From positions 55,757-119,756 of the forward strand of contig AZLU01000048.1 in assembly GCA_002224055.1 (NCBI GenBank): 64,000 nt of DNA, read 5' to 3'. The DNA comes from Pezizomycotina sp. ARF18. Lineage: Eukaryota; Ascomycota. Positions 1-64,000 of the stretch are shown in pieces (the first letter of the stretch is position 1; every line of letters begins with the position of its first letter). Under the pieces are notes generated by a model. That model saw only the letters and a program-made list of their open reading frames with translations. It made no database searches and was not told the DNA's origin. A program made the translations under genes and the position numbers.

Positions 1-732
1 AAAAAACTTCGCGAACCGCCAGTTCGGCTGCGAAGACCGTTTACTGTCTCTCAAGGTGGGAAATCGAGCCGTGGCTTTAAAGTTTAGGCCCCCTCTCGAA
101 CGTAATTTTAAGGGTCCTTGGGGTCAGTTGGTCACGAATTTGTTGCACAAGGGGTCGTAAAATATATAACGCCGATCGCTAACCTGCGCTTGATCTCGCC
201 ACCACCGTTGGGATCGTGAGCAAAATACGACCAGTGATCTGTAATAACGATCTGTAAAAGGAGCGAATTGACGATAAGGCTCGTCAACCAGGATTACTTC
301 CAGTGCCTCGCTAACGGGGTTTGCAATTTGTCCATTTTTGTTTTTTTTTGTGGATCTCGAGACACAATTTGCCTTTCGGATACTTGTTTAGACTGCCTGA
401 CCCTAGCGAGCTAGCAAGTTTGTGGAAATTCCTATACTTGGCAGAGGATCGGAGTTTCAGACGAACCCCTCGAGTATTTTCCCTCTTGCCATATTGCGTA
501 CAGCGCTATGGAAGCCCAAATTTCAAATCGACAAGGGCCAAATTAAGCCTAGAACGGTACACTGCCACAGCGCATACCTGATACTTTAATTTTTTTTTAT
601 AAAAGGCTGATCGGAAAAAGTAGACGTTTTCCACGGGTAGCTTTTCCATCGTCCTCCATTCGTTCAAATCCAAAAGGGGCTCTCCCAGCATTCTCTCCCT
701 CCCCAGCGGAGAGGGTCAGTATCGCGAGAACC
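1..732. other. Intergenic, no gene seen
   Basis: I see no credible reading frame here. The longest open stretches have no recognisable motif and overlap in opposite directions. The last 100 bases are pyrimidine-rich and run into a well-placed ATG at 733, so they may be the leader of the next gene. Confidence 0.5.
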
Positions 733-1583
733 ATGGGTTCCTCGGGCCCTCCCGCAAGCAAATTGCGCCTAGCGACCACGACCCTTCCAGAATCTCCCCC
801 CAGAAATAACGTACCAGATCCTCCAGCACCTGTACCATCTCTTGCCCCTAAGCCGCCTGTGTACCGTCGAAGGAGTCTGCCGCCTTTTCCGCTCATCCTT
901 GCTCAGATAATCCTTGACAACCGCTTCCCGCGCGAATATTACGTCGAGGAGCCGCTAGACGACGGCGATCACGACGCCGTCGACGGTGCCGCGAGCATGA
1001 CAGACGGCAATTCGGAAGATTCGTTCGCCCACCGTTTACCCCCACGAACGTGGAAACCAAGGCGAGCGCGGACTCCTCGACCATAACATTTGAAAAATTA
1101 ATCAGGATGCGGGTAAGGAAAGCCAAGATCGAAAACAGCGATCCCCGAGTGAATCGGGTATTCTACATGCTGGAGCTGCCGCTTCCGCCCGAGCACTCGG
1201 ATCCGCTGATGCGGCAGGTGAAACTGAAAAACATTTACGTCTCACACATCTTCGGTACATCCTCGTGGATCTCGAACGTCGTCCGGGGACGCCGCTTGGG
1301 ACGAGCCGGTTTCTAACCACAGCTTCGATACAATCATGTTGGAGGTAAGTAAGCTGGTAGGGAGAGTCAAAGGCAGCGTCCTATTAAAGATTCATAAGAG
1401 GCCCGTTGAAAAAACAGTATTGGTCGAGGACCTCGTCATGGGGTTGGTGCATTGGTGCGAAGATTAGAGGATGGCGATGCGGATGTGCTTAGCAGGATTG
1501 AGAACAGGAATGTTCGAGGATTACGCTGGCTCGAAGACAATGTATTCGAGGTAGAGACCAGGATTAATCTGCTGTACTTGTAG
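733..1583 (+). pseudogene. Family copy A: F-box-like hypothetical protein, frame-broken
   Basis: The ATG at 733 lies in a good context (ACCATGG). The first 50 residues are Ser/Pro-rich. A short hydrophobic helix (FPLILAQIILDN) with the motif FPREYYV follows; copy D at 10.1 kb has FPKEYYIL. The frame then changes near 1,050, and the new frame carries the family motif DPRVNRVFYM at about 1,155-1,185. Two further frame changes lead to a tail containing LEDNVFEVETRINLLYL, which stops at 1583. A GTAAGTAAG donor near 1,344 may start an intron. No function is known. The F-box link rests on copy D, whose N-terminus looks like an F-box. Copies B and C lie nearby on the other strand. I see the motif and coding texture; the breaks could be decay or sequence error. 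Confidence 0.5.
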
Positions 1584-2104
1584 ATGCCGTGACTTGACTT
1601 GAAGCTTTTTAAAGCTTTTAAGTGATGACGATTCTTTGTGGTTTTCGAAAGCTAAAAGGTGTGGCTTCTGTATATGTCGCTGTATCTCGTTATCCGTTAT
1701 TCTTTTGCGATTTTGTTACTTCACAAGTTTCCTTAGTTCTTGACGATTTTGCTGTACATACGCTTGCTTGAATAACTATTGATCGTTCAGAGGCTTAGGA
1801 GTAGCAATATAATAGTACCCCCCCCCACCCCCTAAACCGTTGCAATATAATAGCACCGTCCCTCCCCCTGTTAAACCATCATAAATAGTTGGCGTCATGT
1901 CCTGCAGCATGTGACATTTGCTCATGCGTGGTATAGGCTCGAATCCGTAACAACCTCGAATACATTATCACTAACCCATCGCAAACCCCTGACCGTTCGG
2001 TTCATACCCTTTTTCAATTTCAGCGCGTTCCTTCCTCTCGAATTACTGCTCCCCATCTAATCAACTCCTCGAACACTTGACCAACCTGTACGTTTATCGT
2101 CGGT
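1584..2104. other. Intergenic with C-rich tandem repeat
   Basis: Nothing codes convincingly here. The stretch holds the imperfect 38-base duplication annotated separately and separates family copy A (+) from copy B (-), which converge on it. Confidence 0.4.
1804..1879. repeat. Imperfect 38-base tandem duplication, C-rich
   Basis: Two adjacent units begin GCAATATAATAG at 1804 and at 1842. Each continues into a C-run followed by AAACC. The units differ by a few substitutions and by C-run length. Confidence 0.7.
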
Positions 2105-2440
2105 TTAAGGCGTTCGGCTCCTTCGGAATTTAACATCTCTGTCCCGGTGGTTGCTCGAGGCACTCGACATGTCGACGACGATTTCTTTGCTAGGAATGTT
2201 CGTGAACGGCCTCTTCCTACAAGGGGGTCCAGTGGAACTCTCCTGTGCACCCGCGAAGGTAGTGCAGAGGTAAACGTTTTTGAAGAATATTTCCTTGTTC
2301 CTAGGACTTGGCCGCTAATCTCGACGTTGAGCATGTACGCGAGCCTATGGATCTTCCCAAGGTCGTTCACGGCATCCACCCGTTTCGAGGGTGGGGCTGG
2401 TGTACTCGATAGTAGTGTGAGTATCTGTCACAAGATATAT
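2105..2440 (-). pseudogene. Family copy B: fragment of the same F-box-like family
   Basis: The minus strand reads VNDLGKIHRLAYMLNVEI at about 2,375-2,320, close to SNDVARINRAFYMIDMPL in copy D. After one or two frame changes it reads EIVVDMSSASSNHRDR, matching EITIDMSSAYNYDKR in copy D in the same order. The frame ends at a stop at 2105. No F-box N-terminus is visible upstream; an AT-rich island begins at about 2,455. I infer a truncated paralogue in inverted orientation to copy A. Function is unknown. Confidence 0.5.
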
Positions 2441-2454
2441 TACATATATAAGGG

Positions 2455-2640
2455 TAGAGTTAAATAATTAGTTTATATATATATAATCTTTTATTATAAC
2501 GCTTATATCAAGTTATTATTATTATTATTATAATAATTATTTAATTAATAAAAGGGATAAAAACTAAATAGTAATACTACTATATTATTTATATAACTTT
2601 TTTAATAACTTTATGCCTTGTATGTTTTTAGGGCTTAAAG
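2455..2640. repeat. AT-rich island with ATT microsatellite
   Basis: About 185 bases are almost only A and T, including a run of ATT units near 2,513-2,530. The composition resembles the RIP-affected sequence at the right end of the window, so it may be a short transposon relic. No element family can be named. Confidence 0.4.
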
Positions 2641-3081
2641 TCTTGTTTGAGCCCTATAAGTTTTTAGAGCTCAAAATCACATGATCCTGAACCCGGCGTT
2701 TTATAGTGTCGAGCCTACAGTGTCGTTTCAACATTCTTGCGGGGAAAGAAGCAATTCTCCGTACTGCCGGGCTGGGGGCATTGCTCCTTGCTGGATTGAA
2801 AAACGCCGTTGGTGCCGTTTCGACTGCATGATCTCGTCACACACATCTTGAAAGACTCGATGACGATCCCGAAGAGCGTAGAAGGACGAAAGCGGAAGAG
2901 TGAGGCAGAGGTGTCGATTATCGCCGTTTTCAGTTCAAGGGGAAGATTCTTGAAAGAGGGACGAAGCTGCCGCGATTCTTTTCTGAAGTTTGTTCTCCTA
3001 GATGTAACGCCATGATGTACGATCTTGTCTTTTCGTCGCTAATTGAAAGAGGCAGAATGCGTGGGAAAGGAATATTAGAAG

Positions 3082-3112
<31 letters not shown>

Positions 3113-3457
3113 GGGGGGGGGGGAGACAGCGATGAATATTTTCTCTTAACATGGTATTTCAATTCACGACACACGATTGAAAACGATCAAATCGCGTTCA
3201 AGCTCTGACGAAACATCATCATCCTACATGAACGAACCCTAATCCAATGTCTCCAGCAACGTGAAACTAAATATTCATTGCTGTGCAGGATGTCACGCGG
3301 TGTTCCAGTCCAAGTCGTTTGTAGTTTGAGCCGAGCTTAATTATAACTGCAATTCTAAATTTTTCATCGTGATGGGCACATCTGCGTATAAATTGTGAAC
3401 CTGCCCACCCGTGTTGCCAATTTTCTAATTTCGCCACGAGGGTCCTCAATAGCACTG
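2641..3457. other. Intergenic, includes A23-G19 tract
   Basis: No gene is supported here. The stretch contains the long A-then-G homopolymer pair at 3,082-3,123. An open minus frame at 3,267-3,455 could be a second exon of the secreted-protein candidate at 3,458-3,733, but I could not find a junction in the right phase. Confidence 0.4.
3082..3123. repeat. A23 followed directly by G19
   Basis: Twenty-three A residues run straight into nineteen G residues with no interruption. The G-run could form a quadruplex. It is a polymorphism or assembly hot spot rather than coding sequence. Confidence 0.9.
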
Positions 3458-3733
3458 CTAAGAACGCACCTTCCGTACTTCAGTATCCCTTCTCAGACTT
3501 CCTTGAAGCGATCTCCTCGCGAAACTCAAATCCTTGGATTCTACTACTTCGCCCTTCGCACTGCGCAATATCGAACCGATCCCGTTCCTGTGCTTGCTGA
3601 CTGCCCCGGAGCTACGCTCGACATTTTGGAATTGATATACCTCCAACAGCCCTTCACGTCTTCTAACCGCCTGCGCGGAGGTCGTATCCGAGGCGAACAA
3701 CAGTGTTACGGTTACCACGACGCCTAGAACCAT
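3458..3733 (-). CDS. Small secreted protein candidate
   Basis: The ATG at 3733 opens a clear signal peptide: a hydrophobic stretch MVLGVVVTVTLLFASDTTS followed by a likely cleavage site after SAQA (residues 20-23). The mature part is about 69 residues, basic and Ser-rich, without cysteines. A donor-like AAG|GTGCGT sits just before the stop, and an acceptor TACGCAG lies about 85 bases on, leading into a frame with one cysteine. The phases do not join cleanly, so the 3' end is uncertain. I recognise no domain. The signal peptide is the only strong evidence. Confidence 0.4.
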   Translation of the reverse strand: MVLGVVVTVTLLFASDTTSAQAVRRREGLLEVYQFQNVERSSGAVSKHRNGIGSILRSAKGEVVESKDLSFARRSLQGSLRRDTEVRKVRS

Positions 3734-4461
3734 CGTCGCCTAGAACCCATCCAACGATGCCGCGAGGGTACACAGAGCGCTATACTTTGATTGACCTGAG
3801 CTCGTGAATACCCGGGGGTACCGTTATATACCCTGAAAGCGTCGGATTAAAACTTCGACGCGACACCGTGGACGATATATCTTACGAATGAGGATGATAC
3901 AACCCATTTACAGCTCACCTATGTTAGAGAGCCGCGATGAAAGCCAAGTTATATAAGATGCTAGTGGACGTATCCGGGACGTACGGAGATGCCGAGTTCA
4001 TCATGTTCATAAGATTGCTGGATGAGATACAGCGTGGGAATAGTGTAATGAAGATGGGAGTAAAGGGTGGAGGGGTACCTTGATGTTTGAGAAAGGCGGA
4101 AAATAAGGACTTTCAGGGATTGAGAATGGTGGAAGGGATTACTATGAATATGGAGGACTTTGAATGTTTGCACGATGTTAAGTAGACAACCGTTCGGCAT
4201 TGATTTTCCGGCAATAACACAGCAAGACCGTAGCATCCGAGGCAAGAAGATCAATACTAACATGTATCTAGATAATAGTAGTCAATGTATATCTAGAGGC
4301 TAGAAGCACCAGCTTACTCGATATTGAAGATTGTCCATCGTTTCAATCTTAAACGTTATTCCACTAATCCACTTCAGCCTTCTAAACCTCTGGTTTTTCC
4401 GCCGTCTAAACATGCTCCTATCCCTCCTATATTCCGCTTCTTCTACGCTCTCAGTGCATTA
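3734..4461. other. Intergenic, no gene seen
   Basis: The longest open frame, minus 3,961-4,263, has no motif and a composition typical of non-coding DNA. I see nothing else. Confidence 0.45.
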
Positions 4462-5323
4462 TTAGACCCACAGTAAGCGCCAGAAGCGTCCATAGTCCTG
4501 TGCGAATGCTAAGATTCCCTCAAAAACATCTCCGATGTAACGTATTCCTGCGTTACACCAAATACCTGCCGCCGCCTCAGCCAATCTCCGCTCGTGGATC
4601 TTCTTTTTGTCAATATTGATAATCCTCGAGCCAGTGGGTTCCCGACTTGCTTGGATAGGTCTATCGTTATTTACCCGACTTGGCTCTGTTCATCGGTTCC
4701 CCCAAAATGGCTATAGAGGCGTCCTGCGGTGGTGTTGCCACCTGTTTCGTGATCAGCACTTTGTATCCTTTGCTTACAATAAGCTTTGAGGTCCAATACT
4801 TGCTCCTAGGGAGTACATCCCATCCACCCATAGGAAATTCCGCCATGTACAGCAGTCTGTTGACTCTTGTGACATCGTTACCCTCTTAATTGAATATTTT
4901 TTTTGCGATGGTTTTATGATATAGGCCTTTGTTATCGTTAGAATACCCCAATCGTCGGAATAACTCGTAGATAAGTATAGGCTGTATCAAACGAGATTTT
5001 GCTATTTGTATCACGTATTCTGGCATACGGACGTGCCAGGCTGCCTGTACGAGGTAGCACGTCGGGAGCCTATAGTCCTCGAGGATCTTTTCATGGAGGT
5101 GCTGGACTTCTCTGTCTACCATTCGTATCTTGGCAAAACGAGACAGCGGGAGCTGAAAATACAGGTAATCTGCCATCAGCTTCTGATCTCTAGGGGAAAG
5201 TTGTTGAGTTGATGAAACGTCACCGTCGTCCCGCTTAGCACTGTTGCTGCCGGTAGGTTCACAATAAGTATAGGCCCAAGTAGGTTGTATTCGACCGCCA
5301 ATGCCGCCAGTGGTTAGTTTAAG
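4462..5323 (-). pseudogene. Family copy C: longest coding stretch of the local family, interrupted
   Basis: A splice acceptor (TATCTTAG) at about 5,324 opens a frame that runs about 145 codons, including QPTWAYTYCEP and LSPRDQKLMADYLYFQLPLS. It meets a TAA at 4,886-4,888 and continues in the same frame through the family motif DVTRVNRLLYM (about 4,870-4,840) and SKGYKVLITKQVATP. It then shifts frame near 4,655 and ends with LAFAQDYGRFWRLLWV, stop at 4462. The shift sits between two copies of CAAGTCGGG about 25 bases apart, too close for an intron. A possible first exon (ATG at 5412, donor GTGTAC) joins in phase. A faint resemblance of GYKV..QV.TP to MutS domain I is probably chance. Confidence 0.5.
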
Positions 5324-5513
5324 CTAAGATATGTTCAATGAGGCGTATGATTTTTGTCCAGAAAATTATCAAGCAGATTGAGACCTTTCACAAGTCAAGA
5401 GTACACATTCATCTGACCGGAATGGAATAAAGTTGATGCAATAAGAGGTTGCTATAAAAAGGAAAGAAAAGAAAGCAAAAAAAAGCAAAAATGATAACAA
5501 ATTAAAAAGCTTA

Positions 5514-7247
5514 TTACAGCGAAAGAAGCGTCGTGGGAGTAGGAGAAGAAACTCCCGAAAACACTAGAGGTGTTTTGGGATCGATTACCAAGTATTCAAA
5601 TACGCCAGCATGCCAACGGTGAGCAGGCGAAGCTATAACCCGTATAGCAACTTCAAATGCTTGTACATATTTGATAATTGTCCAGAATCGTCTCTTGAAA
5701 GTTTCGTAAATACAGTAGAAAGCCATGTAAAATATTAAAGGGGATAAAATAAGTAAGATTAGTATTAATACCTTCCGTTTCCATGCTTGGCGACGTGCTG
5801 AGGTATCATGTGTCGACTGGAGATCTTGGTCAAGGCTGTATCGAACCGGTCTAAAAGGCTTGTTCTCTTCCTTCATCATCTCCAACTCTGGATTAGATAG
5901 GTGGCTGGGACCAGAACCGAATGAATCGCTCGAGGGCCGTACTTCTGTCGTAGAAACAGTTTAGCTGCCTGTCCCATTCTATCAGACCTTCCACCCCATT
6001 CTTCTCAATGTCTCGAAAAGCAGCGACGTCCTTTTTCTCTTTTGCTCCCTCGCAAGGCCATACAAGCTCCTAAGCTGTGGCATACAGACGATCCACAGCG
6101 CGGTGGCGCACTGCGCGATAGTCATATAGTAGCCCCACGCGACCCAGGTCCACGACCCCGGAAATTCTGGTCGAGAGGTTCGAGACCATAAGTCCCAGAC
6201 AACAAACAGCGCCCATGATGTTCAAAAAGCCGGTGAAAAACACGGCAGCGGAAAGCTTTTCCCATACGGTCATCTTTTGCATGCGATAGATTATAATCAG
6301 GGGAATAATGTAGATGACGAGGTCGGATTCGATGTTCATGCCCACTCAGATGCGAGCATTGCGAGGGTGGGACGGCAGGCAAAATTTGTCGGCCATGCCC
6401 TATGATCTCATTTAGCATGAGTGTGTTCAAAGTGAGGTAGACAGAGGAGCTAACACCCTTACCACTGATCCTTGATGGGACATATGAACAAGAAGAAGCA
6501 TATCGGAGGATGGCTCCCGTGGCGGTTGAGAGCCATCCAATATGATATAGCCAGAAAATTTGGGGTTATATGCCCTCGGTGATAGGTTGTGATAGAGCAG
6601 CAAGAGGTCGGCTTTATAAAGTAGATTGAGGGTAAAAAGAGCCAATCGATAGCATAGATAGTCTGTAGTGCAAGAGGAATCATTCCAGGTTACTTCAACT
6701 GGTTCCTCTAAAGTATTTGACGGGGCAAAGCAAGGGCTTAAACAACATATTTATTCGGAAAGGGGATTCGTCAGTGTATTGGAGCTACAAGCCTGTGATA
6801 TGCTTCCCTTGGTGTACTACGAACCTTCTGAACTATGATTAACTCATATAATGGTCGCTTCAATATGAGAGTGGGCATATAGTGAAAGATATCATAGTCA
6901 TTGTCAATGCTAAACACAATAAACGCATCCCAGGAAGCGAGCCAGGCTCCGACGACGAGGACGTCCCTGTACCAGGCAACTTGTCTGAGTCCTCTTACGT
7001 TGACGTATAATCTAGCGAAGAGAAGTAATGTCGAGACTGCAAAGCCGTCCACGAGAAAATCTACATAATAGGTAAGTATGAATGCACGCTGCTTGGTAAA
7101 GGGAAATTCAGTGAGTGATTTTCTTACGATGAGTCCTTCCCCGCTCCAGGTGTCATGTCCCGGCGGTCTCTCCGCCAGAGAGGGATTTGTTGCATTTATC
7201 AAACTTCCTAGTGATTGGCTGGTATCTATTTGTGTATAGTTGAACAT
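5514..7247 (-). CDS. R1: fungal rhodopsin-domain integral membrane protein
   Basis: The ATG at 7247 begins a short extracellular N-terminus (NYTQIDTSQS). A donor GTAAGAAAATC near 7,129 has the same 11 bases as the first donor of R3. Membrane segments follow: VDGFAVSTLLLFARLYV, then VLVVGAWLASWDAFIVF, then IYAIDWLFLPSIYFI. The hallmark DLVIYIIPLIIIYRMQKM (about 6,325-6,270) leads into FFTGFLNIMGAVCCLGLMV and WIVCMPQLRSLYGL. The C-terminal tail is hydrophilic (SSDSFGSGPSHLSNPELEMM), and the true end may be a donor near 5,770 rather than 5,514. The Fung_rhodopsin family is seven-helix and largely uncharacterised; some members are linked to CFEM receptors and infection. Several frame changes occur, about one every 250-300 coding bases. 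Confidence 0.75.
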
Positions 7248-9225
7248 ATTAGAAGGAGTTGCTTGTAAGATAGTTTTTTCCTTTGAGATAGTTCAGAAGA
7301 GTATTGTGATGAAATCGTTCTCGAATGAAATGGCCGACCCTCGCAGAAGCGTAAAATCGAAGTGTTTATATATCCCGTCTCCGGTGTTCATCGTTCTTTT
7401 ACTGAAATATTTTGCTTGATACTTGAGAAAGAAGGGAAACCCCTCGCGGACCCATCGTAGCTGTTGTTGTGGGTAGCGTACGCCCCATAGCGTTACATAA
7501 CCTTGCCCAGGAGTCTATCTTGTCCGTTTCGTCTACGTTTCCCACAACCAAAAATTAGCACTCAACAGACTTTTTTCATCGGGATAATTATTATGATACC
7601 TTATTTCCGGTGTATTGGTATGAGTTTCTAAGATATTATGGCGTAATTTAACAACTGGGGGAAACAATCTGCGTGATTATATATTGCTATCAGAGTCGCG
7701 TATCTACGTCACGTAAAATACCTGAGAGAAAACAGATGCGCTTTGGCGCACTAGTGCCTTTACCAGCTGGAAAAAGAAAAAAAAATTATACTACCTTTAA
7801 TACAGTCATTGCTTTGTAAGGTGGGTTGGCGCGTTCTCAAAGCAGAAACTAGGGAACTTTCGGAAGCCTCCCAGCACACCAAGATCAAACCGTTGAAAAC
7901 CAGTTAAGATTATCACCGAAACCAGGAAATCTTTCCATATATCAAACACTACTGTGAGATGCCTAAATGTAGGTCTCCGGGCGCTGTCAGGTATCGTCTA
8001 ATACTACACTTAGAAACGTTGAGGTGGTTATCTAGCGTCTAAATTTCCCGATCAAGAGCCCCTAAAGATCACCCGAAGGGTCAAGGGTTTTAGCGTCGCT
8101 TCGCGATTCCAGGGCATACGATTAGGCCTCGTTTAGACCCCAGGAGCCTTGAAAGCCAGCTATTTTCTCCGTGGTGTCGGAAATGTAAGCAGTCTTAACA
8201 GTTTTGGAGGCTGCAGTAGTTTTTTTTTTTTTTTAAAGAAAGTTACAGTTATGTTAAGAAATCTTTTATTGGTCGTGCCACGATGTGTCTCCGTCCGAAG
8301 ACCCGGTTCGGGCCTTACACCACAAAACATCTATTGACTCATGAAAGTCTATCTTAGTTTCATGAGCTTTAATGTGGGGCTACTCCTTCCAGTGAAATAT
8401 CAGCGTCGGGCTGCATAACATAATGAAAACGCGTGAGAGTATATTATCTAGTACGGTTCTTTCCATTTTGTATTTTAAGAATCAAAAATTAGCATTCTCT
8501 ATTTCAAGATTCAAAAAATCAGCACTATATTTCAAGAATCATAATCTCTTACCTTTATTTTCATTCTTTATATTAAAAAATTAATGAACCTCTCCCATTA
8601 TTGCTAGTCAATTTATCGATAATAGGGATTGAGAAAAGAGATCATTTAGATTGTCCGTGGTAGTCTTTGAGTTTTTTTCGTCATCTCGCCTGCTGATCTT
8701 ACCACCCACTTCACTCCTGGCTTCTCGAATATCGGACTCAAGAACAAGCTTCCAGGCATTTTTCATGCTTCAAGCCCCGCTAATCTCTAACCAGCCGCAT
8801 TATATAGGTTATTTGACAGCCTATTCTCGTGGACCTCGGTATTTTGATCCAACAACGAAATTTTTGGAAATTAATCTATTTCGAGGAGAAAATGTTTCGA
8901 TATTCAAGATAGTTTCGGCTTTTCCCTCGTCAATCTGCGGTAAGCTATCTGTGACCGGAAGCGGCGTCAAAATCTATATATTCATGCAAATCTAGAGATT
9001 TCTTGGGTTCAATGAAAGCAATGGTTCACGGTTAAATGACTCGATGACTCGATGAATAATGGCGCGTTAACTTTATACCTCAATAAGGACATTTGGATCG
9101 GACTGACTATGAGGTCTCTTCGGTTTACACGAGGGATGATCGAGAGAAGAAAGCGGAGGAAGGCCGAGGTGTCCTTACGGCTTAAACGGCTCCTTAATTT
9201 GAACAACCGCCTTGAATTCTTAGAA
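7248..9225. other. Intergenic, no gene seen
   Basis: About 2 kb without a convincing gene. Its longest open frame, plus 8,651-8,995, has no homology I recognise. A T14 run occurs at about 8,220. Confidence 0.45.
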
Positions 9226-9700
9226 TCAATGTTGAGAGGCATCATCCTCCTCATAGGGAAATAAGACTCCCACCACAATTGCCATGGATACGAATGATCC
9301 CGCAGTCAATGCGTCCAACTTCTTCGCATTATTCTTTGGCGAACCATTCTGAGCTGTGCTGTTACCGCCAAACGTGGATCCACTAGTATGTAACCCAGGC
9401 TTAACCGTTTCATCAGTGGGTCCCGCTCTTTCGACCGTGCTCGTCGATGTCTTCTAGTATTTGACGTGTTGCTTGCCTTGTTGTTGGAAGGTAACTTCCA
9501 TTGCCACCGGGTTGTCCAGGCTTTCCCGCGCACCATCCGCATTTTGAGTCCCGTCATCGTTATTGTCGTGGGTTTCTCGTTTGTATTTAGGGCCAATGGA
9601 TGCTCGGCCTCCAAGGAGATGGCAATGGTTGAACCGCTGGGGCCGAGTAAAGTATTTGTGGCGGAGCTAGACGTTGCAGAGCAATAAGAAACCAAAGTTA
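9226..9700 (-). CDS. Possible Thr/Ser-rich surface protein with C-terminal hydrophobic segment
   Basis: The 3' part reads in one frame through TVERAGPTDETVKPGLHTS, GNSTAQNGSPKNNAKKLD and then a hydrophobic segment ALTAGSFVSMAIVVGVLF, with a short tail ending DASQH at 9226. This layout (Ser/Thr/Asn-rich spacer, then a terminal hydrophobic stretch) fits fungal GPI-anchored or single-pass wall proteins. The tail after the helix is charged, which suits a single-pass protein better than a GPI signal. The upstream half (SSSATNTLLGPSGSTIAISLE, then DDGTQNADGARESLDNPVAM) sits in other frames, so a break or intron lies near 9,440-9,560. The start is lost in or beyond the AC repeat. Confidence 0.35.

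Positions 9701-9704
<4 letters not shown>

Positions 9705-9731
<27 letters not shown>
9705..9731. repeat. AC dinucleotide microsatellite
   Basis: Thirteen AC units in a row. The open reading frame that appears to start inside it on the minus strand begins in the repeat itself and is not a reliable start. Confidence 0.9.
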
Positions 9732-10136
9732 TCTGATATATAAGTAGCTTACGAAGTGAGACTTCGAATACTTTACAAAACTGGCGAATAAGTATGTCTC
9801 ATCAGTGTATTATACAGATTTGCATGATACTTATTTTGTATAAGAAACTTTTTAGCAAAACTACCAAATAAGTATATATCCTTAAAGACCAGTATATACA
9901 TACTAATTCATTGCTACAGTCTCATTCGCCCAGTTTTACGGCGATGGAACTGATGGCCCCCTAGAGAAGCTTACTAATTCTGTTTGATTTCTGAGCCTCA
10001 ATCGATTTGACATCATAGCGTGACCCCACCTTTTTCCATCGCTCTGTTTCCAGAATCCAATATACTGTTTTCCGTTGCTTTTCCGGTTCAACTATCTGAA
10101 CCCGTCTTAGTATATTTTATTCTGCCTGCGACAAGC

Positions 10137-10812
10137 ATGTCGTCGCGCGACCCCTTCTTAAAGTTGCCGTCCGAGCTGACATACCTATTCTCAAGGATCT
10201 TTACCTTCGACTTCCCTTGTCACGTTCTGCGTTTTGCAGCGCGTTAGCCACCTCTTCAAACAACTACACGATCGGATTTCTGGTAGAGCGGGAATTTCCG
10301 AAGGAATACTACATCTTGAAAGCAGGAGACAAATGGCAAGAAACGGACATAGAGGCATCTGTCTCCCCGCCTGTGATGGAAAGACTCTGAAGGCTAGTCA
10401 AAGGAGCGCCACGGCGGTCAACGTAACCAAGTCAACATCGAGCCAAGCAACGACGTCGCCAGGATCAACAGGGCTTTTTACATGATCGATATGCCACTTT
10501 GCCGTGATAACTTCGACTATAAAAGCCCAGCGGAGGATTTATGCTCTTTCAAAGAATATTACCTTCACCGCGTGTACGGGACCGAGATGCTCCTAATGGC
10601 GAAGAAGGGGGCATACCATTAGCCTTGCCTTTTGGACCCATCCGATTACCAATTCGAATCCTCCGCTCGAAGAGATCACTATCGACATGTCGAGCGCCTA
10701 TAATTACGATAAGCGGCCCTTGCCAACCCTGGAACAGGAATATGCGCTTCTGACGGTGAGAAACTTCCGGGAGCTACGTCCATCGCAGTGTTTGATGTTT
10801 TTGTCGAGTTAA
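10137..10812 (+). pseudogene. Family copy D: F-box-like protein, best-preserved copy
   Basis: The ATG at 10137 opens MSSRDPFLKLPSELTYL, a typical F-box start, and one base of frame change near 10,230 leads to QRVSHLFKQLHDRI, the usual second F-box helix. F-box domains bind Skp1 in SCF ubiquitin ligases. Next come FPKEYYILKAGDKWQE, a further frame change, the family motif NDVARINRAFYMIDMP (about 10,450-10,495), then CSFKEYYLHRVYGTEMLLMAKKG. A final frame (LEEITIDMSSAYNYDKRPLP, ending RPSQCLMFLSS) stops at 10812. All segments are on one strand in order with strong coding texture, so I infer a single gene of about 220 residues with three or four frame breaks. This copy ties A, B and C to the F-box group. 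Confidence 0.55.
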
Positions 10813-11733
10813 ATGCCTGGAGTAGGATATTTACTACGCATACGATGGGGTAAACTACTCCCCTTTCAGGGGATTACGATGGATACACGGGACGACGTTC
10901 GAAATTGAAACGCACGATGACCTCTATTGTGCAGACTAGATATGTATGTTGGCACTATGACCCCTGTAAGATCCTGGCGAGGATTGCGATTCTAACTACA
11001 GGTCGAATACCGTATGTTCAAAGCAATGGTTTATTTCTCTTATATAGTATATTTCTGAGCAAATAAAGGGTTAGAATGTCCAGACTATCGGTGTCAATGA
11101 GTTTCGTCAAAATATCGGTCCTACGTGATCGTTAGTCACCAGATCGTCAAACCAACTGGAGCAGCTTTACCAAAACCAGATCTGGAGATTAGCCCACTTA
11201 TGCCATGACCAAAATCCTGGTACGTCGAGCTGCGAGGGTCCGCTCAGAGTCCCTTTCTAAGGCAAGTCCCATGATACCGATAGACGGCATTAATGCATTA
11301 TCGATGCATATTCTTAGCGTCCCTTAAGCTGTGTCTATTACGCTTGCTCCGAGACTATAAACTGAATTTACTCCGTGAACTTTTTGGATTGCTATTTTTG
11401 ATGTAACTGCCTCTAACTAACGGATGACAGTAGAATAACTAAGAAAAAGGCTTATAATAAAAATTCTATTTACAATGAACGTAAGAAGGAAATGGGTATA
11501 TCGATTACACATAAGAAAGCACCTTGCCGGCGAGTGATAAACGCTAGACTGATGTATAGGTTATGGTGAATATTTACAAGCGAAGGAGGGGGAATGTGAG
11601 AATGAAGATAGTGAAAGAAGGTAATTACAATGTATATTATAAAAATAGGAAAGTTTTCTGCTTTTTCTACATATCGACAAAGGAAATCTATAGATACCTG
11701 GCACCGTTTTTATTATTTTCTATGAAATGACAA
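10813..11733. other. Intergenic, no gene seen
   Basis: About 0.9 kb, moderately AT-rich, between copy D and the 3' end of the minus-strand Ser/Pro-rich frame. I see no open frame worth naming. Confidence 0.5.
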
Positions 11734-13766
11734 TTAGGTCGTTTCGTTAAACAGACGTTCCGAATATCGAAGAACCAAAGCTATCCGGTTGGCGTACGCA
11801 TCCTTGAGCGCTTTTGCCAAACCGGCGACCGACACGTACCGCTGGGACCACCGCTGGAGGGAAAGGAGGAGCGGAGTCGCAGGCATATCTTTCTGCTGCT
11901 TCCTCTGGGCCACTGCCGCGCCGCCGCAGCTAGCTTTGCGCTCCTCGTCGAAGCCTTTCGCCGTAATGCGCTGCCGTTCGAGTGCCTGCCGCAACACTGG
12001 CCATTGTCGGAGCGGGCACCATGCCAGACGTCACCGTCGCGCTTCCGGTTCCTCTCCGGTATCGGCGGCGGCCCGCTGCTCAGCCTGTATTCTCCTCTAT
12101 CGTTCCGCGTCGGCGTCGGGGCTCCGAACGCCTCTTGCATTATAACGTCCTCTGTCTCGTCCCTCCGAAGGTCAACACGCCGAGCTCGGTCTTGCTGTTC
12201 TTCCTGGATGACTTCGTGCTACCCTTCCTAGCTAACGCGTGCGGATCACGGTAGGTGTGTTCGGCTGTGGTAATTGGACGGGAAACCATCAGCCATTGGA
12301 GTCGAAGCAGAGACAGTTGTCGCGCCGCTGTTCCGTCTCCACTGTCCCCATATACCAAGCGTGTTATCAGATTCGGCTGTTCGCTTAGTCTCGCTCCTTT
12401 TGCTTTCAGGTGACGAATTCAAGCTGGATGCTTCGAGGGGAAGTCCGACGGCGTGGGCGGCGGTTCATGGGTGTCGCTCATAGGCGTGAACGGCGCAAAC
12501 AATAACCCGGTATCAGGAGTAGCGGAGTATCAGGGGTGCCTGGAACAGTCAAGTGGGCATGACGTGATGAGAAGATCTCGTTCTCCGGCGCAGTTGGGGT
12601 AGATAGAGGCGTTGATATCCGGCGTTGCTCCTGAGCGTCCTTATTTGAAGCTGTCGATGACGTAGAACGCCGGCCATAGCCACGTCTACTGGCACGGAGT
12701 GAGTTGACAAACGTAGGTGAGGTGGTAGTTCTTTCGTTTCGGGATGGGCGGAGGGGGGCGGCTGGTGTCGATTTACGGCGCTCGGGCTCGGGCTCCTTAG
12801 TCGTCTGCATACCGAGCACGAACTTGTCCAGACCCACACTGTCCACCTGTGGCGTGAATGGCTGCGCTCGCGTCGAATCAGCGGAGACGGCTAGGCGTTA
12901 TTAGACCTTTTCTTAGGTAACGACAAAGAGCCAGGTTCTTGATCGCACTCGGTGCCAACAAAGCGCCGGTAAATACACGACGGGTAGCCTTCTTTAGTTC
13001 GCCGCTGAGATCGATTGTAACAGTAGGGGTAAATGGAACCTCGTTGCTTCCCGCACGAGTAACCGTTGCTTGTGGGTCGCGCTGGTGGCTCAAGAGATGT
13101 TGGGGAGAGTTGACCGCCAGTAAACGCCCTCTTACGCGTCTTCTTTGCTTCTGTGCTGGACGTAGGAGAGGATACTACTGTTGTCGCGGGCTCCGGTGGA
13201 GGCGCCGTGGGAGGAGTGGTCGGAGAGGTGTTTTAGCGGAACTTAAAGACGGCCGTTTAGCCTCTACTGTTGGTAAATGCTCCAATGGTTGCCGTCAGGG
13301 ACGCTGGGTCATCGTCGAGGACCTGTTCGTTATCGAGATTGGGCACTCATCCTTTTCGCTAACAGGAACTTATCGAATTGTGAAGTATCTACGGTCGGTG
13401 TGAAAGGATCTCGTCAGTGCCCCTCGTAAGGCGCTGCGATTTTCGGCGGGGGCGAGTCCGTTTAGTACCAGGTCACGATTTCTTTGGGGAGGTAAAATTC
13501 ATTATCGCCAGTTTGGGGGCGCTCGGTCGTCGTAATGATAGTGCAGGAGTTACTATTGTTGTAGAACGTATGAGTGGCATGCGCGGATCGTTTTCATGCG
13601 GAGGCGACAGATTGGCCGCTCTCGATGGACTTCGGATACTGCTCGCGGCAGACGCAAGCATTACACCCTCCCCTTCAGCAGCATCTCGAGGCGACCGTGG
13701 GAAGGAACCGTTCCGCGGCGATAGGCTTTCTTTTACGCGGCCAACTACAGCTTTTATGTTCAACAT
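11734..13766 (-). CDS. Ser/Thr/Pro-rich low-complexity protein, frame-broken
   Basis: The minus strand carries coding texture over 2 kb, spread over several frames. It begins at ATG 13766 (MLNIKAVVGRVKESLSPRNG) and passes through TPPTAPPPEPATTVVSSP, VTIDLSGELKKATRRVFTGA, STRAQPFTPQVDSVGLDKF, TVPGTPDTPLLLIPGY and RNDRGEYRLSSGPPPIPERN. It ends with LAKALKDAYANRIALVLRYS, stop at 11734. Segments are rich in Ser, Thr, Pro and Arg, as in disordered nuclear or cytoplasmic regulators. No folded domain is recognised. It follows R2 on the same strand with almost no gap, so it might be a very long cytoplasmic tail of R2 rather than a separate gene. I count roughly seven frame changes. Confidence 0.4.
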
Positions 13767-13769
13767 GGC

Positions 13770-15004
13770 CTTGGTTTTATAATCATTCCCGATCCCTGTT
13801 ACCTCTTCCTAGAACAGCCGCATGTCTCGCTTCTGGGTCCTCATTGCGCCTGTTACGAATGTTATCGTAGAGTGGACGACAGTACCGGGTTTATGGATGA
13901 CATATTGAGCGTCGGACAGCAGGCGACAATAACAGCAGTGGCCATCTCGGCGGCGTACCAGCACGCTGCGAGTGTATTCGATGCCTCAGTGCCAATCGCC
14001 ACAAGCTTCCCTAGCGTGCATATTATACAAAGCGCCCCTAGAGAGAATATTCCCACGATACCCAATATTGACTTCGCGTTGCAAAATTTCGAAGCCTTGG
14101 TAATAAGAAAAACGGTAAAATGTAAACGAGGAGGTCCGTGATGACGTTGACTATGTTCACGATGAAATACGCGCCGGGCTGTGCCCAAGACAGGCAACGT
14201 TCGTCTGATGTCAATGCCCTGTGTTTCACAAAACACCAACAACAAATGTCATACCGGCAGTTAGCGAACATGTTGGATTTTATCATTCCCCTTTTCCATG
14301 GATTGTTTTATACGTATGATGTAAATTAAACCTTGACAGGAAACGTGGAGAGAAAACAATGGGAATTTTTGCAAAATAGACATACCAGTTCCTTGAAATC
14401 GGCTGGCACCATCCAAGGTTCAATCCCAGCATAAGGCACAATCCGACTGCGACTATCCCGACCGTAACCCACATCGCTCCTCGTAGCTTAACCATGTCGC
14501 GTGGTATCATTCCGTGGTACATCACCAGGAAACTCGCTTTTATCCCATAGACGACAAAATAGTAAAACGGTATGGTTCCGTAGCGCAATTTCAACCTGCC
14601 TCTATAATGTCGGATCCGTGATGTAGTTTTCGAATTTGGAAATGTCTTGCCGTCGTACCGGATTCCAGGATTCCATAGTCCGTATTTCACCGATGACAAT
14701 TGGTCGACGATGCAGCAACCGAAGAAGAACAACCATGATATTAAGATTAATAGGTCTGGCGTCGTAATGTACTGAGGACGTGTATTCGCGCGTATAGTCG
14801 CAGGAGGAGGAACAGTAGGGATATGCCTAGGCAAACGAATTCGACGGTCTAAAGATTCATAAGAGACAAAATTCGAAATGAGAGTCAGTCCAGCGCAAGA
14901 CAGAAAACAACCTGGCGCGCCAATTGCGATCCTTGGGCTTTTGTTTTAGATGATTGGTGTTTTCCATACGATTGCAGTCCCGCGGACACATTAGCCGCAC
15001 CCAT
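13770..15004 (-). CDS. R2: fungal rhodopsin-domain integral membrane protein
   Basis: The ATG at 15004 gives MGAANVSAGLQSYGKHQSSK. After an intron ending in ATCTTTAG the first helix reads VEFVCLGISLLFLLLRLYAR. A frame change near 14,770 leads to TPDLLILISWLFFFGCCIVD, then KYGLWNPGIRYDGK, the helix-2/loop signature of this family. Further segments are PFYYFVVYGIKASFLVMYHG and WVTVGIVAVGLCLMLGL. A GTATGT donor after ISRNW opens an intron of about 160 bases that probably ends in ACACAG. The diagnostic VNVITDLLVYILPFFLL is followed by a frame change near 14,110, then SILGIVGIFSLGALCIICT. The tail PLYDNIRNRRNEDPEARH ends near 13,776. Seven helices can be counted. At least three frame breaks are present. 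Confidence 0.75.
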
Positions 15005-15619
15005 GTTTTGTTTCTCCTGGGTTTAAAGGGAAAGAAGGAAGGCGTTATAATGTCGTGATCTCCAACTCAATCATGAAAGATGGTTCATCCCGGAGGAGTG
15101 TCGAAAAATTCCTTATACGATACTAGTGGGCTAGGTTTTCGAAGAATAGGAGTAAACGTCTGTTAATACAACAGTTTAACAGCAGAAAAAGTTGAAATCA
15201 CGACCACAGATGAGACCCTTCCCTTCAGATAAATGAAAAATAGAAGCACTGGAAGAAATCGGAGAAGGATGAAGAAGGGGTCAGAGCCAAAGACGAGGAG
15301 GAGAAGAGAAGGAGATGAGACGGATCGTGTGTGAGGGAAGAGGGAGAGAAAAAGCACGGTATGAGCGTCGACGAGGGAAAACTCAGGAACGAGAAAAGAG
15401 AAACCCAGCCACGTTTCTCCGTCTTCTCTCCCGGAATTCCTCTTAATATCGTCTGTTAATTACTAAATAAAAACCTGCGTATGTAAGTCAGGTCTTTTCC
15501 TTCCTTCTGTAATTAATCTCAGTCAAATCGAACGATTTACAATAATACGATGGATAATAGGCTTAGTTCTGTTATTATATTAATATTAACGCGGGTCAAA
15601 AAAAAGCCCCGTATTATAG
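15005..15619. other. Intergenic, probable promoter side of R2
   Basis: No gene is supported. This is the upstream region of R2 on the minus strand. A purine-rich stretch at 15,240-15,350 is visible. Confidence 0.45.
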
Positions 15620-15946
15620 CCAAACGCAATCTGGCGACATATTGGATCTTCGGCTACTGAAATTAAACAACCTCAGCTCCTCTTTGAGACTTTTCGGTAT
15701 CCTGCTCCGGGTATCCCCCAGCAAAGGAAACAAGGGGAGAACTTTTTTTCTAGGACTTCAGGAGGCACTAAGTCCAAGAAAAGGACGGCCCAAGAGGCCC
15801 CGACGCTAGCGCCGCTTCAAGTCACCCCTCTCCCAGTCAGATACCCCTGGCAGACGTGTCTGCTCGCAGCAAGCCCCAATGGGATTAGACCCTTGAAGAC
15901 ACAGCCACCTCAAGGCAAGCGTCAAATTGATTGGGCGATCCAATAA
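15620..15946 (+). other. Uninterrupted 108-codon frame without an ATG
   Basis: From a TAG at 15,617-15,619 to a TAA at 15,944-15,946 the plus strand is open. It reads a Pro/Gln/Lys-rich sequence including YPAPGIPQQRKQGENFFSRT and LQVTPLPVRYPWQTCLLAA. There is no ATG and no clear splice site. GC content is higher than in the AT-rich flanks. It could be an internal exon, or a piece of an old element whose family I do not recognise. The opposite strand is also partly open, which lowers confidence. Confidence 0.3.
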
Positions 15947-18633
15947 GCCTCAACGAAGTCGCCCTCCATTTGCAGTAGATGATTAGCGTTGGAGAAATAA
16001 GTTAACGAGAAAACACGGATCGAAAGTTGGTAAATGAACAAGTCAAAATGAACGAAAAGCGAGATTATAAAAACCGAGGACAAGGCAAGCGAAATCGATA
16101 AATTGAAGATAATAACAGTCTAAATGTAAGAAAGCAACGGTGAGTGGTTATTTAAAAACGGCGAAGAGCGAGCCGTTAGGTAACCAGAAAATTCTCTCGG
16201 GAATAATCTCCAAGCGATGGGTAAGTCACCAATTTATTTACACTATTCAAGTACTAGGCAATAACCCCGAATCGCAAATCGTGTATATATAATATAAAAT
16301 TCCCCGTCAGCTCTTGTTCGTACTACGGAACTTTAACCGGCCCCTAAAGCTGACAGGAGAGTCTTCCGTAGTTTCGAAGAGTTTGGACTTTGGCCTGGGG
16401 GAAAATCCCTTTTAGATCGTCTCTCGACTTCTACAACAGCCAATTGTTCGCCACTAAAACTTGCTCCTTTTTCTGGTAGTTTGCCCTGAAAATGAGAACT
16501 TGAAAAAGAAGACCAGATTAGGAAACGAGAGTGGAAACTATATCCACTTTCGTGTTCAAAAAGGGTAGAGAGGAAACAGAAAGGGGGACACATTTCCTCG
16601 CAACAGGTAATGCAAATGCAGAGGCAAAGTTCATCGGCGCAACAGTTTTCTGCGAACGAGGCACGAGCGCGAAAATGCAGGCACCTGCAGGAACCTGCTT
16701 CTTGAAGGCTTACGAGCTCATCAAGCAAGGGTCCGTGGTCAGACAAGCGATAGTACATGGACAATCAATGCAAGAAGGTAACGAGAAAACCCCCCCCCCC
16801 CCCGCCTGTATATACTGCAATACTGCAACACGTTAATGGAACTTGCCGGATCTTGCATCTGATTGATACAGGATAAAAGTCAGGACGAGATCCTTATCCT
16901 AAAGCCTGCTCAATGAAGGAAAGCTGCCGGATAGTGCAAAATCACATGGGTATCACCTGATAAATCAGACCATCACTTCAGCGGTAGTTCGGATTTTTCC
17001 ACGGGGTTCTTTTTGTCCCCTTTTCCAGTCGCTAAAGGGGGAGGGTAATAAGACTTAATAGGAGTTCCCGTGTTGAGGATTGCAATGCGGCAATTACTGC
17101 GGCGTGCCTCTATTATTGGCGCAGCACCAATTATAGTCCGAATCAATCGCGACACCTGTCAACAATACTATTATCAATGTTATCTTTGTACGGAGGTTGT
17201 TTATAAAGTAATTGTATTTGAATTAATAAAATAACTATCAGCAATTATAAAATTATCTTTTACCGAGCTTCATAGAGTTCAGATAATACATAGCAAGTAA
17301 CTTACTAACACCCCTTAAGTTTCCTATATTCCCGCACGATATAGGTTAAGGATATTATATATAACGTAGGAGTATTTTAACAAGTACTTAAGTAGAGTAG
17401 GCGAGAAATATAGATTATAGATACGAAGTTGATCACAATATTACTCGTGGGATCAATATCAGGTGAATGACTTCCCGTCTAGAAAATGCGCAAGACTGCT
17501 GAGACTTGCTTCCAATCGCTTGAAGAAACCTTCTCAGGGCTCAATTAAGCCCTTTGTTGTTTTCCCTGCCAGTTCAAGGCTTCCTTGGGAACAGCTAGCC
17601 CCTGATAGGCATGTCAAGCGATAAAAAGGGACATTATTGTGGCAATTTCTTCACCAGCGACACGCGAATCCGAACTTCAATAAACCAAAACTCCACGAGG
17701 AGCACCACACGAAACATATTCCAAAACTTTTGAATCAACGTCTTTGGCAATTATTCTAAATATTCCGACAATCCCTAGTATCTAGACACAGAATAGAAAT
17801 ACCCTTCTCAATTCTCACGGACCACATGACTGACTTGCCTTCGGCAGTTCGTGGTGGAGGTGTGGGTGACAATTGTCTGGTTGGTTGAGGGGATGGAAGT
17901 GGACCCGGTTTGCCTCGATGTTACATCTAACATTGGTTACGCTTCCGAAAAGCCATCATGCACCCCATAAAGCAGCTCTTTCAAAACGATGGGCCATTAC
18001 CACTAGTGAAACTGTTAATTGATTCGCGCGGCCGCTCACATTTCGACGCATCGCTGAGTACAAAAGGAAACGGCGACCGGTTTAGGACAATCTCGGCGCA
18101 TTTCGAGGCACTTTTTAGGGAGAGAAGGTTTTTCCGAGACTGTTTGCCTCGATTTTGAGAGCGGTATATCGGCGCGAATACGATCTAAATATATATATAG
18201 ACTCGCAGATCGATAAATAAGTTATACGAGCATCGGGATTCTAAGTTGCAGAAGGGGAAATAAAGTGGCCACGCACGCTCCCAAGGGCCGAGCGTTCTTA
18301 AGCCAGGAGAAGCATCCTTAAAAAAATCGAGAGCGTTTGCAAGGCTACAAATAGTCCGTTTCGTCTGCCGATTTTTTTGGGAAAATATTTTGGTGGATTT
18401 TATAAATGTTTTGCTCGCCTTGAAACATTCTCGAACTCTTCGTGAGGGTTTCTTCTGGTATTTCTGTCTCTGACTCTGGCGCTCTGGATATTCGTTCTAA
18501 TCAGAAAGTCTGCAGAGATTCTTTCGCAATTCTAAGGGAGTGCCCGGAGTGAACAGGTTTTTAGCGGATACACCTGCCACCTCGATGCGGTAAACTAGGA
18601 TTTGGACTTTCGCCAACGTTTCGGGAGAGAAGG
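15947..18633. other. Intergenic, includes AT-rich patch
   Basis: About 2.7 kb without a supported gene. Two opposing open frames overlap at 16,333-16,836; neither has a motif or clean start. A C14 run lies at 16,790-16,803. The AT-rich patch at 17,158-17,470 is listed separately. Confidence 0.45.
17158..17470. repeat. AT-rich patch, possible decayed element
   Basis: An AT-rich stretch begins abruptly at TGTCAACAATACTATT, with many TA-rich words similar in texture to the copia fossil at the right end. It could be a solitary terminal repeat of an old LTR element, but I cannot pair it with a second copy in this window. Age looks old. Confidence 0.25.
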
Positions 18634-19803
18634 ATGTTGGCCCCGATACGCATGCGAGTATCGGCCGTTATCGTAAGAAAATCGACGAGCTCTCTTTTAT
18701 CAGAAAATTAATCACCTGCGAGCGTCATATTTTTAATATCTAACCTCTCTATCAGGGTCAAGAATGGACGTTCGTAGCCATCGCGGGCGTATTCGTGTGC
18801 CTGCGGCTGTATGTCAGAGTCAAGCGTCGGACGTTTAGCGCCAGCGATGTGGTGGTTCTTCTTGCCATGCTATCACTCATCTCCGCGGCTGCATGCGACA
18901 CGGCAATGGTCAGCTTAGGGTTCTACGACAGAACGCTAGATTTTAGCCCAGACGGAATCAATTCCATTTACAGGAAAATTCCTCACGACCGGCTCGTTAT
19001 CATACTCAAGATTTACTGGACATCATCGTTCCTTATTACACAACGCTGTGGTGAGATTGATGATTGTGGCGAGCGCGATTTTGAATTACAAGAAGTCTAG
19101 TTAACATCCGCCTGGTTTTCCTAGGCTCGTAAAATTCGCCCTTTTGCTCATGTATTACGACCTCCTTACACCTGACATCATCGCGCCGCGGCTGCGATGG
19201 TATCTTAACTTAACGTCCGCGTCTGTCCTCCTAACTTACCTGATTATCATCCCACTAAACCTCTTCGGCTGTATACCTATTTCGCTCAACTGGCTCGTTT
19301 CGGACCCTAGTCGAGCATGTATCGAGTACAATGACGAGAAAATATACTACGCGACCGCCTGCTGTCACATCTTCACCGACGTTCTCATATTCTCCATCCC
19401 ATTTCCGTTGCTGCCTTGTTTACGATTAGCGAGAAGGACTCGGAGAGCGATCGCGGCAATGTTCACATTCGGCTTTTTCGGTGTTCTCTTGACCGTTTCG
19501 AGGGTTGTGTATGTTCTCGTTACTACGGACAATCCGATCATTGGCGCGCCGCAAAGCTGGGCGTGTTTGGAGCAGGTCGTTGGCGTCGTGGTATGTTGTT
19601 TACCGGCGATATGGACGTTGAGATTAGGGTTAAAGGGCGATAAACTTGACGTCGAGAAACTCTACGTCAGTAATGAGGTCATGCGGGACGCGCTGAGGAA
19701 GAGGAGGGATAATGCATACTCGAGCGAGCAGGTGGAAGAAGCGGCGCATGAGAGGTGGTGGTGGGAGCTACGGGCGCAAAGAAATCGAGATTCCGGGACT
19801 TAA
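18634..19803 (+). CDS. R3: fungal rhodopsin-domain integral membrane protein
   Basis: Exon 1 is 18,634-18,672 (MLAPIRMRVSAVI), donor GTAAGAAAATC. Exon 2 is 18,756-19,050 (EWTFVAIAGVFVCLRLYVRV, then DVVVLLAMLSLISAAACDTA). Exon 3 is 19,125-19,803. The protein is about 338 residues, normal for the family, with seven hydrophobic segments, the third-helix region KFALLLMYYDLLTP, the hallmark HIFTDVLIFSIPFPLLPCL and a final segment VVGVVVCCLPAIWTL. The cytoplasmic tail is charged and ends RNRDSGT. One T is missing from exon 2 near 19,030: with it the frame reads SSFLYYTTLW straight into exon 3. The first donor is identical over 11 bases to that of R1, which supports common ancestry. Ligand and role are unknown. 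Confidence 0.8.
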
Positions 19804-20477
19804 AGTTTATAACGGCGCTTCATGTTTGATTCTGTTACGTTTATTGTTCATGGACTTAAATCTCCGTTTGTTTTCGGCGTTTGCAATAATATGCTACTGC
19901 TTGCAATGATGATAATGATATTTCTACACACATTCTGACAGAACCATATCAACGATAAGCGTAGGCGTCTTGAAATAGTACACACATAAAGGATTCGATG
20001 CTTCGAAGAGACTGAGGCTCACGATATTTGATGCTCTCGATGGAGACTGATATATCCACCACTTTCGATAAAGTGTGAAGTCTAGTTTATACGACGGACT
20101 ATCTTAACTGTATTTGCAGCCCAATAATCGCTGCGAACGGCACGCATGATACGTGGAAATTTAATCTATCATGATAGCGTGGACCATGGAAGCTTTGATA
20201 TACCCCAAAGGAGAAAACAAAATGTGAAACAGCCCTCCCCGCCAACTGATGAACTGCCCTGATCGGCAATATGAGCAATGCTATCACTTAGTAAAACTCC
20301 TTACAATGATCGTCCACTTCGACATCGCGTCGTCGCCGAACGGTTCACGTTGACGATTCTCATCCGGGCTTCCTTCCAAAGGTAAAATAGCTATCACGAT
20401 CGTACACTCGCGTCAAAAGGTCGTCATTTAAAATTTGCGGGAGGGTGCTTATTTGGCAAGGATGAAGGTTTTACTTA
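19804..20477. other. Intergenic between convergent R3 and methyltransferase
   Basis: This is a 3'-to-3' region. It may include the last short exon of the methyltransferase (about 20,394-20,407, after a GTAAGT donor at 20,474). Nothing else is seen. Confidence 0.45.
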
Positions 20478-21804
20478 CTATCGACAGTAAGCGTGGTATC
20501 TCCTGTTACTCATTTCGGTCTTTAATCTCTCACAGAAGCTCTTGACCTCAGGGACTTCCCAGCCCAGGACGTTCGTGAACAGCTTTAGGCATATCCCGTC
20601 TATCCCATCGAGGAGGATAACCAACTGGTAGCCCCCCAGTTCCTTTAGCCTCTTATCCTTCGCCCAGACATTCAATGGCACCTTCTTCGTGACCACTTGC
20701 ACGTCCTCGAATCCCGCCGCTTCTAAACCCGGCTTGGCATTCTTGCACTGATCCTGCACTGGTTTTCCGATCTTTGCTGTAGCTTCCCTGATCAATCTTA
20801 TATACCTGTACATCTCGCTATTCTCCGGAACCGTTCCGTCGTCACACAGAACGTCTATATCCGGTTCGGCTAGCTGAATGTAACCACCGGGCCTCAACAC
20901 CCTCAGCGCGTTTTTATAGCTTTGGCCAATCGGATATGGAAGCGCGCATGTATCTCGCGTGGACAAAATCGTAACTATTCTCTCTAAACGTCCAGTCTCC
21001 CTCGGCGTCGTCGATCTGGAATTCAAGGTTTGGAGGCACCCAAACAGGCTGTATAGGCGTGATATCCGTGCCGACGACGTGTGCTGAAGGAAATTTGTCC
21101 GCCATATCGATTGCCCAGATACCTGTCCCACATCCGATATCCAGGATACGTTGTGGATTTGAACCAATTGTGCGACGTGGAGCTCACCTAATCCAACACC
21201 CATTAGCGCGGAAGAACCTTTTACATCTGGATTTCGAGACGTTAAACCATCGAGTATCATTCTGAAGAGCTGTGCGTAAAGTCCAGTCGCATTTGTTCGG
21301 CCTCTGTTAAAAGTAATCAAGCCCATTAGCAGTGTCCTGGGATATTGCTCCGGGCATAGAGATCAACTAGGGTTTATCTTACCATCATTCGGAAAAAGGT
21401 ATTTGAATTTTTCCCGTATCTGCGGCCATTTTCATATCTGCATGGACAGGGTCAGGCTTTCGCTGCAAGTTGTTGACCTAGCAGGCGTGACAATGAATTG
21501 AAACTTACTCGTGCTGCTGAATTGCTGAACGAAGCGAAGTCGTATCCGTTATCAAGCTGTGTGTATGGGTTAGTTAGAAAGTCGTATTAATCTTAGACCC
21601 TTGAAGGCTTATAGCTTTCATGGAGGGGTTATTGTTCATGGTTACTTACCTGCCAGCATCGAAGTCACTGTAAAAGTCACTGTCGCTAGAAGACCCTGAC
21701 TGATTCAGGGTGTTGAAACAGTAAGATCCCAATCTCTAACCCGGTTATCTTGCGTTACATACCTCTGCTGCTACGACATCCGAATCTGAGGGAATCGCCG
21801 CCAT
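20478..21804 (-). CDS. LaeA-like SAM-dependent methyltransferase
   Basis: The ATG at 21804 opens MAAIPSDSDVVAAE (donor GTATGT). Two short acidic exons follow, SGSSSDSDFYSDFDAG and SLITDTTSLRSAIQQHE. Then come YENGRRY and LFPND, the family's usual lead-in, and EAEQMRLDFTH. The SAM-binding motif I is RILDIGCGTGIWAIDMAD (about 21,155-21,105), followed by FPSAHVVGTDITPIQPVWVP, FDF-type YDFVHARYM and ALRVLRPGGYIQLAEPD. The C-terminus is WEVPEVKSFCERLKTEMSNR. These features define the fungal LaeA/UMTA-like group; LaeA itself is a nuclear regulator of secondary metabolism, but many paralogues have no known target. Four or so frame changes occur, at about 21,410, 21,270, 21,200 and 20,920, while all splice sites are canonical. 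A last exon may add a few residues beyond the stop at 20,478. Confidence 0.8.
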
Positions 21805-22995
21805 GTTTAATAGTGATCACACTTTGTAACTATACTAAAGATAGTTAGAAGCGGAGTCTCGCCCAGTAAATGTAAGAATCGTTCCGTGTCTGCTCGGCAA
21901 GAGAGAAGGGATTGCTTCATATTATAACTATTTATTTTTTCCTCTGTGACTCCCTTCCGAGGTTTAAGCGGGGCTCTTTGTCCCTCCTACCAACAATGGA
22001 ACTGTAAATCCGAAAAAGTTTCAAATGAAGGCGCAAGACCTTGCTCGCACCCTTGTACCTGTCGCAATACAGAGCGGGCTTGCGGCGATACTTCTTGGGA
22101 TATGTAACCCCTTTCGGAGTTCCTCATCGTTGACCCATGCGCCGCAGGCTTACTTGGCGTTTCTACACGGGCCTAGACGTAACGCGAGAGCAGTGATAAC
22201 GCTAGTCTTCGGGACGTGAAGTTTCCAACTGCTGGTAAGAGAAAAAATTCTTCGAGGATATTATTATTTGAGAGGCGCGATGGCCTATAGATGAAAAGCC
22301 TCCTTAGTACGCGTTTCGATATCGAATCCTGGTAAAATTAGAAGGTCTATTGTTACCAGGTCACACCTTGCACTAAGGTCATATCTGACCCAGACTCAAG
22401 ACTTGTTGAGCTGAGAGCACCAGAGACTTTTTGGGTTTGTCGCTCTAAGCGCAAAACTCCATCTAGCTCCGATAGGACCAGTCTCAAGAGCAGTACTCAG
22501 TAGTGACTTAGAAACACGTATATAAACATGCGACGCTTGTAAAAACCAATATACTAGTGTACTTCGTCATATCTCGTTCGATATCGACATTGAGCTATAA
22601 CGCTGTAGAGCTAGGCAGGCGCGCGGGTGGCAGGCTAGAAATTAGACTCTAGTTATTGGTTCCCGCTCTTGCTCTTGTCGCTTGTTTTTTTTTTTAGCGT
22701 GTTTGTTACGCCGGGAAGAAACATCCCAATTCCGCGTTTTCTTGGCAGGAACCAACGGATCTGCGACTGAAATTATTTTTATTTTTTATTTTTCGATCGT
22801 GAAGTACTTCTAATCATGACGTAGATAGAGCCCGCTCATCGAGAACCAAAATACACCAAACTTCATGAATCTTTTCTATCAACTCTATTAAGTATATACT
22901 CCTCATTCACAAAGTAGCAGAGCCCAGATCCGGTTTAACTATATAAAGTTCCTTATCGTCTTGTATATTTGGGCCTGGTGTACTTGAAACCAGCC
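21805..22995. other. Divergent intergenic region, methyltransferase and DGAT2
   Basis: This is a shared upstream region between minus and plus genes. It contains a tRNA-like box pair at about 22,262-22,335 and a TATATAAAG-like element at 22,940 upstream of the DGAT2 start. A plus frame at 22,025-22,219 has no motif and I do not support it. Confidence 0.45.
22262..22335 (+). repeat. tRNA-like A/B-box sequence, possible SINE head
   Basis: GCGATGGCCTATAGATGAAA resembles a tRNA A-box region, and TATCGAATCCTGG about 40 bases on resembles a B-box with its flanking stem. The acceptor stem does not pair, so it is not a functional tRNA. A tRNA-derived SINE head or a chance match are both possible. 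Confidence 0.2.
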
Positions 22996-24351
22996 ATGTC
23001 GGATGCCGCCGATACCGGAACTTTGACCAATGCTGCTGGCAGTTCAACGGCGGTCTCCGTTAACGCCGACGCGTCCTCTCCAACGCCGCGCGTTAGCCTC
23101 AAAGATTCAACCGTCGCAGCTAGAGGGCATTACAACGAAGCAGCGCGGGCAACGCTTTTCGGAAATCACTCGACCTTGGAATTGTGGACAGTCTTTTTGT
23201 GGATGCTCATGATGCCGATATCGGTGCTCTGCCAACTCATTGTGCTGGGTTGTCCGATATTCTGGCCTTACTGGCTATATATACAATTCGACAACACACC
23301 AGCGAGGGGTGGAAAGGTCAGGATGTGGGTGCGAAAGGTATGAATGACCCTTTCCTCTAGATCTGTCGTCAAGTTTTCATGTTAACAAGCGTTCAAGCTA
23401 CCTATATGGTCCTTCTACCGCTCGTATTTTCCCGTCCGTCTATACTCCGAAACGAAACTCACGTCATCAACAATATCCAATGGAAAGATCAAGAATCACT
23501 TCCTCATCGCGCACCCGCACGGTATCATGCCGATGGGGTTATGGTGTAATATAGCTACGGAAGCGACGTGTATCTCGTCGGAACACCCCGGGGCGGATTT
23601 TAGGATGTGTACTCTTGCTAGCAACTTTAAGATACCGTTTATCAGGGAGCTGATCATGGCGCTGGGCATGATACCGGTCAGCGAGGAGAGCATTAGGTGG
23701 TTCTTGATGAAGGAGTCTCCGTTTTCTACTCGTATCGAGGAAGATTGCGGGAGCGAAGAAGGATATAACGGCGATATTAAAGATAACGATTCCGATCATA
23801 TCACAAGAAAACGGCGAACACAGGACGAACGCGCTGGGTTGAGAACTATTAAAAAGAGCATTGCGGTCGTAGACGTCGTCGGTGGTTCCGCCGAAGCGCT
23901 CGATCAAAAGCCTGGGACTTGCCGTCTCACACTAAACCGCCGCGAGGGGTTCCTGCGGATAGCCATAGCAACAGGCTGCTATTTAGTTCCCGTCTTCACA
24001 TTTGGCGAAAACAACTTGTTTCAGCAGAAGGATAACCCGCAAAGATCGAGGCTGCGCAAATTCCAGGAGATTGGGAAGAAAGTTATGGGCATGAGTCCTA
24101 CGTTATTCTGGGGGAGACCGCTGAGAGGCAAGGACGATTGGGGATTTGTGCCGTTTAGGAGGAAGGTTAGCACGGTCATAGGGATGCCGATCGACGTTGA
24201 AGATATCATTGGAAAAGTGGAGAAAGAGGAGGACATCAATGATGAATTGATTGATAAATTGAGGGATGTTTATATGCATGAGCTACAAGATCTCTATAAC
24301 AGGTGGAAGGATAAGTTGGATCCGGCCGGGAGGAAGACATGGAGATTGTAG
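22996..24351 (+). CDS. DGAT2-type diacylglycerol acyltransferase
   Basis: Two exons, 22,996-23,337 and 23,398-24,351, joined by a 60-base intron (AAG|GTATGA, phase 0), give an intact protein of 431 residues. Residues 62-98 form the hydrophobic hairpin that anchors DGAT2 enzymes in the endoplasmic reticulum. The catalytic HPHG is at 153-156, preceded by SFYRSYFPVRLYSETKL. NIATEATCISSEHPG, VDVVGGSAEAL and GFLRIAIATGCYLVPVFTFG are the other conserved blocks. The family transfers an acyl group from acyl-CoA to diacylglycerol to make triacylglycerol; some members act on other acceptors. A charged insert of about 60 residues (DCGSEEGYNGDIKDN onward) separates the HPHG half from the VGGS block. An earlier in-frame TTG at 22,969 is not needed. 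This gene shows no break. Confidence 0.92.
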
Positions 24352-25087
24352 CATAACAAGACTCTACTTCTGAACATTTCTCCTATATCTTGGAGCAAAC
24401 CTTCGAGCTGCTGCCACCGCCAGCTTTATCCGGATTCTTAGTTGCCTTGATGTCTCGTAGGTACGCGAAAATAATATCTCAAGACTTTTAAATGCCTGAA
24501 AATGCAACAGCAGTTAGAATGGATGCTAAGATGGCCAAACTTAGATACTAAAGACCTATTAGCCACTGGAGTGAACCCTAACGGGAATGATATTCATAAA
24601 GGCCATTGCAATTTGCACATCGTACAAACACTGTCGTGTCTATGTCGTCGAGTTTGTTCTCGTCTTGAGAATACGGCCCCTGAAAATCTGCGAGCAACGC
24701 CGGCATGTTTGTATGTCATAGAGAACGCCTTCGAGGTTCCTTAATTTGGAGTCTACGTTATCAAGAATCTGATTCTTCTTCTTCACCTCTTAACCCAGCC
24801 TCCATACCTGTTGCAGAAGTGTTAAATACGCCTTTCCGCGATCCTGGGAAGTAAGTATCTCATCTCGGAATTTACGTTCACACACCAGATGCAACCTGTC
24901 CTATATCTCAAAGCCAACCGAAGGATACTAATTTCGGCCTACGGTACTGCTTGAAGCGTCTGCTTATCACTTCTTCTTCCAATAGTTCCTGACGTATACT
25001 CCGATCCTTAACGATCGGTCGATAACGAGATTCCTCAATCCGCGATCGCTTGCAGGGGTGGTGGTGGTGTATATTCGGGGCAAGATC
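24352..25087. other. Intergenic downstream of DGAT2
   Basis: The minus strand from about 25,070 to 24,910 continues in the same frame as the BTB relic after its stop, with a basic sequence (CKRSRIEESRYRPIVKDRS), so that gene may once have extended here. Otherwise nothing is seen. Confidence 0.4.
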
Positions 25088-25687
25088 TTAGCACAAGCAT
25101 TCTGCCATAACTAACGGATGATGGGCGAACTTCTCTACTGCCAGGCTTTTGAGATCTCCGATGTCGTACTTTTCGGCGATAGCGTAGACGGCAACATTGC
25201 TGAGTCGGGCTTGGATTGTGAGAATCTCCTGGGTGTTTCACCGTCCTTTCCCTTGTTTCCTTCTTCGGATCCATTCCTCGACGACGCGTCGTTGCTAGAA
25301 TCGCCACCAGAGCCCTGAGGCACAGGCTTGCCATTTTGCGAAGTATCGGGTAACGTCTCGTCCGAATCGACATAGTAGCTTGTATAGAGGTAGCTCATCA
25401 TTCTCTTCACCGTAGCCTCGTCGTCGCCGTTGAGACTGATAAGACCTCCCTTCGCCTCCTTATTTTTCAACAATACAATTAGCCCTATAAATATGTCGCA
25501 AAAAAGTAAAACCTCTTGAAATATTCGATTATCGAAAACTACCTTGAAGGAGCCATCGCACATAGCCGCTAGAACTGGAGATTGAGAGCAGATTATGGCC
25601 CGGTGAGCGTTGAATTTGCTTCCCCGCACACAAGCGTGATATCCGATACTTGGATGAATAGAGAAGCTTCAGGATAACCGGAAGCAT
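25088..25687 (-). pseudogene. BTB/POZ-domain protein relic
   Basis: The ATG at 25687 reads MLPVILKLLYSSK, then in another frame SDITLVCG, then back to SKFNAHRAIICSQSPVLAAM. This is the standard BTB order. After CDGSFK an 84-base intron (25,459-25,542, AAG|GTAGTT to AAATAAG) is intact. Exon 2 reads GGLISLNGDDEATVKRMMSY LYTSYY with an acidic, Ser/Gly-rich insert. A further frame change gives NVAVYAIAEKYDIGDLKSLA and VEKFAHHPLV, stop at 25088. BTB proteins dimerise and often recruit Cullin-3; fungi have many of unknown role. At least three single-base frame changes in 200 codons would abolish the product if real. Confidence 0.65.
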
Positions 25688-27165
25688 CTTGTATGCTGCT
25701 ATGAGTAGGCAAATGGGGCCAAAAGAAAGGGTTCAATCCTGAATTATATTTTGAAATTTAGGTTCACAGGAAATTGGGACAAAGTCGCGTCCGAAGGGAT
25801 GATAAGGGGGATACTAGTATATTTTGTGATCGACTTTGAATTTCCTGTGTAGACAAATATTACATCCTCCAAAGCTCGAGGGAGGCATAGAGAACCATTT
25901 ATACACGCACAGAAACGCGACTACTGAGGCTTTCTTTCTGGAGGGTCTCCTGTCAAGTTAGTATCTACTGGTTCAATGAGGACCTTGAGAAGGCTATTGT
26001 TTCCAGCGTTTCTGCAAAGGAGCAACTTGATGCGTAGATGTAACCACGAAATCCGGATTCTATTTAAGTACATATAAAAGCCGCGCCGTGAATGCGCATA
26101 TAATTAGATCTGGCCATGCAAAATCGTTCGAACAATATTATCGAGCGGATTCAATTCTAGCGAATAATATAGGGCACTCTTATTGCGTGAAACAAACCAA
26201 CGCTAGCCACCGTAAGGCAAGATAAACTTTAAGACTGCCGGATACCCAGAGTAAATAGCCCCTACATACCCTTTCATTCCCTTTGACCCGGCCAGTAGAA
26301 AAATAAGCTCCAATGGCTGAGTGTGTGTACGATTTGAATGCAAGGACCTCAGATAATGCAGGACCTCAGATAGAGAAACTAACCTTTCTTTTTTTAAACC
26401 GATGGAAGATATTGGAAGAATCTTGTGGCGATTTTGGGAAGCGGATAATACCCAGCTAGCGGTGGTACACATTGCTTCTTCGTCTACGTGTTTCTCCTCC
26501 CCTATCACCTTGAAAGCGAAATGACAAAAGTCATTGCTAAAAAAAACCAAAGCTCAAAGTAGAAATGTGAATGGCGGAACATTATTGTAAATAATCCAAC
26601 AATTTAAATATTATAACACATACTAAGAAACATGATAATGAGTATATCAGTGGAACAAGCTAGGATGTTGCGATTAGAGTGAAGGTATAGCGTAGTAGGG
26701 ACTCCGGACGGTTTACCAGACTTGACAATGTCTGCGGGAGCGCTAAAACAGGGCCAGTGGCAGTAGAAAATAATGTAGCTAATGCATCTCTCGTCTTGTC
26801 TAAGTCAATGTCATAAGAAACTTGAGAAATCTAGGCAGACTTGAGTATAATATTTCTTGCATTCCAAACAGACCGGCGCAGCCTCGTTACTCGCTATTCT
26901 TTCCGTAACTAATTACCTTACGGTTTGCCGTCGTTACTACCTTCTTAATACGTGTCGATGTCTTCAAACTAATATTTCTCTTTGAAGCGTTGCAGGAAAG
27001 ATTTCCAATCATGAAAATTCAGGCCTTTCTTGTACTCTATCCGGATTCATCGTCGCTGGTATCATTCAGAAGACCGTAAACACCCTTGATTCAATCTAAG
27101 TTGGAATAGTACATTTTCTTCCGTGCGTAGCTTCATGCCCTCATACTTCACTCCAATTATTAGGA
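25688..27165. other. Intergenic, no gene seen
   Basis: A minus frame at 26,203-26,550 is open for 115 codons and ends with GYVGAIYSGYPAVLKFILPY, vaguely ankyrin-like, but I cannot support it. A 17-base direct duplication (AGGACCTCAGATA core) lies at 26,343-26,373. Confidence 0.4.
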
Positions 27166-27474
27166 TCAGCGGTGTGAACACCTCGTCTTCTGGCTTCCAT
27201 TTGTCGAGAGTCTAAAGTAACGTTGCCCCCAAGTTTTTGTAGCTTGCGATAAGGATGGAATTCCTACCAACGTTCTCCATTGCTCGTTGTGGATGTCGTA
27301 TTGACAGGGTAACCTTGTTGGAGCATCGGTGACCGTTTCACCCGAATCGGACAACGCGTTGAGATCGGCCCCGCAGCTATGGAGATATTCCATAACGAGG
27401 GATATTCTTCCGATGAACTCCAAATACCCTCTGGTCGTCTGAGCGCGAGAGAGAGGTGATGGAGAGGGGTGCAA
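27166..27474 (-). pseudogene. Possible ankyrin-repeat remnant
   Basis: The phrase VMEYLHSCGADLNALSDSGE resembles the second helix and loop of an ankyrin repeat (LLxxGADxNAxxxxGxT). Only one such unit is visible and the rest of the 102 codons shows no repeat. It may be a relic of a larger ankyrin gene or a chance match. Confidence 0.25.
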
Positions 27475-29077
27475 TTTTTAGCATTTGGCTCTGCACCGTG
27501 ACGACGAAAGCCTTGTTTCTAAAACAAGTTTGTTTAGCTAGTAGCGCTTTTGGGGGGAGCTAAACATAGCTCCCCGGGTAGAAGACCACGGAGACCGAAG
27601 TCATATGATTAGAGTTACGAGTTAAGCAATTTTCTTGGCCCGGATGCTGGATCCTTTAATCAAAGATTCCATTTCACACCGCGACGTAGTAAACACGGCT
27701 AAAGGATGCTTTATGAATTTTAGCGCGGTTTTCGACATTGACGGATGCTCTAACTGCTTTACTAGTAGTATTTATCATTACCTAGATTAAGCCAGCTTCT
27801 AGTGTGTCCATTTCTGGAAAGTGGCCGTCTTGTTTTCACGACTGAGATCACTATATCGTAGCTTTACTTTCCGGTCTCTATTTGATGGACGTTTGGGCGA
27901 AAGGAGATATTCCCCATGGGAGACGGAGCGGTCACTATTTGCTCCGAGTGCTGAACTCTTTTGCCGTTACATCGCACTGAAAAGCCTGGATAAGATACCT
28001 GCCGCTACAATAAAGTACTAAAGCTAAATCAATTTCGGAAGTCGGGCACTTGAATGTTTACTGCCTTTTCGAGAAATATGGGACGGAGCAACCGTTTTGC
28101 GATGACAATTTTTTCTTACTGTGGGCTATCATTCTCCGGTTTTGACCCATGCCTTCTTGATGAATATCGCAGGGTTGTATTTGATATTTTCCAGTCTAAA
28201 CGCTTTGGCCTGTTTAGGCTGACGTTTAGTGCTCTGCCAATGTCAAAACTTCCGAGCGTTCGCGCTTTCGGCGCCCCGGCAGGGTCAAGCGAATATACAG
28301 ATACCAAGGCGAAGTCATTGAATAGCCACAAGAGTGACATAGATGTTATTCAGAGGTTATATCTTAACGTCCGTCAAACTTGGAAGTTTTAAAATTGGTT
28401 AAGAAGCTGTTTTATTCCCCGATAACGGCCGGTGCCACTGACATTTCTGCTAATAAGAAATATCTGCATGGTCGCATACATGTCAAAACGTGCTCGAAGA
28501 ATGTTCTCAGTATCTTAGGGTTTAAGTTTCTTGTTCGAGAAATCGCTAGGATTAAGTACGTATTCGATATTAATCTCGATGTATTCGTATATTCGCGCTG
28601 ATAGTCCCACGAAGAGTGGGGAACGGTTATACCGAAAGAGTCCTAAGGGCCCAGGCCGTTTTTCGTGAATGTCTGAGTTCCATCCGCGGTATGAACAAAC
28701 ATAATGTTATCCAATAGCTTTCTTAACCATTCTCCAAGGGTGGCTTCATTGCCGGGGTTTACGCACCTCGGTTGATGAGTATTTGTAAGGTGAACTATAT
28801 GCGATGCTTGAGAATTGGCGGTAACCCGTGAATTCTTCAAGTTCGCAGTGATCATCAAGCCGCGAGCCACGATGACTATTGTATTTCTACAATTGGATTC
28901 AACCTCCAATTCAGAACAGAGCTCCAAATTGTATATAATACCTCCTGAACCGTTCCTTCTGCAGGTTCCTTTTAGACAACATCGTTCCCTTCTTCAACCA
29001 GCGCAATCTATACATCCTATCCCCTTATCGTCGTTCTCTTCGACTTTCTTCTGCTCGTCCGACTGAATAACAATAGA
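27475..29077. other. Intergenic, no gene seen
   Basis: Open frames on both strands between 27,800 and 28,930 overlap each other, lack motifs and have no usable splice structure. The last 100 bases are a pyrimidine-rich leader for the secreted protein at 29,078. Confidence 0.45.
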
Positions 29078-29768
29078 ATGCATCTCTTCGCAAAAGCCCT
29101 CTTCCTCATCCCTCTTTTCCCCGCTGTCATGGCAGACTGGTTCATCAAAGATGTCTACTGTCAAGACAACGACTGTCCCGCCAGGCTCAACAAGAACAAA
29201 TTCTCTTTCCACTACGACAACGGCCGCGGCATCTTGACAAACTGCCATATCAACGCCGTGTCCCCGTTTGCCATACCCGATGGCTGGGTCAACTGCGACA
29301 ACCCCGTTGTCAAAGTAAGATTCCAGGACGGCAAGAAGTGGGGCGGATGTGCAGGATTTTCCTTCTGGTTGCCCTCCAGGACGGGTAAGAGGCGAAGTTT
29401 CTTGCAATCCTCTGTGCTCTGCTGGCTTTCGCTAGAGCTCGAGACTTCTATATGAGTGACGCATAGGGACTGACAATTCTCACGAAAACTTCAGACACGT
29501 TAACCAAGGAAAGCAAATCCATATCAGCGAATCAGGGAACCGTGGCTACAACTGCCGCGTTAGCAGAGCCGTGAGTGCGCTATTCTGGCGATCCTTGCTG
29601 CTTTTCCATATATGCCCATATAGCTAATCATATTATTTTTACTGTTAAACAGCCTTGCCCTCCGGTGGCGGCGCCTGCTTCAATTGCGGTGGTAACACCT
29701 GCAGGGTTGATAGAAATTTCCAGATCCAGACCGTTCCGGATGAGAACCCGCCATACAACCCGCACTGA
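29078..29768 (+). CDS. Cysteine-rich small secreted protein
   Basis: The ATG at 29078 opens a signal peptide (MHLFAKALFLIPLFPAVMA, cleavage near residue 19). The mature part begins DWFIKDVYCQDNDCPARLNK and contains CHINAVSPFAIPDGWVNCDN and KWGGCAGFSFWLP. Introns fit at 29,385-29,494 (GTAAGA...TTCAG) and 29,571-29,652 (GTGAGT...AACAG). Exon 2 carries GKQIHISESGNRGYNCRVSR and exon 3 GGGACFNCGGNTCRVDRN, ending NPPYNPH. Nine cysteines in about 140 residues suggest a disulfide-stabilised extracellular protein, a common layout for secreted proteins involved in host or microbe contact. The phase across each intron is off by one base from what these exon frames require, so the exact protein is uncertain. 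No named family is recognised. Confidence 0.6.
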
Positions 29769-30455
29769 GTATATCCGCATTGGTAGAAGTGTGAGGTTAG
29801 AAAGTATGTTGAGAAGTAACGATGACTGTCGAGTGGTGCAGAATCATATCCGAAGAAGCGTACGAGAAGTTGGCGAAGTAAACGATGGAATGTATAATAT
29901 ACCCAGTTTGATACGGAGTGTATGAGTAGTAGGGCGAGCGAAGGGCAAGGGATTCCCTGCTTCATACTCTCGGATTTGGATATTTGTATTTTTAGATTCT
30001 ATCAATTGCAAATTTGTATTTTAACAATTCTGGATTTTCCCGTTATATTTTTAAATTCTCCAATTACCGATTTGATCTTTGGAAGAACAACCCTCTCAGG
30101 TTATCACACATTTACATTTCATCAACTCAATATCGTTTCAATAAAAGAATATGACAATATAACTGAAATGCACTTTATCAACTCAGCATCGAGAGCAAAT
30201 TCCGCACCTTCTTCTTAATCGGCAGCCAGCGTGGCAGTGAATTGACTGTGGTTGATAGTATCGTCGGGAGAGTTTCCGTCCTGCGGTGGCTTTGACGTCA
30301 CATTTTGGTCTGGATGATGCGGCGACCACTGACGGAAAATACCCATTCAAACCTCGACATACGTAAACATCGCGTCTCAGCTTGGCTCCCTCAACGATAC
30401 CGCGAAAGCATACCAGATCCCTGACTAGGATATAAAGATACTTAATAACTGAAAA
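29769..30455. other. Intergenic, no gene seen
   Basis: AT-rich spacer with several ATTTTTAAATTC-like words at 29,985-30,060. No frame is supported. The region upstream of 30,456 serves as leader for the next gene. Confidence 0.45.
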
Positions 30456-31432
30456 ATGCCTGTTACCACGCGCTCAAGCAAGGGAGGCTCAGCATCGAGT
30501 CCATCAGCCCCGAAGATTAGTAAATCAAAGGACAAAACACCGTGGAAGAAGCGTAAGCAACATCCGAAGAAAACCGATAATTCTCCGGCGAAAAAGAGCA
30601 AGAAGAAAGAAATCAAACAACCAAATGAAAAGATGGGAGCTGGAGAAGAACCGAAACTTAAAAAGATCAAATCTGATCCTACCAGTTCTCTTCTTTCAAA
30701 GCTACCACGCTCGACCGCGAGAGAAATTGGTCTCGAAGAACCGTTGTCCAGCGACGCGAAGACCTTGTTCGCATTATTCTCGCGGCTGATCTATCGTCTG
30801 CACGGATCGGGCATGATATAGCGTTCAAGTCCACGAGGAAATTGATCGAGCAGGGCTGGAATGATGTTAAGAAGCTACAGGCAAGCTCATGGAAAGAGAC
30901 GGAGGTTTTGACGGAAGGTGGATAACGAGATACCGCGAAAAGACGGCAACTTATTTGGGAGAAATAGCGGATATGATGATGGAGAAATATGGTATGTATC
31001 TTGCTCACGAGTTAGTTTCAAGACGTGACTCTCTCTGTTAAGCTTCGGACGAGAAAGCTAAACAAGCTTCATATTTGCTGCAGATGGCGACTTAAATAAC
31101 CTATTCAAAGAGGCGGACGGCGATATCAAGAAGGCTAGATCGCTACTTAAGGAATTTAAGAGTATGGGTGATACCGGCGTTGATATCTTTCTCCGAGATG
31201 TGGTACATCTTGAATAGTCCATAATCTTCTTCTGTTCGACACTAATTTTCAACCGTGGTTCTAGGCACAGATGTTCTACGATTAATCTCGTCCCATTTGC
31301 GGACAAGAAAGCGCTGGAGCGGCAGACAGAGCTGGCATCGGGAAGACGGCAGAGGAGATGTATGAAACAGTTGGAAAGGATGCAAGGAAATTAAGCGCGC
31401 TTTGTACTTCATTGGTTATAAATGGGTTTTAG
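30456..31432 (+). CDS. HhH / endonuclease III-like protein with Lys-rich N-terminus
   Basis: The ATG at 30456 opens a basic region (MPVTTRSSKGGSASSPSAPK, then long Lys-rich stretches), probably nuclear. After SLLSKLPRSTAREIGLEEPL a frame change near 30,770 leads to ADLSSARIGHDIAFKSTRKL and IEQGWNDVKKLQASS. Another near 30,925 leads to TRYREKTATYLGEIADMMM. Exon 1 ends at 30,991 (GTATGT), and exon 2 begins at 31,084 with DGDLNNLFKEADGDIKKARS, then LLKEFKSMGDTGVDIFLRD, the helix-hairpin-helix G-x-G type block. The last exon reads PFADKKALER and GKTAEEMYETVGKDARKL. This order matches fungal proteins annotated as endonuclease III-like or DNA glycosylase-like; catalytic residues cannot be judged across the broken frames, so enzyme activity is only inferred. 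Confidence 0.6.
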
Positions 31433-31859
31433 GTATTTGAGAACATCAGTTAATAAACGAATATGGAACATGCTTGTATGAACTGAAATACATTGCTTCA
31501 ATGGGAATATTGTTGCCAGGATTGCAATGATAAGGAATTATAGTAGGCTAGAAAAGCAATCGATATTTCTAGCACATTTGGGATAACGCAGCTGTTCCAT
31601 GGAAGACTCCGGAACGCGCTACGTGCGTTGCACTTCGAAGTTTGATGTATTTAGCTTCTTCGTTACTAACAATTGTCAAGGAAACTTCCATATTGATTTG
31701 ATTTGATTTGATTTGATTTGATTTAATTTGATTTGATTGAATCCCTCTAGCCAAATTCATCAATTGTGCGAATGACAGCATGTGCAAACTTTCTTCTGAA
31801 TACACCAACCAACTTTTCTTGAATAAAACCACGTTGGGCTTTGCAAGAAACTAAGCTAG
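31433..31859. other. Intergenic with pentanucleotide repeat
   Basis: Holds the GATTT repeat. The minus open frame across the repeat (31,569-31,832) translates the repeat itself and is not supported. Confidence 0.5.
31693..31739. repeat. TTGAT/GATTT pentanucleotide repeat
   Basis: About nine units of a five-base repeat, one unit with a G-to-A change. Confidence 0.9.
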
Positions 31860-32780
31860 CAGAACGCGTTCGAGCCCAATTCTCTAAAGACACAGAAATC
31901 ATCTCCATACAAGATCATTCTCGACAAACTTCCACAGAGATCTTTCTATATATTCTCGAGGCTTGGACCTAAAACAACCTGAAACTACGCGTCCGGTTTG
32001 TAGGCAGGCGCTTCCGCGACCCGTTAGAAAAGTCTGCAGAGAACTCCAGCACTACACTTAACCAGATCCTGTTCAGAAGCAACCTCAAGAAGCTCATGCC
32101 GTCAGTTCAGCTACAAAATGCACACTTCGAGATTCGTCCTATCTTTAAGCTCTTTCTTGGTGGAACGAGTATGGACAATTTCAGTGTCTGGGACGTAACC
32201 GAGGATCGCGAGAAACGAAAGCTGAGAGATTTCCCCCATTTGTTGAATGAGAATGCGTCATCGCCGGCAACTTCCCACGCGGGCAAATTCGAACGGGCCC
32301 TGCTGATTATGCCGGAAAATTATGGGATGGATCTCATGTCAAACGCTCTGTTCCCTGATTAGGGGTATTATCCGAGTTTAGGATACTGTTACTGCTTGAT
32401 GGAGCTGGAGGCGTAACTTCTATCGGTGCAGAACACTGAATTGACATTGTTTTCCCTCATGGTAAGCAACATTGGAGTTTAGGAAACACATTACCGTGGA
32501 TGACGAGTGGCTTACAGCACTGCACCACTAGGTCGTGAAGTACTATTCCGGCGCGGACCCTTACGATGCGGACGCCTACCTAGACTATGAGGGCCCAGAG
32601 ATGCGTCTCCCACAGTATAGCGTGTTTGAATCTATGCCTCAATTCGTGTTAGTAAATTTCTCGTTTGCTGCTAGGAAAAAGGCCGTGTTGGATTTTATTC
32701 GTAGCAATCCATGCTTGACTCCGTACGAGGCTCCTGCTTCGGACTCGTATGAAGCTCCACTGCCGCGATATACGCCTTGA
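31860..32780 (+). pseudogene. F-box-like protein, broken
   Basis: At about 31,905-31,975 two adjacent frames read KIILDKLP and TEIFLYILEAW, the usual start of a fungal F-box. Next comes LRVRFVGRRFRDPLEKSAEN and a long stretch LKKLMPSVQLQNAHFEIRP, then TSMDNFSVWDVTEDREKRKL and FERALLIMPENYGMDLMSN to a stop at 32,360. The 3' part, LEFRKHITVDDEWLTALHH, meets an in-frame TAG at 32,530-32,532 and continues as VVKYYSGADPYDADAYLDYE to 32,780. The layout fits F-box proteins with a variable C-terminal region. It lacks the motif of copies A-D, so it is a different subgroup. Confidence 0.45.
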
Positions 32781-35700
32781 AGCAAGTGTTCACAACACTT
32801 CTGTTCATTATGCCTTAGAATGGGCATGAAGCTTGACCCCCTTGATCAGCTCTTCTTGAATGTGAAAGACATTTATTGCGGACAGTATTTGCCTCCAAAT
32901 CCCTCCAGACAAAATTAATCAAATCGAGCCGCTTGTGGTTTATTTCATGTCCGATAGGCTGGAGTATTGCAGTAATGTCTAGTAATCCAGAACCAAGGTT
33001 CAAAGGAACTACTATTCTCAGACTACAGAAGTAAGAACTTCGTAAGATACTAATGTCAATAAGCTGCACTGAGAACATCTTCTGAAAGGAGGTGTCATTA
33101 CTGAACTACAGTTAGATCAAATAGATTAATCCTGTACCTAAAAATCCAGCCACTATGCTGTTCAGGTGCTGAAAATACGAGCGGCGTATCGCAACTATTC
33201 TCACGCTCACGAAATTTCTCCGTGAAACCGTTGGAAGGCTTTGATGCCAACAACCTAGACTCTACCAGGAATCCCCTCAAAAAAAGAAAAATCAAAAGGA
33301 TTAGTATAGACGTCTTCAGAACGGAAGGATCGCCCAGAGCTGTATGGTCATGTACGTTCGCTTGTCACGTCCTCTTTGAGATACATCCCAATAACACTAA
33401 GTAACTCTGCAGAGTTCATTCGGTGTATGCGGGCGGGGGCGGGGAGAATTGATTATCTTTTGCCTGACCGCCCATTCAGTATCCTGTTGTGCTATCAGAG
33501 AACATTCCAGCCCTTCACTGTCAACGCATTGTAGATCACCTTGTTCTTGCTCCAATGAAAGTCTACAATGTGAACATGATTACCGGGATTGGGAATCACC
33601 TGAATGCAAGACGTTGTTCAAATCTTGTTGCTACGCTAGGAAACTAGAAGATCGATATCTTATTAGTCAAATGATTTGTTCTCTCTCTAGTTCCCTTTTT
33701 TTTTTTTTTTTTTTGTAATCGTGGGATCCTGTTCCGCCAAAGGATCTTCGAAGTAGTTTTCAGTGTAAGTAAGATTGAGCTGTTGGGAGACCAGAAGAAA
33801 GAAAACTCTGCAGACTGACTGTATCATGATGTTCGGTGTGGTGCATACTATCCGCCGAATTCGTATCCAGATTGTGGCGAAAGAGATATCTGGCCATTGG
33901 CGTTCGTAATACAGGGATCCTTACTTATACCAATGAATTACAGCTAACAGTCATTGCTGTACCGGATTGAAAGCGAATAGACATTCCTTCAGTATAGGAA
34001 TCAGTGTCCGCCAGATTGTAGGGTTTATTGTTGAGTGGAGGTATTACTTGGTATTTCTACCGAAATATCCGTCGGAAGTTACTGGTCAAGAGACTGGAAA
34101 CCTGAATATCCAAAATCCAACATCTAATAATTCGTTTCCAAAGTAGAGGTCCCTTTTTGGGGGGAATATAGGAGAAGATCCCCCGTGGATGTGCCGCTTG
34201 AAACCTGGAGTTTCTCGTGCGACAACTCTCCGTCGGTCCAAATGAATACCACCGGATATCTTTTTCACCGCTGAACCTTAACCCTTAACCCTCATCTACC
34301 GGAAGAAGAATGCCGAGAGGAAAGAGGGCTTGCGATAAGGGTTCATGTCGTTTCTAAAGAGGCGCTGGGTCTGGCTTCTCTGATAGGATCAGAAAACTGG
34401 TCTGTGCGTGGAATAATTTCGACAAAACGGACGAACACAATGAGAAACAGCGACGAACAGAACGTTATGAATACGCCATCCTCGTATTTTAGGGTTCAGC
34501 TAAGGAAAACGTGCAGAAAAACATTCAGGCAAAAAAAAAAAAAAAAAAAAAAAAAGGCCACTCTATACTCATCGCCGGTCGTCTATATAGACCAGTCGAA
34601 ATTTTCCTGCTGGGATTTGGAGAGCCTCCCTTTCCAAAGGCCATTGGATGTCCCACAAGTGCCGAGGATTTCATGCGACCTCGCCAAAGTTCTATCGAAT
34701 CAGCGTCCGACTTTTTCTTTGTTTCTCTCTAGTTGCTAGCCACCAGTTCGCATTTCGTTCTTAGGGGAAAAGTGGTGCGATTTTCGTTCCCATGCACGAT
34801 ATCTAAGTGTGGGAGATCCACGATTGGCGAAGACCCTTTTACCCAGTTGTGTCCCAGCACCGAGTTGTTTCCCTTGTTCAACGGCCCCACTTAGTGCGTA
34901 TTTGTCTGCTCCACGACGCTTTTGTTCTCTCGTTGTTTCTCCCTCTTTCGGCATCAAATACTTCATTCTTGGAACCTAATTCAAGGCATTTTTAGCAGTA
35001 CTATATTTTAGACTCTATGAGTGTGTCCGAAGATACGTCATGAGATATTCCCTGGCAGGCCTGGTTTACTGCTTTGAAATGAGGAGGAATGAGAGTTGCG
35101 GTAAGTACATTTACCTGGTGATGAACTGATAGAGAAATACAACCAAAAAGACATTTTTATGATCATCATCTTGCAGAATATTAAGAGGATTAGAAAAGTC
35201 CCCCGAAAACCTAGAGTTCACCTCCGGATGAGAAGTGTCCAATAGGCTACGACGACACTATTCCTTCGCGATTCGATTTTGCGACTTGGTACTGGTACTA
35301 GGGAGTGGGTGGGGACATCTGCCCTAAACCCTACTAAGTAATCAGAAAACAAACCCCCGAAGTACCCGTTTAGTATCGTATCTCCTCAGAGGCCTTTTTT
35401 GTCTCTTCCACGCTATCATATCATGCTAGGCGACCCCGCTCTTAATGAGTCTTGTACCAGGAGGTTAATGGTTCCGCCGACTCTGATCATGTACTTCCTG
35501 AACTGGCTATGCAACTTTGGCATAGCTGCACTATCTTGCAGCTGTTGGATTTTTATAGCAAGGAATCTGCGCATTTTCTCTATTTAGACTTAGTCTACTT
35601 CCGTTCATTAATTTTTTTTTTTTGATTGCAGATCGGCGAATTACAAAATAGGTGGTGAAATCTGCTGGACTTCAGGTTGTGTGAAGACAATAAAGGTCTG

Positions 35701-35999
35701 TCTCAGCGCCACGGCGCCATTTACCCAAGGAAACCGGCGTATTCCTCATCTGCACGTAGAAAAGGAACAGGACCACCAACTCGATATCGTATGTAAATAT
35801 CCAACAAGAAACCATTGGGCATAAATATAGCCTTGCAAGGTCCAACATCATCCGGTTAGGGTTTGGGTCTTTCACCATCCGCTGCTTGATTTAGGATCGT
35901 GAAGATCGCGTCAGATCGATACATTACTATACCGTGTCATATTATCGTATTATAATAGAAGGCTTTATACCTTCACCCTATAGGGCGTATTCCAACATT
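32781..35999. other. Intergenic, 3.2 kb, no supported gene
   Basis: Short frames on both strands only. It has a T18 tract near 33,698, an A25 tract at 34,531-34,555 and a TTAACCC doublet at about 34,276. The minus strand near 35,740-35,830 reads PNGFLLDIYIRYRVGGPVPF over a short distance, which may be a decayed exon, but I cannot extend it. Confidence 0.45.
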
Positions 36000-37288
36000 A
36001 TGTACAACGTCGGCTACCCTTCCGCTGAGGCGATGGCCAAATGGCCGAAACCGAGCGACAACCCGCCGTATAACGGCTGGCGCGTGCCGGCGGTAGAACT
36101 ACCATTCGCCGCTGTTGCGTTTTTCATGGGCATCATCCGCTTCTACTTCCGCAGAAAGACAATGACGGTCGGCATCGACGACTGGCTCATGCTTGCTGTC
36201 GTGGTAAGTTACTTCTAAACCATTTCTACTGAAATTATCTCTCGTTAATTTTAATTTCAATAGCCGCCAGGTATCCTCATGCTCATCTCCACAATAATGG
36301 GCACTCACTACGGCGCCGGATACCACATCTGGGACACAAAGCCAGAGTGGACGCCCACATTTCAGAAACTACTGCTCATATTCGAGACGTCCTCGATATG
36401 GGCGCACGTCTTCTGTCGCCTCTCGCTGCTCTTCCTGTACAGGCGCCTGTTCACCGACGTCCGCAGCTACAACCTCTTCGTCAACATCGGCATCTGGTCC
36501 AACCTGATCGTCCTCTGCGGAGGTTTCACCGCGTATATGGTCCAGTGCGCACCCATCCAGGCGTACTGGGACTGGGACCACAAGCCCGACACTGCACAAA
36601 CTCCATGGCAGTACTAGTCACTATAAATGTGCTTAACTGCCTCGGATACTTCTACGTCTTCTTTCTCCCGCTAGTACCGGTATCCCGCGCGAACCTACCC
36701 GCGGGTAAGAAGTTCGGCGTCGTTTCGCTCTTCGCCGTCGGCTTTATCACATGCGCGGTTTCCACCGTCAAGGTCGCCGTCTCAATCGTACTCTTCGTCA
36801 GGGGAGACCCAACGTGGGTCGTATCCTCCCTATTCATCCTTTGTAATGTAGAGAAGAGCCTGACGATGATATGCGCCAGCGTGCCGGCGTGCTTTAAGAT
36901 CATCAAGGCACGTCTTCTACCAGGGAGGCGAAGAAGAGCCCGAATCAGACCGCCAGCACACTGTCAGCTGCAAGCGGGGTAGCATGGAGGTCAGGCAGCG
37001 AGATTCGCTTATGGGCAGGATAGCCCTGTGGAAGAAGAGGCGGCGGATAGAGCAAACGTGGACCAGAGTAGGACGCTAGTCTCCGAAGCGGGCGCCGAGC
37101 CGCGCAGATACAGCACGACCTCGACGTCGCTGACGCCGAGAAGAATAAGAACAATAGTGTGAAGGGTGTCAATATTATGGAGTACGAGCACCGTGAGAAT
37201 GAGAATCAGTTGGAAAGAGACGTAGAGAGGGCGTCAGTATGCTTATTGTCCCGGCTACTCCTAGAGATAACGTGTTTGTCATATGAAT
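36000..37288 (+). CDS. R4: fungal rhodopsin-domain integral membrane protein
   Basis: Exon 1, 36,000-36,203, starts MYNVGYPSAEAMAKWPKPSD and holds helix 1 (VELPFAAVAFFMGIIRFYF) and DDWLMLAVVV. A 60-base intron (GTAAGT...TTTCAATAG) follows. Exon 2, from 36,264, has PPGILMLISTIMGTHYGAGY, KLLLIFETSSIWAHVFCRLS, LLFLYRRLFTD and WSNLIVLCGGFTAYMVQCAP. A one-base frame change near 36,590 precedes CTNSMAVLVTINVLNCLGYF, where family members have a conserved Cys-x-Asn. FGVVSLFAVGFITCAVSTVK and VVSSLFILCNVEKSLTMICA complete seven helices. The tail is Ser/Glu-rich and crosses two or three more frame changes; the end near 37,288 is approximate. An upstream in-frame GTG at 35,934 is not a likely start. Confidence 0.75.
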
Positions 37289-38247
37289 GAGTAGATGGAC
37301 GAGCTTGAGGACTTGAATATCACAGAAAAGATACAAGGCGCTCTTTTTCTTTTTTTTTTTTTTCTTTATTCATCTCAACGTCTAATAGTTTCACATTCAT
37401 TACTCTGTTCACCATCTATTTCTACCGGCGTTAAAGGTCATTTAGGATTTACTGTACTTTTCAAACCCATCTTTCCCCCCCGTCCCTCTTTCTCTTTCTT
37501 CAAAAACAAGGGCTACGTGTATCTATCAGTGCTTTGCTCACCGCTATTTCATTGCCTGGTGTTCTGAGCGTTACTCCCTTAGTATTCTTACGAGAACTTC
37601 AATCGAATGGATTCAGTGAGCTGGCTTTTTTTAATTGTTTCATAATATGATTTGAAGAGTTTAGATTATTGTGCTGTACGTTCGCAATGTACCGTTATAT
37701 AATCCTTGAAAGCGCAGAGCGCACTACTTTTCTGATGCTTAGAATTCAATACTTTGTCTGATTCGCCCAAAAAGCTCGAGAATCCTGATCCACGCAGCTC
37801 AAGATGCAATTGGTTTAGACGGTCAAAGGACTACCTATGTTTTATACGGAAGAAAGGTATAATGCACGTGAGCTGCATAAGAAGCTTTTAAAAGATATAA
37901 TTATCGTATATTCGTAATTTACCTATTGATCATGTATTACATTAAGAAAGGGACAGGAGACAATATAGGGGATATTAAAGGTATGAAAGGCAGAGACGGG
38001 TATTAATCGGCTTTCTAAAGAATATTAACAATTAACAATTATTGGGAGATTTACAAGCTCTTATGTGCTCAGCTCCTAGACGTGTTCACTACACGATCCA
38101 TTAATCGCGTATAAAAAAGCGGGTAATCTTTCTCCGATTTAGATCTAAGCCTGGATATGGTAGACCTGAGCGCTATATTTTTTCAAATATCGTTAGCATA
38201 CATTTTAAGATATCGGTTTATACAGCAAGGAGCTTGAAGAAACTTAC
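37289..38247. other. Intergenic, possible last WSC exon
   Basis: Between R4 (+) and the WSC gene (-), which converge. A last WSC exon may lie at about 38,069-38,166 (acceptor GCGCTCAG). T-rich stretches occur near 37,345. Nothing else is seen. Confidence 0.4.
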
Positions 38248-38711
38248 CGCCAGAATCCACCACAGGCCAAACCCTCCGTCTTGCACTTGTAGTTGCACTC
38301 CGCGTCGGGGCGCTTAGTACCACCATAATTGAGCTTCTCATCGCAGAAGCATTGACTATCAATTCATTTCAATTAGCTTTCAACTGTAATCTTAAATATA
38401 ATATTCTATTTTGAGAAGTATGCCAGCAGCACTTACCCCCCATATTCCAGAGCGGCCCACTTCCCACCCCTCGCAGAGCACTTGTTAATGCAGTCCTGGG
38501 GCCCGCTTGCTGAGAGCATCGTCTTCTCGGATCCGACGAGGCGGTTAGCGTTGTCTACGTAGCAACCCATGTACGTGAAGCAAGCGTTTCCGTGGGTTAG
38601 TTCCTTCGGAATGTTCAGGTTAGTAGCTGTAGCTGTGCGGGTTTCGATGGTCGACGGAGCAGCCATGGTGGCCGAGACAAGTGAGATGATGGCGACGATG
38701 GAGTACTGCAT
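38248..38711 (-). CDS. Secreted WSC-domain protein
   Basis: Exon 1 is 38,711-38,437 and exon 2 is 38,355-38,248, joined in phase across an 81-base intron (GTAAGT...TTGATAG). Residues 1-18 are a signal peptide (MQYSIVAIISLVSATMAA). From residue 48 a WSC domain begins: MGCYVDNANRLVGSE, then CINKCSARGGKWAALEYGG, QCFCDEKL, and C-x3-C near RPDAECNYKCKTEG with ACGGFW. All eight domain cysteines are present. WSC domains bind cell-wall carbohydrate in yeast stress sensors and in fungal extracellular proteins. This protein is essentially signal peptide plus one WSC domain, without a visible membrane anchor. A donor GTAAGT at exon 2's end shows there is a further short exon. The frame is clean, unlike most neighbours. 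Confidence 0.8.
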
Positions 38712-40521
38712 TTTTATAGAGTTTGATGATTGGAGAGAATGTAAAAGTGTATTTTATGAGTGGGGGATTAATGGAATTGCTGAAAGCGAGTGTGGAAAGA
38801 GTGGATGGATGCGAAAGAGTGAATGCGGGAGCTGATGAGCCTATGGGATAGAGTAAAAAGTTGACCAGAGATGGCGACTTGAAGCGGTTTTATAGACGGT
38901 TCGAGCTCGATTTATCACTTTGAGTTGTGGTTCTGTTGATGTGAATTGTGTCATCATTACATTGAAATATCATAAAGTACAGTTCCTGTAAGTACTGGCG
39001 GACTTCACCAGATCCGCGAATGAGTCCTGATATGTATCGCAGACAGCGCAACCGATAGCAATCGCGGCGCATGAAGTCACCCTGATAATTTCATTGGGCG
39101 ACGCAAAGCGTCTCGGGACGAACTTCGCAAACAAGACGATAGACCAGACATACGAATGTTTTTACGAGCTGACAGCAAGGGTCGGCGCTCAACTTCGCGG
39201 AAGGGAATTCATGCGATAGGGGGAAATTGCGAAAATTTCTACAGGGCAGAAAAAAGCCGTTTGGATGACCACGAAAAATTCTAGGATTGGTGCTTGGGGT
39301 TAACCCGAAGTCGAGGATACGACAAGCGAAATTTGATTCAGGGACTTCGACTGTCAACCTCACCCATAAAGCCTCAATTATTTTCTTTATTGCTGGCAGT
39401 TATCACGCTTCGAATGGTAGACCGTCATTTGGGTTAGAAAGGTTCTAAAATCTAGCGCTTTCTTTTTGAGGGCCATATGGAGATAATTTCTATGATAAAT
39501 ATATTAGTAAAGCGAGGATGGGCAACGCAGTCCGAGATAGTGATATACAAGCTCGTGGTTAAAGTCCTGCCCTGCCAGTGCTGTTAATTTCCCGTCCATA
39601 TCTAATCCTTTAGACAACCAAATGGAGGAATATGGCCGTTGTATCTACTTTCGGTCGAAGCTTGGTTTGTCGAAAGGAGGGCGATTCATGCCGCGTTGTA
39701 ACCTTCGATACTTTAGCGCCTTGACATCTGACACCGTCTAATACGAACATTTTAATAACGATAAGCGAAACACGCATCGATATCCAAAGTTAATGCTAAA
39801 ATGGATCCCTACGAGACATTGCATGATCCAAGGCGATTGAAACTTCACCGTTAGCCAAAAGGGCAGCGGACCGCGAGAATCATTAGAGAAGTTGTATCCC
39901 ATGATCGTCATGTCGAGGCGCTCGATTCAGCTGTATCGTGTCCCTCCCGCGATATCGCAAGAAACGGTCTACGACGATCATTACTCTTACCTGACTAAGT
40001 TGTTCGACGTATGGTGCGAGGTCTTCCATATCTCTTTTTAATTTTAGAAGCCTTTACCATCTATAGAGCATATGAAAGAGCTCTCATATGCGCACCCTAT
40101 GGCAAACTGATTTCATTCTTAGTTTTCCAATTTATAAAACTGCTACAGTTGCTTCGGTTGTACTCGGGAGCTCGTAGGAGCCAAAATTTACTCTACAGAA
40201 AAGCAAGATATTTTAGGCCTTTTTTTTTATAAAGAGCGTGGAGGTTTTATATTAATATCATATACTAATGAGGAAAAAAAAAAGAAAAAAGACAACAAAG
40301 TACAGACTGAGAGACTGATATATGCTATGCTATGCTATGCTATGCCAGAAAACGAAACAGTGAGGAACGAGTGACAGAAAGGGAACAGGAAAGGACAGAA
40401 AACGCAAGGATGACAACAAAGCAAAAAGCAAACACGACGCCGGTGTGTTCGCGAGAGACTCAATCATGCTATAAAGACCGTACCTCGATACTGATCAAGA
40501 AACGTAGACATTAAAACTACT
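38712..40521. other. Intergenic, no supported gene
   Basis: About 1.8 kb. The sequence at 39,515-39,590 has weak A/B-box-like words (TGGGCAACGCAGTCC, GTGGTTAAAGTCC) but no tRNA fold. A minus frame at 39,091-39,363 is open without a motif. A TATGC pentamer repeat lies at 40,321-40,345. Confidence 0.45.
40321..40345. repeat. TATGC pentanucleotide repeat
   Basis: Five perfect units of TATGC. Confidence 0.9.
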
Positions 40522-40945
40522 CTACTCAGCAGCACAGGCAGCCATCATACCATACCCAATAAGCTCTGCCGCAAGCTTAACTCCCGCGTAAGCCTTCATA
40601 GCAATACCCTTGCAGGTATTCTCGTGTGCCTGCGAGCTCTCGCACCACGAAATAATCGCCAGCGTTCCCGTAACAGGATCGCTATTCCTGAACATGTTCC
40701 ACGCGCTCCGGCCTCCTTGGCTTACGAGGTTCGCGATCTGCTGCCCTTCCGTCGCCGCATCCTTTATCCACGGAGTCGGGATCTGTACCGCGGCCGCAAC
40801 CTCGGACGTGACGGCTGCGAACGCGCCGCCGATGGCGGACGTAGCCTTTTGGCCGACGGATTTTTTATAGCGGTCGCGGATCGGATCAATCGCGGACGCG
40901 CTGGCGACGAAAAAAGACGGCAGAGACAACGGCGGTGGTCTTCAT
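40522..40945 (-). CDS. Small Ala-rich secreted protein
   Basis: The ATG at 40945 gives MKTTA. One base of frame change near 40,930 then gives LSLPSFFVASASA, together a normal signal peptide with cleavage after ASA. The mature part (IDPIRDRYKKSVGQKATSAI onward) is about 120 residues, Ala-rich and probably helical. It has three cysteines (SWCESS, ENTCKG, MAACAAE) and ends at 40522. No family is recognised. The upstream sequence has a pyrimidine-rich leader on the minus strand. The frame change within the signal peptide might instead be an unrecognised upstream exon. Confidence 0.55.
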
Positions 40946-43603
40946 TTTTATTAATTGGAAATAAAGTGAAAGCCGAGAAAATTGAAACAGGCTTCGAGAG
41001 AGTGAATCTAGGATATGTGAAAGAAAGAAGGATAAGCAAATTGGAAAAGGAAAGAAGCAGAAGATAGTGATTGTAAGCTGAAGCGATGGTTTGGTGATGA
41101 TGAGAAGGGACTGTTTGGAGAAGAGATGGAGAAGCATATTTATAATCTCATCCTGGGAGAGATCCCAGTAGAGAACAAGGCCCCTCTCACGATTCTTCCT
41201 AGGGTTTTCACGATGTACTTTGCCGTCCTAAGATCCGACTCCTTCGACGAATGTTCTGCTGCATAAGGTTACGGATAGAGACTGTATCGCACAGTGGAGA
41301 ACGAAACGTGAAAAAGGTTAAATCTCCAGCCTTACAGGCAACCGACGACGGCTATTCCATTGTAGGGAAAAAAGTTATCTTCGGAGCAAGGAATCGTTCA
41401 TTATAGCAGCCATAATCGGGGATATTTTCGATTTTATTCAAAATCCTCAATACGGCAACTAGGAAAGCCTGAAAAAGCCACCTATTATGAAGGTTCAATC
41501 AGATGTGGCGTCCAATATATAACAGTTCACTATTTTTAACAGGACGACCATCCAGGTCCATCCTCCACAAGTTAGGCCAGACGTAGGGTTTGGGATGACA
41601 TCAAACGGTTAAGACAAATTTGTCTAAGCGAATATTCGAATGGATCTCTAAAAGTTTTTTGGTGATCAGCTTTTAGTGCCTGTTCCGCTCGCAGCTCGAA
41701 GCCGGAATTCAAACTGAGCTTGCAAATAACGGCATTCTAGCTCACACACACACACTCTCTCTATATATATATATGCGCAATCTAGTATACTTATAGTCAT
41801 AACGTAATCTATTTCTGAAGTAGTAAGCCAACCGGAGGGAAAGAAAAGGCCACGCGGAAGATCATGAGAATATACGAACTCGCATTATGCCTCATTGTGT
41901 GTTCTATTTTGAGGTTCTAGTAAGGTGTGCGGTAGACACTTTTTGGTGTCGCTTCGTACACGAGCAAAGAGGGAATCTTTTTTCTGTTTCCTGTTTGTTT
42001 ACTTCTTTTATTTTGCCAACTATGTCGCGGTATACACAGCAAGATAGCAAGACAGCGCTGGTGATCTCACTTGAAAACTGACATCCAAGTTAGAGGGATC
42101 GGTGGTTCTTTCCTGTTCTTAAGTGCGATATAACTCCAGTGATCTACCTGAACGAATCTACTAACGGATCGAAAATGTGGAAGTATTCGTTTCATTAGAA
42201 CTCTGGTTGTACTCGAGAAGAGTCAGATCTATATCTCGCAACATTTGCTACGGTAGGGTCCCGAGCTTTTGGCTCGTGAAGGCATATCCAGACTGATTTG
42301 ACTCCAAACCATTCTGTTTTCTTTCCCTCGGGTGTTCCCGAAAGGACTACTCGTAATGAAACAACCAATCTATATTACAAGGGGAATTTCACGCTACGTA
42401 GAAGTGTTATTCATTGGAATATAGCTCCTTGGCCACTAGATAGTATAAAAATCCCTACGCGCTAAACGCTCAAGATACGATACCTCAAAGAAACAAATGG
42501 AAACGCAAGGGGAACATACAGAACCATGATTTGAAAATAATGAGTTTTGCACTTTTTTCGAGCATAATAATGATACGACTTTGGCAATAATGACGATAAC
42601 AACAACGATAATTGTAACTCAGATCAGATATAATAAATATAATACTTAACAGAGACAATAAAGAAAAAGGAAAGCTTTACATTGTTAAGAAAGGCTCACG
42701 GGCCACACGTGTAAATACGTCTGGGTTGAAAACAGTGTGTTTCCCTACAACATCACGTCTTTCTCTTCGTTTTCTTGCGTTTTTCACTTCTTTATTTCTT
42801 TCTTACTTTTCTTCCTTTTTCCTCCAGTAGTCTTCATTTTCTGGGCAGGTCCACGAGCTTCTTAATTGAGGTTGAAATAGCCGCAGCACTACTTCAAGTA
42901 CGTATTTAACAGCTAAAATTAACGAGTGTCCTATGCCTAATTCACCTTCCCTGGTTAACCTGCCAGCTTCACAAATAAAACAAAAAGTACTTAAATAGAT
43001 GCCAATATCCACTTCTTGGTTCTAATATCTCGTTGACTTAAGAAAGGAAAACCTGCAACTTCCACAGTACATTAACCGGTGTCATGTCTCTTATACGTTT
43101 ACTTACGGAGCTTCTGCTCGACATCGCGGCCTTCAAAGATATAAGTTTTCAATTGATATCCTAAAGTTTGGTATGGCTCGATAGCCTGGAGCATTGAGAA
43201 GTCTTTTTTTTTTTTTTTTTGTTTTTTCTTTCTTTTTTCGCCGTTTGAATTCATGGTGTACTGAGATTATTTCTCACGACACAGGTTACCCACGAAGACA
43301 TCCTCTCGCTGCGACTCGCGCACCAGTCATAACCGGTCTCTGCGCGCCGAGTGCGCTAGCGGCCGTCAAGGTCACGCTCGACGACGAGAAAGCCGCGGCC
43401 GCCGAGGTGAACAAAGTTCACCGAGTTTACCGGCTCGACCCGGGCCGCACGCACGTTGAAGTTCTGGATCCCCTGCCAGCCCGGCAACTCAAAAATCTTC
43501 CACCCCGAAGGAAGCTTCGGATAGGTCTTCGGCGAAGAGAGGGAACATCTGATCAGAGCCCGGCCAAAGCCGAAAAGTCCGACCGGACGACAGACGATCT
43601 TTG
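40946..43603. other. Intergenic, no supported gene
   Basis: About 2.6 kb. It includes the CA/CT/TA repeat at 41,743-41,774 and a T18 tract near 43,203. Between 43,280 and 43,600 both strands are GC-rich and open (for example LDDEKAAAAEVNKVHRVYRL on plus). This may be the 5' part of the following F-box/LRR-like gene, but I cannot choose the strand. Confidence 0.4.
41743..41774. repeat. Compound CA-CT-TA microsatellite
   Basis: CA units run into CT units and then TA units without interruption. Confidence 0.85.
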
Positions 43604-44711
43604 AGCGGCATTGTTTTCGAGCTTGCCGGCGCTGGAGAATGTTGAGCTCAGGGCATGGTGTGGTAGAGGCGGGCAAGAGTGGACCGGTAGGGTTTTGTGG
43701 AGCCTGGGGAGGCTGCTGCAACCCGATGGAGGCAAGAATTTGAGTATATTTTTGTACGGCCTCGGCGCCGAGACATGCCAGGATGAGGCGACGGGGATGC
43801 TCGAAACTCGGCGATCTTCAGCGCCGTCCCCGCAGCTACGACCGCGATGGAGGTGCGCGGCGCTTCATCCGGCATGGAAAGTCCCACAATGGCGACGACG
43901 TCGCCCGAGCTCCGTATGCTCGCCCTGTTACTTGACGGCGAGACGCTCCTGCTGACGTAAATATTGGACAACGACCGTCTACGCCGCAAGGGTATCGAGC
44001 AAACCGTACTCGCACTACGCGAGCTGGACGTGGAGGCAAACACTATTTACCACGACTACATAGACGAGCCGAAGCCATTGCCGGGACGAAAACACGCAGA
44101 AGGTTACGCAACTTGCGATCGCTGCGAACCCGACGATCGGCATCGTGACACGGGCACGGCACGGATGAATTCTGGCAAGGACTGCTCGATGCGGGTGTAG
44201 GGCTCGAATCCGTCACCACGAGCGCCGTAGGTCGCGATGGTCCCGGCGCGCTAATGGTGTACCTCGCCGCTCCCAACTCGCCAAAAAAGCTCAAGCGATT
44301 AGATCTTAACGGTTTCGACTGGAACTACCTCCTCGGAGAGTATCTGCCGTCGATCGCGTCGGCGTTCTGGAGCGAAATACTGCCGAGCCTCAGCGGCTGC
44401 CTAGAGGAGCTCTCGCTGCTCATATACAGCCGGATTCCGGGGTGGAACCTGCCGCGGATGAAGAGCTTAAACCCGTGGTCGCTCTCGCACGAGACCATCG
44501 TCCGGAAGCGGCACGGGTCTCCGAGAACCGTTTCAACCGGTTACGTAAGCTCACGACGTACGCTGTGCTGGATCGGGAGCCGGAGTCGGAGGAGCTCGTA
44601 TATGTTGCGGAAGGGAAACGCAACGACCCCGAGGTGGAAGCAGAAACTTCGAGGCTCTCCGAGGAAATCGGGAAATGGAGGGCTTTGGGAATTCTGGCGC
44701 TGAGCTCGTAG
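43604..44711 (+). CDS. F-box/LRR-like protein, frame-broken
   Basis: The best frame, 44,160-44,460, reads DEFWQGLLDAGVGLESVTTS, then LKRLDLNGFDWNYLLGEYLP and LPSLSGCLEELSLLIYSRIP. Spaced Leu positions fit the C-terminal leucine-rich part of fungal F-box proteins. A frame change near 44,440 leads to VEPAADEELKPVVALARDHR and EELVYVAEGKRNDPEVEAET, stop at 44711. Upstream at 43,964-44,100 a third frame reads RLRRKGIEQTVLALRELDVE and NTIYHDYIDEPKPLPG. The F-box itself is not clearly seen, so the N-terminus is unknown and the start given is approximate. The minus strand is also open here because of high GC, but its translation lacks a pattern. Confidence 0.45.
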
Positions 44712-45810
44712 TTAACTTTGCAAGCTCGAGCGGGTATCTTAAAACCCTCGGCTCGAGCGAATACTTCTACGGTTCGGACGGGTGGAACACGCGCCGCTCC
44801 GTCCAGACGCACCGTGAGGTAGAACATACGGGCGGAACGGCTTTGTCGGGGTATTTCCCGAGAATCTTGAGCACGCTGAGAACCCGAGGGAACCGAGGAC
44901 GCTGAGATTCTCGACGTCACTGAGGACATTGAGACCCCCAGTAACGAGAGTTGGGCGGCATGGGCAAGAGGGGGAGCATATCGACGTTGACCATGGTCCG
45001 GGCTGGTAGCATAGTTTAATTTCGCGCAGCGCATGGCATCAACTCACTAGTACAGCCAAAGCCGTACATTTGTTGCACAATTCAAAGCACGGAACAATTT
45101 AGGGGCTGGGACACATCTTGTGCAGATACCGGGACTCGGAGACCCTAGATGTAGCAGAGAATTCAAGCCGTATGATTTCGGATATCATGGTTATAAAGCA
45201 GCAGTTATTCAATGTTATTTAAAATATGGATATCTAAAAACAACTAGTCCCTCTTCCTCCCAAGCCTCTCCACCTGCGAAGAAAATATAAATACATAATC
45301 TAAAAGAAACCCTCAAGTAGCAACACCGCTAATCGCATCGTGTTTATCCCAAACAGGTTAATAGGGCGTACATGCGGAAACAATTCGTAGAAGAAAGTAA
45401 ACTTGACGATGCGGAAATGTCGTTGCATGATGAGGATTCGTAAAGTGAGAGGGAAAAAAAAAATTCCTTCTCTTGTGATCGGTTTATAAGTGGTTTAGTA
45501 CAGAGTATAAAGCGTAAAAAGTGTAGGAAGGGGGGTTGTTCTTGCTATGCGGAGGCGAAGGCGGACAAGAGGGAAGAGGTAGAAGAGGAGGAAGAAGGGG
45601 GTGTTTTTCTGCTTACTGGTGTTCGCCTTTGATGCCTGAAAGAAAATAATACAGTTAGAAAGGATATATACCCGCTTGAGAAGTATACATTTTTTTTCTT
45701 CAAGCAGTTTTTTCGCGTTATGTAAAGTAGTAAAAAATCGAGTAAAACGAGGTTAATAGTCGACCGCCCACTGGCATGCTTTCGAAAAGTGTAGTTTAAT
45801 AGTATCCGGA
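44712..45810. other. Intergenic, 3' trailer region
   Basis: Coding texture on the plus strand continues weakly to about 44,990 (FASSSGYLKTLGSSEYFYGS), so the F-box/LRR-like gene may extend. From 45,050 to 45,810 nothing is supported. Confidence 0.4.
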
Positions 45811-48800
45811 TCAGTCTTGCTGATCATCCTCCTCCTCGTCGTGCGGTGGCGGCGGCAAAACCGGCGGGTCCAGCATTTCCCGATAAACGCCGGATCCCGT
45901 TGAAGTCCGGCTCCATTTCCAATCCTTGCTCGTCGTCTTCTACATGGTTCTCCTCGTTCAAACCCTTAGCTCCTTGACTTTGAAGAACACGTGCCCTAAG
46001 TGCCGCCCAACGATTCAGATTGTCTCGCTCTTGCGGACCCGACTCGTTGTATATACTGAATACCGTGCGGCCAGGATTCGGATCCCTTACGGGATGGGAT
46101 TCGACAGAAGCGGGACTGGATCCGTATGATCGTGCGGCGCGGAGTGAACTTGGTGAGGCACGTTGGCCGCATCCAGGTCGATGATCTCTAAACCCACCGG
46201 CATACCCAAAGCTTCGTTGTCATCGTGACCGTTCATCGCCGGAGAAGCACTACCGGAATGTTCCGACTGGGGTGATCGGGACCTATCTCCATTGATTGAG
46301 GGAGAAGGTGGGGCGGAGTATTCCTCGTCGGCGCTGGTGGCGTAGCTGAGCGGGGAACTGATGTCGGAGCCTGCTAGAGCTGCAAGTTCTTGAGTACCAC
46401 GGTAGTCACCGATGTTGGAGTCCTGGTCCATCCCGTCGCCGCCATTAACGGCCGAAGCTGTGTCATCCTCGGAAAGGGAAGCGAACGAGTCCTCACCATC
46501 GGAGTGCAGCGGGAGCTCCGGAAGCGAATCCAGCTGAGTACCGGCCACCCCCGCGGCTCCTTCATCGGGATCGTCGTCATCTCGGTGGGGACCCAGGCGG
46601 TTACTGTGTCCATCAGGCGGCGGAGATTGCGCCACCAAAACCTCATCCTCGGATCCGTCTTGTGCGTCCGCGTCCTCACCGTCCGTAGAATTCCCGTCAT
46701 GTGAAGTACTTTGGGAAGCTAGCTGCGGATCAAGCATAATTCCCTCGTTGCCATAATCTTGATCCCACGTTCCAGGGATCTGGCGCGTGCCAAAGCTTGC
46801 AGCGTTCGAGCACGCGCAGCGGGGGCCATGGCTTCTACCGGTTCGATATGAGCAGCATAATAGTCCGGAGCAAGAGGGCCATCGACGGCGGGGTCGTAGT
46901 CAGCGAGGTACATCGTCTCGATTGTCCCGTAGGGCATCAACTGCCCGTTGTCGTCCAGAGGAGGTCCTGAGATTGCATTACGCCTTCCGATGGGCATGGA
47001 AGATCCTTCAATTTTTGGAAAATTTATTAGCGATCTAGCTATTGTCAAATTGGAGAAACAGGATGATGGATACCAAAGCAATGTTGAAGGATTGGGAGGG
47101 AAAGAATACCAAGTCTATTAGGCCTTCCATCGTCACCGACCAAATGGCTCGGGGTGCCTACCACAAAGGGCTAAGTTAGTTTTACGACCAAAGCGCAGGA
47201 AGAACATTATCCAAAAAGTAGACCCCACGCAGTCTTACAAAAAACCGGTGAAGGAGACGATAGAGCACATACCGTAGGCGCTCATGAACGCGAGCATGTT
47301 GACGCCACCATTAATCCCGCCGCCGGCCACAATATTACTACTCCACCCACGATCTATAGAAAAAAGGGGGGGAAAAAAGATTGAAAAAAGCGAACGTGAG
47401 CATGACGATCTATTTACTAGTGCAGCACGTAGCTATAAGAAAACAGAAAAAGACCCTTCACGGCAGAGCTTTATCCGACTTACTACTAGAAGCGCTACCC
47501 CTCGACTGTCCAGCAGCGGAACTCGACAACGACCGGTACCGGCCGCAGTCCTTGACATGGAGGAAGTCTCGGAAGCTAAAATTTGTAAGAGGAGCTGTCG
47601 GCATTGATATTTACTAGAAAGAAAGGTTCAAACTTTTTCATCTACTTACCCTGTGGCGATCGACGCGTCCCGTAGTATTACCAGTGGTGGGACGGGAAGC
47701 AGACGAATTACTCGAGCCGGGGAACTCGAGCGGGACATAAGCTTTTCTCCCGAAAGGCAAAGGAAACCGTCAGCATTGCTATACCCGGACGAAGGATTGA
47801 AAGTTTTGGTCTACTTACTCCTCTGGCGGCTGCCAGCAGCTGCAGGGACCTGAGGATGACCAGCACTGTCCCATGATGCAAAGATCTGTTTGTAATCTGT
47901 GACTGAAAAACCAAAAACCCCGTTAGTAAAAGGCAAAGTAGAAAACCGCCGTAGAAGGTAAAGCCGGAAATTTGGGATCTAATTACCTGGCTGATCCTCG
48001 CCGGCTCCCGCGGTCGTATTAGCTCTAGGAGGAGCGAACCGATGACGAGCATTACCGGCACCGGAGGCCGCCGCGCTCATAGATCCCGAGAAAAAATTGT
48101 GACCTGAAATTGAGAAACGAAAGCGTCAGTAAATTCCAAACAGAACAAGGCCGTGAAAAGGGAAAGACTAGAAAAGAATTCAAGGGGAAGTTGTGTATAC
48201 TTACTCTGATTCCTATCATGCTGTCCCGCGACCGGAACAGCAGGTCGAGGACCAGCAATGTGAGCACCAGTGGTGGGCGCATTACTTGAGCATGACGGTA
48301 TCATTGCAGCTATAACTGAAAAGGAACTCGTTACTGTCACCATCTCCAGAAAAAGAATTTGGGGCAAAAATTGGAGTTTGAATAATTCGAAATACCATTA
48401 TTAATAGCTACAATGGCTGCTGCCTTGGCGGCACTACGCCGAAGAGCATCGCGCACGAACCTCCCTACGGAAACCCCGCTCTAGAACACCCAATCAAAAA
48501 AGTTAAGTAGTCCGTAATTATCTTCACTTGAAATCTTACTGGGAAAACATGATTCAAAAAAAATGGAAGGGGAGGGTATCGGCGGCTCACTTTCGTCCGG
48601 GTCACCGCTACCCTAAGGCCCGAGGGACGCTCTTGACCTAGATAAAATGCATTAGCTTCAATCACTTACCCAAGAATCCTACAAAGAGAAAGGACGCAGG
48701 TGAAGTTGAAGTTGGTCTCTTTCATCCAATCGTGAAACTGGGTAAAAACATAGAAGCTCACCTTCCATCATCTCGTCGTTTTGTTCATTATTGACGTCCG

Positions 48801-49290
48801 TACCATCTTCATGCTCTTCACCGAGAGCCTCTGTGGATTAGGAAATGACGCCTGTTAGTTTTACACAACAAGAAAAACAATGGAACAGGGAGGAAAAAGA
48901 TGTTTTGACTCGGATAGGAGAGTGTGGAGGAAAAAGAAATCTCACTGCGGCGTGGTTGCTACCGGCATGGTAGTACTCCGAACCCTTCACGTGAGACATC
49001 TCGACATCTTCGTCTTCGTCACTTGAAGCGCCGGCTTCACGGCAGTGGGGGCCGCAAGAAGGGTTATCCGTCGACCTAGACGGGTTCGTTGAAGAAGTTT
49101 GGTTTGAAGGAGAGGAATTGGAGGGGTGCGGAGGTGAAGGCGAGGGGCCGGGTGAGCGTACCCTACGCCTGATTTGTGATGAGGACGTTCGGTCCGGGGG
49201 CGGAGAGGCTGAACGACGACGGAAGCGCGGGCGCCCCCGTTCGGGCCAATCTCCCTCGCCGGCGCCACCGAGGGAAGTTCCAGTCTTCAT
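45811..49290 (-). CDS. Ser/Pro/Asp-rich multi-exon protein
   Basis: The ATG at 49290 opens MKTGTSLGGAGEGDWPERGR and an Arg/Ser/Pro-rich region, then an acidic block (SSDEDEDVEMSHVKGSEYYH). At least nine short exons of 30-150 bases follow, separated by introns of 60-130 bases with good GTAAGT or GTGAGT donors. They encode pieces such as ALGEEHEDGTDVNNEQNDEM, SNAPTTGAHIAGPRPAVPVA, SAAASGAGNARHRFAPPRAN, TDYKQIFASWDSAGHPQVPA and SSNSSASRPTTGNTTGRVD. A large last exon (from about 47,010) reads MPIGRRNAISGPPLDDNGQL and a long Asp/Ser-rich tail, ending PPVLPPPPHDEEDDQQD at 45811. It is probably a disordered nuclear protein; no folded domain is seen. Three frame changes lie in the last exon near 46,755, 46,095 and 45,850. 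Confidence 0.6.
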
Positions 49291-50326
49291 CTTTTACAAA
49301 AGGACAAGGCTATAACAAAGGGAAAGAGTAGCAAGTATTGTAATAATACAAGAATAATTTTGTATTAGCGCTTATCGTGCTTGGATCCAACTCGTTTAAG
49401 ATTTTGGTTAAGTTGATTTGGTTGACATGGGTGAGGTGAGTGGTGAGTTGAGCGCCAGAAATCATGTGGAGGTGGAAGGGTCAATTTAAAGAAAGTCCAT
49501 TAGCCGCTGGCGCTTAATTTTTTTTAAATTTTATTATTTTTTTTTGCCGGCTAAAAAAAGGAAAGAAAAAAAAAAAGGGCCATTTGATGACTAGGGCTTC
49601 AGCCCTCTAGGGCACGAAGGGCATGCTACTGGAGGAGAAAGATTTTCAGTTTTAATTGAATGAGGCTGCAAGAAGCTGTTGATATGCATCTGTAGTTCAG
49701 TGAGGACACCTCTCTTCACGATATGCGCAGCTGCTGTGTCCAGGATCAGTGACTTACGATTCCGCTCACTCGCAACCCGAATCCGAGCCTTCAAGATTTC
49801 TAATTCGTGCTATGATGGGCTACGGCATGAAGACTGGCATTTCTACGGAGTATGAGAATATAGCGAAACCGAGGTCATTGCTTCGGCTTGCTGGTGACTT
49901 TACGTGTTAAGGGATGTTTTAAGTCTCCCCGATGAAAGGGATATATACGTGTATCACCTAGACTTTCTTGTGCGCCATATACACTCTCTCAAACAATCTT
50001 GCATAGATAGCTCTATCAGTCGATGAAATTGCACTTCAAACCCTTACACTGTGGATGTCGTCGAGAACAAAGTATTAACGTTCGCTTATTCCCCTTGATG
50101 CAATTTAGTTTCAGCTTGCTAGCTAGTGTCAACTATCTGGGTATTAGCTTTATAGAGGAGAAACGGAGAACATCCAATGATTATAGAAAGATATCAAATA
50201 AACAACGAAACGCCACTACATGCAGTGCTTCTCTCGTGAAAAAAACAAATAAAACATAGTAACATGATCTTTTGTGAATATTTAAGTAAAAACGCCATAA
50301 AACAGAAACCCAGAGAGTGCAAAGTA
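49291..50326. other. Intergenic, no supported gene
   Basis: Upstream region of the 49.3-kb minus gene. T-rich and A-rich tracts at 49,515-49,580 are prominent. Open frames at 49,591-50,259 have no motif. Confidence 0.45.
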
Positions 50327-52423
50327 TTAGAAGTTATAATAGTGCAGGGGACAAAGTGGAAGGGGTATATTATGCTGAGAACAGACGGGAGTATAGTAGA
50401 TAAGGGTGAGCGTTTTAGAGGAATCGAAAGGAAATGGAGCTTTTATGTAGGAGAAGTCAACCATATACCTCATTATCGTCATCATCTTGTCCGTTAGGCG
50501 TCGACGATTCCTCCACCAAAACCTCCCATATGCTTCAATAATCTTCCTCATTCTAATGTTAATAAACCATCTATCCCGCATCCCTTCCATCATCGCTCCT
50601 GGCAGTATCATCCCTTCCTCCTCTTCCTCGTCCTCTTCCTCCACGTCCTCATCCTCCTTCAAGTAAGTCGCTTTTCCCTTCCCTTTGTGACCCGCAAACA
50701 AGTCAATAGCAAAAGCTTTCCCGAAATCTCCAATATCAGTCCCTTTCTCCCCCTTCCCGAGCTCATAGGGAACTTTTCCACCGAATTTGATCGTAACATC
50801 GGAGGAGAGGTTAAAATTTGGCTTGGGAGGGAGGGAGGAGGCAGCCGTAGTACCGTCAGGGAAGACGAAGTTGGGGTATTGTCGTTCGAAGCGGGTCGGC
50901 TCGGGGGAGAAGTAACGGTGACGCGGCGATGGTGGGTGGTGGCGGTGTTACGGGCGGCGGAGGCGTTGACAGTTTCGTTGTTGCGGGAGGAAGTGTTGTT
51001 GTTGAGGGTGGGGGAGGCGTTGTTGTCACGATTGCGGGAGGAAGTGATGTTTTTGTCGTGATCGCGGGAGGAAGTCTCGTGAATGTCCTTATGTCTCCTC
51101 TGCCAGTACAGGGGATCACTGCGATTCCCATACTCGTCAAACTCACTGTTGAGGTTCTCATAGTGAGGGTGCTTTTTTCTTACTCCCCTCAGCGTACCAG
51201 GGCAACGCCGGTTGTTCTTTGACGTACCCACGCGGCAAGTTAGCCTGAAGCTGCAGAGCGTGCTCCAGGACATGACTACGCTGCTGTTGATCGCCTCCTT
51301 GCGGATAAAGCATGTTCAACGTTGTTTGCGGATCTGACGGGATGTCGTATACGTCGATATTGAAAGTACCGCGCATCCCCGCTGGAGAAACTGTAATTGT
51401 GAATTGAAGAACCGGTCGCTGACCTTTGAGATTCGCGAGCGGGTGAATTTCTTGCAGTCCTTGCAGAAGTACCGGAGCTGAGCAAAGTGGAGGTGGAACT
51501 GTTTGCAGCTGGAGAATTCTGACGGCCTTGTGGAGAATACCCGGTCAAACCCGACGTAGTAGAAGCAAACAGATTACTGGCAGCGGACGAGTGGGGGCTG
51601 CGAGTCTCGGTGATGGGGACTCCACCAGAGCCGGAGTAATCCGTATCAGCGTGCTCGCTACCATTGCCGTTCATGTGCACGCCATTGATGTTGGAGTTGC
51701 CGCCGTTGGTGGAGGAGGAGGAGAGGCTGTTCGCAGCGTCCATGATACTCGAAGACAGTAGGAGCGGCGGCGGGACGTTCGATGAGTTGTTGTGATTGAT
51801 GTTTGCAAGATTGTGACCGATTGGGCTAGAGGGCGGCGCAGCTGGAACTGTGGGGGAGTCGGTGCCGTTCGTGAGTGTATTGTTGTTGTTGATGTACGTA
51901 GCGAAAGAGTGGTGTGTAGGAGTCGAAGGTGGAGCGGGCGGTTCAAGTGGCGAGTCGTGCAGCGTACGATATCCCCTCCTTGAGCTATAGTACGCTGGTT
52001 AACCGGTAGATAAATGTCCTCTTCGGTGAAGTTCAGGTTTCCTAACCTTCTGATTAATCCCGTATTGCGGCCGATGGTCTCGTTGAGAGCATGAAAGTCG
52101 AAGCGGCCCTCTTGATGATTATTTGGACTAGCGGAGGTTGGAGAGAGGTTGGAGGTTGCGGGGAGGGTGAGTTGGTTGTTGGACAACGGAGTGAAATAGG
52201 GAGTGACTAGATTTATTTGGGAAGAAGGAGAAATAGGGTTATTAGCATTCATATACACTTACTTGTAATAAAAAAGCGAGCAAAATACAAGTCAATCCAG
52301 GAATCCGATACTCACCGAAGTTGACATTTCTCGGACTTCGCAGCTCCCTGCTGATTGGGAGAAACGGCGGCGGCGGATTCTCACTTCGCGATCCCTCTTA
52401 GGGGGTCGTTGATCGTCGTCCAT
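50327..52423 (-). CDS. Ser/Asn/Thr-rich multi-exon protein
   Basis: The ATG at 52423 gives MDDDQRPPKRDREVRIRRRR, donor GTGAGT near 52,316. The next exon reads NANNPISPSSQINLVTPYFT, GRFDFHALNETIGRNTGLIR and LNFTEEDIYLPVNQRTIAQG. A frame change near 51,975 leads to PPEPPAPPSTPTHHSFATYI and a long Ser/Asn/Gly-rich stretch. Then NIDVYDIPSDPQTTLNMLYP, YVKEQPALPWY, YGNRSDPLYWQRRHKDIHET and three TSSR[DN] repeats follow. After another frame change come SDVTIKFGGKVPYELGKGEK, FAIDLFAGHKGKGKATYLKE and a Glu/Asp-rich run, then RDRWFINIRMRKIIEAYGRF. It is probably a disordered regulatory protein; no domain is recognised. It lies head-to-tail upstream of the similar Ser/Pro-rich gene at 45.8-49.3 kb. The 3' end is approximate. 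Confidence 0.55.
50983..51075. repeat. Three dispersed copies of GCGGGAGGAAGT
   Basis: The 12-base word occurs at 50,983, 51,034 and 51,064 within the coding region. On the minus strand it encodes the repeated peptide TSSR followed by Asp or Asn. Confidence 0.75.
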
Positions 52424-54452
52424 ATCTTATATCTCTTATTATATTGATAGTATTGTATATCGTCTTTTTTTTTTATCTTTTTTTTTTTTAATTTGATATC
52501 GTTGATTGTTCTGATTGATTGTTTTGCGTAGTTGGTGATTTCCATGTTTGCTCTCCCCGGCGGAATCGGTTTTGAGGTTGCGGTGAGCGTGCGGTGCGAT
52601 GCTTAAAACCGCACGATCGCGGTTGGCAATATACGCTAAGCGCGCGTTAACCTGGTGTTGAGGGTAAAATTGTCATTTTTGACTTGGCACTACCTGTCTC
52701 GGGCGCGGCAGACATGCACTCGCGGCTCCTCGCAGTACATAGAGGGAGATACAAGATGATATCAAGAGGCTACGAGGGCTCGATGATATGACGCGATCGT
52801 GAGTTCATGACTTATATGGCGTTTCATGGCAATCGGTGGAACTACCCAGCATAGAGGATTTCTTAGCAAGAAAGAGCAAGCCCAGGTCCCCACCCGGTAG
52901 TCCATGGATCCATGGATCACGTACTTCACAACTTGTCTGACCGGACCCGCCGAATTGTTAAGAAGAGTCTATCTCAGAATAGTGACATTGGTGTTGAAAA
53001 TATTTAGTCTCTGCATTTCCTTTCCTTTGTTTCCCTAAGAACCGTGAATACTTGGCTTCCATCATGTGTCGGCTTTCGACACGAAAGTTAGGGTGCTTAG
53101 GGGCGCCCTTCAGGGGTATAAATGGAAATCTTACAAAAGAGTAGCCTGAGAAGGATACATGAATTAAGAAACTCATAGACGTTACAATGATAAACATCGC
53201 AGCATATTATTCCATATCAACTTTAACTATCCATCGCGCGGGTAACCGATAAAGCGATAACAAAGAAGTAAAGCGAGGTAATGTCTCAAATACTTAGTAC
53301 ATAGACGTCGGCACCGGAATTACATGTTTCTCCGATACCACGAATCTGAACAGTAATTAGTAGATAGTATCGCCATTACGGAAATGGGCACTAAATGGTT
53401 TCTATGTGATAACAATTTCGATATTGATCGCCTATCGAGGTCTTTCCAGATATCAGTCGAAACGAAACGAAACGAAACGAAGCATGAACAGCTTTTTACA
53501 TGTGATCATCAGATCCATATATCAGAAAAAACGTGAAGAAAAAGCTCGGCAAATTTCTTATACCGGGCAACTTCGTGGATCCACGTGGAGTAACCGGACG
53601 CGATTCACCAGGTTTTCACTTAAATGTCAGCTTATCGCGAATTTTTTTATTGGCAAGGTTCAGGGGCATAATCACGAGAAGACGAGTTCCGACACTTTTT
53701 CTCTCTTCCGGATCAAATTCTTGTCTGAACCCTGGATTCATCAGAAATATAAGCCTCAAGCCACTCCATAACGTCAATAAGACAGCGGCAAGCGCAATTT
53801 ACGGATCCGAGATGGCAGGTTGCCGGCCTGTTCAGCCTTATCGATTAGTGGCTGGTGCGATAGAAAACAAGAATCTAGGATAACGATCGGTGGATATAGG
53901 TACAACGTGATTTTAAGCATCATGCCATTATCCGAGCAAAACTCAAATACTGGAAAAAAATTTTCTGCTAGTGGAAAACCACTTCTGAGATATTAGCGTA
54001 CTATCACATGTGTTTATCTACCTTTTATTATCCTATACCAATGAAGCAATATTGCATAAGCGGTGACATTTAAGCATGGCTTCGGTAGAAGCCGCGATTC
54101 CGACGTTGCGATGACTTTTCTTTCTAGTATGGATCGATCCCGCCTTCTAACAGCCGTTTTTGTAATTCGATTAATCCACGCTAGATGGCGATGAAGACGC
54201 TCCACGTCCCTTGTTTTGGGCTGTTAAGTTGGACCCGGAAAATCCATAGTGTCCGGATTACCGACTATACCAAAAGATGTAAAATAAACATTCTTCAGGG
54301 GTCTATCTCGGTACGCATATGCCCTTCATACCTTTCTCTTCAGGTATATAACGCGGCGTCCTTGTCCACCATGGAAACTACGTAGGACCTCTAACACCAG
54401 TTCGACATACAACCAACAATACATAAGATTGAAAAACAACAAGCTAAACACA
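52424..54452. other. Intergenic, 2 kb, no supported gene
   Basis: Divergent upstream region of the minus Ser/Asn-rich gene and the plus MFS gene. It includes T-rich tracts at 52,465-52,495 and a GAAAC pentamer repeat at 53,458-53,481. The plus frames at 53,406-53,883 overlap each other and show no motif. Confidence 0.45.
53458..53481. repeat. CGAAA pentanucleotide repeat
   Basis: Nearly five units of a five-base repeat. Confidence 0.85.
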
Positions 54453-56084
54453 ATGGCAGACGACCGAGCCGTTGCAGCTGCCAACATCACAAATAACAAT
54501 GACACAAGTAACAACAACACAGACGATGAATCCGTCGAGTACAAGGAGCTCGATTGGGACGGTCCCGACGATCCGGAAAACCCTCACAATTGGCCGTTCA
54601 TGTCGAAAGTATACGCGAGCATAATACCAGTAATAAGCGTGCTCGTAGTGTAAGTTCCGCAAAAATCCCTATGCAATCAATATATTAATCCCAGCCCTAC
54701 TTCAGAATATAGTTTGTATCTTTCCACTAATGTTTGATACCTTTTTAGCTCCATCTTCATATCAATCTACGTCCCCGGCGCACCACAAATCCAATACAAA
54801 TACCGCGTCTCCCAAACCGTCTCCCTCCTCCCTTATCCCGCCGTAATCGGCATCGGACTAGGTCCCATGATCGGTGCCCCATCTCCGAATCCGCCGGCCG
54901 CATCGCCGTCTACCGCTTCTCCATCGTCCTCTTCGCGCTCTTCACCTTCGGCTGTGCGCTCTCTAACAACCTCGCGACGTTAATAATATGTCGCTTTCTA
55001 GCAGCGATGTTCGGATCTCCCGCCGTCGCTGTTGGAGCGGGAAGTGTATCCGACGTATGGGATCTGGAAGAGAGCGCCGGAACAGCGGGGAATATCTTCT
55101 TGATGATGGCATTGCTAGGACCCGCTTTGGGACCGCTTATCGGAGGCTTCATAGCGGAGAATAAAAGCTGGCGGTGGTTGATGTGGGCCAATCTAATCCT
55201 CACCGCTCCAGTCTTCCTCAGTCTCATCCCGCCCGCGAAACGTACAAAAACATAATCCTCCGCCGGCGTGCCATAAAACGCGGAATACGCGTACCACCGA
55301 AACCAACTATAAAAGAGGAACTCCGGAATTTATTCGTCGTAACGCTGAAGAGACCAGTACACATGATGCTCACGGAACCGCTGGTTATTTTCACGGCGAT
55401 ATATACCGCGTTCGTGTTCGCTTTGTTGTTTCTTTATTTCGAAGCGATACCGTACGTTATGCTACGCGTCTATCAGTTTAAACTGGGTGAGATTGGAGCT
55501 TGCTTTTCGGCTGTTGCGATCGGGATATTGCTCGCCGGTATTACGTTTTATATCTGCGATAGGCTGTTTTACCAACCGTCGCGGGCGCGCGGGAAGACGC
55601 CGGTACCGGAGAAGAGGTTGTATTCTGCTATGGCAGGTTCGATACTTCTCGTTACGAGTTTGTTTTGGTTCGCGTGGCTGGCGAAGCCGGAATATCACTG
55701 GGCGGTTCCATTGGTAGGGGTGGTGCTATTCGGTGGGGTATGTTTGCTATATACGTTGCTAGCGTGGCGTATATGCTCGACGTGTACGACGCGATGGTGA
55801 GCGCTTCGGCGCTGGCTGGTAATTCTCCTCTTTCGTCTCTATTGTTCACATATTTTCTGATGCTAACTCTTTCTGTGCAATAGCGAATTCGATGTGCCGG
55901 TACGTCCTCGGCGCTGCTTTCCCGCTGTTTCGCGGTGAAGATGTACGACCGTCTCGGAAGGGAGTGGGCGGGTAGTCTGCTCGCCTTCATCGCGGTGGGC
56001 ATGATGCCACTGCCGTGGGTGATGTACAAGTGGGGAGCGGGCATGAGGGCCAGGAGCGCTTATATCAAACATGAATGCAAGTAA
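54453..56084 (+). CDS. DHA1-type MFS exporter
   Basis: The ATG at 54453 opens an Asn/Asp-rich N-terminus and the signature DWDGPDDPENPHNWP (about residues 34-48), typical of fungal drug:H+ antiporters of the TPO/FLR1 group. Intron 1 (GTAAGT near 54,651 to TTTTTAG) precedes PGAPQIQYKYRVSQTVSLLP. Later segments are RIAVYRFSIVLFALFTFGCA, RFLAAMFGSPAVAVGAG, LMMALLGPALGPLIGGFIAE and PETx-like RETYKNIILRRRA. The second half has LVIFTAIYTAFVFALLFLYF and SVAYMLDVYDAMVSASALAG. After an intron ending TGCAATAG come NSMCRYVLGAAFPLF, RLGREWAGSLLAFIAVGMMP and ARSAYIKHECK, stop at 56084. Twelve helices and about 520 residues are expected. Frame changes occur near 54,885, 55,240, 55,750 and 55,920. Substrate cannot be predicted. 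Confidence 0.82.
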
Positions 56085-56835
56085 ATTGGGTCGAATAACA
56101 GAGCTATAGCTATAGATTATGAGTATAGAGCGTAATTATCGCGTAGTGTTTAGTATTATATCAAGAGTTCATTTGTAGGAGAACCAAGGGGCCATGCTAT
56201 TCACGTGGAGATGCCAAACGGACTATGTGTATGCAAGCTCATGAAAACAAAGTTGATCACAAAGGCCGCATTATATTTGAATTCCAAGACAACGATCACA
56301 ATCCTGCGCGATCCGTCTGTTTTGGAACCTTCGATGTTGGAGATTGTAGTTCTACAAACCTCCGAAGCTTGATTTTTTTTTTTGAGTGTAGCCGGACTTG
56401 TCGCCGAGACGGATCGGCAATGATTGACAGCGGCAGAAACTCGTAGAAATACCCCGGAAAACGAATTCCGAAAGCTATCTCCCGCAAATTTCTCAAGGAA
56501 AAAGTCAGGGAAGCAGTCTTCAAAATGAACTCATAATACAAGTAAAAGTAAGACACTACCGTTAAACAATACGTAATACAGATATCAAATGCGAGATCTA
56601 AAGCGATTCCTGTCTTTTCCATCTGTGAATATTGCGTAATAACTTGTTGGGCTGAGAGCAAGAATATGTGCTATATAAATCGTGAACTTCCTGCGTCGAA
56701 TCATCAAAGCTTTGCCCTTCAAAATAAAAAGCGGTATCACTTTACACAAGCAATAGGCATTCCAATAATTCTCATACTTTAACAATAAAACCTTTCACAA
56801 ATACATCAGTCACGATTACGGACGTAGCGCTCATA
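56085..56835. other. Intergenic, no supported gene
   Basis: About 750 bases, AT-rich towards the right. Nothing is seen beyond a probable promoter for the gene at 56,836. Confidence 0.5.
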
Positions 56836-57244
56836 ATGTCCGATACCGACTCCCGCAAGGTCGCCCAAGATGCGGAGCGAGACCTTAACTCCTACGCTGC
56901 AAAAGCCGGCAAGCCAGTCTCCGACACGGCCGCAGAATCAGGCGTTGACGCTTTCGTGCAGAATAAATTCCCTGGTAGCGGTGTCACGTACGGGTCTGAA
57001 GCCAGCGGCGCTGGCGATAACAGAGATATCCCAGAGTCAGAAGGAGGTGGTCAACATACCAGTGGGCGGTAAGATAGCTTTCTGTCATGATATAACGGAA
57101 AGGCGGATGCTGATTTGTTAATATAGGTCGATGAAGGCCAAAGATTTCGAAGGAGAGGGCGGGCCGGAGGTTAAGTCCAAGAAGTACGACGAGGAGCATG
57201 GCGTCGTCAGGATGCTAGATCGAAGAAAGACGCCGGGGACTTAA
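56836..57244 (+). CDS. Small hydrophilic conserved fungal protein
   Basis: Exons 56,836-57,068 and 57,127-57,244 are joined by a 58-base intron (GTAAGA...AATATAG, phase 2) and give an intact 116-residue protein. It begins MSDTDSRKVAQDAERDLNSY, passes FVQNKFPGSGVTYGSEASGA and DIPESEGGGQHTSGR, and ends with MKAKDFEGEGGPEVKSKKYD and RMLDRRKTPGT. There is no signal peptide or membrane segment; Gly, Glu, Lys and Asp dominate. I recall similar short cytosolic proteins of unknown role across ascomycetes with the same FPG-x-x-VTYGS and DFEG-x-GGPE blocks. Composition suggests an intrinsically disordered, possibly stress-related protein, which is inference only. Confidence 0.8.
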
Positions 57245-57908
57245 CTAGGTAGGCTTGATTCGGCATAACTAGCTAGAGCTTCCCAGTTCATTTTTGATCA
57301 TTGTTGCTAATGTCATGGTCGGAAATAAGCTCGATATTCTAAATTCTCGGTAGTTAGCAGACAAAAGCTGAAATTGTTTCAGGAAGCGGCTCCGGCAACT
57401 CGAAGGCGAGGCTTTCCGTACCATTTATCATACATAGATTGCAAACTTCCAAAAAAAAAATGAAATAGCTACACTTAATAACAAGGACTCGTAAATTTGA
57501 TACCTAGATTTCTTTCGGTGTATTAAAATTCCATTCACTGCTACTCCGTAACGAGAATACGAATATGGTTCCTATTGGATAATACCATAGCGGTACGCCT
57601 CGGTACACAGCAGTTCCTTACCACTTCTCGATAAGGCTGATCGGAGAATCAACGAGGGATATAAGGGTTTCAAGTTCTTGATTCCCAATACTAGATGTAC
57701 TTTACTAAATCGAGAAACCATGTGTTTTAATGAAGATATCGTAGCTTTTTTCTTCGGACCAATGCAATAGACGTGATGGTGAACACTATTTATTCTCCTC
57801 GTGTACTTCAGATGCGCATTTCTTATATTCGTTGGGAAAGAAGAGGTTCCAGTGGTAAATCATATTGTCTTCTCCTGGGATGGTGATCGCCGGAACGGGG
57901 CCTTGAAA
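57245..57908. other. Intergenic, no supported gene
   Basis: Spacer between the small protein gene and the F-box-like gene. An A10 run occurs near 57,452. No frame is supported. Confidence 0.5.
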
Positions 57909-59425
57909 ATGGAGAAGCAATTTGAACCACACCGAAAGTCATTTCTGGACACTCTACCACCGGAGCTGATCTATAGTTCACTTCTCCTGAAAATGTAAGA
58001 TAAAACAAACAACTCAACGTCAATGCGCACTGCTAACGTCCAGTTACAAAACAGGAACTCCCTAAAAGTTATCTCATAATCTACGCCTCGTCTCGCGACG
58101 TTACAATACCATCGTGTCCTCACAGCTCTTCCAGACTTTTGAGTTAAGCCTCGACAATAATTCAACCTATAAAGAAACCGTTTACCCCTATGGTCCGCAA
58201 TCTCGCACGAAGACTGGTGTTAACCGTAACTCGGCCCGAAAATATCTCATTCATCTCGTGGAACGATGTACCGGGTAGGTATACCGATCTCAACATGACA
58301 AATACGGACCGACAGCTATCCGATTTACTGCTGCTCCTACTATATCTTACGACTATTCACCTGACGACTCCACCTACCGTTATAAGAAATACGACAACTG
58401 ATATCTTCCGACGCATCGCGATTAAGAAAGGCTGAAATTATATGTTACCATCGATGCTGCCTCGTTGACAAAGCTGGGGAGCAATCCATTTGTGTCCGAA
58501 GCCGTTCGTGGTCTCCGGTCCGAATCTTCGCAGTCTGAGAATAGTTCACCGCAGCGATACACTTCGCCTCGACGCCACTAGCACCATCGCGGACGCCGTA
58601 CAACGGCCACTGTATATTTACTCGTTGAGCTTCAGCTACGAAGCACCCCGGTGGTGTCTCCCGGCAACAAAACTGGCAGAACCGGAATATGCCCCTTTAA
58701 TAGCCGTTCTATTACCATCCATTAAAACCCCTGCCACTAAAACATCAGAAGCCTAGCGCTTAAGAGCATAGTCTCCTTGGGTACGAGAGATAGCCACCCA
58801 GCTATCATGCAGTTTTGGGATGCCGTAGTTCCGGCTCTCACTAATACTCGAGGAGTTAATTGTTGCTTCGTACGAGTATAGCAGCTTCTGCTACGAAAAT
58901 CACGGGCCGAGTGGGACTGCAGCCAGGATGTGCAGTAAATTGGAGTACTTGGGTATTATACCCGCGGACGAAAGCGGGAACGTAAACTTGAAAGAGTTGT
59001 TGGATTGGGCCTATACGCACGAACAACTGCGAACGATAGAAATACCCGCGTACTACTACGGAGGATGATCCTCGGTCGGTTCGATACCTGGAGAGTCGAT
59101 TTCAAGAAAGAGATACAACAAGACCATAAATAGTTTAGTGATGAAAGATAGGGGAATGATGGGGAGAGGGAAGGTATTGGAACTAGTTATGCGCGATGTT
59201 ACGTGGAAGCGGTGCGAGATTGTATCTGCGTCTGTTTTAGAAATGCGGGCGAAGAAGAGGTGGAGGTTCATGGAGGCACTAGCGAAGGCTGTGGATGGAT
59301 CTATTAGGGCGGCTTTGGACGGTATGGCGGTGGAGCCGGATCGAGCGAACAGTACTTGGTATAGGAGGGCGAAAAGGTGGTTTGTTCCAAAGGGTGTTTC
59401 GTCTGATAGACGAATCGCTTCTTGA
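57909..59425 (+). CDS. F-box-like protein, frame-broken
   Basis: The ATG at 57909 gives MEKQFEPHRKSFLDTLPPEL followed by IYSSLLLKM, an F-box start. A donor (GTAAGA) lies at 57,995. Later plus-strand segments are VSGPNLRSLRIVHRSDTLRL (about 58,510), PLYIYSLSFSYEAPRWCLP, LEELIVASYEYSSFCYENHG (about 58,850), LEYLGIIPADESGNVNLKEL and LLDWAYTHEQLRTIEIPAY (to 59,067). The last part, 59,150-59,425, reads MRDVTWKRCEIVSASVLEMR and RRAKRWFVPKGVSSDRR. Leucine spacing fits an F-box protein with a degenerate leucine-rich C-terminal region, probably a substrate adaptor for an SCF ubiquitin ligase. Several frame changes separate the segments; the middle, 58,000-58,480, is the least certain. Confidence 0.5.
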
Positions 59426-60059
59426 GAGGTTGGCTATGAGAAGTAATGAAGAGGCTTTAACGATATTCAATGTATAACGGGTCCTTTGAAAGGCTTTTCT
59501 TACTTTACGGGGGCGCAATTGTATAACTGTGGTTTTTATGCTACATTTTTATTACATGAATTTATCTTACCATTTCCCACCATCGTGTTAGCCCTAAACT
59601 GCTTAGATTCTAGTCTAGGGTTACTAGGGTTTTGGTTTAACTGATTATTTGTATTGAGGGTATTTATTTCAGGGATCACTAGACCAAGTAAGCACATTCA
59701 TTAAATATCACTTATGTCAACAGGCGCGACAAAGTCGCCCTTCTCATGACATTAGTAGCAAAGCGTCCATATAATTCCGTGAATTCAATCAGGTAATTGA
59801 TATGTTGTTGAGTATTAACCCGTTGAAGGATTATAAATGATTACGAGTACGGACTAACGTTTTATCACGGCGACGAATTCCAAATACTCCTATATTCAAA
59901 TCCCGTTCCACAAACCCAGGATTGAGAACTCGTACACGTTATTTGAGCAATAGTAATGAGCAATATCCATTTGAAGTCTAATCCGATGAGATACTAGACT
60001 AGGACTTGTCGAAGTTCCTACTCACCAGTGTATTAAGAAATATTTGGTCAAGGCCATTT
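59426..60059. other. Intergenic left of the copia fossil
   Basis: Ordinary base composition up to about 60,050. The stretch 59,588-59,635 has AGCCCTAAAC and TAGGGTTACTAGGGTTTTG, which look telomere-like but are single imperfect words. Part of a terminal repeat of the neighbouring element could lie here, but I cannot see its ends. Confidence 0.4.
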
Positions 60060-63000
60060 TGCTGGCGCAGATATATAGTATAATATCTAATAATATAGGA
60101 TAGGATCGAACTTGTGGATTTGACTACTAAACTAACTAGACTAACTAAGGGAATACACGATACTATATATAATAAACTAATAATACTATAATCTTAATAT
60201 AATATATACAGTCTACCTCGACGGCTCGTAGAGCCTTATCGTCATAATCTCCTTAATAACTATAGCTAAGATCTTAATATCTCTAACTAAAGTTCTTTAT
60301 TCCTTAGCTATATAAGTATTATCTCGATGCTTATAGATTTATTATACTTTTTTAGTATACCTAATAGCTAGTACCTCTCCTTATCGATAATACTAATAAT
60401 TTTTATCCTATTTTTTTATACCTATAGCCTTTATAGCGCTATCGTAAAATATCTTTATAAGCGTTTAATAAGTATATCCGCGATATTATCCTTTAATTTT
60501 ATATATTAAGGCTCGATAGTTCCTTCTTAAACTAGTTCTCTTATAAAGTAATATTATATATCGATATACTTAGTTCTACTATAGTATTTAGGATCCTTTA
60601 TAATACTAATAGTACTTTAATTATCTATATATATCTCGATACTATTAGGAGCCTTAAACTTAAAGGCTTACTATATATCCTTTAGTATCTAAAGTATCTA
60701 GAAAGCTTTTTATAAAGCCTTCCCTATAGCTATATATTCTAACCTTAATACTACTAGTAGCTATAGTATATTATTTTTTTAAATAGTATAAGATAGCTAT
60801 TTCGTTAAATATTACTATATAGCCGGTAGTAGATCTATAAGTAAGCTTATATCTAGCCTAGTTAGCGTTTACGTAGATATATAGATCTAGTATCTTATTC
60901 TCTATCTTATAGGTATAATATGTAAGCGTATAATTGAGGAATCTTTTCTAATATCGTAGTACTCTTCTTATTACTTTCTTATAAGTTTAGTTTATTTGCT
61001 AACGTATTACTCTAGCGTTAAGATAGTAAAAGTATCGGTTAGTCTAGTAAATAGAGTATAGATTAAACTTTCTACTATTTATTAATACTATACTATTAAT
61101 ATAGTATCTTAATTTTTTGTTTAAGGAATACCTTCTCTTTTATAGGAGTATTAATTTTAAGAGTATTTTTAAGTCTAAATCTTTAAGGAGCGATTATATA
61201 TATACGGACTAATATAGTACTAGGCGGTATTATTCTCTAAACCTAATCTATTCTATCTATATATTTAAAAAATAGACTACTAGTTCTATATCTTTTATTT
61301 TAAAGTATAATTAAGATTTCGTTTAAATATTTTAATTTTATATTTATAGATCTAGCTATTAATAGATTATTAATATAGATAATTATTATTAGCTAATAAT
61401 TTTTACTATAATAAGCTATTATCGAGCTAATAAACTTTAAACTTTAGTAATTTAAGAATTAAGGTAAGTTCTTTATATTATTCTTAAAATATTATTTAAG
61501 ACTATATAAAGTCTTTATTAACTAAACTAATCTATTAATTTTACTCTCTTCTAGAGGCCTAACGATAATTTTTTATTTTAGTTAGGTACGAGGAAGGCTA
61601 TTATTATATTTATCTATTTATATTTAAGATCGAGCTAGGCTATTAGTATAAAGAATAGCCTTATTATTAATATTTTAGCTACTATACGTATATCTTATCG
61701 TAATTAATCTCTTACTTTTATATAAAGCTTTAAGTAATTAGTCTCGACTTAAGTATTATAATCTAATAGTAGTATTATACTTATACTTAAATATCTATTT
61801 ACTATTAATGATATTATTATTTTAGGAGGAGATCTTAAAAATCTATAGATTTCTATACGTCTTATTCTTTAATTAAAGATAGTTTTAATCTATCGATATA
61901 CGCTATTCTTTATAGTTTATAGAGCTTATAGCCTTTTATAGGTTAGTAGCTCTAGCTTATTAATATATATTATTAATTCTTTATAGGCCTTTCTCTAAGG
62001 TATAGCTATTAAATCTTTACTAATATATCCTAGCCTATAGGGTATTTTTATAGTTTAACTACTAGATCTTATCTTAGCGATTCTAAGAATACGCCTATTA
62101 TCTTTAGTTAATTATTATAAATCTATCTTATAGTATCTACGTAACTTCCTCTATAAGAGCGAGTATCTTAGATCTTAGCTATAGACTAGCGTTATTAAGA
62201 TTTTCGCTCTTATCCTCGGGCTATTTTAGCGTAATTATCTCATAAATATCTAATTAATAATTAAAAGTTAAGTTTTAATTATAATCTAGCGCTATCGCTA
62301 TTTTATTCTTAGACTAAATCTATTCTAAGGTATTTTAACGTATTTAAAAATCTTTATTATTCTCTATAAAGTTACGTACTTTAAAGGTCGATTTAATCGA
62401 GAATCTAATATCTCTACGGATTAATACTTTATAGATAATAAGATTCTAGACTTAGTAGATATTATAAGCCTCTAGGTCTATAAAATATATTTTTTAGTAG
62501 TATTATCTAGCTTTTTCCGGAGTTTACTATTAATATATATATAATATAGTTTTACTAAATATCCTAAAGTTTAAGATATTAGAAGTTCTATCTTTTTATC
62601 TTCTTATAATATTATCTATTTATTATCTTTTAGTATCTTAAATAGTCTTAATAGCATATAGTTATAGATTAAATTATAATAATTTACCACCTCTATTTAT
62701 AGCTATAGCGGTAATTTTAACGCGGCTAATATTATCTTTAATCTATTAATAAAATCTAATTAAGCTTTTAGGTACGCTATTCTATTAAATACGTATATAG
62801 CTAAAGTATAGACTAATAATCTCTACTTTATTATAGCGTCTATTAATTAAGATATATTTTTTACCTCTATTATATTATAGCTTAATAAGCTTAAGGTTTA
62901 ACTAATATTTAGCTATCTTAAGAGTACTATTAAAGTATAAGAATATTATCTCTATTTTTTATCTTTTATAAAGTAGATTTAGGACTTCCGACTATTTCTT

Positions 63001-64000
63001 TTAGGAAGGTAATAAACTTTATATAATCTTTAAGGCTCTTTATATACGCCTATTATAGAAATCTAAGAAGATTATCTTTATTAGCTTATATTTATCTAAA
63101 TAGGGTTTCTCGCGGTTTAATATAGCCTTCGATTTAGTAAATTTATAGACCTTATAGTTAATATAGCTCTATAGATCTCTACTATCTTTAATAATATTAG
63201 TAACGCTTTATATTTAATTATTTACTTAATATAATTCTTATCGATATATCTAAGCTATTTATATACTTCTTATATAGTAGTAAGAGCTAAACTTTTTCTT
63301 ATAGATATTATAATCTTACTTAAGATCTCCTATAATTCTATTTTTATAGTAGCTTTAATTTTTAGCCTTAGTCTAGTTATCGTATATCTATCTTATTAAA
63401 TTATTATTATATATCCTACCTTATCTACGCGAGAGATCAAAAATAGGCTATATTTTATCTTTAGAGCGTATAGTATATTTAAGTTTAATAAGACTACCGC
63501 TATATTCTCTATTAAGTCTTATAAATACTAAGCTAGTATTAATAGCCTATAGTATTTCTCTATTACTAATTATAATATTTTATAGCTTTAAGAGAGGTTT
63601 ATAGGTAGAGAATATTTCTTATTATCGTTATATAAAAAGATATATTTAAGTCGAGAAACTATTAAATTATTCTCTAAGAGCCGGTATTTTATACTAAGGT
63701 TTATACTATAAGGCCTAATACCCTATTATTACCGCTATTTTTCTTATTCTTTATATACTTTTTATAGTCGGCCTTTTTAATTTAACCTTATTATAGTATA
63801 GTATTTACCCTTAAACTTATAAATCTTTTTATCGTTTTTTTAGGTTTTACCTCGGTTATTTCTTTTAAATAGCGCCTTATTATCTTTAAAGCTAACATCT
63901 TTAGTATATCGTATTTTATATTTTATCTCTTTAACGAGTAGCGCCTTCTCGAGTATATTAAGGGTTAATTTTTTTATTATTAAATTTATTATTTACTAAA
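60060..64000 (-). mobile_element. Ty1/copia LTR retrotransposon fossil, RIP-affected, cut by window edge
   Basis: From about 60,060 the sequence becomes extremely AT-rich with almost no open frames, which is the mark of repeat-induced point mutation in ascomycetes. On the minus strand the region near 60,440-60,600 still shows the order of residues found at the end of a copia RNase H domain (around the conserved RTKYIDI block). The element therefore runs right to left, with reverse transcriptase and integrase regions expected at higher coordinates and the 3' terminal repeat at or near 60,060-60,400. The right part lies beyond the window. It is heavily broken, with many breaks throughout, and looks old. 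No intact terminal repeat pair is seen. Confidence 0.7.

Follow-up and report, generated by a model that had tools for sequence, protein, structure and literature searches.

Frame breaks in genes of a 64 kb stretch of Pezizomycotina sp. ARF18, very probably consensus errors of the assembly

Several genes of the window (the whole stretch of 64,000 nucleotides analysed, C48:55757-119756, in an assembly of 46,361,250 bases and 408 contigs) contain frame breaks that we attribute, with a probability of about 97%, to errors in the assembly consensus, mostly single missing bases, probably from long reads with too little polishing. The cause is very probably a fault of quality and not biology. Residual long-read indel errors had been proposed in the initial annotation, and this reading is supported because housekeeping genes on other contigs and one untranslated rDNA copy are broken alike, the reads themselves being presumably long and noisy. 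The value of the finding is that of a quality warning only: claims of pseudogenes, gene loss or odd frames drawn from this assembly, in the window or elsewhere, are untrustworthy unless backed by accurate reads, and gene absences, truncated proteins and open-frame lengths derived from it are biased.

Genes of the window

Forty pieces of the window, which holds 389 open stretches of at least 60 codons, were scanned with Pfam, and several breaks are based on translations read by eye. The features are the following.

6073..7289, minus strand: possible rhodopsin-like pieces in several frames, with a weak match only (E 0.033, on 6073-6345)
14286..14945, minus strand: rhodopsin-domain piece (PF20684 positions 13-125, E 1.1e-8)
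18744..19800, plus strand: fungal rhodopsin-domain gene (PF20684 on 19105-19800) whose frame changes near 19,030-19,105, perhaps at an intron
20481..21183, minus strand: methyltransferase, called LaeA-like in the initial annotation, with a frame change at about 20,920 (PF13489 on 20917-21183)
22939..24351, plus strand: DGAT2 (diacylglycerol acyltransferase), clean frame, one apparent intron (DAGAT; exon 1 by eye)
25138..25668, minus strand: piece with a short BTB match (PF00651, E 5.1e-5, positions 17-44 of 110)
35952..36979, plus strand: fungal rhodopsin-domain gene matching PF20684 in two frames, with the switch at about 36,587
54402..55880, plus strand: MFS transporter gene with frame changes at about 54,885, 55,240 and 55,770 (MFS_1 in two frames; outer two breaks by eye)

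Several rhodopsin-domain genes or pieces are present in the 64 kb (6073-7289, 13865-14945, 18744-19800 and 35952-36979), the PF20684 cut-off being exceeded at three places in the window and the remaining pieces being weak or recognized by eye; Pfam gave no rhodopsin match on 6771-7289, 6125-6565 or 6430-6750. In the gene at 36 kb, a break had been claimed at about 36,590, and this is borne out by the Pfam matches. The piece 36264-36614 corresponds to PF20684 positions 32-130 (E 1.2e-14) and the piece 36233-36979, in a different frame, to positions 130-236 (E 1.5e-16). From the match rows, the two join at 36,587, adjoining the position claimed, and therefore leave no room for an intron; the first piece of this gene (35952-36215) matched no Pfam family. 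For the break placed at 19,030, the downstream piece 19105-19800 matches PF20684, whereas the upstream piece 18744-19097 is without a rhodopsin match in Pfam, so the frame change near 19,030-19,105 may be an intron.

The MFS transporter gene provides a similar case, as 54749-55252 corresponds to MFS_1 positions 55-174 (E 4.8e-19) and positions 189-318 are matched in another frame by 55165-55797 (E 8.3e-7, with 28.7 bits below the Pfam cut-off of 33.4). The frame change is located between 55,234 and 55,312, and the gap exceeds that of the profile by 35 nt, which is short for an intron. The break given at about 55,240 is thus upheld by MFS_1 in two frames, the second match being under the cut-off, whereas that at 54,885 comes from the translations as read by eye; the MFS pieces 54738-54980 and 55563-55880 matched no Pfam family. 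In the methyltransferase, the PF13489 match on 20917-21183 of the minus strand (E 2.3e-14) runs up to the stop of the piece, in agreement with a break at about 20,920, while the continuation in the frame 20481-21362, which has no Pfam match at E 0.01, was likewise read by eye. A search of solved structures with the methyltransferase piece returned general methyltransferases only.

DGAT2 had been described as clean, and it is indeed a single open frame of 321 codons over 23386-24348, matching DAGAT in two stretches (E 4.5e-73), with the cleanness of exon 1 (22939-23340) judged by eye and this exon alone giving no Pfam family; the solved-structure search gave no match for DGAT2. No Pfam family was found for the neighbors of the BTB piece (25596-25757 and 25038-25394), nor at E 0.01 for the pieces taken as the HhH, Ser-rich and F-box-like genes, whose best matches are at E 0.055 or weaker. 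The WSC gene was not found among the 40 pieces scanned, and a tRNA search of the window returned none. At its end (60001-64000), the GC content falls sharply to 23-24%, forming an AT-rich block; in some fungi such blocks are left by repeat-induced mutation.

Housekeeping genes on other contigs

The frame breaks are not local to the window. Members of the CCT/HSP60 and HSP70 families were sought across the whole assembly, and a third search, which scored 33 of 48 candidates, addressed actin, EF1-alpha, histones and GAPDH. The locus analysis took every row of the CCT/HSP60 and HSP70 searches (33 and 38, respectively) and 19 of the 42 matches of the third (actin, EF1-alpha and GAPDH), leaving out the histones and the other matches. 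A frame change was considered certain where less than 40 nt separate two pieces, too close for an intron. At least one such change is present in 15 of the 18 loci (HSP70, CCT/HSP60, actin, EF1-alpha and GAPDH), and the broken loci lie on 13 contigs, none of which is that of the window. Among the 39 changes, in many of which the pieces overlap, 24 are exactly one base short with respect to the profile, five are two short, two are four short and eight have a positive excess. The three loci with no certain break are the CCT on C70 and the HSP70 on C44 and C10, for which 2, 2 and 1 pieces were found. None of the matches in the CCT/HSP60 and HSP70 searches covers the full profile, and the loci are family members that need not be sole essential genes.

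The density of breaks was obtained with a purpose-written frame-tolerant aligner that allows introns (GT-AG only), using yeast Ssa1 as query. There are 16 breaks in 624 codons for the HSP70 on C70, 7 in 541 on C49, 9 in 478 on C303 and 19 in 584 on C3, that is 51 breaks per 2,227 codons or one per 131 nt, at 52-81% identity to Ssa1. This rate, measured outside the window, is denser than the one break per 250-400 bases initially given for the window genes. Losses account for 48 of the 51 breaks (42 with one base missing and six with two), and the other three have two extra bases. Although a single stop costs less in the aligner than a single break, these 2,227 codons contain no in-frame stop. 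As a control, E. coli dnaK shows 0 breaks in 589 codons at 53% identity. Reversed Ssa1 scored 36-60, compared with 1,226-2,378 for the true sequence, and showed 2 breaks in 248 codons aligned by chance; break penalties of 10, 14 and 20 led to totals of 56, 51 and 49.

The 51 breaks exclude those of three weak alignments, namely Hsp60 (only 164 codons aligned with E. coli GroEL, at 25.6% identity) and the HSP70 loci on C208 (36% identity) and C44 (27%). They add 8, 11 and 1 breaks to a test of 71 coding breaks in seven loci, around which the longest run of identical bases has a mean of 2.44 against 2.40 at random (P 0.34), the placement of the breaks being loose. The absence of a run excess is perhaps due to this loose placement, and a lost base also shortens its own run.

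One common rate fits the four HSP70 loci (P 0.15) and is rejected when DGAT2 is added (P 0.003). The 431 clean codons of DGAT2, as counted in the initial annotation, have a probability of 5e-5 at the HSP70 rate and of 0.006-0.04 at the rates initially given for the window. So clean a gene would not be expected at a uniform rate, and the error rate must therefore vary.

The 18S rDNA array

A tandem array of six 18S copies is present on C189, copy 1 being nearest to the contig start. Pairwise comparison of copies 2-6 over about 3.17 kb gives 0-2 substitutions and 2-10 indels, whereas between copy 1 and these copies there are 9-10 substitutions and 40-45 indels, with the gaps mostly in copy 1. 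Taking the majority of copies 2-6 (3,175 nt) as reference, copy 1 carries 35 deletions (27 of a single base and 8 longer), 5 insertions and 9 substitutions, that is 49 events or about one per 65 nt, against 1-9 events in each of copies 2-6. The ratio of indels to substitutions in copy 1 is 40 to 9, and 13 of its 49 events lie upstream of the 18S match. Among its single-base losses, 25 of 27 are located in runs of at least two identical bases, which hold 54.5% of the bases (binomial P 2e-5). Read support is probably often thin towards a contig start, and the sequence alone would also allow copy 1 to be a truly degenerate copy.

Between the 18S and 5.8S matches, at L070 9160-9439, there is a match to the group I intron model RF00028 (70.8 bits). 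The SSU match spans 2,137 bases, compared with 1,831 for the model, and a further insert inside the 18S gene is possible.

Origin of the frame breaks

Noisy long reads would have led to an assembly left under-polished, from whose consensus single bases were dropped. If consensus quality varied with read depth, this would account both for the clean DGAT2 and for the contrast among the rDNA copies. Some observations weigh against consensus errors, namely the absence of a run excess around the coding breaks, the eight of 39 changes with a positive excess, the three loci lacking a certain break, the clean DGAT2 and the undepleted long runs in the first 60 kb of the window. Such errors have a known counterpart, as PMC12007338 describes long-read assemblies that lose bases at runs of two to eight and in which genes are annotated as frameshifted pseudogenes, with a bacterial example where the genes annotated as pseudogenes fell from 23.3% to 5.6% once corrected. 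The present case is similar in that bases are lost in short homopolymer runs, seen here in rDNA copy 1, and in its pseudogene-like genes. It differs by a higher density (one break per 131 nt in the four HSP70 loci and one event per about 65 nt in rDNA copy 1), and the examples of PMC12007338 are small genomes.

In favor of local decay of the window genes, or of their very recent mass inactivation as put forward in the initial annotation beside read errors, one could cite the 23-24% GC at the window end and the fact that several of the genes belong to families often holding pseudogenes. Pseudogene families of filamentous fungi also consist of recognizable genes with frame breaks. However, decay should leave stops, and none accompanies the 51 breaks of the four HSP70 loci; moreover, unlike in those families, housekeeping genes on other contigs (15 of 18 loci) and one rDNA copy show the same losses, which in the latter fall in runs. 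Inactivation of chaperone, actin and EF1-alpha genes in such numbers would hardly be survivable, and it would not introduce losses at runs into a single rDNA copy. The initial judgment that ordinary decay fits poorly therefore holds, the proposal of a recent mass inactivation is unsupported, and decay of either kind is very improbable as the general cause, while single window genes could be true pseudogenes. It is similarly improbable that ordinary introns were mistaken by eye for frame hops. The alignments of six HSP70 loci do contain introns (0-6 per locus), and one may explain the break near 19,030, but the 39 certain frame changes leave less than 40 nt between pieces, many of them overlapping, and the rhodopsin pieces of the 36 kb gene meet directly.

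Programmed ribosomal frameshifting at a genome-wide scale, as in Euplotes, would agree with breaks that are widespread, mainly in one direction and followed by a protein sequence that carries on. However, the 51 breaks share no four- or five-letter motif more often than random sites do (counts of 16 and 9, with 95% limits of 17 and 9 at random, the placement being loose) and stop triplets are not enriched at them (11 against 9.2 +- 2.7), which makes such frameshifting unlikely. It also cannot explain the losses of copy 1, because rDNA is untranslated, and both the 18S gene and the stretch upstream of it are affected, so that its probability is practically negligible. Nuclear insertional RNA editing restoring the missing bases, as in the mitochondria of Physarum, would be in line with the predominance of losses and with protein genes and rDNA both being hit, but the bases absent from copy 1 are present in copies 2-6, and the upstream stretch carries its share of events; we regard it as next to impossible. 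A combined reading, in which editing or frequent ribosomal shifts make good the missing bases in the nuclear transcripts of the fungus and the first rDNA copy is truly degenerate, is highly unlikely. Consensus errors of the assembly thus remain the preferred reading.

Finally, the distribution of run lengths over the first 60 kb of the window shows no depletion of long runs. At 3082-3123, a run of 23 A is directly followed by one of 19 G, a pair that may represent an assembly fault.
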